Shown piece after piece: positions 1-64,000 of a stretch of DNA of 64,000 nt. The stretch spans positions 372,001-436,000 of the forward strand of contig BSDZ01000103.1 of assembly GCA_030268105.1 (NCBI GenBank). The letters are read 5' to 3'. The notes under the pieces were generated by a model. It did not search any database and was not told where the DNA came from. It worked only from the letters and a program-made list of their open reading frames with translations. The position numbers and the translations under genes are program-made. Positions within the stretch are counted from its first letter, which is position 1. The number at the start of each line of letters is the position of its first letter. The stretch is from Volvox africanus. Lineage: Eukaryota > Chlorophyta > Chlorophyceae > Chlamydomonadales > Volvocaceae.

Positions 1-407
1 GAAGTCATCTGAGGCTTCATACCTATAGAGCCCGTTCCAGCTGAAAACATCTCACTTAAGTAATGGCCAAAGTGCAAAAGGGTTCGCAATGATCACACAA
101 ATCGCCAAGTGAACGATGGCTAGTTCGTCGTGCAGGGCCCCTCCATCAAATAGGAGAATGCGAAACATAGCGTAATGTAGATGTCCTGGTGTTTATCCTA
201 CAAATCTGTACCATGTACGACACAATAATAATAGCAATAAGTACAAGGTGCAATACTGCGGCCTAAACAACTGGATGCAAACCTTCTCATTGTTCTTTTA
301 AATTTATATCTACATCAGGCAGTTTAAACACTCCTGCGAATTAGGGATGCAGAACATGTCGTGTATATCGTGAGATAGGTAGACATCTAAGCTCTGGCCC
401 AGCTTAC
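1..407. other. Left-edge stretch, no gene recognised
   Basis: No coding exon, RNA gene or repeat boundary could be supported here. A minus-strand exon at 408-620 may splice leftwards into it, so downstream exons of that gene could lie here or beyond the edge. Confidence 0.4.
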
Positions 408-620
408 CCCATTCTCCTCAATCCGCTGCCTCGTTGCATTTACATTCATCTGTCGAGGTTCGATGAAGATCTCAGCCAAGTGATGGACAAATATGGGTAC
501 ATCGTCTGGGGCCCTGGCAACCCGGGACCGCAGCAGCGCGCTTCGCTTTGCGTGGACTTGTTTCGAAGTCTTAAGAATAGGGATAACGATGTGTGCTTGA
601 TATGCACGTTGGGGCTCCAA
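408..620 (-). CDS. Possible internal exon of an unidentified gene leaving the left edge
   Basis: A minus-strand frame of about 70 codons, rich in Arg, Gln and Glu (for example RSRVARAPDDVPIFVHHL), ends in EENG exactly at a good donor, GTAAGC, at 402-407. The frame is blocked upstream by a stop, and no convincing acceptor was found, so the 5' limit is approximate. I do not recognise the protein. The coding-like composition and the donor in the right place are the only support. It could equally be chance in a GC-balanced region. Confidence 0.25.
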
Positions 621-719
621 TCCCCCAGATACTTATCCCTACCCACCAGTCGCCGACTGTCCGTACATTCCCATAATAGCGCTCGCCAAAAACTCCAACT
701 AGGTTTTCCGGTCAAGTGT

Positions 720-1360
720 CGGGCTCTACTTAGGACTATACGATACGTGTGATCCCACGTATCGTGGACATCGCATACTAAAATGATCTTACCAGAAGTC
801 ACAAACCTGATCCCACATAATTTTCGGAATACCACTATATGAAGGACACCGTCACATGTAGGACACTACGTAGATTGACGTCGAAGTAAAGCCATCAAAA
901 TAACTGCGAGTCATATTGCATCCTTCCACGCTTACTCAATTGCGCAGCATTCTGGCTTAAGCTCTTTTATACCGATAACGAATATAAGCTTTTTTTAGTG
1001 CATCCAAAGATGTAATGGTATGAGTGTCCTTGCATAGCATTGTGCAGCGATCGCAACCTTTGTATGATTGAATTATTCGTAGGACATTGCACACGCCATT
1101 TCATCTACTAAGGACTTTGAAAATGGTAAAACACGATCGCAGCAAGTACTCAAAACCCGCGCCGCAACCTTTGTATCACGCACATGACTTGCCCCATCCA
1201 GGACAGGAAAATCGACTCCCTTGAAACACACCTGAACAAGGACATTCAGTAGCATGGCTTATTGATGAACAGGCAGGCCCAGAGGGAAGTCAATACATCT
1301 CATCCCCCGGATGGATGGTCTAACCATGACAAGGATGCTTAGCCAAGAATCACACGGCAA
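720..1360. repeat. Degenerate dispersed repeat, copy 1
   Basis: This stretch is a diverged copy of 11205-11855 in the same orientation. Shared landmarks in order are 'ggtcaagtgt', 'actata...gatac', 'gatccca', 'taccactata', 'gatgtaa', 'gtgtccttg', 'gaattatt', and 'atgacaaggatgctt'. On the minus strand both copies keep a related short reading frame (CDRVLPFSKSLVDEM here, CNNVLNSPKFLVVES in the other), which suggests a decayed coding element. No terminal repeats were identified. Confidence 0.6.
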
Positions 1361-1689
1361 AGTTGGAGCAAACAAGGTGCCGACGTGGCGAGCTTTCCCC
1401 ACCAGCTCCCCACACAGCAATCTGAAATATGTCGTGATTTATTTTTTATTTGTTGCGACACCCTTACAAGCAGAGGGACAATTTGCGTTTGTTGAACAAA
1501 TGCGTCATTGGATGAATATCTCTCATACGTTCTTATCTGCTGTATGCTTCTTCAGCATAAGGATTGTAAGTCGTTGTGAATGGACCGACATGGAACGTTC
1601 TATGGTTCCACCCCTCCATCCCCGTGCAGTTCTGCTGATAATACGAGCTTCAGGCATCTCACCCCCTCATTCCATTGCAAGCAAGTCAA

Positions 1690-2370
1690 CACCGGTTAAC
1701 ATATTGCAGCTGCCAGACCCACCACCCTTGAAAAAAGCCTCCATCTCCTCTCCACAAGCCACCACTGCCTTGGCCCCCCAAGCTGCCACCACTGCTTGCC
1801 GCCCCCCAAACTACCACTACTGCCTTCCCCCAGCAAGCCGTCCTCACCAATGAAGCCACCAGGTCTCAAGATCCTTCCATCTCCACCGTCTCCTCTCCTG
1901 CCCGACCCAACTTCCCCTGCTCCTGGTCCTCCTCCACCCACGTACCTCCCTCCACTGGCTCCATGTGATTTCTGCGTCAACATAAACATCGAAGCCAGTG
2001 TAGGGGAGGGCATTTCGTCGGGGATTTGCACAGACGTGATCAGTACCATTCCCTCTGACATTGATAACGCTATGTGTAATCTTCACGTCATTTTTTCCAC
2101 TCCCGACTGCGTCCTGTCCTTGACTACACGAGTTCATGTTCCAACGGCAACCGGATGGCCACTGTCTGTACGTCAATCCTTTCGTATGTCTATGTCCGTA
2201 CGGTTTCCATTGACGTACAGTTTGCAGTCATTGAAAGGACAGGCAGCATATGAAAATGGCATAAATCCGCAAAGAAACGTATGTGTTATGAGTCCGGGAT
2301 TGACACCGACATGTTTTCAAGGAAAGCACCGATACATGCTTTGTGCATGGGTAGGTGGTAGGTGGTAGGT
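1690..2370 (+). pseudogene. Pherophorin-like fragment: Pro-rich hinge plus start of a pherophorin domain
   Basis: A Ser/Pro-rich stretch (about 1725-1960, e.g. PSPPSPLLPDPTSPAPGPPPP) leads into LAPCDFCVNINIEASVGEG and ICTDVISTIPSDIDNAMC at about 1955-2090. The PCxFCVxIxI start with spaced cysteines is the pattern of pherophorin domains, the hydroxyproline-rich matrix glycoproteins of volvocine algae. The hinge changes frame near 1790: upstream the Pro-rich reading is in a different frame (KPPSPLHKPPLPWPPKLPP). No signal peptide or start was found and the domain loses its pattern after about 2150. It is therefore either a relic or one exon of a gene with unrecognised introns. Confidence 0.5.
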
Positions 2371-4461
2371 GGTGTATGTAGCTCGTGGCTGCCCATATGA
2401 GACGTACACATGGCTATAAATTTAGGGGCAGGGTATGTAGGCGGGATAGGCAGGGGTAGGCATGTGCACCCTTGTGCACGCACGGAGGGTCTGCGTTGAC
2501 AGTCCCTTATTCTCCAAAAAGTGTCATCCTCCATGGGGCACATGGAGCACGTCACCATGAAGGATCAGGTTCATGCACCATCATCATCATCATCGGGATG
2601 CTGGCCGGTGATATGCGGCGCGCTACTGGGTTCAGCGGTTTAAGGAATGAAGTTTTCTGCGAGGCAGGGAGAGGGGTCTATTCCCCGCGATGTTTTGATA
2701 TGCAGGATGCAACCATGCGTGTAGCATTGTCTCCGACGGGAATGCATGTGGAAATGCAAGATGTTATATATAGAACAGCATGAAACCTGAGTTATCAGGT
2801 TATAGGTGGGCTTCACGAATTTCCTATTAATTAACTTTGTCAGTTGGCGCCTACTAGTTATCCGCAAAGTATTTAACTGGATGGTCAATAAAGTGCTTTT
2901 CGAGAATGGATAATAAGCTATCAAGCAAGCAATAATGAACACATCCGTCCTCATGGGTCTATCTCAAGGTCGATAAGTAAAAACGCAAGCGATATTAGTA
3001 AATATACTTCCTTGGACATTTTCATGTGCGCCGTGTGTAGCAGCACAGCCGCATAGACAGGCATGCACCGCTCAAGGCGGGTGCGTGGGGGGCTGTGCGT
3101 GATGACGCCACAATCCATCCAAGGGGATAAGTTGCCTGAAGGTAGCCATGAACATGGATTCACGTGGTTAACTATGATTTTAAATAGGCTCGTCCTGAGC
3201 CGAAGTCTGGGTTAATGAGGCGTTGACGCATCATAGGTCTTTTACCAGTCATATGCTGTGCATACGGCAGTTCATAGATGTGTACAACGTATGATGGGAT
3301 TACAAGTCCGTACCTAGCTGCCCGCATCCCTACGTTAAAAAAGAATGGGTAAGATTTGGTTTTTGCTTCTGCGCTTGCAACACACTATATATATCACAAA
3401 ACCCAAGCAGTAGATACATCGGCACGTGATTGCGCCATTAAGTAATTGCGCTGCATATACATACTTTTCATTAACACATGTATGTTTAGACTTGTACGGC
3501 ACATAAGTCGTAATCCCTTAGCCTGTCTAAATCAATGACGTAATACATCCCGACCTTATATGCTATGATTGTAAGCCAGGATAAAAGCTGTGTACTGCCA
3601 CACACGAATTTCACGGTTTCAACCCCCTCAATACGCCCTTCAATGTGCGCGCGCGTTGCGACCTTGCCCGCTGCACGTCCACACAAGCATCCCCCTGTAC
3701 TGAACGTGTATTTTCTCGTACAATCTTACAAACAGCTGTCAGGGGGTCATTTAAGATGCATGGGAGCAAGATGCATGTCCAAAACAGGCTGTGTCCAATC
3801 AGTGTTGCCAAGTAAGGGAAACCATCTGTTCGGTCTGGCTTGTACAGAACAGCAAATACGAGCAGAAGTAACGTGACGACCTCGGTGGTGACCTCTAGGT
3901 CTCACGTCACCGTGACGGTCACGTCACGGATGCTATGGATTTCACCATAAAAACGGTCTCTTCTCTAACCGGCGGTAACGGACATGGTTGGGAACCTGGG
4001 ATATCAACAGACGGATCTGGTCGCAGACGTCGACAGCGATAAGGGGTCAGACAAAAGACATAATAGATGGCGATGTCGTCAAACCCAAAGTGACACCGAA
4101 GGGGCCCCCGCGTCATCAACGTACGGTTGCCAGTCGGGCGCTCGGCTACAGTGCGGCGGCAGTGGACATCACAGTCCCGGTTCATGTCAATACATAGTGA
4201 TCTGGATAATGGTATTATTGTACGTCATCGTGACAATATCAGAAAGGAAGTCCGCTGATTGGTTGGCGGCTGCCAGGGGACTTCTTACTGAGGACTCCTC
4301 CTTGCGAATGCTCTTTCCTTTCCCTAGAAGTTTTCCCGTGGCTCGTAATTTCGCCACTTCTGTCATCGCCTTGTTCGGAGGGCGCTCTTGCCCACCCCTA
4401 CTCCCTTCTTCAAGTCGGGACGGGAGAGATGATGGAGGCCGCTGGCCCGCCCCTCCAGTCC
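2371..4461. other. Intergenic / 3' flank of the CAF-1 gene, no gene recognised
   Basis: Short unsupported frames only. It contains a CATCAT run near 2580 and several hairpin-like patches. It lies downstream of the CAF-1 p60 stop codon (minus strand), so it should hold that gene's 3' UTR. Confidence 0.4.
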
Positions 4462-7400
4462 CTAGAGGGCGCCTTCCGCCGCCTTCCTTGCGGCTGCTGC
4501 ACCACGCGTCGCCGCCAACTGAGCCACTGAAAACCGTGGCCCTCCACCTCCACCTCCGCCATCGGCACCGCCTGCGACAGCTCCGGAATCAGGGGATGAA
4601 CCACCGGCCGGTGCCGCCTCCCCAGCATCATTATCACTGCCGGCGCCGACATCACTTGACCCCACTGCTGTGCCATGCCCCAACGTGGCGCAAGTAACGG
4701 TTACTTGCGCATTCTGGCATTCGGTCTGCGCCGGCTGTGGCTGTGGCGGCCCTTCCCCAGCACGGGTTACTTGACCTTGTTGGTTGGGCGGTTGGGCCAG
4801 CGCCATCACTGCTGGCGGCGGCAGTGGTAGTGCTACTGGGAGTGCATTGCCGACAAGAATACTGCGATTCCCTCTATCCACGGGCACCGGTGTCACTCGT
4901 TTAGGTTTAGGCTGGGACTGCGGCTGCTGGGAGGCAAATGCCGCCAAGTGGCGGTGCTCCGAAACCAGTGTCCCGGTGCCATGGCCGTCACCGCCACGAT
5001 GTCGCGGGGCACTGCTTGGCGGAGTGCCGAAGACGAGAACCTGTGATCACATAGGTATATACATGTGGGGGATTCCAAACAAGGGGAAAACGGAATTGTA
5101 GTGGTGGGCTGTGCGAGTGGATGCGGGATGAAGCAGTAGAGAGGGCGCCACGGGTCGGGTCTCTGGGGCGAGCTAAGGATTGGGGCTGTGAGAGTTAGAA
5201 CCCCCACATGGCTTTACCTGCGGCGTGGGCATCTTTACAGCAGACCCAGGAGCCGCCACGCCAGGTACGATCATGCTATCTGCGCCGCAGACGCCCGCCA
5301 GGACCGGCGTACGCGCGGGTGCCATGGCAATATCGCTAACAGGCATCGGTGTTGCCGCCAAAAACGGAGATCGGCCACCGGCCGGCGCCGGCGCCGCTGC
5401 CGCCGCCACCGACCCGGCATGTCCAATCCCGGACATCCCATCTACCCGCGTCGGTACGATGCGGCGACGTCCCGGTGATGCCGCCGCTGCCATTACCGTC
5501 GCCGTTACCACTGGCGCTGCCGCTGGCGGGGCGCTTGAAGTAGCTAAGCCCCCGCTGCTGGAGCGGCCAGGGCAGCTGACACCAATTACTGCGGCGGCAG
5601 CCGGTAAGGCTGTAGCAAGCGCTGTCGCAGACAAGGGAATGGGCTGGATGCGTTTGGGCTTCGGCCGGCCTCCAGCACCGCCAAGGATTAAAGGTTCCCC
5701 GTCCGCAGGGCGTTTCACACTCGCCGCCGTGGCAGTGTCGCAATCGGCGGCGTTGCCAGGGCCAGTACGGGCGACATCAGCGTCACTGCCAACGCAAGCG
5801 ACAGGGATTGGCTGTATGCGGCGTGGTCCAGCAGCATTGATGGGCGCCTCCGATGTCCCTGCTGCCATCGCACCACTCGCCACCACCAACTCTGGTGCCT
5901 CCAAGAGCTCATCCGTCACGCTGTCGGGCGGTGCGGCGACGGGGGCTGTCGTCGCCGCGGCAGCGACGGCTTTAAGGGCCGCCGCCGCTGCCGTACGTTC
6001 CTGGTACCGCCGCGCCGCCGCGCGCGACACCGCCGCCGCAACACCCGCTGGCAGCTCCTCCAGGGGCACCGGTTCTCCCAGCTCCCCTTCCTCGAAGGAG
6101 CATACCGTACAGTAGCCGTCTCTGCGCAATCATACATGATATCCACCAATGTGCAATCTGCATGAGGAGTGCATCTCTACGGATAAAGCGCTACAGAGCT
6201 GACGATGTGGACCTCATCTATACACTTGTTTGTCAGAGTTCTACCACTGCTACCACTTACGTGATGGCCCGGTGATCACTCAGCCCCCGTAGAGGACTTT
6301 GCTTCTCTTACTCATCGTTCATTAACATACCCCTTGTTACTTAAACGTCCTTACGAGGCCCACGCCCAGTTATCATGAGAATGATTGTGCTTTTTAATCC
6401 CTGTCGTGATTAAACCTAAACGTTAGGTCTGCTTCACATCCACCTGGCTAGACCCCCAGCCCCTGTCATGAACCTCGACCCCACCTGGACGCGACCACCA
6501 GGTACCGTCCGTCATCTGACCAGGCCAGGTCTGTGACTGCGGCGAAGTGGATGCCGCCCAACACAGCCAGAGGCTCCAACGCCTAAGGACGGCATAACAA
6601 GGAATAGCAGGTACTGGGAACGTCTGAGGTTTCTGTTCTGACACGTCCGCCAAGGTAGGGGTGGGCAGAGAGCTGAGAGATCAAAGGCATATTAACGATA
6701 TTGAGATGCTACAGGAAAGTGAAAAGCTGCGCTGCACAGAGGCATAGGAACGTGGCTGGCTGCGCCCCAACGCCGTACACCTGCGTGACAAACACGCCTT
6801 CCGGGCATCCGGGTTTTGGTTACCTGCATATCGTATAACACCACGCTGTCAACGGACGCGACGGCCATCATAATGCGGTATGTCAGCAACGACGCGGCAG
6901 CGCCGCCAGCAGCGCCTGTCGATTCCGGCGGCTGAGGTGCCCGGAAGAGGCGAGGGCAGAATCTCACCACAAGGGCGCCCTTGCTAAGGCAGGGGAGGCT
7001 CAGAGCGGGCCCCGACCTGTGATGTCACGTGCGACAGCGGGCCCAGGGAGAGTCATAAAAGCTGCAGAGCCCCTTACTTAACCATTTGATCAGAACACCG
7101 TACGAATACAAAACGAGTATAAGTCGTTTATGGCCCCTTCTCGATAACATTTATTTCCCATTGGTTTCCGTCTCCTAATGTTGGCCAGCTCATGGAAGAT
7201 CTCCATAATATCGAAGAAACCACGGAATACGGCATAGACGATGCTGAAGAGCCGTGCATAGGCGCCTCCCAGAAGGCTGTTAATATGCAAGGTACGAGGC
7301 GCAAGATATTCGGTAGAGTTTAGACCGATGAAGGTATGGCGTAGGGTTCAAGGTACAGAGTCCAGAATCCAGATCCGGATCCATGCCGATCATCTCGCCG

Positions 7401-10400
7401 TTTCGTAGCATATAGCCGGTTTAATCGTATGCGCCTACTCTTCTCTGCCCGACGACGGTGCCCCCTTGGACTCACCAGTCGCCCCTGGAGAATATGTGGG
7501 TAGTGCTGGTCACCGGCGCGGAGATGCCAGCCCTGAATGAAGGTCGAGTTGGAGGTAGAGGCGGCGGGAAGAGAATGGAAGCTCAGGGTGGAAACAGTGA
7601 GCCTGCATCATGACATGATACGTACCGCCATATGCACGTACAACTGCGGGCTGCGGAGACGGTTTGTTTGGGCTTGTGTGCGGGGACGTTTGCGAGTAGC
7701 GTACATATGCCGAAAAGGATTTGCCATTGCCGGTTTTGTCCGGTAATGAACCATCCACGAATGTGGTGTCACGGTTGGTTGAGGATTGAACAAGAGGTGC
7801 ATGGGGGTCCCTGGGATGCGCCTCCCAAACACTCTGCCACTAACACACCTTCAGCCTTTTCCTGTGTTTGCCTTTTCGTGGACCGGTTCCCGACGCACCT
7901 GTACATCCCGGCTGGCATTGCCAAGAAAGCCCCGTCGGGTGACCAGGCCAGACGGCGGAAGAAGGTGGGCAGCGAGTCATCGCAGAAGAGAGGCTGTTTG
8001 GCGACACCACCACCTGCAGTGGGGAGGATGCGCAGCAGTCCAGAGATGGTAGCACCAGTAGCATTATCTGCACAGCGCTTTGTGGGAGCTCAGCGCTTCA
8101 GTGTCCATAAACGCATATCAATGGATCGCACCGCAACAAACCGTAGACGGGCGGCAGGAGCAGCAGCGGAAGGAGTTTGTATGACCGCAACGCTGGGGGT
8201 GGTCGTCAAGCCGGACTGGCAGCCATTAAAAATGCTCAAGCCCACGAAAGCCCACTGCCCCCTGTTGTTACGTAATCCAGATCCTATCCTCCTGCTACAG
8301 CCTTACTAGCGCCGGGAGCCGCAGCAGCTCCCTCTTGGCCTAGCTGCAGCTGCTGCGCATCTGCCGCCACCGCGTCGCTTCCTCCGCCCCCTCTCGGGGC
8401 CATTTCCCCTTCCGCTCCTCCTGTAGCTGTCTCTGGCTGTTGGTGCTGTAGTCCCAACAACAGGAGGGGCCCCTTGGACAGTGTGGCGGCAGCGTAGAAG
8501 CCGTCTCGCGCCAGACTGGCGGAGGTCACCACAGAGGGAGCTGCCGGGGCCACCGTAGCGCGCTTCACGCCTGGAGCATCCGGCAAACGTAAGGGGTAAA
8601 AGGCAGTCATACGGTAAGAAGCATGCCCTCTTGTCCAGCAGGTATGAACTCCAGATATGAAAGAAAAGTAGTTCTTCGCCCTGCTGCGTGAGGCAAACAC
8701 TGCACAACCTCACCGCCGTCCGCCGCGCCCGGTGGCGGCTTCACCGCATACACTCGGGCGGTTCGATCCGCCGACTGCGACACGATGTAACGACCCAGGG
8801 GATCCCAGGCCACACCCTGTACGTAGTGTCCATGGTCCTGCAGCCACTTCTGCGCAAAGGAGGAATTGCAACACCAAGGGCCACCGACATTGGAGGTCAG
8901 CGCCGGGTGCTAGGTTCAAATCTAGTCCTCTTGACTGTGCGGACACCCGATGAGGATACTGAGATCGCAGCAAGCTTAGCGAGCTCGGTCAAACTCAGCA
9001 AGCTAATCAAGGATGGGACGGAGCTCGCTCTGCGTGAGGGAGAGAGAACGGGCTGAGGACTGGGCAGAGGGACAGAGAGCCCCTCTGTCGGAGCTACATG
9101 TCGCCCTCCACTATCGCGGTTAGTCATGCTTTATAGCAGCGTCTATAGCAGTATCATGTCTCGTTTATTCGTCTTCCCCCGTCTGCCCCTCGCACTCGAA
9201 CCCAGCAAGGCCCAGATGATACACCCTGCATCCTCTTCAAGGTTAGAAGCATCTCCGCAGAGTGAGATTGCTTCAGTACCTCTGCATCTTCGCCTACAAA
9301 AATGCATGTATGGCAAGAAGGGACCTTTTCCCGCATTTTACCGGCGACATTACCACCCCCAATCCGTCCCGTTCGTTCCGTCTCCCTAGCCACGCGGAAT
9401 TCGACAGCGTACCAGCGACTTGCGTCCCTCCACGTCCCACAAAATGCAGTTGTTCTCTATTCCCCCACTGAGCAGCGCGCTTCCGTCGGGAGCCCAGGCC
9501 AGGTCTAGCACGTCGTCGCAATGGCCCCGTAGGAGGCCCACCTGGCGCCACATACCGCTGGCAGCTGCGGTCGCAGAGCTACCGCTTGATGCCGGTGCAC
9601 CGGCACCGGCTGGATTAGAGAGGAGATGGATTTGGGGGAAAAGAGCGAAGGGCTTTAAAGAGGAGGGAATGCTTTTGGAAAAGTGGAGATAAAGCTATTC
9701 TTCCTGCCCACCATTTCACGACCCCAGCAAAATGGTGACCGTTGGTTCCCGTGTGTTTAGGAAAACAGTCGAGAGGAAATCACTTTTCTAATCGTCTAGT
9801 GCCCAAACGGATGAACCTGGAGCGGTAACGGTAACGGTGACGAACCGAAATAACCGCACCGTGCAGGGCTCAGGAAAGTGTTGGGATGAAGCCTGAGATC
9901 CAAAAAGGTGGTGAAGTGGGACAAGAGGGCGGAGAAGTGCAGTGCGTGTAAGAAGGGGCCCCATCGAAGGGGCCAAATGGAACGCACCATCTGCCCCGTC
10001 CAGTGGACCCCGCTGCTGCTGAGGCTGCTGAGGCTGTAGGAGCGGCTGAGCGCCGGCAGTGAATGCCGAAAAACGCCACAATAGTACCTCTCCTTTATCG
10101 CCTGCGCTAGCCAGCATATCACCTGTATCCACAGCAGGTAAGAGCTGGGGAGTTCATGTGTCGCCGACTGAAGTACACACGCTGGCTAATAAGATCCATC
10201 AAGCAATCTAAAAGCCTAAGCTTTCTAATCCTTCCTTATACACATTCTCTGAGCCCCTATGTGCATCTGGAAGTGCGGGGTGGTGAAGTGCAGAGCGCAA
10301 ACCAAACAGATTCACAGCTAGCGTGGAATATCAAACGTGATCTCCCCTCCGCAAACGCCATGACTCGCATAAAGTGAGACCCAGCAGCATCGAATTCTTC

Positions 10401-10853
10401 CCAGTCAAGCTGGTTTTCCCGAAGCCCACCTCCTGGAGAGAATCTCACGCAATTGACCGCTTTGCTATTAACGGGGTAGCTGCTGAGGAAGCGAACGCCT
10501 GGGCTACCATCCTCCTCTGCGACCACCTCCCAATGCTGCATTCAAAGCACGCGTCAGAAGGGAGTACACATGTGGGCTGCTCAACGTAAATTGGTTTGGT
10601 TACCGAGCCCCTGCGCACACGCTTCACGCTCTGCGACAATAGCCTTGAGCGCCTTACAGCCCAAGTAAATACAATTTGCATAATGATGTCAAAGGTTTGG
10701 GAACACATTATGTAGCTTGTTATCCCTAGGAAAACACACCTTGACTTCGCCATCCTGTCCACCAGAGGCTAGAGTGTGAGTGTTTGGCTGAAAATCCACA
10801 CTAAGGACAGGCTCTTTGCCGTGCCAAACAATTTGAAGCGTCTTGAGCTGCAT
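4462..10853 (-). CDS. FAS2: Chromatin assembly factor 1 subunit p60 (CAF-1 B subunit), 12 exons, complete
   Basis: WD40 subunit of CAF-1, the nuclear chaperone that deposits H3-H4 on replicating DNA together with ASF1. Exons, in coding order: 10853-10740, 10535-10430, 10122-9988, 9609-9413, 8849-8714, 8570-8307, 8013-7899, 7532-7476, 7016-6824, 6582-6485, 6121-5218, 5040-4462. All introns are GT-AG and every phase closes, giving 2898 nt and 965 residues. Diagnostic matches run in family order: [14 protein letters not shown] at the N-terminus, [26 protein letters not shown] (about 58-93), [19 protein letters not shown] (about 135), [17 protein letters not shown] (about 190), [15 protein letters not shown] (about 330), VVRFCPRLF (about 385), [14 protein letters not shown] (about 450), and [17 protein letters not shown] (473-489). 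An Ala/Gly-rich insert (about 230-318) separates two blades. The Ala-rich tail (490-965) is long for the family and carries four basic motifs listed separately. Start is the ATG at 10853, matching the conserved N-terminus. Confidence 0.93.
4879..5823 (-). other. Four B-domain-like (ASF1-binding type) motifs in the CAF-1 p60 tail
   Basis: The C-terminal tail repeats the pattern [KR]R[IV]xPxx[VL]: RRIQPIPV (residues 572-579, 5800-5823), KRIQPIPL (628-635, 5632-5655), RRIVPTRV (691-698, 5443-5466) and KRVTPVPV (820-827, 4879-4902). In HIRA and in CAF-1 p60/Cac2 of other eukaryotes, a single short segment of this kind docks on ASF1. The presence of the motifs is read directly; ASF1 binding is inference from the family. 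The last copy is in the final exon and the other three in exon 11, separated by Ala-rich linkers. Confidence 0.7.
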
Positions 10854-13155
10854 GTTAAATAGCCGCACGAGCTTCTTTTTCCGGCTGTCGTTGATTTACT
10901 TTTCTACACTTGGATATCCATAAACCTTGAAATAACTCTATGCAGTTGTGAGGAATGAATAAGGCATAGATGGACGTATAGAAGGGAATCAGGTCACAAG
11001 AAAACGCGTTTTGTCGACCGATTAAGATTATAGCTATGGGAATTTGAAGCGAAATAAAACGAAACCATTGGATCATGTTGATAATCCTAAGTAGTCGTTG
11101 GAGCCAATATACAGCATTCCATAGAGTCCGCATGCACATTGGCGCCAGTTCGACTGTACGACAGGAAGATATCGTAGATAAAATCATAAAATAATATAAC
11201 TATGTCTCCCGGTCAAGTGTGAGCTGTAATTGGGACTATAAGATACTTGGGATCCCATGGGTTGGGGAGGGCGTATCGTCGGCGCCACAAACTAAAAATA
11301 TCTTTCCGAAATTCCAAATATGAGATCTAATATGCTTTCTGTATACCACTATACATAAAACACGATATATGTAGGATACCGCGTAGAATGGCGTCGACGT
11401 GAAGCCGTAAAACGTACACCGTAGTCATAATGTGTCACACCACGCTCGCTACGGCATTTAGTCCAAAGCTTCAATATATCGAGAACGAATGCAAGAAGGT
11501 TTCAGTCTGTCCAATAATGTAACCCTGCAAGGCCACCGGGGCATGTGTCCTTGTATAGTATGCCACGGGATCGAATTATTAACCTTATCCATGGGATATT
11601 GCGAACTCACTTTCAACGACTAAGAACTTAGGAGAATTTAAAACGTTATTGCACCAAGCACATAAGGCGCGCCTTATACATAGTGCACATGGGGTAGCCA
11701 GGGCAGGAAAGCTCAGTCCCCGAACACGCCGGAACAACGGCACTAAGCAGCCAAGGCGTGTCGAGGACCGGGCGAGTACATTGGAGTAACTAAGCATCTC
11801 ATCCCCGTACGGACGGTGTAAGGATGACAAGGATGCTTGGCAAGGAAATTATGCAGAAAATCTATTCGGGAGCCCCATACATTTATTTCTGCACGCGCTG
11901 GCTCAGGCGTGACTTAACCTCTATCAAATCCAGGTAGAGCTCCTGTGAGGTACCCAAGGAACGGTTAGGTCTCTGGAGAACCCCCAAAACAAATCGTTTC
12001 CCAAATTAAGAACTTCGCGGCAAGGGAGGTGGCAAGGAGACAGGAAGGGAGGCAAGTGGTAAAGGAGGGAAAGGCAACGAAGCAAGAGACCAGGCACCGC
12101 TACTGAGTGGCACAAAGGAAAGTGAGTGGGGAGGGTGGAACAGAGGGAAGAAAGAAAGTGGCAAACTGTCTGCGGACTTGGTCAGGTTTATCACTGTATA
12201 GGACCAGATGCCATATTTGTGGATCTACCGAAGCTTCCTGCGGCGACAATGCGGCGCGTCCGACTCCGTTCTCCAGAGTAGAGTAGTTATTAAGCCGAGC
12301 GAGGTGAAGTGCACAGGAAAGTAATCCTGTTGTCCGCTGAGTTTTCTCGGGGGGAATACTGAGCGAACGTTTAGATATATCCCCTGACACCTCACAGCCT
12401 AAGCTCACCGGACCCTCTCGGGAAACACTTATATACATCGTTATAATGAGGAAATTGTCCAATGCACGTCGAGCACATGCACATCGGTTGTTATTAAAGG
12501 CCGCTTACACCTTTATTCGCAGATAAGACCCTTACTACCCCAGCTGGGCGCGGAATTTGGACGGGTCGCTGACACATAATCAGGCCAACCCCCTAAAGCG
12601 AAATTAGATATCTTCAAAATATACGTATTTAATATTATTAGTCGTCAAATACATTATGTGTTCTGAGGATCCGGCAATTGGAGATTCGAGAATTCGTAAC
12701 AACTGTTAGCACTTATTAACCCGAGCCGCAAGTCCCAGAAGAATGAGAAACGTCATGACTTATGCAGATTTTATTATACAAATAAAGTTAATAACATAAT
12801 TGAGACGGAACCGATCTCGCTGTCTTAGTGACAATTATGTAAGCTGTTGATGAGCTCAGGCAAGGTTGTGCTGTTCGTCTATCGTCATGCTGTTTCATGC
12901 ATGCCTTTCACGCTAGTTCACGTTATTTGTTCATGACACAGCCTCGCTCACAGCTTTCCCCGTACTGCTCCTGTACGGTAACCCTATGTCGTAGAGCGGG
13001 ACGTTTACATATAACATATAACGGAATGAAACATGCTATTAGTATAGATTAAATAGTTGTAAGAACCTGTATGAAAAGACATGAACCCTCAGGAAACAGT
13101 CACCGGAGTGTCAGGCATCGTTCAATAGCGAAAGCTCTGGGACTCAAGCACGGGA
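10854..13155. other. Intergenic region between divergent CAF-1 p60 and gene A
   Basis: This is the shared upstream region of two divergently transcribed genes. It contains the second copy of the left-edge repeat (11205-11855) and a purine-rich patch on the plus strand at 12020-12170. No coding exon was recognised and no convincing TATA box or other promoter element could be assigned to either gene. Confidence 0.45.
11205..11855. repeat. Degenerate dispersed repeat, copy 2
   Basis: Diverged direct copy of 720-1360, sharing the ordered landmarks described there, including the closing 'atgacaaggatgctt' block at 11825-11840. Together the copies flank the pherophorin fragment and the CAF-1 gene. 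Confidence 0.6.
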
Positions 13156-16100
13156 ATGCACAGGTGCAATATGAGCAGCCGACAGGTTTATAAATTCCTT
13201 TTGCTCTTCTTGCCAATTATAACAGCAGCGGCGCAGCCGGTGCATGATTTTGTTCATGGTAGCACTTTATCCAGAAACTTGTGGCGGCAAGTCTGGGGGC
13301 CTGGCAGCTCAGCTTTGCCAACGGGAATAACGGACGTGTCGTCATTTGACGTCTCTTCGGCCTTGTATTTTGTAAGGCAGCTGGATTTCGCACTTCAACG
13401 TGTGTCGCCCTTCACAAAAGGATTCTGGTCAGAAGCCCTCACCTTAGCTCGTACATTTCCGCCGGTAGCCGATTGGACGACAGCTCGTTGGAAAGACGGT
13501 AAGTCAATACTTGCGGAGCATACCTCGAAGCTCCAGTTATGCATGGACGGCTGCATCTTTCTCTTCTTTAAGGTCTTTCTTCTTGATATCAGCGGCGAGG
13601 AGAGCCGACACTCCTTTACCATCATCACCCCTTGCGATTGTTCCATTCATCTCCCCGCGGACCGCTGAACCCTCCTGAACTTCCTCGCTGTGTTGCACAG
13701 TGAGAAGTGCCGAATACATAAACATAATATGTATTATGTTATATACATTATGTTACATTATATTTATACATATCTTATTATTTCCTGAGACTGCGTCCTT
13801 TACTGATTGCTCCAGTTGAAATCCCTGGCCCTAAGCCTTTGTCCTGCTACCAAACATTACTTCTTTCCCAATACGGTACAGGAACTCTCCCCAGATTTAT
13901 GGGATCGTTCGCCACCGACAATGGTCTTACCGATCCACGTGGGGTACCTATACAAAGAGATGTAGCTGCTACTGCTGCTGCTACGGCCGACATGATCGCG
14001 GGCGAGGGGGCTGTTATAGCTGTTGCCGCTGCTGACACCATCATTGGGACCCTCCAGGCCTCGCTCAGGAAGATTGGTGGAGCAGCAGCAGGGCAAATCG
14101 GTAGTACGGCAGCCTTAATCAGGCATGTTGTCGGTGACGGGAAGCAGTACCAGCACGACATTACCTCTGCTGCCACACATGGACAGCGGCAAGTCCGTCG
14201 GGTGCGGCGACGAGGACTCCAGACGGCCACCCCTTTTACCGAGCCCGTTGGAACCGCGGCGCAAATCGTCGCGGGTATCATCACGGGGCAGGTCGTCGAT
14301 GGTGCGGCGAAGCAGCTTGACGGTATAAGGAAGCCTAGCAGCAGAATAGATCCCGGTGACCTTAGTGCAGCCGCTGCCGGGAATCTCGCCGGCGGGTTTC
14401 GGCGTCAAGCCAAAAGGATCATAAGGGAAGGGCGGGCCGGCGCTGGCGCTGGCGCTGGCGCTGGTGCTGGTGCAGTTAAGAAGGTAGAGGCTTAAGGAGC
14501 GCGTTCTCGGAGTTACGCCCGTCTACGCCTGTCAACGACTTCAAACCCTTCGCATGCTTTATTGACCGGTTCCAAACTCTCCAAATAGGAAAGCCGTGCG
14601 GGCCTAAGGGCTAAGAATAGGTGCATACGGTTCCGTTCAAGCTGTCTATCTGACTTTGTTAAGCCAGCCATACATATTGAATCCTTACACGTTCCGGATC
14701 TGGAATCCAATATTCACTATAACAATATTTGTCAAATGACTCAATGACTGTGTGAACCCACGTAGGTGCTCCAGCCCGTACTTCACGCGCTGTTGCAAAC
14801 GGGAACCGGAAGTGTCATTACGGACACCTTGTTTAGCCTCTTCAATCGCCAACACGGTGCAAGGTAAGTCCAAGCAATAATAACAATTGTCTTAAAAATA
14901 TGTAAAATATTTTATAATGAAATGTGATACCGAAAACATGGTGGCAGTACTCTACCGGTAATATGCAATCCGCATAGTCCGCGTGCCGACGCATACATTT
15001 CATTAGTGCTACTCGATAGGTGGACCTAACGGTTTGTATGTGACAATTTGTTGGTTGTGACCAGAATAATTGACAACTGCCATACTACGAAAAACATCCG
15101 TACCGCCGTACTGCAATCTAACCGTTATCACTAGGTAGACCATTAGATGGTTAGTCAACCACTCATAATAACCACTACGTGATACTTTCATAAATTTACA
15201 CATAGTTGCAGTTGAAAAATCACCTTGATGCTCCTTTATCCATGCGTACCTTATTGGGACTCTTTCGCAAAGTACGCGGCAGCCTTTTTTAAGAGATCAC
15301 GCTCCTGGGTTACCCTAGCTAGTTCCTTCTTTAACCTCTTTAATTTATCATAAAGGTGTTCATCTGTTCGCATCATTGATTCCTGGGGTTTAGAATATTT
15401 ATCTACCCAAGTATACAGAGTAGTTCTTCTAATACCTAATTATTGAGCTGTTTGTGCCATAGGTCTCTTGGATTCAATTGCTAGTTTTACTGCTGATTCT
15501 TTAAATTCAGCCGGATAAATCTTTTGTTTCGCTTTTCTCATTCTGTACTTCCTTTCTGTTAATATTGTCTCATATTAACTGTCCGGAAAAGTATAACCAC
15601 ATCAATTTTAAACAACTATAAATTAATTACAATAAAATCATAATAGAAACCAACTTCGTAATGGGAGGAATATGTTTAAAACCTGCTTCTATTGTCTCTT
15701 GCACACGCAGAGCCGGAGCGCTCGACGAGCTCCTAATGTTGCAGCAAATCCTGCTGGACTACTTATACGGCAGCCCCTTAACTACGGAAATTATTCACAA
15801 GTTGATGTACGGCTTGATCGACGAGCTAGGTACGTTGTTGTCGGGGTTGCTGTTACAAGGTGATATGTGGTGGTGGTGTATGTACGCGCTTGTGTGCCAC
15901 TTACATGCGTAACATACGCTTACACACACACTCCTTTAAACACCCCTACACATACTCTTTCACAAACACATACCAGCACCATGATCCAACACGACCATGT
16001 GATTGTTGCGAGCGAGTCCCGTCATGCCGGGGGGATGCCCGTTTGGCATACGGGCTTGCGGGGAGTTAACACTATTGCTGCGGCGTCCTTTGATGAGCTT

Positions 16101-18321
16101 GACAGGCTTTATTTGTGCTGAGATGATCCTCTCGTAGCAAAATTTGTAATTGTGTAATTCGTCTGGGTCGTGGATGAGATCTTAGGCGAAATCTTTAGCA
16201 ATTTTTGCATTGGCGTAATAGGATTGTCAATAAGCGTTGAAAATTGACCCAGTAAACGCGTAGCGGGGCATATAGCTAATAAAGACGGGACGCTTTCCAG
16301 GCAATGCTCAAACCCTGGGTTTAGGGTGAAGGGCTTAGGGTCTCAGGACTCCCTTCGACTTTCTCTGTTTAGGGAAAATTTTGGGCATATGTCCACTAGG
16401 GCGGATATGGTGGCTGCAACTAGGAAATGTGAGGCCAGGTTATGTTTGGATCACATATGCATGAACGCGTATTTAGATCCACACGCATACACATACACAC
16501 ACGCGTAGACACCTGCAAGCCAAGGATGATTTGCGTCCGTACAACAATTTCTTACAAATGGCTTATCCGTTTATTTGTTTGCACTCATTTGAGCGGACCG
16601 TACATAGGCCAGTAACATCTTTATGATGATCCCTCCCGCCCTGGGCCTGGATCGGTCATGGCGGTGCAGCCAAGGCGGACAGCCGCCTCGACCTTGAAGG
16701 TGTAGCTCTGGACGCCATTACGGTTCTTCGTACGCTCCTTAACTCCGTACTCTATGAAGTGATGTTGGATGGCAGCGACTTACAGGAAGCATTTAAGCTG
16801 TCGGATGCCGACAGACGAGTCATGCGTCCGTTTTTGGGCAGGTAAGCGACTTACCTGGCTGGGACAGCATGTGAACCGCCAGGCAAACCTAATTTAGGCC
16901 CCCAAAAAACAATCTTCCCCTATCGTGTTGCGTTGCAGAAAGACGTTGTCTAAAAATTAATTATTATGATAAAAAAACTTGTCACTAAGTTGTAAGGCCC
17001 TCACGCGTCTTTGGCACGTGTATGCACCTGCGTGCTGTAGCTTGCCTAATCAGGATCCCTCTAGCTTTTTGTTAATTTGATTTGCCACGCGTGTTACCGT
17101 CCCAATGTGAAACTCCAGAAAACGATCCTCCCTCGTTGCTTCGGTGCTTGTGTGATTGTGTCCTGCTTGCGTGATCTACGTCCTCCTTAAACACTTCCGA
17201 CCTCTGACTTCCAACCAGCCGTTTGATAGCTTGTCAGACTTTCCCAATGCCGGATCTGGATACTTGCAGCCTTTTGAGACTTCTCGCAATTGCTGAGGAT
17301 GCCTTGGGGGCCTTATTTGAGGACTATCCAGATTGTGAGTAAGATGAACAGATTTGCATTCAGCACACGTGCATGTATCTTGTAGTACATTTTAATGGTG
17401 ACGTAAACAGTATCTTTACGAAGGGACACAGCAACTCATTTATCGCTGTATATTATCTACTCACACACGTTTTAGTACTCGTACAGTACAGCACAAAGAA
17501 TCTAAAAATGTAAGGTGAACTAATAAAAAACCTAGCAAGTAATACAAGACAGAAGGGCAGCTATCGTGCACGTGGAGACCACGCTGGTCCTACATTCCGG
17601 CATATAGATATCTTCGTAAACCTCTTGATGGCCTTCATCTTAAAAGTTACGACACTGAGAACCAGCATGTATTGTTGATCGACCAACTCTAATGACTGCT
17701 GCAGATAAATTTTCGCTGCCACCGTCGCCCAGCGAAATTCCCCCTCGGCCACCAGTTTCGGAGCCTCCATCACCACCGACACCTTCCAGCTCAACCCAAG
17801 GCCCACCCTCAGCTAATAAGGAGCCCCTTAGCCAAAGCCGCAGCCCCCCGCCCCCACCCAGCCCACGGCCCAGCCCCCCGCCCCCACCCAGCCCACGCTC
17901 CAGCCCCCCGCTCCCACCCAGCCCACGGCCCAGCCCCCCGCTCCCACCCAGCCCACGCCCCAGGCCCCCGCTCCCACCCAGCACACGCCCCAGCCCCCCG
18001 GCCCCACCCAGCCCCAAGCCTCCACGGCCCAGTCCCCCGGCCCCACCCAGCCCACGCCCCAGCCCCCCGGCCCCACCCAGCCCACGCCCCAGCCCCCCGG
18101 CCCCACCCAGCCCCAAGCCTCCACGCCCTATACCGCCTGTTCCTCCAAGTCCTCCACCGAAGCCACCCAGCCCTTTACCAATGCGCCAACCCTCTCCAAG
18201 AAGAAATCCACCGCCTCCTGCGCCCAAGCCACCAAGTACTCCCACTCCCAAAGTGTGGATTACTCCCAGGCGTTTGAGCACATGGCCATCCCCGCTGCCG
18301 CCCAGGTCATCGCCTCCCTGA
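13156..18321 (+). CDS. Gene A: secreted helical protein with long Pro-rich tail, 7 exons
   Basis: Exons: 13156-13498, 13816-14483, 14766-14863, 15711-15829, 16670-16841, 17270-17334, 17705-18321. All phases close, giving 2082 nt and 693 residues. A signal peptide ([16 protein letters not shown]) starts the protein; the ATG at 13171 is an alternative start. Exon 1 ends RWKDG, as in gene B. Exons 3-6 match gene B exons 2-5 in sequence and phase: [60 protein letters not shown]. Exon 2 is specific to gene A: Ala-rich, basic RRVRRRG, then a Gly-Ala repeat. Exon 7 is Pro-rich with nine-residue repeats (PSPRPSPPP type). No discoidin exon follows. Likely exported to the extracellular matrix; the helical region has no family I recognise. 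The last exon or its stop is the least certain part. Confidence 0.75.
15251..15541 (-). pseudogene. IS3 orfA (helix-turn-helix transposase subunit), one nonsense codon
   Basis: 96-codon frame starting ATG at 15541. It begins [20 protein letters not shown], continues with the HTH recognition part [15 protein letters not shown], and ends in the leucine-zipper-like segment [23 protein letters not shown]. This is the usual layout and length of IS3 orfA. A single in-frame TAA sits inside the HTH (AQ-stop-LGI), where relatives normally have a charged residue. No other break was seen. Confidence 0.85.
15284..15290 (-). promoter_or_regulatory. Programmed -1 frame-shift heptamer A-AAA-AAG of the IS3 element
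   Basis: In the orfA frame the codons are TTA AAA AAG, so the heptamer A AAA AAG is in the register needed for a -1 shift. Slipping leads into [19 protein letters not shown] and on to the orfB motif, as in working IS3 elements. Function here is inherited, not expected. Confidence 0.75.
16167..16214 (+). pseudogene. mnmE: mnmE (trmE) C-terminal fragment
   Basis: Sixteen codons read [16 protein letters not shown]. The ending of MnmE, the tRNA-modifying GTPase, is typically ...IFSxFCIGK, with the cysteine as a functional residue. The final Lys is replaced and the frame runs on to a stop; the upstream frame is broken. The fragment is in the gene A intron between exons 4 and 5. It is very short, so chance or an organellar/nuclear mnmE origin cannot be excluded. 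Confidence 0.45.
17840..18125 (+). repeat. 27-bp tandem repeat coding for Pro-rich nonapeptides
   Basis: Near-perfect 27-nt units (agccccccg...cccacccagcccacg) inside gene A exon 7. Each codes for nine residues of SPPxPPSPR type. Two further frames, one per strand, stay open only because of the repeat. Confidence 0.85.
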
Positions 18322-20155
18322 CCGCCGCTGCCCGAAGCACTGAGACCGTCTCTCTGGGAGTCACTGCTCAGCGGCTGACCTTGGTCACTACCGATGAACC
18401 GTTTGATCCAAGCTAGAGCAAGGACATCATGTGGCAGATGAACCGACGCATCCAGCTGTGCGGAAAGAAAGATTCGCACTATCTTGTTACGCTGACTCGT
18501 TTCACGTCATTTAACACACACGCACTCACGGAGCCTAGAAGCGTGAGCGTGACGACCTTGCTAGTGGTGCTGGACTGAGTATAGCCTCTGGCTAGAGATG
18601 AAAGATCGTTGTGTGGTCTAAGAAGTGGGCCTATGTTGAGATTGGATATCTAAGGAAGGGTGTTCGGATGGGTTAATTGCTGTGGACTAATCGGAATTAT
18701 ATTGTGAAAAACTTAGGATAGATCCCGATGACTGAGTTTCCGTACGACCGGTCTGCTTGTGCAACATTGATATGGGTGGTCAGGGCTGATGTAAAGACGC
18801 GGGTATCTTTCTCTCTCTCTGTAGTAGTTGAGAGCCGCAAAGGCCTCTCGAGATGCTGATAATGTGCTTCTGCACCTTTATATGGTGCTGGTGCGTTGGC
18901 CGTACTTGTCCGACTACTACACTCTCTCTCTTTTTCTCTCTCTCTCTATATGTATGCATCTATTATACACTATAGCAACAGATTCGTGCGTTAGGCTCGC
19001 GTTAGGGCGCGTATGTGTGCGTAAGGCTGCGTTTTGTGCGTTCGAGTTTGCGTTGGCCTAACGCGAGCCTAATGCAACATATAGAAAACTTGACAGAACG
19101 TCTGTTATAGTGCGTCGTTTTCAAGTTCGTTTAAATGAAAACAATATTTATTATGAGTATAAAAGTTACCTGTAATTTTTATTACGTTTTGTGGTACTCG
19201 AAAATCGTGGGCTTGCGTATGTTCTAACGCGCGCTGTACGCATTCCGATCGCAAACGCACGCGTTAGCTTAACGCAAACAGGTTGCGTATATCTTGCGTA
19301 CAGTGCGTTACCATACGCACTGTAACGCACTTTACGCAAAGTTTATGTAGATAGTGCATAATAGTGTTCGGTATATATATATATATATAGGGTTTAGGGT
19401 TATAGGGTATAAGGTTATAGGTATATATAGGGTTATAGGGTATATATATATATATCACTCTGCGGTATTAGTCCTGACAAGGTTTATTTTTTGTACGTAC
19501 CATGGCACGCACGTTCGAGCCGTGTGGAGCCATCACCCGCCGTTCAAGTCGGTGCATTCTCCCTTAGTAATGACGCCATGGAAGATCCAAGTTATTTGCA
19601 GTGACGTTATTTAGACACTAGGACTCTGAAGCCTTCACCTACCCGGCCGTTTTCTTTGACACTAAGCCGTACAATCTACATGTATTTATGTGTGTAGGAT
19701 AGGGGGGTACATCACCCGTGGCCACTAACCTGGCAGTCCCTACCTTCCCCGGTGTTTCGGGGCACCCTCATCCAGTCTCCCATGCCGACTTCTCCGAAAT
19801 CAGTGGTTTTCCCAGGTTCAGCACCCACCACCAGCATCCAGCGGAATCTGCCGAATCAACTAAGGCGTCAACTCCGCTACTGGTCAGCTCGCAGGTCACT
19901 ATAATTGGGGTCGTCACTGTCCATCGACATGGGGGCACCCTGCCCTTAACATTAGAGTCCTTGGCCCGCTCTCAGTCGGGGTATAACCTGAAACTCCAGG
20001 GGCATATTAGTCGTGCCATAACAGTCGTGCCTAAACTGTATAACGGTATTTATATATTTTCTTTGACACTAAACCGTATATAATTGGTCCGCCGTACTGC
20101 CATTGAGCCTTCTGGATATTAAAAGCAATCATCCACAGAATTTCTAATTAAATTG
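18322..20155. other. Intergenic between gene A and the secA fragment
   Basis: No gene recognised. It holds CT-rich runs near 18810 and 18920-18945, the TGCGTTA-rich inverted repeat at 18985-19345, TA repeats and telomere-like 'gggtttagggtt' near 19389-19400, and a direct repeat 'ttctttgacactaa' at about 19653 and 20059. The first 170 bases after the gene A stop keep a second open frame ([14 protein letters not shown]...), discussed under findings. Confidence 0.45.
18991..19072. repeat. Inverted repeat in a TGCGTTA-rich patch
   Basis: TTAGGCTCGCGTTAGG at 18991-19006 is matched perfectly by its complement at 19057-19072. The surrounding 18985-19345 repeats the heptamer TGCGTTA and its variants many times on both strands, also as 'agtgcgttaccatacgcact' near 19308. 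Confidence 0.8.
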
Positions 20156-20165
20156 CTACAGGGTA

Positions 20166-20374
20166 ATGGATGGTAGGAGATATCAGACGGTCTGCATCAA
20201 GCTATAGAAGCAAAAGAACAAGTACCGATTCAAAATGAAAATCAGACTTTAGATTCTATCACTTTTTATAATTATTTCAGGATGTACCCCAAATTATCCG
20301 GAATGACCGGAACAGCCATGGCAGAAGCAGGAGAGCTTAAGGATGAATACAACCTGAAGGTAATATGCGTGCCG
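20166..20374 (+). pseudogene. secA: secA fragment (preprotein translocase ATPase), one frameshift
   Basis: MDGRRY at 20166 is followed, after loss of one base near 20183, by [31 protein letters not shown] and [20 protein letters not shown], ending near KVICVP. These are the consecutive helical-wing and motor motifs of SecA, uninterrupted by introns. Both ends are abrupt and the composition is AT-rich. SecA also exists as a nuclear gene for plastids, but the intronless, truncated, frameshifted state in intergenic DNA fits an inserted bacterial fragment. Confidence 0.8.
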
Positions 20375-21184
20375 GCTGTACGTTATCTTCATGCACACAC
20401 TTTCCACAGCACTATTCAGCCAGTCAGCAGAGGAAAAGTCGGATGTGAGCGGGCCCCTGCTGGACCCTGCTGGCTGCTAAAGTCCGAGAGCTCTAAAACC
20501 CCAAAACCCAAGTTAACCCAAATCGATCTGCTCTACTTGAACGTAATCAACTCCTGTGTGAATCAGTTCCAGTAGGGGACTAATCTAACAAGCAGGCCAT
20601 ATTACATCGATGTGTGACACGCTGACATGTACAACAGTAGTCAGGGGTCTGGAAGAGTTGGAAATCGAAGTTGCAAATCGAAAGTTGGAAACAATTGGAA
20701 GGAGTTAACCGCCAAAAATGCAACCTCAAACATCGTTCGGACCGGGACTGTTGAACAAACATATCTTTTACTCAGACAAAGAAAGTATGTTTTGGTCAAA
20801 TTAGGGTGCGAGGATGATGACTTTGATTTGGGTGAAAGAGCTACCTCAATAAAAGCCTTCAAATAATGTCGATCACGCTTTGTTATCATATGGTTTATCA
20901 GTTGGGATTTGTAACGATCCGTTCTAGCAACAATCGTGTTGTTGTAGCTGTACTCGGCAGCACTATCGACCCGCGCTCGTCCAATCTGTATTGCTATACG
21001 CGCGAGTATTTGTGTCAACTCCGGAGCGAACAATTATGTCTTCTTACAACAATCGGACACCATATAACAATTACTTTTGTTGAAATGTGAGCAACCCTCA
21101 TATACGAAAAAATGTCAGAGCAAATACTACGGCCCACGAGGGGCCGGGCGCTTTGCTGACTTCAACAACTTTCTCGTAATAACG

Positions 21185-22290
21185 TCAGGCTTCCCAATGT
21201 CTGGTAGGCTACATTACATCACGCTTACAGACAGAATTGTATTGAGAATGACAGCGGTGACAGCAGCAGCCATTGCGTGTTCTTTTTGAGAAACCTGGCG
21301 GTCATCATTGACCAAGGCTTGACCAAGGGTTCGAGCGGCTTCGCTTTAGGACGACCCGAAGGACAGCATGAAACTCGGGAGGGCGGGGAGAGGAGCTGGG
21401 CTTGGGTGGTGTGAGATCTCTCACGGAGGGGGGCCCCCTTATCAATATTACCGTCTTATATGTTCTACCGATTTATGGTCCATCGATTGATACCAATGAT
21501 TTTTGCAAAAGCAGATAGTAAATCTAGGCTATGATGTAGCGAATTTATGATCCAAGTTGCTTGAGTGGGCTCATCCAGAATCACTAAATCTGGTTTCCTC
21601 ATAAGCGTTCCAGCCAGTTTATACCAACACATATATCTTTTTATTAGGGGGACGTACTAATTATCCTATAAAGTGTGATATTTAGCTTCTTCGCGTCCAC
21701 TGAAGTAATTAATATAATATCCGTTCCTTGAGATAAAGGTTATATTATAATTTGATCTAGTTACTTGCGTACCGTGGCTGAGTGTAACTTGTTGGCGAGC
21801 AACATACCGAGCGAGAAGGTGGCGAGAGCACAAGTGGGCGGTGGGGATTACCTAAAATGGATGAATGCGTGCAATTATACATATAAAATATAATGTTACA
21901 TAAGCTTGCCTGCCTTGTGGCGGCGCAGTATGTATCGTAGTCATGCATGTGCGGTTGTGTAAACAAAATAGATGAGTGCCGACTTTTGCTGGTACTTGAT
22001 AAGCAAGCGCTGCAAGGGAAGTGAATGACATGCATAATCGCTTTATTACTTGTTTCGCAAAAACCTGTCGATGGAAATATGGATGCCTAATGGATTTATC
22101 TATACTGGATTTCTCCACTTTTGGTTCTTCCGAACCATTTTGGAGTACCTTGTTAGATAACGGAAATTTTAAAATGTTATCTTTATTATTTAAGCTTTTG
22201 TACCAATGAGCGAGATTGGTAGGGTGTTGCTGCTGTGTCGATTGCTCTGGCCATCACTTGAAAACATGAAAAGCTATTCTGCGGCTCAAA
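21185..22290. repeat. Duplicated block, copy 1 (empty-site copy)
   Basis: About 1.1 kb that recurs at 43015-44375 with few differences. Copy 2 carries a 243-bp solo LTR where this copy has the uninterrupted site at about 21641. A further ~110 bp at 20878-20990 is found inverted at 42842-42957. It contains a 55-codon Walker-B-like frame on the minus strand. Confidence 0.85.
21465..21632 (-). pseudogene. Short ABC-ATPase-like frame (Walker B) inside the duplicated block
   Basis: 55 codons from ATG at 21632. The segment [16 protein letters not shown] has the hydrophobic run, Asp-Glu and Pro-Thr of an ABC-transporter Walker B/D-loop. No Walker A or signature motif is present, and the expected SALD continuation is lost. 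Copy 2 (43290-43457) keeps the same frame with a few substitutions ([16 protein letters not shown]). Possibly a bacterial remnant carried inside a repeat. The match is short. Confidence 0.4.
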
Positions 22291-22510
22291 GGCCTCCAAA
22301 ATATCAGCTTTGTATTGTTTGTTTAGTATCAGACCTTGTCCAGGTTGTGCTTTTGCTAAAATAATAGTTGCTTTCTACACTGTACGGACAAATTGACTGG
22401 TCCCGTAAAGCGTAGCCGAACCAAGAAATATCAGTCTCATATATTAATTTTTGTATGCTAGTTGTAACAGTTACCAAGGAACTTGCATTGTGTTGCTGAA
22501 GGGTATAGAT

Positions 22511-25500
22511 ATGGCGTCCCTGCGGCACCTGGGGCTCTTACTACTGTTGTGCTCCTACCGCATATTTTTAAAAACAGAAGCTATTGACCTTTCACATTAC
22601 ATACGATCGCGGTTCCTGGGGCCTGGAGCCCTAAAGTCTCCCAAGCCAGACCCGTCCTGCGATACATCGCCGGCTCGCTCTCTAGTCTGTCAAGTTGAGT
22701 CTACATTTCTTAGACTTCTTCCATTGTCTACGGGAGCATTGGTGGAAGTGGCCAACATTGTCAGGTCGTACCCGGCTGCGGCGGATTGGTTCTTCTCTCG
22801 GTGGAAAGATGGTAAGGATCTTGCTCTTATATGAGTCATGAACAACTGCTCGAATTAATGCAAGGGTGGCTGTGGTCAGGGATGGGTTTCCTTGACAATT
22901 ATTACTTACAACGGCACTGCACGCAGAAATAAAAATGAAGCATTACTTTCGAACATATACAACAAAGCTCATTTTAATTTTAATTTTAAGGTGAATCCGC
23001 ATCTTCGGCACCACTGACCATCGCGGAAACAAGTAGGGGTCTGAAGCTTCTTTGAAACCAGGAAAAAGGATTGGAAGGAGCCAGCGAAGCCCCAAGCCTT
23101 TCGCGTGAATTACCAAATCAGACTCTTATTTTTACTAGCCCAGACTTATATAAGCAGTCTAAATAAGCGAGAGGCGCTTGATTGGTTAGCCGCTATCTAT
23201 GTGGCGTAAGCCGGAGCGCTGCAAGTAAATAATACACGTTATCGAAAGTTTTTCCACTTCATGTAAATGATAAACATTTGTATACATAGCTTCATCTCAG
23301 GATATGCGAAAATGTATTGTTTGCTCAAGACGTTTTGACCCTTTTCCTGAAGGGGCCGTTTCTGCCAGCAAAAATTCGTAAAACCCATATTTTATACCTA
23401 CGAATATTTATTGGCTTCGATGGGGACGATTATAATGTTCACTTCGGCTGCGTTGCGTATCACGCACGGCACCTTATCCCAATTCTGAACCTTCCATAGT
23501 TTCGAAGCAAACAATACGTATACGTCATATCAAATTAGCAAATAATGACGTATCCAGGAAGCAGATAACACCGCTGCGAATACGCAGCGGTGTAAAAATT
23601 CTGTAGCTGAAGGAAAAGACATAATGTAATTGTTAAATATACAGGAAGGTCGTGCGTTTGCGATATATATTGCGCCCAAGCAACTTTTCGGGTGTCCGCT
23701 CTGCGGGGTCCGCTCTGCGACGACGCACAAAGCGAGGTCGAATAAGCAAAGAGAGCGGCTGTAGTAGTCGTACATGTGGGGAGGGCCTTCCGCCCCTATA
23801 TTTTGGACGTTACCCGGCACCAATTACTCGGTCGAGCACCTGTGTTGGAAGGAATTCAGTGAAACATTTGGGCTACCCGTGCAAGCTTAATTTATTGACC
23901 CGCGTGCTATATTTACTTTCGTTCATCTACCGTTCATCTACCTACGTCTACCGTTGTCAGACTCTTCGTAAGTTACTTTTCACATCATTGAGGCATGTGA
24001 CCTGATTTATACTAATCATATCGCTCGGACCCTGTCCCCTAACCTATTGGAGCAAGCATGGACCTTTCCAACGTTTCGCCGCGTTCCGTCGTACTTGCCC
24101 CGCCCCCTACAGGTAGCTTAGCTGGCATCGTAACTGAAGCGTTTGAGGACATCGGAAGTCCCGCTTCCAAAGAAGTTCTCCACCCCATGTTAAGGGTTTT
24201 CCTGCAAACAGAGACGGGAAGTGTGATTACGGATAAGGTCCTTGACAGCGCCACCCAAGCAGGCGGGTACGTATACATGTGTATCCGTACAAACGAACAC
24301 CATGGACAGTTACCCTGCGAACAGTCCGTTGTGTTGGGCATATGTATTATAAAAGTGCGTACGCATGGTGACATTCTGTGCATATCATATATGTTGTATT
24401 CAAAGAGGCTCCTGCCAGGCGGCCGATTGCTGAATGCCGTACAGGGCCATAGATCAACTCCTGGTTCTTGGGCAGTTCCTTTTGTCGTACTTGCGTCACT
24501 GGGGAGCACACGCATCTGATCCTTCGCGTGAGGTCCTGTACGCGATCTCCGAAGAACTCGGTAAGTCCCCTTTGCATACCAATCCCCAGGGTGTTGGTGG
24601 GAGATCTGAATCATATATGAAGGTGATGCTAGTGCATCGTTAGTAGCTATGCAAGTTACAGTCATAATCAGGCTGGGTTTATGGGTGCAACAGGGGATTG
24701 GGGAAGTAAGGACGGGATTGCCCGCGCTGCAGCCTGCGTACCTTCCTAAACTAGTAGTACAGCCCTAAGATAAGGCACAGGGCGATCATACGCAGAGCAC
24801 ATCACAGCATAGGTTCACGTATTTGGTTGACCCTTGGGTCATCTATCCTTGGAACAGACCTTACGCACCAGGACCAGGTTTCCGACAGAACATTGGTCGA
24901 CATTGATTTCAGACAGACTAAGCGAAACAGCATCCCATACGCTCCTCGGCCTTTTCAACCTTTTGGTCGTAGCTGACAGACAGACAGGCTGAGGACGGAC
25001 GGACAGCCGAACGCTCAAGTGCAACTAAACTAAAGGCGGGATCCCCCAGGCGCTTCCCCCCGGGGTCCCCCAAAGGAGTTCACCTACGCGAACGCCATAA
25101 ATATGCGATTTTGTGGCTTTTAAACCACCCATGACCGCCGTACGGCAAGGACAATTCTCCGTTAAATGCAATTTATCTATGTTCGTTGGCCCCTCACCTG
25201 CAACGGTTCCATCGCGCAAGGGCACCTCCTGATAACCTCAGGATCCGTTATAAGACATATGGGCCCTTTCTCCAAACACAGTGAACGAGGAGGGCCGCCT
25301 CACAGTTCGAGAAGTGGTACTTGACAGCCTTTCAGTTGCGCGTACGTTCGTCAAGTCTGTACTCGATGCTGTGAGGTTGGACGGGAGCGGCCTGCAAGAG
25401 GCCTTGAAGCTATCCAAGGCCGACAGGCGGGCCCTGGAGTCCTTCTTGGACAGGTACGACATGGTGACATGCCACGTACTCACCCACGCGCATAGTTATT

Positions 25501-28500
25501 TGCCTACATGTATCATGTTTATTATACTGAAACCATAGCGCTTACCCACAGCGTTTTGAATTTCCTGCTTTCTCTATCTTGTTTATTACTTGCTCTTGTC
25601 GCAGCCTTCTCAAGCTTCTGGATCTGGCTGAGGACGCAGTAAACGCCTTTTACGATGACGGTGCGGAGTGCGTACGTACATCTTCCGTGGACGTGTGCCC
25701 GTGTATGAACGTTTAACCGTCATAATTACGTAGGCACATACACACAACTAACCGTGCCACATGCGACACCATCACGTGAAACCCACAATGACTAGCATAT
25801 GATCCAGGCCTTCCGTAACAAGCTTTGTTAGTGCACAACTGGAATCTGAGCTCTTAGCACATGGGTATGAAAATGCCGGACGCATGTATGGTAATTGCAA
25901 TTTAGTACCAAAGCGCGGAGATTCCGTATGACCGTACGTCTTTTAAGCCATGGAATATATACTGGTAACAATCTTTGAGGTATCGACTCGACTTATCACG
26001 ATGAGTTGATCACACCTATTCATTGTAATAACCTGTACCTTAACATAGTATTTTATACCAGTCAAGATACGCAACAAGTTGTATGAATAATCTTTGCAGA
26101 GAACATACCACCACCACCTCGTCCACCCAAGCCCCCGTCCCCTCCCAGTCCACCTCGTCCACCTTCGCCAGCTCCGAGACCACCCAGTCCCCCTCGGCCG
26201 CCCAATCCCCCACCCAGCCCTCCATCACCTCCCCAACCACCGAAACCTCCGAGCCCAGCCCCACAGCCTCCAAGGCCTCCCCTTCCACCCAGCCCACGAC
26301 CTCCACCGCCCCCATCACCTCCCCGACCACCGTTCCCAAGTCCCCCTCCACCCGAACCACCTTCTCCACCTCCTTCTCCGCCCCTGCCACCAGACAGTGG
26401 TAAGTTACATTTCGTATTCAATGGCAAGAATAGCTACGCTCTGTATAATGTAATTCATTAGAATGTAGAAGCGAACAAATTTCAACATATAAATCAGTAT
26501 TCAATGTAGTGAATTTTACATACTTACAAATAAGCATCTCAAGTTCAGTTGCAAGCAAATGTACTGCGCCCGCACGGGTGCACAAATATGCATACACGAT
26601 ATATTAATACATCGTTACTTAGATACATAAGTACATACGCCATAACTTCACGAACTCGTTGTATTGAAACCACATAGTTACACGAAGGAGCTAGTATGAG
26701 TGATGATGGTCAGGTTGTGTTGTATCACCTATCCCAAACTGGTGGTAGTGATAACTACCATCTGATAGGAAGGTCAGGGCAGAGGTAGGTACCTTAGATT
26801 CAGCACAGAAAGCCACCATAACGAGCTGTGCGCAGTTTCTAAGGAAGAGAATACACGAATAGTGTATTAACGAGCGAGCTACATTTTATCATCCGGGGAG
26901 ATCGAATTCAAGAGAGTCTATTAGTGACAGTTTCACGGTTACATTAGGGCATGCAATGCATTGCCACTACGCTTTTACCGTGGATCGTGTAGCCAAGTGG
27001 CTACTTCCTTAGGAAGGAGCGAACTTCAAATACTGTACACAACATACACACAACAGGTTGCTTGAGAGACCTGGTCCGAGTTCTGTTCTTGAAATTTCAA
27101 TTCAATCATAGTGTTATAAATGCACATATGTCGCCTCTCGAGGCCATTCCCTAAGGATCTGAGCTAGCAACTGTGAAGTCGCCTGTTCGAATCTGGGTTG
27201 GGGCAAAATGGCGTAGGGATAATGCAGCTTGGATTGCCCGAATCTACGGAGGTGGGTCCGAGTCCTCAGAGAATGAAATGCATAGTCCGTGAAGTACGCA
27301 TCTGAGACCCGTAAATGGGCTGATGGTGCGGGGTGGATTGACACCCACCTAAATGCCAATAGGTCCGAAGGGGCTGGCACATGGATAGGGGCCGTAGAGA
27401 GTAGGAGTGAGTAACGCAAGAAGTAACGCGAAAAGTGATCTCTAGCGGCCTCAGATGTAGATGCTGAGGTATGCGTGCCCACTCGGTTAAAATCCCGGTG
27501 ATTTCCATAATACACGCCATCCCGCAACCATAATAATAATAATAATAAATGCACATATACAGTATAGGTATACAGCCACTTTCCCTCTGACAACGCCGCC
27601 GAATTGCTCTGTATGTGCAGCAAACATTGCCCTGTACAGTTGGGCGTATTCCTCCTCTTCGGTCGACACCTACTGGTCTTCAACGTCAAACTATGCAATT
27701 GACGGTGACAAGAGCACCATCATGGACTCTTGGCCGGACTTCAAGTATCGCTGGCTGTCCATCAACTTGTTCTCCGCCTATGACATCAGTCAGATCGTCA
27801 TTTGGAAGCGGCAGGACTGTTGCCTTGAGTACCTTGCATTCACTGAGCTGCGCCTTGGTTTCCAGGGCATCTACTCGATATCAGACACAGACGCCATCAG
27901 AAACAACCGTCTGGTCTGGTCCCAGAACGGAACTGGCCGGGGCGACACGCCGACGAGCCCATACATCATACGCTTAAACCCCCCGGTCATGGCCAGCTGG
28001 ATCACGTTGCAAAGCTTTAACCCCAGCACAAGTGAGTTCGTAATAATGGAACGGCGAATGGTAGCGGTAGGTCTTTGCTTTCCATAATATAATATATACA
28101 TGGCTATCCTTGCCAATTGTAGGTTTTTCTGGGGTGGATTTAACATGCGGCATATTACGCGACTTCACCCTGTGTTACGGTGGTGCAAACTTCTTAACCA
28201 TTGATGTTATGTCTTTTTGTACGGCAAAATGTACCTTTCGGTGCTTACTTGATATTACTGAGCACCGAAATAAGCATAACTTTGGATTCAACCACACTGA
28301 GGATTACTTAGCTAGATAGGGCTCGCGTTACCTTCTGAGGTTGCCCCTAATCCCATAATTGTTCTGCCGCAGGGCTAACATTACAAGTGGCTGATGTTCA
28401 GGTGTACGGAACCTACAGTGAGTGGGGCAATCACTGCCACCGATCCGACATTGCTATCTATACCGATGCATAGCATGTTCAGGTCCATACCATGTTTTCA

Positions 28501-31500
28501 GGTGAAGTGACAGGTTATGCGACAAAATGAAGGAGGTCACGTTACATGTGTTCCCTACCAACTCGTAAGGGTAACAGCTGTTAACATGGCATAACGGCGG
28601 TCAGTGTTGTATCACCCCAAACTAGTGGTAGTGATAACTACCGGTTGATAGGAAGAGCAGAGCATAGGTACTCTGAGCTCAGTACGGAAAGCCTCCATAA
28701 AGAGCCGTAATCTCTAAGGAAGAGAAAACGTGGATATGTATTAAGGAAATACATATGATCAACCAGTGAAACCGAACTCAACTGAGTCTACCAGTGACCG
28801 TGTCACAGTTGCGCTAGGGCATGCAACCCTTAGCCTCTATATTTGCACATAGAGGGTGTAGCCACTGGCTACTTACTTAGCAAGGAGCTAAGGCCGGTAC
28901 CGTAATACAACAACTATTCCCCCTTTAGGACGCGGCATCCTCACAGCGCCCTCGTGCACGGGCTCGAGCTGCTTCAAGATCAGGGATCAGGTCAGGGGTA
29001 AAGTTCTGCGCAGGTTCCCAGCTGTTTTGGTCGGAAGAATAACCCTTCCACTTGACAAGGTACTCGTGCACCAGCCGTTTCTGTTTCTTCCCGATACGGC
29101 AAGCACGGTAGTCAAGAATGCGCTCAACCGAGTAGAGTGGTTCGTTGTTCAACCAATCTACTGGTATCGGTCCATCAGGACTGATCCCGGGATTTCCAGA
29201 GGAAATATTGGATCCATTGGTAACGAACGTATCTGGTACTGCCCTGTAAGGACGCAGCAGAGACACGTGGAAGGTGGGGTGAACACGCATATTTGCGGGA
29301 AGGACAAGCTCGGCCGCTGCCTGACCAACCATGCATTTCACAGGGTAAGGTCCCACCCAACGTGGCAAAAGTTTGCGCGGACCTGTGGCAAGTTGCCGTA
29401 GGTTTTTAGTACTGAGGAGTACAGAATCACCAGGCTTGAAGGTGCTTTCCTTCTTACCACGGTTGTAGTACGCAGTGGTACGCTGCTGTGCAACCTCAAG
29501 AAGGTGCTTAGCTTCAGTCATGCGGTCATTGTATGACCTCATGAAAGCTTTGGCAGCTGGGGCAGGCACATCCAACTCCCGAGCCAGTGGAATTGCGGGG
29601 TGGAAGCGATAGTTCAAGAAGAACAGAGACTGTCCCGTAGACCGGTTAACAGCATTGTTCATGGCAAACTCAGCAGCAGATAGGAAAGTATCCCACGCGC
29701 GAGGGTTATTGCCAGCGTAAGTATGCAGCATGTCACCAAAGGTGCGGTTCATGCGTTCCGTCTGCCCATCCGTTTGGGGATGGTATGCAGTGGAAAGGTT
29801 CACGCGAACATTGACAAGGTCACCCAGGGATGCCCAGAACTTGCCACGGAACTGGGGCCCACGATCAGAAATGACCGACTTGGGTATGCCATGCAAACGC
29901 ACAACATTATCAAAGAACAGACGAGCCGTCTGCTCTGCAGTCACCGAGGTGGTGGTAGGTGCAAGGTGCACCATCTTGGTCAAACGATCAACCATGACGA
30001 GCACGGCATCGTTCCCCCCCTCAGACGGAGGAAGACCAACAACAAAATCAAGGGAAACGCTTTCCCAGGGAGCCACCGGATCGGCAAGGGTTGAAGCAAC
30101 CCTGCTTGTTTACCGGAAAGGGGCTTAGAGTGTTGGCAATCGTCACACTGCTGCACAAAGTGAGCAGCATCCTGGGCCAAGGAGGACCACCAGAAATGGC
30201 GACGTGCTAGCTCCACCAAGCGGGTAACACCCACGTGTCCAGCCAAGGGGTCCTTATGCAAGCGAGCAAGGATATCCCGGCGAAGAAGGTCGTCGTTAGG
30301 CACGACAATCTGGCGACGTTCACCATCAGTACGGATCCATAGGCCACGCTCCTGCTTATAGGGCTCAACATTGCGGGCATCCTTAAACCAGGAGTCAGAG
30401 ACATATCCCTGCACAATGCGCTGTGCAAAGCCAGAGGTAGTGACCTCAGAGGCATCAGATTGACGCCGAGTGACCACAGAAAGGATCACGGCATGCAGGG
30501 ATGGATGGCGACTCAATGCATCGGCAACATTGAGGGATCCGGAGAGATGCTCCCAAGTGAAGTTGAAACGTGCCATGTATTCCAACCAACGCGCCTGACG
30601 GCGGTTAAGGGTAGGGACACCCTGAAGGAAGGTCAAGGGCTTATGGTCTGTCTTTACCACGAAGGGACGGCCCTCCAGGTAACAGCGCCATTCATGCAAG
30701 GCATGAATGATAGCCAGAAGCTCTTGCTCACCGGTAGTGTAGCCCCGCTCCGCCGGAGCGAACTTCTTACTGGTGAATGCAATGGGACGCCCATTCTGCA
30801 CCAGAACGGCGCCTGATCCTTGCAGCGAGGCATCAGAGATGAGCTCGACACGAAAGGGCAAGGAGTAATCAGGGAAATGCAGCACCACGTCATTAGCAAC
30901 AGCGTGCTTGATCGCATCAAACGCAGCTTGGCAACTAGGGGTCCAAGCCTCAGGAGACTGAAAAGCGTCTTTGCGAGTGAGTGACGTGAGAGGTGGAGCA
31001 AGGGAGGAGTACCCAGAGATAAACTTACGAAAGTAATTGGTAAGGCCCAAAAACTTGCGCAGCTCCGGCAAAGAGGTCGGAGTCGGCCAGTCCTTTACGG
31101 CAGCAGTCTTACGGGGGTCCATGCGGATGCCATCGGCAGACACCATATATCCTAAGTATTCCACCTGGGAAAGAGCCCAGTGGCATTTGACTGCTTGGCA
31201 TACAGCTGCTCACGCCGTAAGACCTCCAGCACCTGACGTAGATGCTTAAGGTGTTCCTCCTTAGTCTTCGAGTAGATCAGGATATCGTCCAGGTAACACA
31301 CGACAAACTTGTCGATGTAGGGCCTGAACATACGGTCAATGACAGCTTGAAAGGTCGCAGGGGCATTAGCCAAACCAAAGCTCAGGACCGTAACATCAAA
31401 ATGACCAAAAGGGGTACGGAAAGCCGTCTTAGGAATGTCAGATTCCAAGATACGGATCTGATTATAGCCCTGCTGCAGGTCAATAGAGCTGAAGTAGGCA

Positions 31501-34500
31501 GAGCCACGCAGCTTATCAAGCAGGTCATCGATCCGGGGTAAAGGATACCTGTTTTTGACCGTAACGGCATTAAGGCCACGATAGTCAATGCACATGCACA
31601 GTGTGCCATCCTTCTTACCCACGAACAACATAGGCGCGGAGTAAGGGGAAGTGCTCGGACGGATCAAGCCCTTAGCAAGCCAGTAACCTGCCGCTAGACC
31701 TCATCAAGCTCTAACGGGCTGAGACGGTACATGGGGCGTGAGACAGGTTGCGCGCCAGACACCAAAGGAATGGTGTGATCCACCGGTCGTTCCGGCGGAA
31801 TCCCTGGAAGGTCGCGGAACACATCTGCATACTCCGTGAGCAACGCAGAGACTTCAGGGTCCTGCATGGAAGTCTGAGCACCAACAGAGTTGAGCCGAAG
31901 AGAGGGGCGCACTAGAAGGCCATGAGCACCCTTACGCAGCATACGGACAGCTGCTTTACGGCCAACAGACTCTGGGGTATTCTTGGTTTCACGCATAGCA
32001 GTGATAACGTGATTGATCTGAGGAGTGTCATTAGGAACAGCCTCCTCTGCGGCTGTAGGCAGCCAGCGAAGCACACAAGTTGCTGAACCCTTAGACAGGT
32101 GAAGGGTGCGTCCCTCATAGTCAAACGCAGCAGCATGCTTCTGGAGTGAGGCAGAGCCTAAAATGAAAGATGCGGAATCTGTGAGGGTTGGCAGCACATA
32201 GGGCTGCAAGCAAGCACGAAAAGAGCCTGCAGACACCAGCAAGGACACCTGCCCCAAGATGGCTTGCTTGCCCCCGTCGGCTAAGGAAACCGAAGACCAC
32301 GGGCAAGAGCGAACAGGCAAACGCAAGCGCTGAACCAGTGACTCACTGATAAAGTCGTGGGTAGCACCCGAGTCCACCAAGGTGGTGAAACTGAGTCCAG
32401 CCGTTGCCAGAGAAATAAGGGGAAGAGCCGATCCTGCAGTCATAGCACCAGATGCAGCTACCAAAAGGGCAGAAGTGAAAGGATCAGGTGACATAGGTGT
32501 GTATGGCTGCGGCGCATCAAACCATACCTCTGCAGGATACGGGATGCCAGGTAAAGCAACCTGCTGGCCTGAAAGGTCAAGACCATTAAAGAAACCAGTA
32601 CCTTTTGGAAAGGACTGAACCTTGCGCATACCTACAAGTTCAGCAGAGGCCAGACGAGCTACATGCTGTGGCAAAAGAATACCAGCTGCTGTATCAGGTC
32701 GATGCTGCTTGCAGGTGCGGTAATGACTGAGCAAGGCCCTTAAATGATGAAGTGAGGAGGGAATCAGAAGGACGGTGTGCCCACCAAGGTCAGCCGATGA
32801 AAGGGAACGTCCACGAGGTGCCAGAAGGTTACACGTGGAATCAAACCCAGCCTTGACGGCCAAGGCATCAAATGAAAACCGGCGACCAACAGCGGTCTCA
32901 AGGTCAGCAAGGACCTCTGGGCGCAAGGCGCGCACAAAGCTACGCACACCCGAACCTATCTGTCCGGACTTAGAAAACCCAGGCAAGCTCTCCTCAGCAC
33001 TAGCCTGGGCAAGGCCCTAGTGGCCATTGCCTTGTGCCATGGCGGCATGAGCCTCAGGGGGACGCAACGTGCACTCATCATATGATTGGCCGGCAGCCCG
33101 GCAGCAAAAGCAAACGTTGCCCCCTGCCTCCTGACGCAAATCCCTCAAGTCACCATGGGTGAGCTGGCGACCATAACGGTTATAAAACCAGGTGAGCTCA
33201 CACTCCTGGTCCACCGTCAAGGACTGCAGTTTAATACCTCCACCACGACCCGGCTGGTGACCACGACGGCCCGCACGTGCATTTCCCCTGCCTCCTGAAC
33301 TAGGACGCTTGTCACGCTGACGGGGACGGGACGCTGAGGAAGGACCGGTGCCTACGGCGGCAGCGGCAGCCTGCGGTGCTCACGCACCGCACACGCTTAG
33401 CTGGGGGCTCTGCATCAGAGGCCTCCATAGCGTCATATCCAACCACATCCTGCATAGTGATGGCATTAGAGCAAACACCAGAACGGAACCGGCGTTCAGC
33501 AAGGATGCGGGCCTCTTCACCAGAGGCATGACGCACAAGGTCATCATAGCTGGTGAAGGGTCTTCCCTTCTCGTCAGCTGCACACTTAGGTTGCAGGACA
33601 CCAGACAGACCTTGCTGAAACCAAAACAGTTTCTCACGAGGGTGGATATCAGGAATATCCTGGAATAATGCCTCAAGGTGGGCATGATATGCAGGGACAT
33701 TTTCACCAGTCCGCATATAGGAGGACTTGTCAGCAAGCTTCTGACGAGCCTCCTGCTCAACCGACAGAATTTGTGGTGCAAAGCGGATGCGCAAATTCTC
33801 TAGGATAGCTTCCCCGGTGAGCTGAGTCTGAGAGAGCGACCACTCATCATACCAGACCTTAGCATTGCCACGCAACGCCTGAGACAGGAACAGACAGCAA
33901 GAACGCTGGTCCTGGCCCCACGGAATGACCCCAAAGAATAGGTTAACATCCCGTATGAAAGCACGAACCCGGGCGGAAATCTTCTTAGCATCTAGTTTGT
34001 CATCCAGCATCAACACTGGAATCGGCAAACTGACCCGCGGAAGCTCTGCAGCCGAGTGAGTCGTAGACGGACTCCGCTCCGCAATAGGCAAAATAGGTTG
34101 CCCGTCGCGCGTGCGCCTACTGGGCGTTTGCGTGGCTGGCACAGGCGGCGCAGCAGCAAAAACGTTCACAGGTTCATTGGCAATTCCCATAGAAGGAATA
34201 CAATTTAAAGTGGTTTCATTGCCACTATTGGCTACGGCGTCAAGGCGACCCGTGTGTTGGTCAACAGCATCAGGCAATGTACCAACAGCTGGCACAGCTT
34301 GCTGAGCTTGAGAACCAGAAGCCATTGCAACAGCAATGGGACGAGGACTAGGTAATCCGGAATAGGTATTCACACGATTACGTCCTCCAGCCAAGGCAAA
34401 GAGAGATGCCATTGGAGGTTACTTTCCAGGAAGGACCCAGAAACGTACCCTTCTCAAACGTAAAGAACGTTTGTGTTGCAATGTCCACTCCACTGGAGCG

Positions 34501-37500
34501 TCTGAGATTTTGCAACAAAGGTGTCTGTTCTTCGTGATAAGAAGCAGGCGAAATCTCGCCGTCGTCTGCAAGGAGCACGACGAAGCCTAAATTTTACAGT
34601 AGTAAATATATTGTAGAATACTCTATTTACCAGAGTAAAGTGTAGCATTAATCGCTTCTAAGTTAAGACTAACGTCCATGTCCATGATTATCGAAAAGCA
34701 CAGAAAGAAGTGTCCAGAAAGACCGTCTCGATACCAGTTTTGTTGTATCACCCCAAACTAGTGGTAGTGATAACTACCGGTTGATAGGAAGAGCAGAGCA
34801 TAGGTACTCTGAGCTCAGTACGGAAAGCCTCCGGAGAGCCGTAATCTCTAAGGAAGAGAAAACGTGGATATGTATTAAGGAAATACATATGATCAACCAG
34901 TGAAACCGAACTCAACTGAGTCTACCAGTGACCGTGTCACAGTTGCGCTAGGGCATGCAACCCTTAGCCTCTATATTTGCACATAGAGGGTGTAGCCACT
35001 GGCTACTTACTTAGCAAGGAGCTAAGGCCGGTACCGTAATACAACAGTTAGAGGCTGTTTGGCCCTGTTTGGCACCAATTACAACTCTTAAAAGTCGGTA
35101 GGGGTTTGCATAACTGATCTACATAGGTTTATGATAGTGCATCCGTCCGCCCCCCCCCTTCCCCGTGTCCTTCATGTACAGGCACAAAATCGTGGCCATT
35201 GTCGCCGCCTGCATCACCGCCGCCAAGCCCCCCCCGACCGCCGCCATCACGGCCTCCACCCCCACCGAAACCGCATGTGAACGGTAAGTGAACACATATC
35301 TCATCCAGGTTCATTATGAGCTGCATGGAGGCATTAAAACAGAAATCATGTGAAACGCTCAAAGCGGAATTGTAATAGCAAGTAGGCGACACCACATCTA
35401 GGCTGCCCAAGTATTTGAATCACTCATCGTATAAGGCCATATGTACACCCAGACGATAATCAGACGTACGTGCGGCTCAAGTAATATTGGGGATGATACC
35501 ATATACGTACGGCAATAAGGCATTAAGACATTCATCAGTATTCATATGAATCTTGTTTGTTTGCGTTTGTAACGTCGTAGACAACCTTGCTTTGGATAAA
35601 CCGGCGTACTCATCGGGAAGATACACACCAGCTGTAAGAGCAGTTGATGGTGACATCTCTACGGCCATGGATACGTGGCCTGATATGGTGGGCAGGTGGT
35701 TGTCGATTGACCTGCTTGCCGAGTACGACATCAGCCGCATTGTCTTCTGGAACAATGATGACTGTTGCTGGATGGAATTAGATGGAGCGGAGATCCGTAT
35801 CGGACATCGTAGCATTGTTGCTTGGGCGGACACGCCGTACCTCTCCGAAAACCCGTTGGTCCGGACGCTACATAGAGACGATGTTAACTACTACTCAGAA
35901 GATCCATGGAGTAAATATGTCGTATTGGAACTGGATCCACCCGTTATGGGACGCTGGATTACCGTACAGAGCTTCAGTCCATTCACATGTACGTATTTGC
36001 GTCCATTGTACCCGCACGTCTGATGTACACCGTCGTTCAATTCTTTGTTATTCGTTACCATGCCACACAACGACGCAGGTTGCATGCATGCGATGCTGTG
36101 TTTCTGCCCGCCCTCTTAGAGCTTTGTGCTTCTGCTGGTGCTGTATGCTTGTCAATTTTGTAGGGCGCAAGCAGGCAGTGGTCCCTTAAATAATATGAAC
36201 AACCTTGCGCCATACCAACGTGGGCAGTACTTGTCGATTAACGATGAGATACATCGATCTCTTCTCGCAATACGTCTTAATATGCAATTGACTTATTTCC
36301 CATGATTCCGTGCTATGCCACTTTACCAGCCAGCTGACGCACATTGTTCCGCCATCCACATGCAGATATAAGCTTGAGAGTTGCAGAAATGGAGGTGTAT
36401 GGTATACTTAGTAAGTAGAGCTTTCATTACATGCCATGGTCAATGTACAAAGTTACATGTGCGCATGTTGTATATGTAATTATCAACAAGATGGGTTATC
36501 TTACGGGCTCTCATCTATCCTGCGCGATTTTTATATGATGATATCTTGGAGTCCTAAGCATAAAATTCTTTTCTTATTTATCCGTGGGAGACATGCATAG
36601 CTATAGAAGAAACCCTCACTCCTGATTCAATGGAGGTGATCAAACCCTCTAAAGACTGGCTATATATTTTCTACCCCGCTGTCACTCACCCTTTCTCTGC
36701 TGTCTACCCATGATGGTATATTATTTTTTAAATATTTTCGATTTATGTTTTATGGAGGGGATTTCATTATTGCAACAAGTTTCGTGGAAAATCATTCTGG
36801 GCAGCTTGTGGGTGGGATGGGTCATGGTGGGTTTTGAGCCAGTAAAGATACCAGGGACATGTATACACTGGGGACTGTTACAGCCACATGTGATCAGTAA
36901 ACATTACGTACATGCGTGATTAGTGGTAACTAACAGCAGGTAACTAACAACGAGTCGTCGTCATGTTCCGACCTGTGCCTAGGCACATCGCCCATGCCAG
37001 CCCCAGTCCCTCCTTCACCACCGGTACCAAGGCCGCCCCCAGTACCTCCAGCACCAGGTCCCCCGAAGCCTCCGAGCAGCTATGGAGGTGAGTCGCGGAC
37101 CAGCCAGGCGCCGGTCCCGGTATGTAAGCCGAAGTGCACCGCAAGCACTTATTATGTTATTTTTCACACCTTGATAGTGTTGCCAGTTACTCGAGCTCGT
37201 GACAGTTTGCAGGGCTCCCTCTTATACGTCGCGTTTTGCGTTTGTTTGCGCCCTTGCATGCTATGTGTGCGTGTCAGGTCACGCTAGGGCGGCGTGAATT
37301 TTGTTCTTTCTCCCACATACATTTCCCTTCAGACATCTTTGTGATTTAGGGATTGTAGTTTGCTTTGTGTGCACGTCCAAGCTGTGGTTGGATGAAGTAT
37401 GGGGGATGTTGGACGCGGACGTGGGGCCCGTAGCTTCCCAGTGGCCAGGGGGTCCTGTCCGGGCAGCCAGTGAGCAAGTCTTCCAGCATTGTCGTGCAGT

Positions 37501-37632
37501 TTACTATGCCCCATGGCCTTCCACAATCGACCTGTAATTCAGAATTGTTCAGCATGAAGCGCCTCAGGGGGGCCTGCCCTGTAGGATTATTGCCCATGTC
37601 CGTGTCCATGGGCGAAATAATTTGTTAGGTCG

Positions 37633-37684
<52 letters not shown>

Positions 37685-40600
37685 TGACATAGGCAATCCG
37701 ACAGGGCAGGGCCCCAAGAGGCGCTTCACACTGGGGCAGCGCCCAATTGTTTCGCCCATCTGAAAAGCAGTGATAATATCCATCCTTATACTGCATAAAT
37801 TTACTAGATATGAGACTTTTCCCAAGGAAACTTCCACTTCTCTGCCGGCATAATACGATCCCTTCTTCAATATCTAGCTGCCATTTTCTTGGTACGGTCA
37901 TAAGGACGGTTCTCATGGCAAAAACCCTCTAATACAATTTATCTTTCATGCATGTCGCTCATAGCTAACAAAACTTGAAGGAGCAGAAACATCAGGTTTG
38001 GCAAGGGCAAGGGGATATCAACGCTTCTCCAGCCATACTTACTTCCAAAACGTGGCCCGTTCCAGGTTGTTTCAATCTGAGCTAACGGCATTTGACCTAT
38101 CAACCGTTCCCTCTGACGACCATATCCTCGTGTGCTCCACCCCTCCCGAGACATCTATGTAAAGACGAGCTATTGTTTATGCAATATTCAGGCCGTTTAC
38201 ATATGAATAGTGCGCTCCCTGTCAGTTTACTGGGTGCTTCGGCTTCTTTAAAGTTTTCTGATTATAAATTCTTAAGAAATAGACTCAAAATACTGCCTCA
38301 AGGAGCACAGCACGATGGTGAATTGCCCCGCCCGGTGTACGGAAGCTAGTTGCCCTGCTCTCTGCTCAAATATAAACAAGACATGGAGTAGTTGTCTCAC
38401 GGGTCAGGTAGTACATGAGAAATACACTGTAAAGAGTGAGATAGGGTACGGCTCTTTGCTGCTGGACGAGCGAGTGAGGAGTGGGTGAGGGCCGAAGGCC
38501 CGAACGAACGATGAGCGAGCGAGTTCAGCAGCAGGGAGCCGTATCCTGTCGAAAGATTGGCAGGATATTTTGAGTAGACAACTGAACAATGAGATAGCGG
38601 GTATATTCCAATAATGGCAGGCGCCGAATTACCAGTGCAATATTGCTGCACAGTGCAGATGTAACAGACGATGTCCCAAGTCGCCAGGTAAGGCTGTTAT
38701 AGCAGATGTATTAAAGTGCATCTCACTAATTACACGTCGCACACCGATTGGTATATATTTGCATCAAATATTAGGGTACTGAGGCGCCGCCAGTGGAATA
38801 AATGAGTAAACATGTTTCACGGTCTCCATTGTCCAAGTCAGCAGCACTCAAATCTTTGCCTCTCCCGCTTTAAGCATATTAGTACAGCGCATGTGAATAT
38901 ATATTAAACCTAAGCTGCTTCAGTTTCAAAGCTGTGAAACTCAACGTACATGTATAGAGCGCATGGCTTGCTTGCAGCTCCCAGACGGTAACAGTCCTTT
39001 GGATGCTATTCATATACTGTATGTACATAGTACTGATCATTTCAAGGATAAAACATCTAATCAGAAGGCAAAGGACTACACAAATTGAGCTTGCTCCAGA
39101 CAATGGACGCATGAGCAACCGTTCTCACTCAGGAATCAGCAATAGTTTGGGGATCGAAAACTGGCACTCCCAACTAATGCACTTCATGTGCCCTGCACCC
39201 TGGCTACTGTGTGTGTGTGTGTGTGTGTGTGTGCCTGTAAACCTCACAATCTCTAAGCCGCTGTCTAAACCATCACACGGTACACGCAGCAGCTATTGGG
39301 TCCCGCTTTTTCCCAGCTTCAAGGAAACCGAAACCAACTCTTGTAAATATCAACAACGATTGATACTTTATAACCCATCCTAAACCGGGATATGGAGGTG
39401 TTGAGAAACAAGGGGGCGATTCCCTTGGGGATATAATGTAATATGTCATTCTGGGTGTTGACATGGTATGTCACAGGGATATATCTTACATGTATTCAAG
39501 TGGTAGTTATAGATGTTTATTTGACTATCGTTGTGTTTGGGTAAATAGATCAAATTCATATATGCCATCAATTGTACATGTTGCTAAGCGAGCAATGCTC
39601 CGCCTGCTGCAGGAAACCTTGCCCTGGGCAAGACGGCATACTCATCGGGCGGATACTATCCCGCCTCATGGGCAGTGGATGGCAACATCTCCACCATCGC
39701 ATCCACTTACCCAGACAGCTATTACAGATGGCTGTCAATTGATTTGGGTGCCAGATACGATATCAGCCGCATCGTGTTATGGAACGATGATACGGGGAGT
39801 TGCTGCTACAATGAGCTACTATATGCAGAGATCCGTGTCGGTCCGTACAGCATCACGTCTCAAGATGAAGTGTACAGCTCTATAAATAAAAGCACATTGG
39901 TTTGGACGCCAACTTCCAGCTCTATTGGGTACGGCGCCGGCCGATCCTACACCATGGATTTGAACCCTCCAGTTATGGGCCGGTGGATCACCATCAAGGG
40001 CGCCGGCTACTATACCAGTGAGATCTGACTGAACCCGCCATTTTACTTTCCTTGATTACATTGATCAACAGGCATGGTACTTTCTTTAATGCACATCTCG
40101 TTGTAGGTTAGATTTACTAGACAGAGTAGCAACGTAATAGTATGAACGTAATAATATGCTTACCGATTAATTATGGGTGCTGGCTATTATTACTGGAACG
40201 GTAAGATCTTACCCGGCCCTGATAGTCTTAAACATGGGATGCATGGAATCTTCATGATATAACCCATGCAATTTGTTAGTGTTGTCATATTCTCTTAATA
40301 GAGTCAACAACATAGCTTCAATAGTATGATTATACTTCAGTTAGCTTCACTAGATATATTAGTAAAACATTGATGCTTGCCGGTTCTATAAATTTGTGCA
40401 GCACGTTACGATTCTGGATTCGTGCATGTGTGTGTATGTGTGTGTGTGTAAGTGTCTGTAATAACGACTGAACGTTATTGTTTACCCATCTAAGAAGCAA
40501 TATTTATAGCCTTATACATTACATGTTTCATGTCATCTAGCCTGTAGCCAACAAACGTCGTATGAGCACAGGCTTGGCCAGATCAAGCATATATCAATGC

Positions 40601-43600
40601 TTCTCAACTATATTTGATTACAAATAATAAACTGTGTTTCACATTTTTCATTCTGATATTACGGCGTTTGTCAAATCAATCATTCCCTTTGACGACCATC
40701 TTCCCACGATAGGACAAGAACAAGTGATAAACCTAATCTTTGAAGCTGAAATAAACGATGCAAACTTCTCTATTCAAACCTAATTTCGCGGCTTGGCTAA
40801 AGTGAAATGAGTAAAAAAACGTTTCATGTTCGCATTGGTCCAGCCCGCAGTCCAACCTTTGTCTCTTGACGAGCTTTTATATTACCACGGCTTATGACTT
40901 TGCATTTAACCTGCAATCCTTAACTGCAAAGTCATGAAACTCGACAGTTTGAACATACATGTGGCGCGATGCGGTGCAATGCGGCGCACCGCGCAAGCAA
41001 CACCAGGCACGTGGCACGTGCCAAGGCAATACACCATGCGACGTGACGTACCAAGCAATACACGCAAATTGTTGAGGTTTGGGATTGAAATTCAGCACTC
41101 GAATGCTGTTCATGTGCCTGCACTCTGGCCACGGGTGTTACATCGTGCGCGACTTTCCCTGAAAGGACAAGCACCGAGGGGCCTGATCGGATTTACACAG
41201 TGTGCATGTGTGTGTGTGCTATAGTATCTTGGCGTAGTGTCCAGGATGCACGTGATTTCATCCTTTGATCGAGAAGGTCTCGAATTCCACCTCCAGGAGG
41301 CTGAAGTGGCGATTGCAATTGGTGGATGCAGGAAGCTAAGCCGTGTGGGAGATAGAACCTTGACGGAACCAGTCATTCCAGGGTGGTGCTTCACCTGTCC
41401 TCGGATGTGAAAAAGATGAAAAGGAGGATGCTTATAGTATCTTGGTGTGTCGACGGATAGTGATTAGGATGGATCATGTATGGTTCTCTTCCGATCGGGC
41501 CTTCGCTTAAGCGGACATAACAGAGATACAACATGCGCACACACGCCTGTAAACTGTTATACTTCTGTAATGATATCCGCCTTACAGCAAAGGCCCGATC
41601 GGACAATGTCCAGTTTCCTAGTCATTCCGGATGTTAACCGTAGATACCCTATATATATAGAAGTATACTTGCCTAAATATTTAATTTAATAATCTCACCT
41701 TAAATTGGGAAAAAGAGACAATTTTGCTTTAAAGCCTGATTTTCCTCAGGCTGTTTTGGTAAGGCATATCATCTTGATGCGCGCACACTGTTGTATCTCT
41801 GTGTTAATAACCGCCAAACTGTTTAGGCCCGATCGGATGATGTCCACTTTCCTGAACATCCTGGATATTAGCCTTAGATACCCCAGGATACTACACACAC
41901 CTGCAAACCACAAACACAGTGGACAATCTATACACACAGTTCGCATGCGCATTCCTTATCCCCATCCCCCCTGTGTCCCGCGTCCCCCTTCCATCCTCCG
42001 TCCCCCCATCCACGCCCCTTGTGAAACGGGGGAACTTGCATCTCGGCATCATGTGCTATTACACATTGGTGCGCATTGCTAGGACTGACCTTAGGTCCCA
42101 GGGTCCCCGACAAGCGCACGACAGGATGCACATGAAATCCTTCTGCCCTACGGTGGATGCCCAGGCTGGTGCTGTGTCAGGGTTACTTCCCGACTCTAAA
42201 AATAAGAAATATGGGCGGTAGTGCCGGGAAAACAATAGAACCCCATACGTCGGGTGCACGGCGCAAGCTGCCCTACGGGTTGCCCAGGCTACCGAGGACG
42301 TTCAATGCAGGGTGGGGAGGATTGTGATTTGGAAACTCGCACCCCGGCATTACGTGCTATTTCACCCTGTGTTACACCTGTCCCCCATCTCCCGCCCATG
42401 TCCTACATCCCCCGTTCGTCTCCCGGTCCCCTTCCCCCATGTTCGCGTTCACGTTCACGCTGCACCGCGCCAAATCACGCTTGTGTTCGCGCCGCATTGC
42501 GCCATATCATGTCCCACAGCACCACGCCCGTAATTTGTTGAGGTTTGTCAGTCAAACTGCGCAGATTAAATAATATTCATAAAGATATGATTATTTACTG
42601 TTTCGTGTAGGTTAAAGGGCAAAAGGCAAAGGCTTGACTGCGGGCTGGGACCATGGAGACTGCGAGACCTGTTTCACTTCTAACTCATTTCATTTAGTCA
42701 AGCCGCAGGTATTGAAATGTAGACTACCGGACATAAGGAGGCCTGGCGTTATTAAGAGAAAGTATTCGTTACATAGTATCCGATAGTCAAAAGAAGACCG
42801 GATAGTTCGGTCCAGAGTTGGCTTAATAGTCGCGCGTAGCGCACTACAGATGGGACGAGCGCGGGTTCGCTAGTGTACTGCCGAGTACAGCTCCAATAAC
42901 GCGATTGTTACTAGAACGGATCGTTACAAATCCCAACTGATAAACCATATGATAACACGCCCCCTCGAGACGTTCTTAGCAACAAGCGACAAAAGAAAAC
43001 TTCTCATGAAACCGTCTTCCTAATGTCTGGTAGTCTACATTTATCACGCTTACAGACAGAATTGTGTTGAGAATGACAGCGGTGACAGCAGCAGCCATTG
43101 CGTGTTCTTTTTGAGAAACCTGGCGGTCATCATTGACCAAGGCTTGACCAAGGGTTCGAGCGGCTTCGCTTTAGGACGACCCGAAGGACAGCATGAAACT
43201 CGGGAGGGCGGGGAGAGGAGCTGGGCTTGGGTGGTGTGAGATCTCTCACGGAGGGGGGCCCCCTTATCAATATTACCGTCTTATATGTTCTACCGATTTA
43301 TGTTCCATCGATTGATACCAATGATTTTTGCAAAAGCAGATAGTAAATCTAGGCTAAGACGTAGCGAATTTATGATCCAAGTTGCTTGAGTGGGCTCGTC
43401 CAGAATCACTAATTCTGGTTTCCTCATAGGCGTTCCAGCCAGTTTATACCAACACATATATCTTATTATTGTTGTGATATGCGGTCAGACTTCTTCATGT
43501 GTTCATTGGTTGAACGCATTGTCAGGAACGTACTGCGGCTGAATTTCAAATGTGAAGGGTCTTATGTACGATCCTTCACCAAGTCGCTACTTATTCCCCG

Positions 43601-46600
43601 AAGCTGACTTGCTTCTTTAGCTGTTTGTAACAACTGGCATAGTGGCAGCTCGCTTGTCCAGCTTGTGCTGAACTGGACCTTTCTCAGCTGTTGCGACGCG
43701 AATTTCACAACAATTATTAGGGGGACGTACTTATTAGTCTATAAAGTGTGATATTTAGCTTCTTCGCGTCCACTGAAGTAATTAATATAATATCCGTTCC
43801 TTGAGATAAAGGTTATATCATAATTTGATCTAGTTACTTGCGTACTGTGGCTGAGTGTAATTTGTTGGCGAGCAACATACCGAGCGAGAAGGTGGCGAGA
43901 GCACAAGTGGGCGGTGGGGATTACCAAAATGGATGCATGCGTGCAATTATGCATATAAAAATATAATGTGACATGAGCTTGCCTGCCTTGTGGCGGCGCA
44001 GTATGTATCGTAGTCATGCATGTGCGGTTGTGTAAACAAAATAGATGAGTGCCGACTTTTGCTGGTACTTGATAAGCAAGCGCTGCAAGGGAAGTGAATG
44101 ACATGCATAATCGCTTTATTACTTGTTTCGCAAAAACCTGTCGATGGAAATATGGATGCCTAATGGATTTATCTATACTGGATTTCTCCATTTTTGGTTC
44201 TTCCGAACCATTTTGGAGTACTTTGTTAGATAACAGAAATTTTAAAATGTTATCTTTATTATTTAAGCTTTTGTACTGATGAGCGAGATTAGTAGGGTGT
44301 TGCTGCTGTGCCGATTGCTCTGGCCATCACTTGAAAACATGAAAAGCTATTCTGCGGCTCAAAGGCCGAGAAAAACCGAGAATTTAGAATGCCCCAAACG
44401 AGCTCTCCAAAAGCAAATTCCGGATGCTTACTTCCCCAAGCCCATTGCCTTAATGCATTTCTTGAACTTAACGGCTCCATGCGCCTTCGTCAGCACATCT
44501 GCCTGTTGAAATGTAGAGTACCGGACGTTAGGAAGCCTGACGTTTTTACGATAAAGTATTCGTTACATTGTATCCGATAGTCAAAAGAAGACTGGATAGT
44601 CCGGTCCGGAGTTGGCACAAATTATTGTAACGCAAGAGATTCGCTGCCCTCGCCATGGCCTCTGCCCAAAGCTTCTGTGGCAGTCCAGACTCCGCCAGCA
44701 TTGCCCGGGTCTTCTCCAACAGCGTCCTGTTGAGGTGCTCCACCACCCCATTCTGCTCTGGCGATTACCCTACGGTCGTACCATGGATAATCCCTTTCTT
44801 GCCAAAGTAGGCGCCCATGACCGAGTCGAGGAACTCGGTCCCACGTTCCGTGTGCACCTCTTTCACGTGACAGCAAGTCATGTTCTCCAGCGCCTCGCTC
44901 ATGATCTTGACCTTTTTTCCCACTGCATCCTTGGCCTCCATAAATGCAACTGTAGAGAACCCCGTGCAGTCATCCAGGAGTGTAGTCATATACCGAGATC
45001 CAACCGATGAAGTCTCAGGCATTGGTCCACAGACGTCCAGGTGTATTAGGCCCAGAGGTTTCGCTGCCTTGTGCCCAGTGGATGGGAATGGTCCACACGT
45101 CTGCTTCGCATAGATGCAGGGCTCACAGACCTGCGAGCTGGCTGCCTCCAGGCTCGCGCAATCCAACTCCATGCCCGTTACCATGTTCTCCCGGCACGTT
45201 CACTCCAGGCTTGTATAGCCCAGGTGCCCCAAGCACCAATGCCACAGCGCTGCCTTCAAGCTTCCTGACCCGACCGCCGCACATAAGCGGCCTTTGCTAG
45301 CCGGACGCCCTGCTGTGTCATGGCAAATAGTGTAGAGCCATCCCACCTTGTCTGCCCGTAGGATGGTCCTCCCCTTCACCTGCGTGGGTGCCTTGTCGTG
45401 ACCCGGCAGAATCGTAGCACCACAATCATCAAAGATCCCTGCTAAAATCAGCTTTACCGTTGCCTTTGGCACCACATAGACCTTGTTGAGCTTGATCTTC
45501 AGCCCTTTAACTGTCTTTCTCCACATGGTGTAGCGACCTACGTGCGTGGGCTGATGGCCTTGGTCCATCATAGCCCACCACCGAAAACATGTTTTCATGC
45601 TGCACAGCTTGCACGTCCTCCAGCTCCAATACGTCATAGGTGATTGCCACTGAGATGCCAAGTCCAGATGCCATGCATCCAACCGTGATTCACTTCCTAC
45701 TGCATACACCATTTTTATGGGCTCCCTGTGCTGAAGGTTGACCCCAATGCGTCCATAGTTTCCTTGCTGCTGATCTGCCAGACGCTTCTTCTTTCACACC
45801 TGAACGAAATGTTCAGGCTTACCGCAGTAGCAGCAGGTGGCATTGGACTTACTCTTCTGTCTGCTGCCCTGACCTTGGCCTGATGAACCGGTGTTGCCAC
45901 CACTTCGATGTGTGTGATAAATGCCGATGACTCCTTTGTATCCTCCAGCAACACATAAGCCATGAGCCGTGCGACCACTTGTGCAAAGTGCAGCTCCCCT
46001 TCCTGCATGGCGGGAGCTGTCATGACCACGTGGTATTTGCTGGGAAGCCCTTTTGTCATGATTGTTGGGAGCTCCCCACCTGTGACGATGTGTACCACAT
46101 CCAGCAGATCCGACTGCAGCTGTCAAGTGCGGCTGATGTAGACTGGCAGCTCCTCTCCGTTGGCCATTTTACAATCGCTCAGCTCCTGCCAAAGTGCTAC
46201 TTTTCTCATATTGCAGGTTGTCGTGACCACAGCTGCCAAAGTGTCCCAGGCGGCTATTGTATCTCTGTTGTGTTGGCCTACAAAGGCCCGATCGGAAGAT
46301 AACTTTTTTTATCCAACTTCTGACACTACCTGTAAGATACCCCAGGATACTACAGCGGCCTTCACATTTGCCACCCGAGCATGGTTTGGAGGTGATGGTT
46401 CTCGACATTCTTGACCATCATGCTCTTGACCTTAGAGGAGATGATTATTATTATTACATTACTCCGGCCGAAGCCTGGCGTGTGTTAAGGGGGAGACGGC
46501 ACTGAGGGGGTACACCTCACGGACTCCCTATACTCCATATCTCCACCGCTATCCCGGTTGATCGTCCATCTTCTTCGATCAACGTTGAACCATTATCGCT

Positions 46601-47641
46601 GGCCACACGCTACACTCTCGCTGTGGGACACGACCCGTTCTTGCATCTTGCAAGAGTCGGGTGCTCCTGTATATATACACCAGGCCTCATGAAATCTGCA
46701 CCGCCCATGTCACTACTATCATATGGCACCCTGTGCTTGCGGCACCCTTAGTCCTGGCGGAGGGTACTAAGGCCCCTACGACCCGCTTCAGCCGCTCGGG
46801 AACTCTGCACCCCTCGTCTTAGTCTCGTGCGAGGTTCGACCTAGCCATACTTTCTTAGTAGCCTTGGATCAATTTCTTGTCCAGCTTCAGATGGACCTTG
46901 ATTGTCCAGGGTCTCCACATCCACGGCTCCTAGGCTTCAGGTGCTAGGCTGGCCACTACACACCCACAGGTTGCTGTAAGCTTCGATCAACCTGTGGTGG
47001 CAGCGATGGGATTTGAACCTATACCTCCTGACGGAAACGATAGGCTTTTCCAATTAAGCTACGCTGCCTAGAGGAGATGATGACATTTCTCTCTGCAATT
47101 GTCCATGGAGCAGGGCGTGACTGTGTCCAAGCTCCGCACACAACAATTAGAATCGCAGCTTCCAAGTAGAGTAGTTGTGGAGGTCCAGCGGCTTGTCCAG
47201 CCTATCCTTTCCAATTGTGAAGACCTATAAACGTGAAGTTCGACATAAATGATGGGCAAAAGATGTCAGGCTCATCGGTCCACATAGACAGGGGCTCATA
47301 ACCTGGTGAAAGTCCCAATTGATACATAATGTGATTGAAATAATGTGAAGTGCGGCACCTTTTAGGAAGCCAGTATAGATGGAGAAGCGTTCATAGCACC
47401 TTGACCTCGCCAAATAAACCTGTTTGTGCTCAAATGAATCATATACGCTACTGTAGTATCCTGGGGTAATTAAGGCTAATATCCAGGATGGTCAGGAAAC
47501 TGGACATCTTCCGATCAGGCCTAAACAGTTTGGCGGATATTAACACAGAGATACAACAACTACAAACAATATGCCATGAAACATAGAATTTATGAGCTAA
47601 AGCTATTGCTTTTCAGATAAGCAAACCATACTGTTTGGTCG

Positions 47642-47680
<39 letters not shown>

Positions 47681-50600
47681 CATGGGCAATCCTACAGGGC
47701 AGGCCCCCTTGAGGCGCTTCGGGCTGGGGCACCACCCAAATATAATGATGCGTATAAAATTGTTGCATGTATATATACACCCTGTAAACTTATATGAGTC
47801 CTTAATTTTCACCCCTCGTTGCCAAATCTTCATGAGTTCACCTCACCAAACATCGGCCTGTCAGGTGACAGCTTACAGCCATTTCATTATGTTGCAGGTT
47901 CTTATTTAAGGATAGTGGAAATTGAAGTCTACGGAAAGCCCAGTAAGTCCTTGGTCGCTTTTCCTCTGGTCATTGCATTTTCCCATAGATTCCTTCAATG
48001 AATGCAGCGAGTTATCAAGAAACTGATGTCAAAAAGATGGACCGCGTCGTGCAATATTATGTTAGCTGCATCCACCACTCATCCATGTGAAGAAGCCCCG
48101 AGAATGACTCAAGCCAACCAACTCATTTCCCGACGTTATGTTTCCCTTACCTGGACACATTATGCGCGGACGCCGGTCCCCAGCTCCATCGTCCCCACCT
48201 CCACCACCTTCGGCACCCTCTCCACTACTGCCACCATCGCCACCGGTTCCAGGACCTTCCCGACCCGCTCCTAGCCCTCCAATGCCACGGCCCCCGCCAC
48301 GTCCTCCAGGCGCATTTGGAGGTGAGTTCCAGATAATGTATGTGCAACATTGCTGAGAATTCCTTCCAACGAGTAGCATTTTGTAGTATCCTGGGGTATC
48401 TACGGGTAGTGTCAAAGATTGGACCACCGATGGTCATCTTCCGATCGGGCCTTTGTAGGCCGACACAACAGAGGTACAACACATTTCAGGTTCTGCATCA
48501 CCATATTGCTTGCTTTGGGTTGTACACATACAGGTCGGCTCTCAATCGCTTAGCATCCTTGCTTCAATTAATAAAGCCGCGCTATGTTGGCTGAAGTACC
48601 AAGTCTGACGCGGCAATCAGCTCAATTGGCTCCAAAGGTCACTGATGCTTGGCTTCAATGTTAGGCTCATTGTCATGAAATATATAATGTATATATAATA
48701 TAATATATAATATATCATACCTTTATGATACCTTTACCTTTAACAACCAACATGACATTTCGCCCATCTGAAAAGCAACATTAATAGTTATAATAAATAA
48801 AAAAAAATAAAATAAAATGAAATAAAATGAAATAAAATGAAATAAAATGAAATGAAATAAAATAAAATAAAATAAAATAAAATGAAATAAAATAAAATAA
48901 AATAAAATAAAATAAAATAAAATAAAATAAAATAAAATAATATAAAATAAAATAAAATAAAATAAAATAAAATAAAATAAAATAAAATAAAATAAAATAA
49001 TATAATATAATATAATATAATATAATATAATATAATATAATATAATATAATATAATATAATATAATATAATATAATATAATATAATATAATATAATATAA
49101 TATAATATAATATAATATAATATAATATAATATAATATAATATAATATAATATAATATAATATAATATAATATAATATAATATAATATAATATAATATAA
49201 TATAATATAATATAATATAATCTTAGAGAAATACAGTAAATAAAATTTATGAACCCCCAAAAATAGAAATTTCAAAAAAATCTATATCTAGAGAATCTAA
49301 TAACTTTATTGATAAATGGGTGTCTGGAAATTTTAACACCAATGATCTGAAAAATAATCTTAAGAGGACTACTATTTATTTACCAGAAGACCTACATAGA
49401 GAATTATAAATAAAAGCGGTGAATCAAAAAACTACCATGACTGATTTAATAATAGAAGCAATAGAAAAAAATCTAAAGTAACATTAAAATAACTACATTA
49501 TTATGTTTTAATTCTAATATGTTTAAGCATATTTATGCTTTTATCGAAGATGTTTATCCCCCTAAAAATAAGTTCTTACTCTGCGTGCATCCTGTGAAAA
49601 GATTATTTTTAATGATTAATGCGGAGGATAGAGAAATATAGCGCTGTATATCAATAAAATCGTCAGATTATTCTTTTCTAAAAGGAAAAGACAGGTTTAT
49701 CAGTACCAATAAGTTTTTTACAATAAGTGATACAACTATTCTAAACTGTAAGATTCTAGACTATTATATAATATAATAATAATATATAATAATATATATA
49801 TTAGAAGCAACATTAATAGTATTGATATTATTATTCTTACTATTATAATATAATATAATATAATATAATAATATAATAATATAATAATATTATGTTATAT
49901 TATATTATATTATATTATATTATATTATATTATATTATATTATATTATATTATATTATATTATATTATATTATATTATATTATATTATATTATATTATAT
50001 TATATTATATTATATTATATTATATTATATTATATTATATTATATTATATTATATTATATTATATTATATTATATTATATTATATTATATTATATTATAT
50101 TATATTATATTATATTATATTATATTATATTATATTATGTTATGTTATATTATATTATATTATATTATATTATATTATATTATATTATATTATATTATAT
50201 TATATTATATTATATTATATTATATTATATTATATTATATTATATTATATTATATTATATTATATTATATTATATTATATTATATTATATTATATTATAT
50301 TACATTATATTATATTATATTATATTATATTATATTATATTATATTATATTATATTATATTATATTATATTATATTATATTATATTATATTATATTATAT
50401 TATATTATATTATATTATATTATAACTATTTATGTTGCTTCTCAGATGGGCGAAATGTTATGATGGTTGTTAAAGGTAAACACACAGGCATGTCAACCTT
50501 ACAGGGTGGAGCACCCCGAGGCGCTTAACGCTGGGGTCCCACCCAATCCTGGAATCCGGTTCTTCTTTTCATGAATTAGCTCCTTAAAGGGATCTATCCT

Positions 50601-52888
50601 ACGATGTACATGGAGAGATATTTGAATAAATGAGTCTATTAGATCGTTTAGATCGTTTAGATTTAATGCTCCACCTGCTGCAGGAAACCTTGCCATGGGC
50701 AAGACGGCATACTCATCGGGCGGATACTATCCCGCCTCATGGGCTGTGGATGGCGACATCTCCACGATCGCATCCTCTTACCCAGACAGCTACTACAGAT
50801 GGCTGTCGATTGATTTGGGTGCCAGATACGATATCAGCCGCATTGTGTTGTGGAACGATGATACGGGGAGTTGCTGCTACTATGAGCTACTATATGCAGA
50901 GATCCGTGTCGGTCCGTACACCATCACATCTCAAGATGAAGTGTACAACTCTATGAGTAAAAACACATTGGTTTGGACGCCAACTTCCAGCTCTATTGGG
51001 TACGACACCGGCCGATCCTACACCATGGATTTGAACCCTCCAGTTATGGGCCGGTGGATCACCATCAAGGGCGCCGGCTACTATACCAGTGAGATCTGAC
51101 TGAACCCGCCATTTTACTTTCCTTTGATTACGTTGAACACCAGGCATGGTACTTTCTTTAATGCACATCTCGTTGTAGGTTAGATTCACTAGACAGAGTA
51201 GCAACGTAATAGTATGAACATATATAATAATATGCGTACCGATTAATAGTCTACTATCTAATGTGGTAGCAGTCTTGGATTGATAAAACATTCAAACCTG
51301 AACAAAGATGCAATCAAATTAACTGGCCAGTCAAATTTTATTTGATATCCAGCGGACAGCAGCAACCAAATGTTCCATCTGCTGAGGAGATAAAAACAAC
51401 AAGAATATATGTCGCAATAGCGACAGCTGAAATTCTCATTCTGGGAACACAGGTGGTCCGGCTTCCATTAGTCCAGAGAGTGGCCTCCATCTTATTCCGG
51501 TATGGAATCCATAAGCCTGCCACCAGGTTATGGAAGCATTTTATGGAGCGGAGAAAGCCTTCAATGTAACAGTATATTGGCTGGTATGGATGGCCTACAT
51601 AACTAAAGAGATCACTAAGCATCTCAGTTCTAGGCATGCTTAACCTTAGGGTTTTAGCCGTTCATGACATCGGAGGTTTTAAGGGTTTGTCCGGGCGCGC
51701 GGCCTGACGAAAAGCACACAACACTCTTGCTTTGACCGCTTCTCTAAATAAACATATAGCCGCAATGAACGTTTCTTCCTTGTTAAGTTTTATCCGGTTC
51801 TGGCTGAGTATCCTGCAAACAGTAAAGAGTCGCGAACCTGGCATTTGGGCAATGAAGGAATTTCTTTGGTCAGCGAAAGTCATGAGCTGATTACGCTTTC
51901 ACTGTTATAGGAATGCAACTAACAGGCATTCCCAGGTCGCCTGATGCAATGCGCCGCGTTCACCTCCAGATATGCGGCTGTGGCGGCTGGTCAACAATTC
52001 TCCTGACGGTCGTCTAACTCTTATTATGCTCTTAGCTCATTACGAGTTCCTTTACTTATAAGTTCCGAGATCATACTATGGTCAGAAATCCCATGGCGAG
52101 CTCTATCCCACTGCATTATGTATGTCGCAGGTTATGTGAAGGTAGCGGAGATTGAAATCTTTGGAACGCTCGGTAAGGTTGTATCTCATTCTTCATTTTT
52201 TACCTTAATTATATTACAAAAATGTATGAAGCAGGCTAGTAGTAGATGTCAGCTAGCAAGATGGAGCAGCTATTCACTGCTAGGCTTAACTTTGAAGCAA
52301 AAGCACCCACCAAGATGTAAATGTATCAATTACTTTCTCAGCTTCTATTTTTGTGCATTTGTGTTGGTGGACTAAAGGATATTCTATGAGTACGGTTGGT
52401 AAGCACAGGGATGAGAAGAAATTACGTCATTATTTCACGGCCTTTAAACCATAAAGAAATCTTTACTTTATCTCCCTCTTCAAGATAATTTAGAACTTCA
52501 TCGACAGTTTTGAAAGCAGATTTTGCTTCATCGAAATTATCGTAAAAATCCTTTCCTATACCGACAATTTGAGAACCCTGTCCGCCTATTCATGTGAGCA
52601 ACTGGCCGAGAATGACGCCATGCCAACCACCTCATGTCCTGTCGTATGTAATGTTTCCCGTATGTGGGCACATTACACATGCATGCCGGTCCCAGCTCCA
52701 CCTTCGCCACCTTCACCACCATCGCCACCGGTTCCAAGTCCTTCCCCACGCCCTCCTAGCCCTCCAACGCCACGGCCCCCTCCATATCCTCCGGGAACGC
52801 ATGGAGGTGAGTTTCAGAGCACATGAAACATCGACACGTAACAATTATATTGGTGCATCGCGACCCTGCAGATATGCTTTAGAATGTA

Positions 52889-52928
<40 letters not shown>

Positions 52929-54003
52929 TCCTGCAATCGCTTCCTGCAATCGCTTCCAAGGATGGTGTTTATTACGTAATTGCCTCAGTTATATTTGCGA
53001 CATACTACGCGATCTTAGCAAGGGGCCATATATTCCCTTTTTGTAGGTATGGATCCCCCCCCGGTTATATATGGAGCGTTTTTCCAGCGTTTAGGGGCGG
53101 GGCCCCAGCGTGTTGCTTCTCAGTCCCCGCCCTGTAGGGTTGCCCATGTGTTTGCGTGTGCCCGTGTTTGCGTGTGTGCATGCGTGTGTGTGTGTGTGTC
53201 CATAACGACCAAACATGGTAATTTCGTCGCCTAGCTCAATATCTGTGTACCGTGTGATAGCTGGGATACAATTTAGACAGTGAGGGGTTTATCGGTAGGT
53301 GCACGCACGCGCGCGCGCGCGCACACACACACACACAGTTGCTTGACAGTGCATGTACACAGTCCGCTTCTTGCTTCTCCCGTCCTTCCCGCGTCTCCCG
53401 CCGTCCCCCGTTTGCGCTGCGCCGCTTTCGCGTTTGCACGACACCACTAAGTGTCGCATCACAACACGCCACATGCGCAATTGAGGTTAAGCAGTTTAGC
53501 AGCACAATTCAATAATATTTCATAAGATATGAATATATATCATTTTACCTAGGTTAAGGTGCAAGAGGCAAATGCGGGCTGGAATGATGGAGACTGCGAA
53601 ACGTGTTTGTACGCATACATTTCACTTTATTTATCCAGGCCGTGGAATTTAGAATTGAATAAATTTATTTTAAGAACATTCTTTTAGCTTAGGAAGATTT
53701 GCTTTAGCACTTTTGTCAAGCGACAGGAAGATGGTAGATATACATAGTCAAGGGAATGGTAGGTTTATGACATCATGTTAGCGCAGATTGAAATGATGTA
53801 AAATGCGGCACCTATATTTTGGATCAAATATGGCTCGAGAAGCGTTAGCTGATATCACCTTGACCTTACCAAACCTGTTTGTGCTCGTCCACCGTTGATT
53901 AGATACAGACGAGATACCATGCATTACATAATTTATAAGGCTACAACTATTTCTTTATTTCTAGATGGATGAATAAATTTGCCTGGTCAGTGCAGACACA
54001 CAC

Positions 54004-54042
<39 letters not shown>

Positions 54043-57000
54043 GCCCTTTTCCGGCTTCATGAAAGGAATTGTAATGGCCGCCTACCAGGCTAGGGCAACT
54101 AAAACGGGAATGAGGATGTTGAGGAACATCGAGGAGATTACCTTGGGAACATATTGTAACTTTTAAATTATGTGTTGACAGGGTTGACAGGGTTGATAGG
54201 GTCTGTGTAGTATCATGGTAATTATTAGGATGTCTAATCCTGACATTAACTCGCGAGCTCTTTCTTAGAGCATGAGACAACAGTCTGTCACAGGGATACA
54301 TCTTACATGCAAGAAGTGGTATTTATAGTTGTGTATTTGACTATCGTAATATTAGGTAATTAATTCAAATTCATATATGCCATCAATTGTACATGTGTTC
54401 TACATGGTACCCAAAGAAGGGTGGTATCAAAAGATACCGGTTGTGGTGCCAGAGCCCGATTAAGTAGAATCCAGGTCGTACTTGAGAGGCCATAAGGCCT
54501 CGAACCGGGCGTGACCTTCAGAAGTCACCACTACAACCGGAGCATCAGTGAACCAGGAACCAGGTGTTCCACCATTTACCATTCAGGCGGTAAATGGCCC
54601 AGTCCATACAGGTCGTGGACAAACCGATAGGTTCGGATGATTCGGGAAGATGGTTAGTAACGTCGACGGTGCGGGATCGAGAAATCGAATAACAGATGGG
54701 AACACATAACGGTTAAACTGATAATTATTTAAACTGTAATTATTATAATAAATGGATTATAATGATCTCTTAATGATTTACAGCAAAGCAAGAAGGGTAC
54801 AACAACATGTGACTCAGCATTCCTCTGCCTGCTGCAGGAAACCTTGCCGTGGGCAAGACGGCATACTCATCGGGCGGATACTATCCCGCCTCATGGGCAG
54901 TGGATGGCAACATCTCCACCATCGCATCCACTTACCCAGACAGCTACTACAGATGGCTGTCGATTGATTTGGGTGCCAGATACGATATCAGCCGCATCGT
55001 GTTGTGGAACGATGATACGGGGATTTGCTGCTACAATGAGCTACTATATGCAGAGATCCGTGTCGGTCCGTACAGCATCACGTCTCAAGATGAAGCGTAT
55101 AACTCTATGAATAAAAACACATTGGTTTGGACGCCATCTTTCAGCTCTATTGGGTACGGCGCGCGCGAATCCTACATCATGGATTTGAACCCTTCAGTTA
55201 TGGGCCGGTGGATCACCATCAAGGGCTCCGGTTACTATACGAGTGAGATCTATCTGAACCCTCCCTAGCTTATTTCTTTTATTGCATTTATTGTAAGCAT
55301 GCATGGTAAAGAGGTTAAATATGTATGTAATGCACCCACCTCTGTAGATTAGATCGTTTATCGTGTGCTTGCTAGCGTGAATAACCAATTCGCTCTATAG
55401 AGCAAGATACAGTGCTGGTTGCGAATGTACTTTAAGCAGGCGTACCTGCTGAGAACCAACACAGTTTGGGAATATGAACAAATGCATGCATACGCACCGA
55501 ACTAGATGAATTCGGAGATATGGCATGGGTATTTATACTATCCTTTAAACGGTGTAAATATAATAGAGAAAGATGAGGCAGCCAAAAGGCAAGGCACACG
55601 TCCGACGGGAGTGAAGGCCTGAGAGGTTAAGGGGAACCAATAAGGAAGCTGATGAATCCGTATATGGAGTAGACGACTGAATCGTGAGATAGCGGTTTGT
55701 TATATATTCCAATGGCAGGCAATGTGCTTTCACTCTCACTCATTGTACTGCTCACACCGTTTGATATATGGAGCAGTTATCTCACGGGTCAGGCAGTATA
55801 TGAGAAATGTACTGCCAAGAGTGAGACAGGGTACGGCTCTCTGCCGCTGGACGAGCAAGGAGTGAGTGAGGGCCGAAGGCCCGAACGAACGACAAGCGAT
55901 CGAGTTCAGCAGCAGAGAGCTGTACCCTGTCGAACAATTTGCAGGATACTTCGTGTAGACAACTGAACCAATATTGCTGCATAGTGCAGATATACTAAAG
56001 TGCACCTCATTCCTACTCATGACTCGTCTCACACTGATTTATATGCGATATATTTGCATCAATATCCGGGTACTGAGACGCCGCCAGTCGAATAAGCGAT
56101 ATATTCGCATCGAATATTACGTATATATAGTACTACTGAGGCGCCGCCGCCAGTGGAATAAATGCTTATATACCCCTGCCGCCTGTATGTTCAGCAATAT
56201 GGAATTTGTGTATGTATGTATAGATACTACTTAGATGCATATACTATCATGCCGATTTGTTTGCTACATTTCATTCGTCGTTGCTGCTTCTGAATTCATA
56301 GTATGCTTTCACAGGTTATTTGAAGATAGCGGAAATTGAAGTCTTCGGAAAGCTCGGTGAGGTTGCGATTGTGTCTCGTATATTGGACAACATTACTTAA
56401 ATAATTGAAAGGATTTTTGCTTGTACGTACCTGATGTCAGAAATGTGGACTGTACGTTAGGGAGCTGCATTTAACAAAAAACAATAGGTCACACGAGGTT
56501 AAATCCCGCAGGGGAACTTGGGAAGGAAACGGCAGTAATTCAGAACACGCACGTGCATGGATGTATGGGCATCTGAACATTTTTGCAGGGGGCAGCGTGA
56601 CGCCGTCATCTCTACCGCAGCCACCTATGCCACTCCCTCCAAGGCCCCCAAGGCCCCCAAGGCCGCCATCGTTATCAGGTGGGCCGTGTGATGTATTTTT
56701 CAGAGGGCCTTGCAGAAGTTTTAACTCTGTCAAATTAGACAGACAAGCTGCAGTGCTTTCGTCTGGTAACGAGCTTTCATTTGGAATTATTTTGAGATGT
56801 CATTCGAGATTAACATTACGAAATTTTACAAACCGTGGATATTAATCAACTACCAACCCTAGAGCCCTAATCCAGCAATCCCTCAAGGCATCCTAGGTAG
56901 GTTTCAGTAATGTGCTTGGTGATATTTTGACATCTATGTATGTGCATCTGTCGGTACTTCCGAACAAATGCCGCCCCTCGAACAAAGGCCTGCTTTATTC

Positions 57001-60000
57001 ATATGAAAAATAGCCTCCTGTTCTATCTATGCTAATCTCCAACGCATGTACATCCCAAAAGATTCTAACGATAAACCTTCCTTGCTTCCTGGATTAAAGC
57101 ACGTAGCATATAGGGGTTTCCTGGACGGCCTGGTGCGCCGTACAAGGCCCTGCCTGTGCTTGGGCAACATGTTATTGTAACGGTGAAAGTCAACAAGTTC
57201 CTCCGTTACATTAACATATAATACGGCGTCACGTCCTATTGCACCCTGTGTTACTGTGGTGCGAGTTGCTAGGACTGTGTCACGCCTTTTATTACTGCAC
57301 CGACGCCACACGAAGTGCCATAGGCAAACCGGGGTCGGTAGCCGGTGGACGTCGAGGTGCCTCCTCTCCACGATCGTCGCTATGGGGTGCCGGCGTGTGG
57401 GATGATGCGGGTAACTGTGAGCATGTGACGGATCACGCTGATCCCGTCCCGTGAGGTCCTTTGATGCCGCAGCTCCGAGCTTTATTTAAGCCTAGGAGAC
57501 ACTGACCTGGAGTACCGACTTCCTTGACGGTGAGCACTCACGTTGCCACGCTCGGGAGCAGGGCTTCCTTCGCGTCACCAAGGAGTCGTGGTCCGGTCTC
57601 CTGCAAGGCATTCTGTGAGGGCTCCTGCAAGGGCTCCTGCGTAGTCCTGCTGGTGCTCAGTAGACACTGAGTTTCAGTAGGCAGCACAGGGGTAGCCTCA
57701 AAGCAAGTGGGTAGACAAGGCAGTGGACTCACGACAAAGGATTTGCCTGGGTGGATGTAGATGTAGCCGACTCAAACGTTGACAGTGTAGGTGACCTTCG
57801 GGTGGGTCAAGAAGCTGGGTGTCTACTGCGCAAGACGCTTAGCAGAGGCAGCGACGAACAGAGTGGTAAGTGTCCGGCTAGGCCAGATTTTTGAAAACCT
57901 AACTCTAGCTAACACAAGCGCTCACTGACGAAGTTACCGCTGCTCGGCAGTGTCGTCACTTAGCTATGGGTAGGGCTAAAGCCTTGAAAGGGTCTTGAAA
58001 AACTGCACGTTTAGCTGTCCCCAGCTAACTGTTTGTTCGACGGCTGCAGGAAGTGTTGCCTGCTGGCTCCAGCTGGGTTCTGTGACCTTGGCGCTTGTAA
58101 TTGGTCCGACAGGATTGCTTGAATGACCCTCACGCGTTACAAACTGTAAAGGAATGAAATGAATGTGATCGCTTACGCTCAAGAAGTACTAAACGCTTCT
58201 AGAGCCAAGTGACAGAGGTCACTTGCCTCATCATCGCCAAGAATATCTGTTCGACTCTTGCGCCGTACAACCTGTCATCGGGCGGCAAACGCTGTTAGTC
58301 CCAACCAATACAATTCAACTAACGCAAAGATAAAAAATACAAACATTATTAAGATTCTTACTGACCAAGCGGCGAGCTCTTCCGCTTCACCTTTCATCCT
58401 CCGACGAATCAGTGCCGTACCGCCTCATCAACATATTAAGACTCTTTCGGGCACAACCACTGCCCATAAACTGGCCAGCGGACTGAGGTCCCCCTCCGAA
58501 CTATGGCTCACATATAGTTTAATTATTATGTTGTATTCTTATATTGTAAGCTATTAATATTATGCACCCACATGATAGCACGAGCGCTGGCACCTTTCAT
58601 CTCTGGTAACGCCATCGATCGTGACAACTGATCTAACAAAGGTCCCAGGGTCGAACAGACTAGCGCACACAGGTTGATGCAATTGCGATACTATGCGCAT
58701 GAATCCCGTCTGACCTATGGTAGATGCCCGGACTGGCGCTGTGTCCGGGTTACGACGAAGTGTGAAATGACGTAGTACCGGGAAAACAATAGAATCCCAT
58801 CCATCGGGTGCCAGGCGCAAGCTGTCCTACGGGATGCCAGGGTGGCCGAGGACGTTCGCTGCAGGGCGGGGGGATTGTAAGGAGGGAACTCGCACCTCGG
58901 CATCACGCGCTGTTGCACCCTGTGTTACAGTTATTACTTTGAAAACACTAAAAACACTTACCAGGCATGATTAATGTCTGTACCTCCCTGTGCCCTCTTA
59001 CTGGGGTGCATCTTATCCATATTCCTAACAAACAAGCTTCCTAAGGAGGGCAATATAAATGTTTTTGTACTGGTTTCACTTTCATTAGCAAGTAGTCTAG
59101 TATTCGTAGATAAGATGTTTTGCATACACACATTTTTAACCTACAATCTGTTTTTCTTAGACGTTGATTTCGTTCAGCAAAAACTGCGCACGTCAAACTC
59201 TCGGCTCCAATGTGGATGCGTGCAAGGTCCCCGCCAGGATTGTTTGCCGTCGAGAAATCTGCTCACTTGCGCAAAATTAAAATGCATGCATCCATGCTTG
59301 TGGATTGTTGGTTCAAAAAAATATCAGTTTATTTCTTTATAAAAATTAGTAAACTTGATTGGAAAATGGGGGCATTTGCTTGGGTTTCAGATGCGGTTCC
59401 TGGGTAGCCAGATGCGGTTCCACACGGTACAAAGTCTAGGTATGTCTGAAGCGTGCATAGGGAGGATGTGGATCGTTGTGGCTCTGGAGTAATGCAAGCG
59501 AAGTAGATGTTGTGAAAACTGTCGTCGCGATAGCTGAGTAAAGGTCCAGTTCAGCACAAGCTGGACAAGCGAGCTGCCACTATGCCTCAAGCCACAAAGA
59601 CACTCCAAAGTCCAGGCGAGCAATAGTTGTTACAAACAGCTAATGAGGTATGAGAACCTCGCCAAATTTATAGTTTAAGTGTTAAGTGTCGTACCCTCCG
59701 TCTAGATCGTCGAACGCACTGATTAGGAAGGAGACTGGCTCAGCGTCAGAAGACCAAACGCCAGTCTTACGCCATGACAGAAACTTCATGACAGAAACAG
59801 CCTAAACAGGCAAAGCCTAGATCCTACCGAGAATACCAATCGTTAGGAAGATAAACGAAGCCTGACCGAATATAACACCACCACCACAGATCTTCACAGG
59901 GGCAGCGACGAACTGACCGAACAATCATGCCGGTTAATGGCAGAAATTTCAACAGTAGACAGCTCAAGTATTCAAAATATGATTATTATATATTGCATAA

Positions 60001-62513
60001 ACCTGTTTTACAGTACGATAACTTCGGAAGTTTTCGGTATGGACTCCAGAGTTCTACCTACTGCTATGGCATGTGTAGCAGTCGTCTTAACGATGCTGGA
60101 GTTTCTATGCGGAAGCATCGACTTTGTCGGCTTAGGAATGGCTCACAAGTATGACAGTGCAGCAAACTGGTATACCTAATGGTAACCAGTGGCAGCGGAG
60201 TCTTGAAACCCCGAACAAGTAGTAATGTAATACTTTGTTATCTGGCAAAAGCACTCCACCATAGTGACTGTAATATTGGTTCACCCGCCAAGATGTACGG
60301 CGATCAGCATTTGCGTATCGTGAGCTTTTCATGTATCATGCTGTTCGCATGATAACCTTTTAATATTTTTCGCCTAAAGGTATGCAGTTTACTTATGCAG
60401 ATCCACCCCTGGAGCAAACCGTCTGGGGAACGTTATCGTCTCCTCTAATGTTGGAGTTTCATCTTCAGCGGGTTTTGGTCGGGCTTTGGCTTTTAATTTC
60501 CGCGCATACTCATCAATGGCGTCTGCCACATAAGCAGATTGTCTCAGTGATGCCTCGGGTTCATAAGTGTTATGGGTGGAATCATATCCTTCCCATTTGA
60601 TAAGGTACTCTCGACGAGGTTTACCTTTGCCCCCACGGATTGAGACATCCCTGTGGTCTACAATGGCTTCAACCATGTTTTACGGCTCACCCTCGATTAA
60701 GATTGGTGATGGGGTTGTCGCATAGTATCCTCTTTAAAAGGTTTTGAGAGTGACACCGACTGAAATACCGGGTATAGGTGAGAGTCACGGGGCAATTCCA
60801 ATTTTTCCGCCGTGTCGCCAATATTTGCAACAACTGTATATGGGCCGATGAACTTAGGCATCAGCTTCTTTGTTCCAGGTTTTCCATACCGGAATTGAGG
60901 GTTGAATAGACGTTTGAATGTATTACTCATTTCACATTAGTTAGGCTACAAATTTGAGGGTAGATTAGGCAAATATTGACCGTTTAACTTTCGCTCAAAA
61001 AATTTGCTTTATCACTTGTCCTCGCCATACGGGTGGATGATGGTCGTCAAAGGGATTGGTTCATTTGTCAAACACCGTTAGCTCAGATTGAAGAAATGTG
61101 ACACGGCACTTTGAGCAAGCAAATGTGGCTGGAGAAACGTTGATATCACGTTGATCATGCCAAACTTGTTTGTGCTCATATAATGTTTGTTAGCTAGAAC
61201 GAGATGCCATGCAAGATAGAATAAATCAGGCTATCAACATTGCTATCAGGCTATCTCAGGCTATCAACATTACATTAAGATGGTCGAAAAATCGTGTTTA
61301 ATCGTTACACAGAGACACACACACACACATATATACACATAGGTTATTCTACAGGGCAGGGCCCCCTGAAGCGCTTTACCCTGGGGCCCCGCCCCCAAAG
61401 CTAGTCAATATACAAGTGTTTTTAATCGCCACCAAGATGATGTATTTACCTCTTCCTCTCTCTATATCAACCTTTTAATGTTACCTCTCTATCTATCTTT
61501 ACCTATTTGCTAGCTATTTATTTACCAATCTAGTTATCCATCTGCATATCTATTTGTCGAATTATCTCTTATTTCGTATTATTCCGTCCATGTAGCTATG
61601 TAGCTATGTAGCTATCTATCTACCAATCTATCTATCCATCCATCTTTCCATTTCTCTGTATCTCTCTCTGTCGCTCTCCCTCTGTGTGTGTATCATACAT
61701 CGATCTACACGAATGAACGTACATATATGGATTTGGAGAGAAATTTCGAGCACTTTGTTGTGCAGTTTCAGAATAGTGGAAGCCATAAAACAAAATGACT
61801 TTTGATGTCCAACAAGTACAAAGCCCTTATATGCACATAACTGTGACCGGTAGTAGTACCATGCATGCACTCATGGAGGTAACATAAAATATACATAAAG
61901 GATTGTTTTCAACTTACGTTTTTTTATGTGAGCAAAAAAATGATTTTCCAAAAGTGTATTTGTGCTTGAACTTCAGTCCTGTTGAAACGCGGTCCTGGAA
62001 GAAATCAAGCATACGTTCCTGCTCATATGCACTTTTACGTATACAGAATAAGCAAGGGATGTACATGCATATTTATGAAGGGAATGACGACATTCACTTC
62101 GTCATTTCATGTCACAGGGAACCTCGCCCTAAGAAAGCCGACGTACTCATCAGGTGGGGAGTACCCAGTCTCACAAGCAGTCGATGGCGACATCTCCACC
62201 ACCGCCAGCACATGGCCGGATACATCATCAAAGTGGATATCGATTGACCTACGCGCAAATTGTTCAGTTAGCCGCATCGTCCTCTGGAACAATGAGGACT
62301 GCTGCTGGGCCGATTATAAAGATTCAGAGATTCGTCTTGGCTTCAGGAGCATTACCGCCCTTGATGACACGTCGTACATTTCGTACAACCAACGGGTATG
62401 GTCGAGTTGGGACGAACCCAATTACGATACCACCCCTTGGGCGAAATATGTGGAGGTAATCCTGAACCCGCCCGTCATGAGCCGCTGGGTAATCGTACAG
62501 AGTAGTAATTTCG
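22511..62513 (+). CDS. Gene B: secreted modular protein with six discoidin-type domains on Pro-rich spacers, 22 exons seen
   Basis: Exons: 22511-22811, 24113-24266, 24445-24560, 25282-25453, 25605-25675, 26100-26399, 27621-28031, 28373-28417, 35182-35283, 35581-35988, 36366-36410, 36983-37087, 39613-40017, 47898-47942, 48184-48321, 50684-51088, 52131-52172, 52696-52806, 54838-55242, 56315-56356, 56589-56678, 62118-62513. All GT-AG, all phases close, 4309 nt so far (at least 1436 residues). Signal peptide [16 protein letters not shown] (start at 22511, not the in-frame ATG at 22451, because the peptide begins there). Exons 2-5 share the gene A helical region. From exon 6 on, a Pro-rich exon, an F5/8-type-C exon and a short closing exon repeat six times, every exon phase 1-1. 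The family binds sugars or ligands outside the cell; an extracellular-matrix role is inferred. The 3' end is not resolved: a weak last exon from 62806 (ttttcttag/AGGCTTGC, stop near 62907) is possible. Confidence 0.8.
26100..28417 (+). CDS. Gene B module 1 (exons 6-8)
   Basis: Pro-rich exon 26100-26399 ([18 protein letters not shown] type, the longest spacer), discoidin exon 27621-28031 ([69 protein letters not shown]) and closing exon 28373-28417 ([12 protein letters not shown]). The most diverged of the six domains. Its introns hold a solo LTR and a SINE-like element. Confidence 0.85.
26718..27055. mobile_element. Solo LTR of the chromovirus family (diverged)
   Basis: Starts TGTTGTATCACC and ends CACAACA, following the LTRs of the 28605-35046 element along its length but with many differences. 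It is flanked by a perfect 5-bp duplication GGTTG (26713-26717 and 27056-27060). No internal sequence. Lies in the gene B intron before module 1's discoidin exon. Confidence 0.88.
27130..27544 (+). mobile_element. SINE-like retroposon with TAA-repeat tail and 14-bp target duplication
   Basis: 415 bp flanked by the perfect duplication ATAAATGCACATAT (27116-27129 and 27545-27558) and ending in (ATA)n. A Pol III B-box-like TGTTCGAATCT lies near its 5' end at about 27184; a clear A box was not found. No coding frame. Tail and duplication type match the retroposon at 46446-47068. Confidence 0.75.
28605..28912 (-). repeat. 3' LTR of the chromovirus
   Basis: 308 bp, TGTTGTAT...ATACAACA. Nearly identical to the 5' LTR at the other end. 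Confidence 0.95.
28925..31667 (-). pseudogene. Chromovirus pol: RT, RNase H, integrase and chromodomain (frame-broken)
   Basis: RT lies at 31152-31667 ([28 protein letters not shown]). A one-base change near 31170 moves the reading into RNase H (TDHKPLTFL) and the H2C2 zinc finger ([10 protein letters not shown]...CDDCQ) at 29980-31164. A second change near 30085 leads into the integrase core ([31 protein letters not shown]) at 28925-30076. That frame ends in a chromodomain ([27 protein letters not shown]), which defines chromoviruses and is thought to guide integration to marked chromatin. The breaks make this copy non-autonomous, unless they are base-calling errors. Confidence 0.92.
31694..33220 (-). 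pseudogene. Chromovirus Gag C-terminus and aspartic protease, split by an amber codon
   Basis: Frame 33220-33020 is basic and Gly-rich with a short Cys cluster ([14 protein letters not shown]). It ends at TAG 33017-33019 (GNGH-stop-GLAQ); the same frame is open again from there to 31697 and carries the protease motif [12 protein letters not shown] second TAG at 31694-31696 separates it from RT (LDEV-stop-RQV). Read-through is possible in principle, but simple mutation is the cheaper explanation. Confidence 0.85.
33312..34412 (-). CDS. Chromovirus Gag (capsid part)
   Basis: 366 codons starting ATG 34412. The retrotransposon Gag core is visible in [32 protein letters not shown], and [20 protein letters not shown]. 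The frame leaves Gag near 33390, where the continuation ([16 protein letters not shown]) is one frame away. Confidence 0.88.
   Translation of the reverse strand: MASLFALAGGRNRVNTYSGLPSPRPIAVAMASGSQAQQAVPAVGTLPDAVDQHTGRLDAVANSGNETTLNCIPSMGIANEPVNVFAAAPPVPATQTPSRRTRDGQPILPIAERSPSTTHSAAELPRVSLPIPVLMLDDKLDAKKISARVRAFIRDVNLFFGVIPWGQDQRSCCLFLSQALRGNAKVWYDEWSLSQTQLTGEAILENLRIRFAPQILSVEQEARQKLADKSSYMRTGENVPAYHAHLEALFQDIPDIHPREKLFWFQQGLSGVLQPKCAADEKGRPFTSYDDLVRHASGEEARILAERRFRSGVCSNAITMQDVVGYDAMEASDAEPPAKRVRCVSTAGCRCRRRHRSFLSVPSPSA
34741..35046 (-). repeat. 5' LTR of the chromovirus
   Basis: 306 bp, same termini as the 3' LTR, followed on the minus strand by a TGGTATC primer-binding-type site. Confidence 0.95.
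35182..36410 (+). CDS. Gene B module 2 (exons 9-11)
   Basis: Spacer exon 35182-35283 ([20 protein letters not shown]), discoidin exon 35581-35988 ([59 protein letters not shown]) and closing exon 36366-36410 ([13 protein letters not shown]). The intron before it contains the whole chromovirus. Confidence 0.88.
36983..47942 (+). CDS. Gene B module 3 (exons 12-14)
   Basis: Spacer 36983-37087 ([20 protein letters not shown]) with acceptor cctag/GCACATCG, discoidin exon 39613-40017 ([56 protein letters not shown]), closing exon 47898-47942 ([13 protein letters not shown]). The intron between the last two exons is 7.9 kb and packed with insertions. Confidence 0.85.
37559..37775. repeat. CA-microsatellite-linked repeat, copy 1
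   Basis: A perfect (CA)n run at about 37632-37680 is joined to 'ggcaatccgacagggcaggg...gaggcgcttcac' and 'tttcgcccatctgaaaagca'; an inverted partial copy of the GC-rich part precedes it at 37559-37590. Other copies: 47637-47740, 50481-50555, 53084-53232 (inverted), and 61312-61395. Confidence 0.75.
38392..38660. repeat. Fold-back repeat, copy 1
   Basis: Arms 'gggtacggctctttgctgct' and 'agcagcagggagccgtatcc' are inverted around a 60-bp loop containing 'cgaaggcccgaacgaacg'. A second copy lies at 55773-55995. No coding capacity. Confidence 0.7.
41435..41894. mobile_element. Cluster of three ~100-bp transposon-like repeats with CCGATCGG core
   Basis: Copies 41435-41532, 41554-41655 (inverted) and 41790-41894 (inverted). 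Ends are GTAGTATC-like and GTTGTATC-like in inverted orientation, and the middle holds CTTCCGATCGGGCC. A partial start is at 41220. Further copies: 46256-46355, 47452-47558, and 48382-48480. No coding capacity, so a non-autonomous (MITE-type) family is likely. Confidence 0.7.
42036..42370. repeat. Dispersed repeat shared with 58600-58935
   Basis: Both stretches share, in order, 'ggtcccagggtc', 'tggatgccc(a/g)g', 'ccgggaaaacaatagaa', 'cggcgcaagctg', 'ccgaggacgttc' and 'accctgtgttaca'. No coding frame is conserved. Confidence 0.65.
43015..44375. repeat. Duplicated block, copy 2 (with solo LTR)
   Basis: Second copy of 21185-22290, in the gene B intron between exons 13 and 14. It is interrupted by the solo LTR 43470-43712. 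Two ~105-bp direct repeats (42713-42822 and 44508-44613, 'gtaccggac...cggtccggagttggc' type) flank it. Confidence 0.85.
43470..43712. mobile_element. Solo LTR with perfect 5-bp duplication and known empty site
   Basis: 243 bp, TGTTGTGA...TCACAACA, flanked by ATTAT on both sides (43465-43469 and 43713-43717). The sister copy at about 21641 shows the unoccupied site. Related LTR sequence is at 59508-59640, next to a chromovirus pol remnant. Confidence 0.88.
44622..46126 (-). pseudogene. Ty1/copia remnant: Gag, zinc knuckle, protease region, integrase (no RT)
   Basis: Gag ([20 protein letters not shown]) is followed by a zinc knuckle [13 protein letters not shown] whose last Cys is a stop codon. 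Next come a protease/linker region, the GAG-pre-integrase ([14 protein letters not shown]...CEPCIYAKQ), and an integrase core ([28 protein letters not shown]). Several frame changes. Similarity ends at about 44622 inside integrase, with RT and RNase H missing. Lies antisense in the gene B intron between exons 13 and 14. Confidence 0.87.
46446..47068 (-). mobile_element. Full-length tRNA-derived SINE, 623 bp, 13-bp target duplication
   Basis: Flanked by TAGAGGAGATGAT on both sides (46433-46445 and 47069-47081). Read on the minus strand it starts with a tRNA-like head (47068-46998) and ends with a (TAA)n tail at 46446-46457. The body is non-coding. A perfect 10-bp hairpin (CCACAGGTTG/CAACCTGTGG) follows the head at 46964-46997. 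Confidence 0.88.
46998..47068 (-). tRNA. tRNA-like head of the SINE (pseudo-tRNA, Pol III promoter)
   Basis: 71 nt with acceptor stem GGCAGCG/CGCTGCC, D stem GCTT/AAGC, A box TAGCTTAATTGG and B box GGTTCAAATCC; CCA follows the discriminator A directly. The T stem has one mismatch and the anticodon arm does not pair, so no amino acid is assigned and a working tRNA is unlikely. Its role is promotion of SINE transcription. Confidence 0.7.
48184..52172 (+). CDS. Gene B module 4 (exons 15-17)
   Basis: Spacer 48184-48321 ([19 protein letters not shown]; acceptor ggtccccag/CTCCA), discoidin exon 50684-51088, nearly identical to module 3 ([16 protein letters not shown]), closing exon 52131-52172 ([13 protein letters not shown]). 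The intron after the spacer carries the long palindrome with bacterial core. Confidence 0.87.
48781..49220. repeat. (AAAAT)n / (TATAA)n microsatellite
   Basis: Pentanucleotide tract, left arm of the palindrome, grading from AAAAT-type units (about 48800-48990) to pure TATAA units. Confidence 0.95.
49234..49481 (+). pseudogene. Ribbon-helix-helix antitoxin-like gene, one nonsense codon
   Basis: The frame reads [20 protein letters not shown], then [42 protein letters not shown], with TAA at 49407 and the natural stop at 49479. The beta strand KRTTIYL followed by two helices is the CopG/ParD type DNA-binding fold of bacterial antitoxins. No ATG is preserved. AT-rich, intronless, in a gene B intron. 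Confidence 0.8.
49519..49776 (+). pseudogene. Putative partner of the RHH gene (toxin-like, unrecognised), one nonsense codon
   Basis: 86 codons from ATG 49519, broken once by TAG at 49639. Reads [20 protein letters not shown], then [20 protein letters not shown]. It starts 38 bases after the RHH stop, in the same orientation, which is the usual arrangement of toxin-antitoxin pairs. I do not recognise the family; the toxin role is inferred only from position and size. Confidence 0.5.
49890..50424. repeat. (TATAT/TATTA)n microsatellite
   Basis: Pentanucleotide tract, right arm of the palindrome; complement of the left TATAA units, with rare interruptions near 50138-50146 and 50303. Confidence 0.95.
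52431..52588 (-). pseudogene. fabD/infC: Chimeric bacterial fragment: fabD 5' part joined in frame to infC part
   Basis: One open minus-strand frame reads [20 protein letters not shown] and [12 protein letters not shown], then [20 protein letters not shown]. The first part matches the N-terminus of malonyl-CoA:ACP transacylase (GQGSQxVGMGKD signature). The second matches the IF-3 C-terminal domain motif (LxxGDKVKxxxxFRGRE). They are unrelated proteins, so the joint near 52487 is a rearrangement. It lies in the gene B intron between exons 17 and 18. Confidence 0.8.
52696..56356 (+). CDS. Gene B module 5 (exons 18-20)
   Basis: Spacer 52696-52806 ([20 protein letters not shown]), discoidin exon 54838-55242, nearly identical to modules 3 and 4 ([16 protein letters not shown]), closing exon 56315-56356 ([13 protein letters not shown]). 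The discoidin exon is preceded by a solo LTR that module 3 lacks. Confidence 0.87.
54396..54804. mobile_element. Solo LTR with perfect ACATG duplication, absent from module 3
   Basis: 409 bp, TGTTCTAC...GTACAACA, flanked by ACATG (54391-54395 and 54805-54809). The matching intron upstream of module 3 (about 39570-39612) has one ACATG and no insert. Confidence 0.85.
55773..55995. repeat. Fold-back repeat, copy 2
   Basis: Second copy of 38392-38660, with arms 'gggtacggctctctgccgct' and 'agcagagagctgtaccctg'. Confidence 0.7.
56589..62513 (+). CDS. Gene B module 6 (exons 21-22, closing exon not found)
   Basis: Spacer 56589-56678 ([16 protein letters not shown]) and discoidin exon 62118-62513 ([52 protein letters not shown]), donor G/GTGAGT. 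The expected closing exon was not found before the bacterial block at 63188; it may be lost or replaced. Confidence 0.83.
59508..59640. repeat. LTR-like sequence related to the 43470-43712 solo LTR
   Basis: Starts TGTTGTGA and follows the complement of the solo LTR ('aaaggtccagttcagcacaa', 'gctggacaagcgagctgcca'). The other end is not defined. Confidence 0.55.
60389..60930 (-). pseudogene. Chromovirus pol remnant (integrase C-terminus and chromodomain)
   Basis: [19 protein letters not shown] and [20 protein letters not shown] (60697-60930) are followed, in another frame, by a chromodomain VEAIVDHRD...[19 protein letters not shown] (60389-60676). Upstream pol is absent. It differs clearly from the full-length element, so it is a second family. 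Confidence 0.85.
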
Positions 62514-63187
62514 GTGAGTATGCTAACTGACCGGGTACATATGGTGAACATTTATATGTTTTTAATATTATAATTGTACGCATTTTAATCATTGCTGCAT
62601 GAAACGAACCGTTTGTTGGCAATATAGGTATATGTCAGTGAGCGAATCGTGAAATAAAGGCTTCCAATACAAAACATCGTAGCATGTAGTATAATATTAA
62701 AACCGGCTTTTGTGGGGCTTCACCAGGCCTTAATATCATCATCATGTATCATATATGTATATATATATATGTGTGTGTGTGTATATATATATTTTTTTTT
62801 CTTAGAGGCTTGCTCTCATACATCATCAGCATCTCAGCAGGAGCTCATGGTGGGGCGGTGTAGTTACGTCTCGGTATATACAGGAAGTATCATATATATG
62901 TTCATATAAATTTACGATGCTATGAGCTTACCAATTGTTCTAATCCTGAATTCTTACGACATGATCGATCGTTACATACCTACATCTGTCAAATGTTAAA
63001 CATGTAAAACATGTATATATAAACATACATGTTTCAATCGTTTTCAACATTCGACTATATATAATATTATAATGAATATATGAATGTTCATATGAATAAT
63101 ATATATTTATATTAAAATTAAATACATTTATATATAAATATTATAATACTATTCTATAATATTATAATAATTACGGTTGCATGGTAT

Positions 63188-63425
63188 TTAAAAGTCCGAA
63201 ACTCTTTTGTTAACTTCCCAGTCACAATATCTAGTCGGTTCTGGTCCACCAAATCCTTCATCATTACCCAATCCCGGAAGAGGTTTATCTTTTTTATTTG
63301 CCGTATGTATTTGGGGGTAGAGTATTATCCGATAATTGCTTTGGAAATGGTTCTTTTCTAATATCTGCATTACGTTTACCTGTTGATCTTAAAGATTTTT
63401 GTAATGTTAGCGGGGTGTATCTGAT
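63188..63425 (-). pseudogene. DUF1674 (Sdh assembly factor 4-like) gene, frameshifted
   Basis: The C-terminus GNDEGFGGPEPTRYCDWEV ends at a stop 63188-63190; GPEPTRYGDWE is the signature of DUF1674/SDHAF4, a helper of succinate dehydrogenase in alphaproteobacteria and mitochondria. The upstream part (SLRSTGKRNADIRKEPFPKQ) is in a neighbouring frame, so one indel lies near 63300. Start not defined. Confidence 0.7.
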
Positions 63426-63455
63426 TATTTTTGAGGAAAGCTGTGGAGTATAAAT

Positions 63456-63643
63456 TAGCTTCATAGAAACTTTTGAAGAAAATATTGGCATTCTTATCGG
63501 ACCTGAAGGTGGTTTTTCTCCAAGTGAAAAGGAAAAACCTAGATCTACTCCTAAGATTATCTCTGTAAGTCTTGGAAATAAGGTGCAAAGAAGCGAGGTA
63601 GCTGCAATTGGCACGGTGGCATGCGTACATTTAATTAGAGGGT
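63456..63643 (+). pseudogene. rsmE: rsmE 3' part (16S rRNA m3U1498 methyltransferase)
   Basis: FEENIGILIGPEGGFSPSEK and SLGNKVQRSEVAAIGTVAC are the SAM-binding knot motifs at the RsmE C-terminus (GPEGGFxxxE; SLGxxxLRxEtA). The stop at 63641-63643 is 6 bases before rnhB, as in an operon. The 5' half is missing and is replaced by the oppositely oriented DUF1674 sequence, so the left junction near 63440 is a rearrangement. Confidence 0.82.
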
Positions 63644-63649
63644 AAGGAA

Positions 63650-64000
63650 ATGGATTTATCTATTGAATCAAATTACCAAGGGGTAGTAGCTGGTGTAGAC
63701 GAAGCGGGCAGGGGCACACTAGCTGGCCCTGTAGTAGCTAATGCTGTTATTGTTGATCAAAACAATTTAATTGAAGGCATCAAGGATTCCGAAAGATTGT
63801 CTAAAAATATAAGAGAAGGATTATACGTAAAAATTACCCAAAATGAAGTCTGGTCAATTGGTGTGTGCAAAAGAATTGATGAAATATACACACTAGAAGC
63901 AACAAAGAAAGCTTGTGTCATTGCGGTAGGAGGGTTGATAAAAGAGCCTTCGGTAGTAATTGTAGACGGTAATATGAAATTTAGTGATAAATGGTTTGTA
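63650..64000 (+). CDS. rnhB: rnhB, ribonuclease HII, 5' 117 codons, open to the window edge
   Basis: Removes RNA from RNA-DNA hybrids in bacteria. Start ATG 63650, preceded by a Shine-Dalgarno-like AAGGA (63644-63648 region). GVDEAGRGTLAGPVV carries the first two catalytic acidic residues; IKDSERLSK and VIVDGNMKFSD follow the family, the latter with another catalytic Asp. RNase HII is about 200 residues, so a little over half is visible, with no break. AT-rich with bacterial codon use. The unbroken frame means a recent transfer, a bacterial contig joined by assembly, or luck. Confidence 0.9.
   Translation, partial: MDLSIESNYQGVVAGVDEAGRGTLAGPVVANAVIVDQNNLIEGIKDSERLSKNIREGLYVKITQNEVWSIGVCKRIDEIYTLEATKKACVIAVGGLIKEPSVVIVDGNMKFSDKWFV

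Follow-up and report, generated by a model that had tools for sequence, protein, structure and literature searches.

Short, often interjoined pieces of Ca. Megaira DNA in the Volvox africanus genome, probably captured at chromosome breaks

We found that a 64,000-nucleotide stretch of the Volvox africanus genome (BSDZ01000103.1, positions 372,001 to 436,000; hereafter the window) and the DNA just past its end hold pieces of 18 bacterial donor loci, each counted once, and one duplicate, at eight places between 15151 and 66058 (15.15-66.06 kb). The accepted pieces make up 2,193 bases of the window (3.4%) and come from the lineage of Ca. Megaira. Pieces of unlinked donor loci often lie directly end to end, and related matches are spread over 37 contigs of the assembly. 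The best explanation is probably that endosymbiont DNA was captured time and again when broken chromosomes were repaired by end joining.

The searched stretch is C100:372001-436000 of a 140,993,249-base assembly in 126 contigs. One complete chromosome served as the donor proxy, that of the Ca. Megaira endosymbiont of Mesostigma viride (CP084576.1), and the pieces were mapped by comparing it with C100:342001-486000 (144 kb, the window with 30 kb to the left and 50 kb to the right) by blastn. This gave 45 matches at E ≤ 1, against six for reversed CP084576.1, five of them at 35196-35267 and none at E ≤ 1e-3. The places with matches at E ≤ 1e-3 were 15151-15604, 16170-16214, 20159-20377, 21497-21618, 37819-37933, 41669-41717, 43322-43443, 52428-52583, 63175-66058 and 105107-105164. 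A second, local scan of seven stretches, in which the best reversed-control match had an E of 0.008, added 15634-15669, 64981-65024 and, as a borderline case (E 0.001), 52369-52417.

The pieces are 75-100% identical to Ca. Megaira (Rickettsiaceae) DNA. The RnhB frame at 63650 (152 amino acids up to the stop) matched two loci among 84,980 species genomes, both at 84%, one in a lake Rickettsiales MAG and the other in CP084576.1. When a large protein set was searched, the first 98 among the best 120 of 7,649 matches had 79-86% identity and included Ca. Megaera polyxenophila, the Mesostigma symbiont and the Megaira symbiont of Stentor roeselii; three of the remaining 22 had 79-83% (two of them over 77-82% of the query) and the rest 61-76%. 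In a tree of 42 RnhB rows the algal copy formed a long branch (0.3) inside a 26-row group with the Megaira rows; the fork of this group was drawn as open (85/94) in a bootstrap that had yet to settle. Judged by the DNA identity, the clean reversed control and the RnhB matches and tree, the pieces derive from the Ca. Megaira lineage, which bears out the Rickettsiales donor guessed in the original prediction and narrows it. An organelle origin was rejected, given the match to Megaira DNA and the donor order rsmE-rnhB-ORF kept in the largest piece.

Donor genes were named by profile matches of the donor ORFs. IS3, MnmE, SecA, exonuclease III, ThrS, RlpA, FabD and InfC scored above the cut-off and ZnuC below it; further donor ORFs gave integrase/transposase, symporter/histidine kinase, IS200-type transposase, RsmE, KsgA-type methyltransferase, DDE transposase and outer-membrane barrel profiles. 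The first piece, at 15151-15604 on the minus strand, is from an IS3-family element (donor 1353279-1353732; 92% DNA identity over 454 bp; NCBIfam transpos_IS3) and comprises the end of its first ORF and the start of its transposase ORF. An IS3 element had been predicted there, in a cluster starting at 15009; the element is real, but the earliest match begins at 15151. It is followed on the minus strand by 36 bp of thrS at 15634-15669 (donor 637845-637878; E 0.008 in the 144-kb scan and 7e-5 in the local one), and on the plus strand by the last 45 bp of mnmE ahead of the stop at 16170-16214 (donor 550128-550172; 100%; donor ORF MnmE) and a piece of secA at 20159-20377 (donor 1071812-1072031; 86%; Pfam SecA_DEAD in the window ORF), the mnmE tail and secA both as predicted.

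The next pieces lie in pairs or threes, apart from one. On the minus strand, the start of xth, the exonuclease III gene, at 21497-21561 (donor 849775-849839; 85%; donor ORF exoDNase_III) adjoins a piece of an ABC ATPase gene at 21562-21618 (donor 952795-952851; 81%), best named znuC after the top NCBIfam model, which was below cut-off. A second copy of this pair is at 43322-43443, also on the minus strand and 96% identical to the first. A trio consists of 34 bp of a transposase gene at 37819-37852 on the minus strand (donor 147910-147943; 91%; donor ORF Mu-transpos_C_2/rve), which we read as IS21-like, a symporter/histidine-kinase gene piece at 37851-37899 on the minus strand (several similar donor copies; 82%; E 7e-4, 1.5e-6 locally; SSF/HisKA/HATPase_c), and a piece of rlpA at 37886-37933 on the plus strand (donor 516427-516475; 88%; donor ORF rlpA). 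A single 49-bp piece of a 508-amino-acid donor ORF lies at 41669-41717 on the minus strand (donor 641095-641143; 82%; E 7e-4, 8e-7 locally).

Near 52 kb, a borderline piece of a possible IS200-like transposase gene at 52369-52417 on the plus strand (donor 558182-558230; 78%; E 0.34, 0.001 locally; Y1_Tnp) precedes two pieces on the minus strand, infC at 52428-52490 (donor 635792-635853; 94%; IF3_C in the window ORF; donor ORF infC) and the start of fabD at 52484-52583 (donor 1208393-1208492; 91%; donor ORF fabD). The predicted junction of fabD with infC is thus present. The last feature, at 63175-64000 on the plus strand, is the window part of a 2.9-kb block that reaches 66058; it holds the end of a DUF1674 gene (on the opposite strand), the end of rsmE, and rnhB, recognised by PF07896, PF04452 and PF01351, respectively, in agreement with the three names given before. 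Eight of nine gene identities in the original prediction were therefore real. The ninth, an RHH pair, did not turn up when 62 ORFs were scanned with Pfam, of which all but one came from the 75 AT-rich ORFs with at least 40 amino acids. The fragments had been described as short, rearranged, transferred and mostly truncated, and this description holds, with no piece spanning a complete donor ORF. The thrS piece, both xth/znuC pairs, the IS21-like/kinase/rlpA trio, the 49 bp at 41669, the IS200 piece and a five-piece mosaic just past the window end had not been listed before.

Unlinked donor pieces abut at 21497-21618, 37819-37933, 52428-52583 and 64981-65303, and the joins show little or no homology. 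Three have no gap (21561/21562, 65194/65195 and 65256/65257), four have overlaps of 2-7 bp (37852/37851; 52490/52484, the infC/fabD join, with 7 bp; 65024/65020; and 65303/65302), and two carry about ten unassigned bases (52417-52428 and 64971-64981). Apart from these seven joins of 0-7 bp and the two with extra bases, the kinase piece and rlpA overlap by 14 bp in the alignments (37899/37886), which is long for simple end joining and may be an alignment ambiguity. Such joins were also seen elsewhere: on contig C26 a piece of an IS21-like donor element meets donor 502,529 with 5 bp of overlap at 1636305, 1646685 and 1664515, an identical join in three copies, and at 3745489 on contig C13 two pieces of one donor element are joined in opposite orientation. 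The donor ORF of the piece at 65195 reads, to our eye, like an MFS transporter.

The xth/znuC join lies inside a 1.1-kb host segment (21190-22294) that has a 97% identical copy 22 kb away (43016-44367), the second copy holding a further 243 bp. Searches of the assembly found the pair at no other place, and contig C36 has 60 bp of xth alone. When an empty site was sought by means of this duplication, none came to light, the insert being present in both copies.

From 63175 to 66058 the block keeps the order of donor 508034-504801, save for about 330 bp made up of five other pieces; its part beyond the window comprises a decayed ORF and this internal mosaic (64981-65303). A copy of donor 505529-505581 flanks the mosaic on each side, the two copies being nearly identical and having common differences from the donor. 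We read them as the trace of a staggered break in an older insert, filled with more Megaira pieces; this order of events is less certain if the common differences belong to the donor strain.

These features can be accommodated if an ancestor of the alga carried a Ca. Megaira endosymbiont that lived inside its cells and was later lost. DNA of dying symbionts would have reached the nucleus and been captured many times, over a period, as filler at chromosome breaks, either as single pieces or as chains of unrelated pieces whose joined ends share little or no homology. In the block, five further pieces would have entered at a later staggered break, with about 50 bp duplicated in the process. The pieces would then have decayed as non-functional DNA, some of them being duplicated along with host sequence.

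The alternative that survives best, although we think it unlikely, is that one or a few large Megaira insertions were later broken up and scattered through transposons, duplications and deletions, making the mosaic mostly secondary. Consistent with this, the block keeps the order of 3.2 kb of donor DNA, inserts have been carried along in host duplications, and on contig C117 two adjacent donor stretches, overlapping by 4 bp, now sit 45.7 kb apart. Donor loci at the locus are also mildly clustered, with four donor-neighbour pairs within 6 kb against 1.0 expected (p 0.02; 16 places, two multi-copy places dropped, and the 6-kb threshold chosen after looking), which is evidence against pure filler capture. 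Given the clustering and the C117 split, a joint arrival with later separation is probable for some of the pieces. However, pieces of 34-100 bp from unlinked loci meet with no intervening host sequence, five of them within 330 bp at one place, whereas a collinear insert broken up after its arrival should more often show host DNA, or pieces adjacent in the donor, where its parts meet. We prefer capture by end joining.

Within the block, the decay of the inserted DNA can be followed in rnhB, the one gene in which changes were polarised. The algal copy has a stop at codon 153, and over its 152 codons the changes private to the alga number 11/10/18 at codon positions 1/2/3, compared with 2/1/10 and 1/1/12 private changes in two Megaira genomes. 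The change in the alga is relaxed, and by this measure the pieces appear to be non-functional and decaying. The rsmE end has 8/14/17 differences by codon position. The block sits in a predicted 3758-bp phase-1 intron (62514-66271) that interrupts an F5/8 domain; once the intron is removed, the reading frame runs on from the exon with its end at 62513 into the one that begins at 66272 (...SSNFG-DTPLRIAEIEVYG), inside the domain. The host exon ahead of the intron was taken as 62100-62513 on the plus strand, where 62513 is the splice site and 62100 a reading choice. That the largest piece was tolerated may best be explained by its intronic position. All pieces had been predicted to lie in introns or intergenic DNA; the in-frame splicing bears this out for the block, and for the rest it holds only insofar as they do not overlap the recognised F5/8 ORFs.

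To see how far such pieces extend, five Megaira queries (58 kb in total, about 4% of the donor) were searched against the whole 141-Mb assembly. The first two were chosen as holding donors of window pieces and the fourth because it carries ddl; the choice of the third and fifth was blind. Donor 1,060,001-1,080,000 gave at least 46 matches (40 of 90 candidates scored), 34 of which lie in donor elements of two or more copies, and donor 500,001-520,000 also gave at least 46 (40 of 50 candidates scored), including five from the window block. Donor 760,001-766,000 gave 40, with 29 set aside as one 200-bp stretch at 78-79%, and donor 360,001-366,000 gave 16 matches of 40-340 bp on 16 contigs (16 of 16 candidates). 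Donor 120,001-126,000, mostly an NRPS gene, had no match in the assembly. NRPS proteins of the Mesostigma Megaira strain have their best matches in cyanobacteria (PMC9098888), and the actual donor may have lacked these genes.

After that one repeat was dropped, there were at least 119 matches on 37 of the 126 contigs, with identities of 71-100% (61 at 90% or more, 112 at 80% or more, and seven below 80%). An unrelated AT-rich 20-kb cyanophage stretch, used as a control, gave 13 matches at 65-84%, all within one 411-bp stretch and with a best E of 7.9e-10. Six of the 119 had an E no better than this control value, though at 86% identity or more, and a few of the 119 may be ordinary homologues. 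Extrapolation puts the total at about 2,170 pieces and 0.24 Mb on the basis of the last three queries, and at about 2,260 pieces and 0.55 Mb (2,130 and 0.48 Mb without the window block) on that of all non-IS donor parts, rough figures in that 4% of the donor was sampled, duplicates within the alga were counted apart, and piece counts are lower bounds for two queries. This suggests that the assembly holds roughly 2,000 pieces. Dating by the spread of identities within one donor segment was dropped, as the best candidate segments were multi-copy IS elements in the donor; the same problem led us to leave 34 of the 46 matches of the first query out of one estimate.

The idea that the fragments form a shower special to one matrix-gene locus was not supported, since four of the five queries found pieces on many contigs. 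Locally the pieces do look dense, with 51 kb holding eight places and the remaining 93 kb of the searched DNA yielding a single additional match at E ≤ 1e-3 (105107-105164), but the window was picked because a reader had noticed it, so this density is not evidence of a hotspot.

The spread also bears on contamination or assembly error, in which reads of a living symbiont would have been joined into algal contigs. Megaira does live in some volvocine algae (PMC4324946), but inserts were duplicated together with host DNA at 97%, substitutions are relaxed, the intron leaves an intact frame, and matches are spread over 37 contigs. Moreover, a symbiont contig would yield long matches, whereas the largest single match was 2.7 kb of a 20-kb query and the 58 kb sampled show no intact Megaira contig. 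We consider this explanation very improbable.

Slighter still is the chance that some pieces were retained for a function in the alga as recruited gene parts: eight coding pieces other than rnhB do differ from Megaira mainly at third positions (20/16/56 in sum), but such a bias is expected from divergence within bacteria before transfer, to which most of the divergence indeed looks to date, and no piece is an entire gene, while rnhB has its stop and relaxed change.

The kind of event is already known. In Volvox carteri EVE, Kawafune et al. (2015) described a region of about 9 kb with four rickettsial genes, which they argued had been transferred from a relative of the Pleodorina japonica symbiont (PMC4324946). 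As far as that report describes it, the region resembles the present case in its Megaira-type donor, volvocine host, truncated genes and host repeats inside, and in having unlinked donor pieces side by side (there 16S adjoins murB); it differs in being one region of about 9 kb, whereas here many short pieces lie on 37 contigs (PMC4324946). Its arrangement of a 768-bp murB, a ddlB split by about 1 kb and 75 bp of ftsQ within about 9 kb (PMC4324946) was not found with donor 360,001-366,000, for which the ddl ORF was matched only at 2033-2155 and 2226-2271.

The nuclear Wolbachia transfers (nuwts) of filarial nematodes, as reported, are likewise genome-wide and mostly non-functional Rickettsiales DNA that also occurs in hosts whose symbiont has been lost, but their hosts are animals and their donor is Wolbachia (PMC12693587). 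They reach 653 regions in a species and span 188 to more than 400 kb (PMC12693587), against roughly 2,000 pieces and 0.24-0.55 Mb in the alga, regions and pieces being different units. Mosaic organelle insertions in plant nuclear genomes (numins), in the account we consulted, share the presence of several fragments of separate origin in one nuclear insert, with end-joining signatures, but their donors are organelles present in every cell, whereas here the donor is a symbiont that can be lost (PMC6215612). In the open-licence PMC literature, judged by titles and abstract openings, we found no report of genome-wide Megaira inserts in an alga, nor of this scale in an alga or of the mosaic architecture.

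The pieces indicate how bacterial DNA can enter the nucleus of a non-phagotrophic alga, namely as many short, often interjoined pieces and not as whole genes. This bears on the question of the raw material behind symbiont and organelle gene transfer, in a case with an identifiable donor and mappable pieces. It is tempting, although we put it at somewhat under an even chance, to regard endosymbiont DNA as a long-standing repair filler and the nuclear genome as a layered fossil record of Megaira, with thousands of short mosaic patches, some multiplied by duplication, beyond the nuwt loads quoted above, which are counted in different units. The inserts also offer a way of telling which algae formerly carried Megaira, and they warn that bacterial matches in algal assemblies need not mean contamination.

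As to the host content of the window, a profile match identified an ORF with an F5/8 type C domain. By our reading, several further F5/8-like ORFs, proline-rich matrix-type ORFs and retrotransposon-like ORFs are present as well, in volvocine style.

A 200-bp stretch of a Megaira TENA/THI-4/PQQC family gene matched 29 places in the V. africanus assembly at 78-79% identity, and these were spread over contigs C57, C53, C51, C33, C32 and others. Many of the matches were arranged in tandem with a period of ~6958 bp (e.g., C57:54069, 61027, 67985 and 74943); one guess is that the stretch is a rickettsial piece lodged in tandemly repeated DNA, for example the rDNA array.

Megaira pieces were also seen elsewhere in the assembly. 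At C36:55643-57470, two collinear stretches of the donor chromosome (the Ca. Megaira endosymbiont of Mesostigma viride, CP084576.1), 518542-519254 and 519248-519995, were split by a 360-bp interruption, and 7 bp of the donor was present on each side of it. The interruption resembles an insertion with target duplication. At C26:1627696-1681719, Megaira pieces were present in several near-identical copies, a recurrence that suggests local duplication may have multiplied a mosaic.

In the window, the second copy of the duplicated host segment that carries the Megaira xth and znuC pieces contained 243 additional bases (43471-43713). This extra stretch reads like a small transposon with inverted ends, and a relative of it was found at 71291-71480 (window numbering, which continues beyond the window end). 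Retrotransposon-like ORFs were read on the minus strand at 28925-34412 and 44612-46302, and by their reading they appear to be Ty3- and Ty1-like. A tandem unit of ~1.73 kb, whose copies are 95-99% alike, occupied 89894-100284 in the same numbering (C100:461894-472284) and was partly related to those of the retrotransposon-like ORFs that lie at 29.2-31.8 kb. Long TATAA/TATTA tandem repeats formed two runs within 48789-50424.

F5/8 type C ORFs followed one another in the window at 35553-36023, 39463-40028, 50630-51099, 54849-55268 and 62100-62530, spaced 4-15 kb apart; three of these ORFs were 91-95% alike at the DNA level. A tRNA-Gly(TCC) gene was located on the minus strand at 46995-47068.
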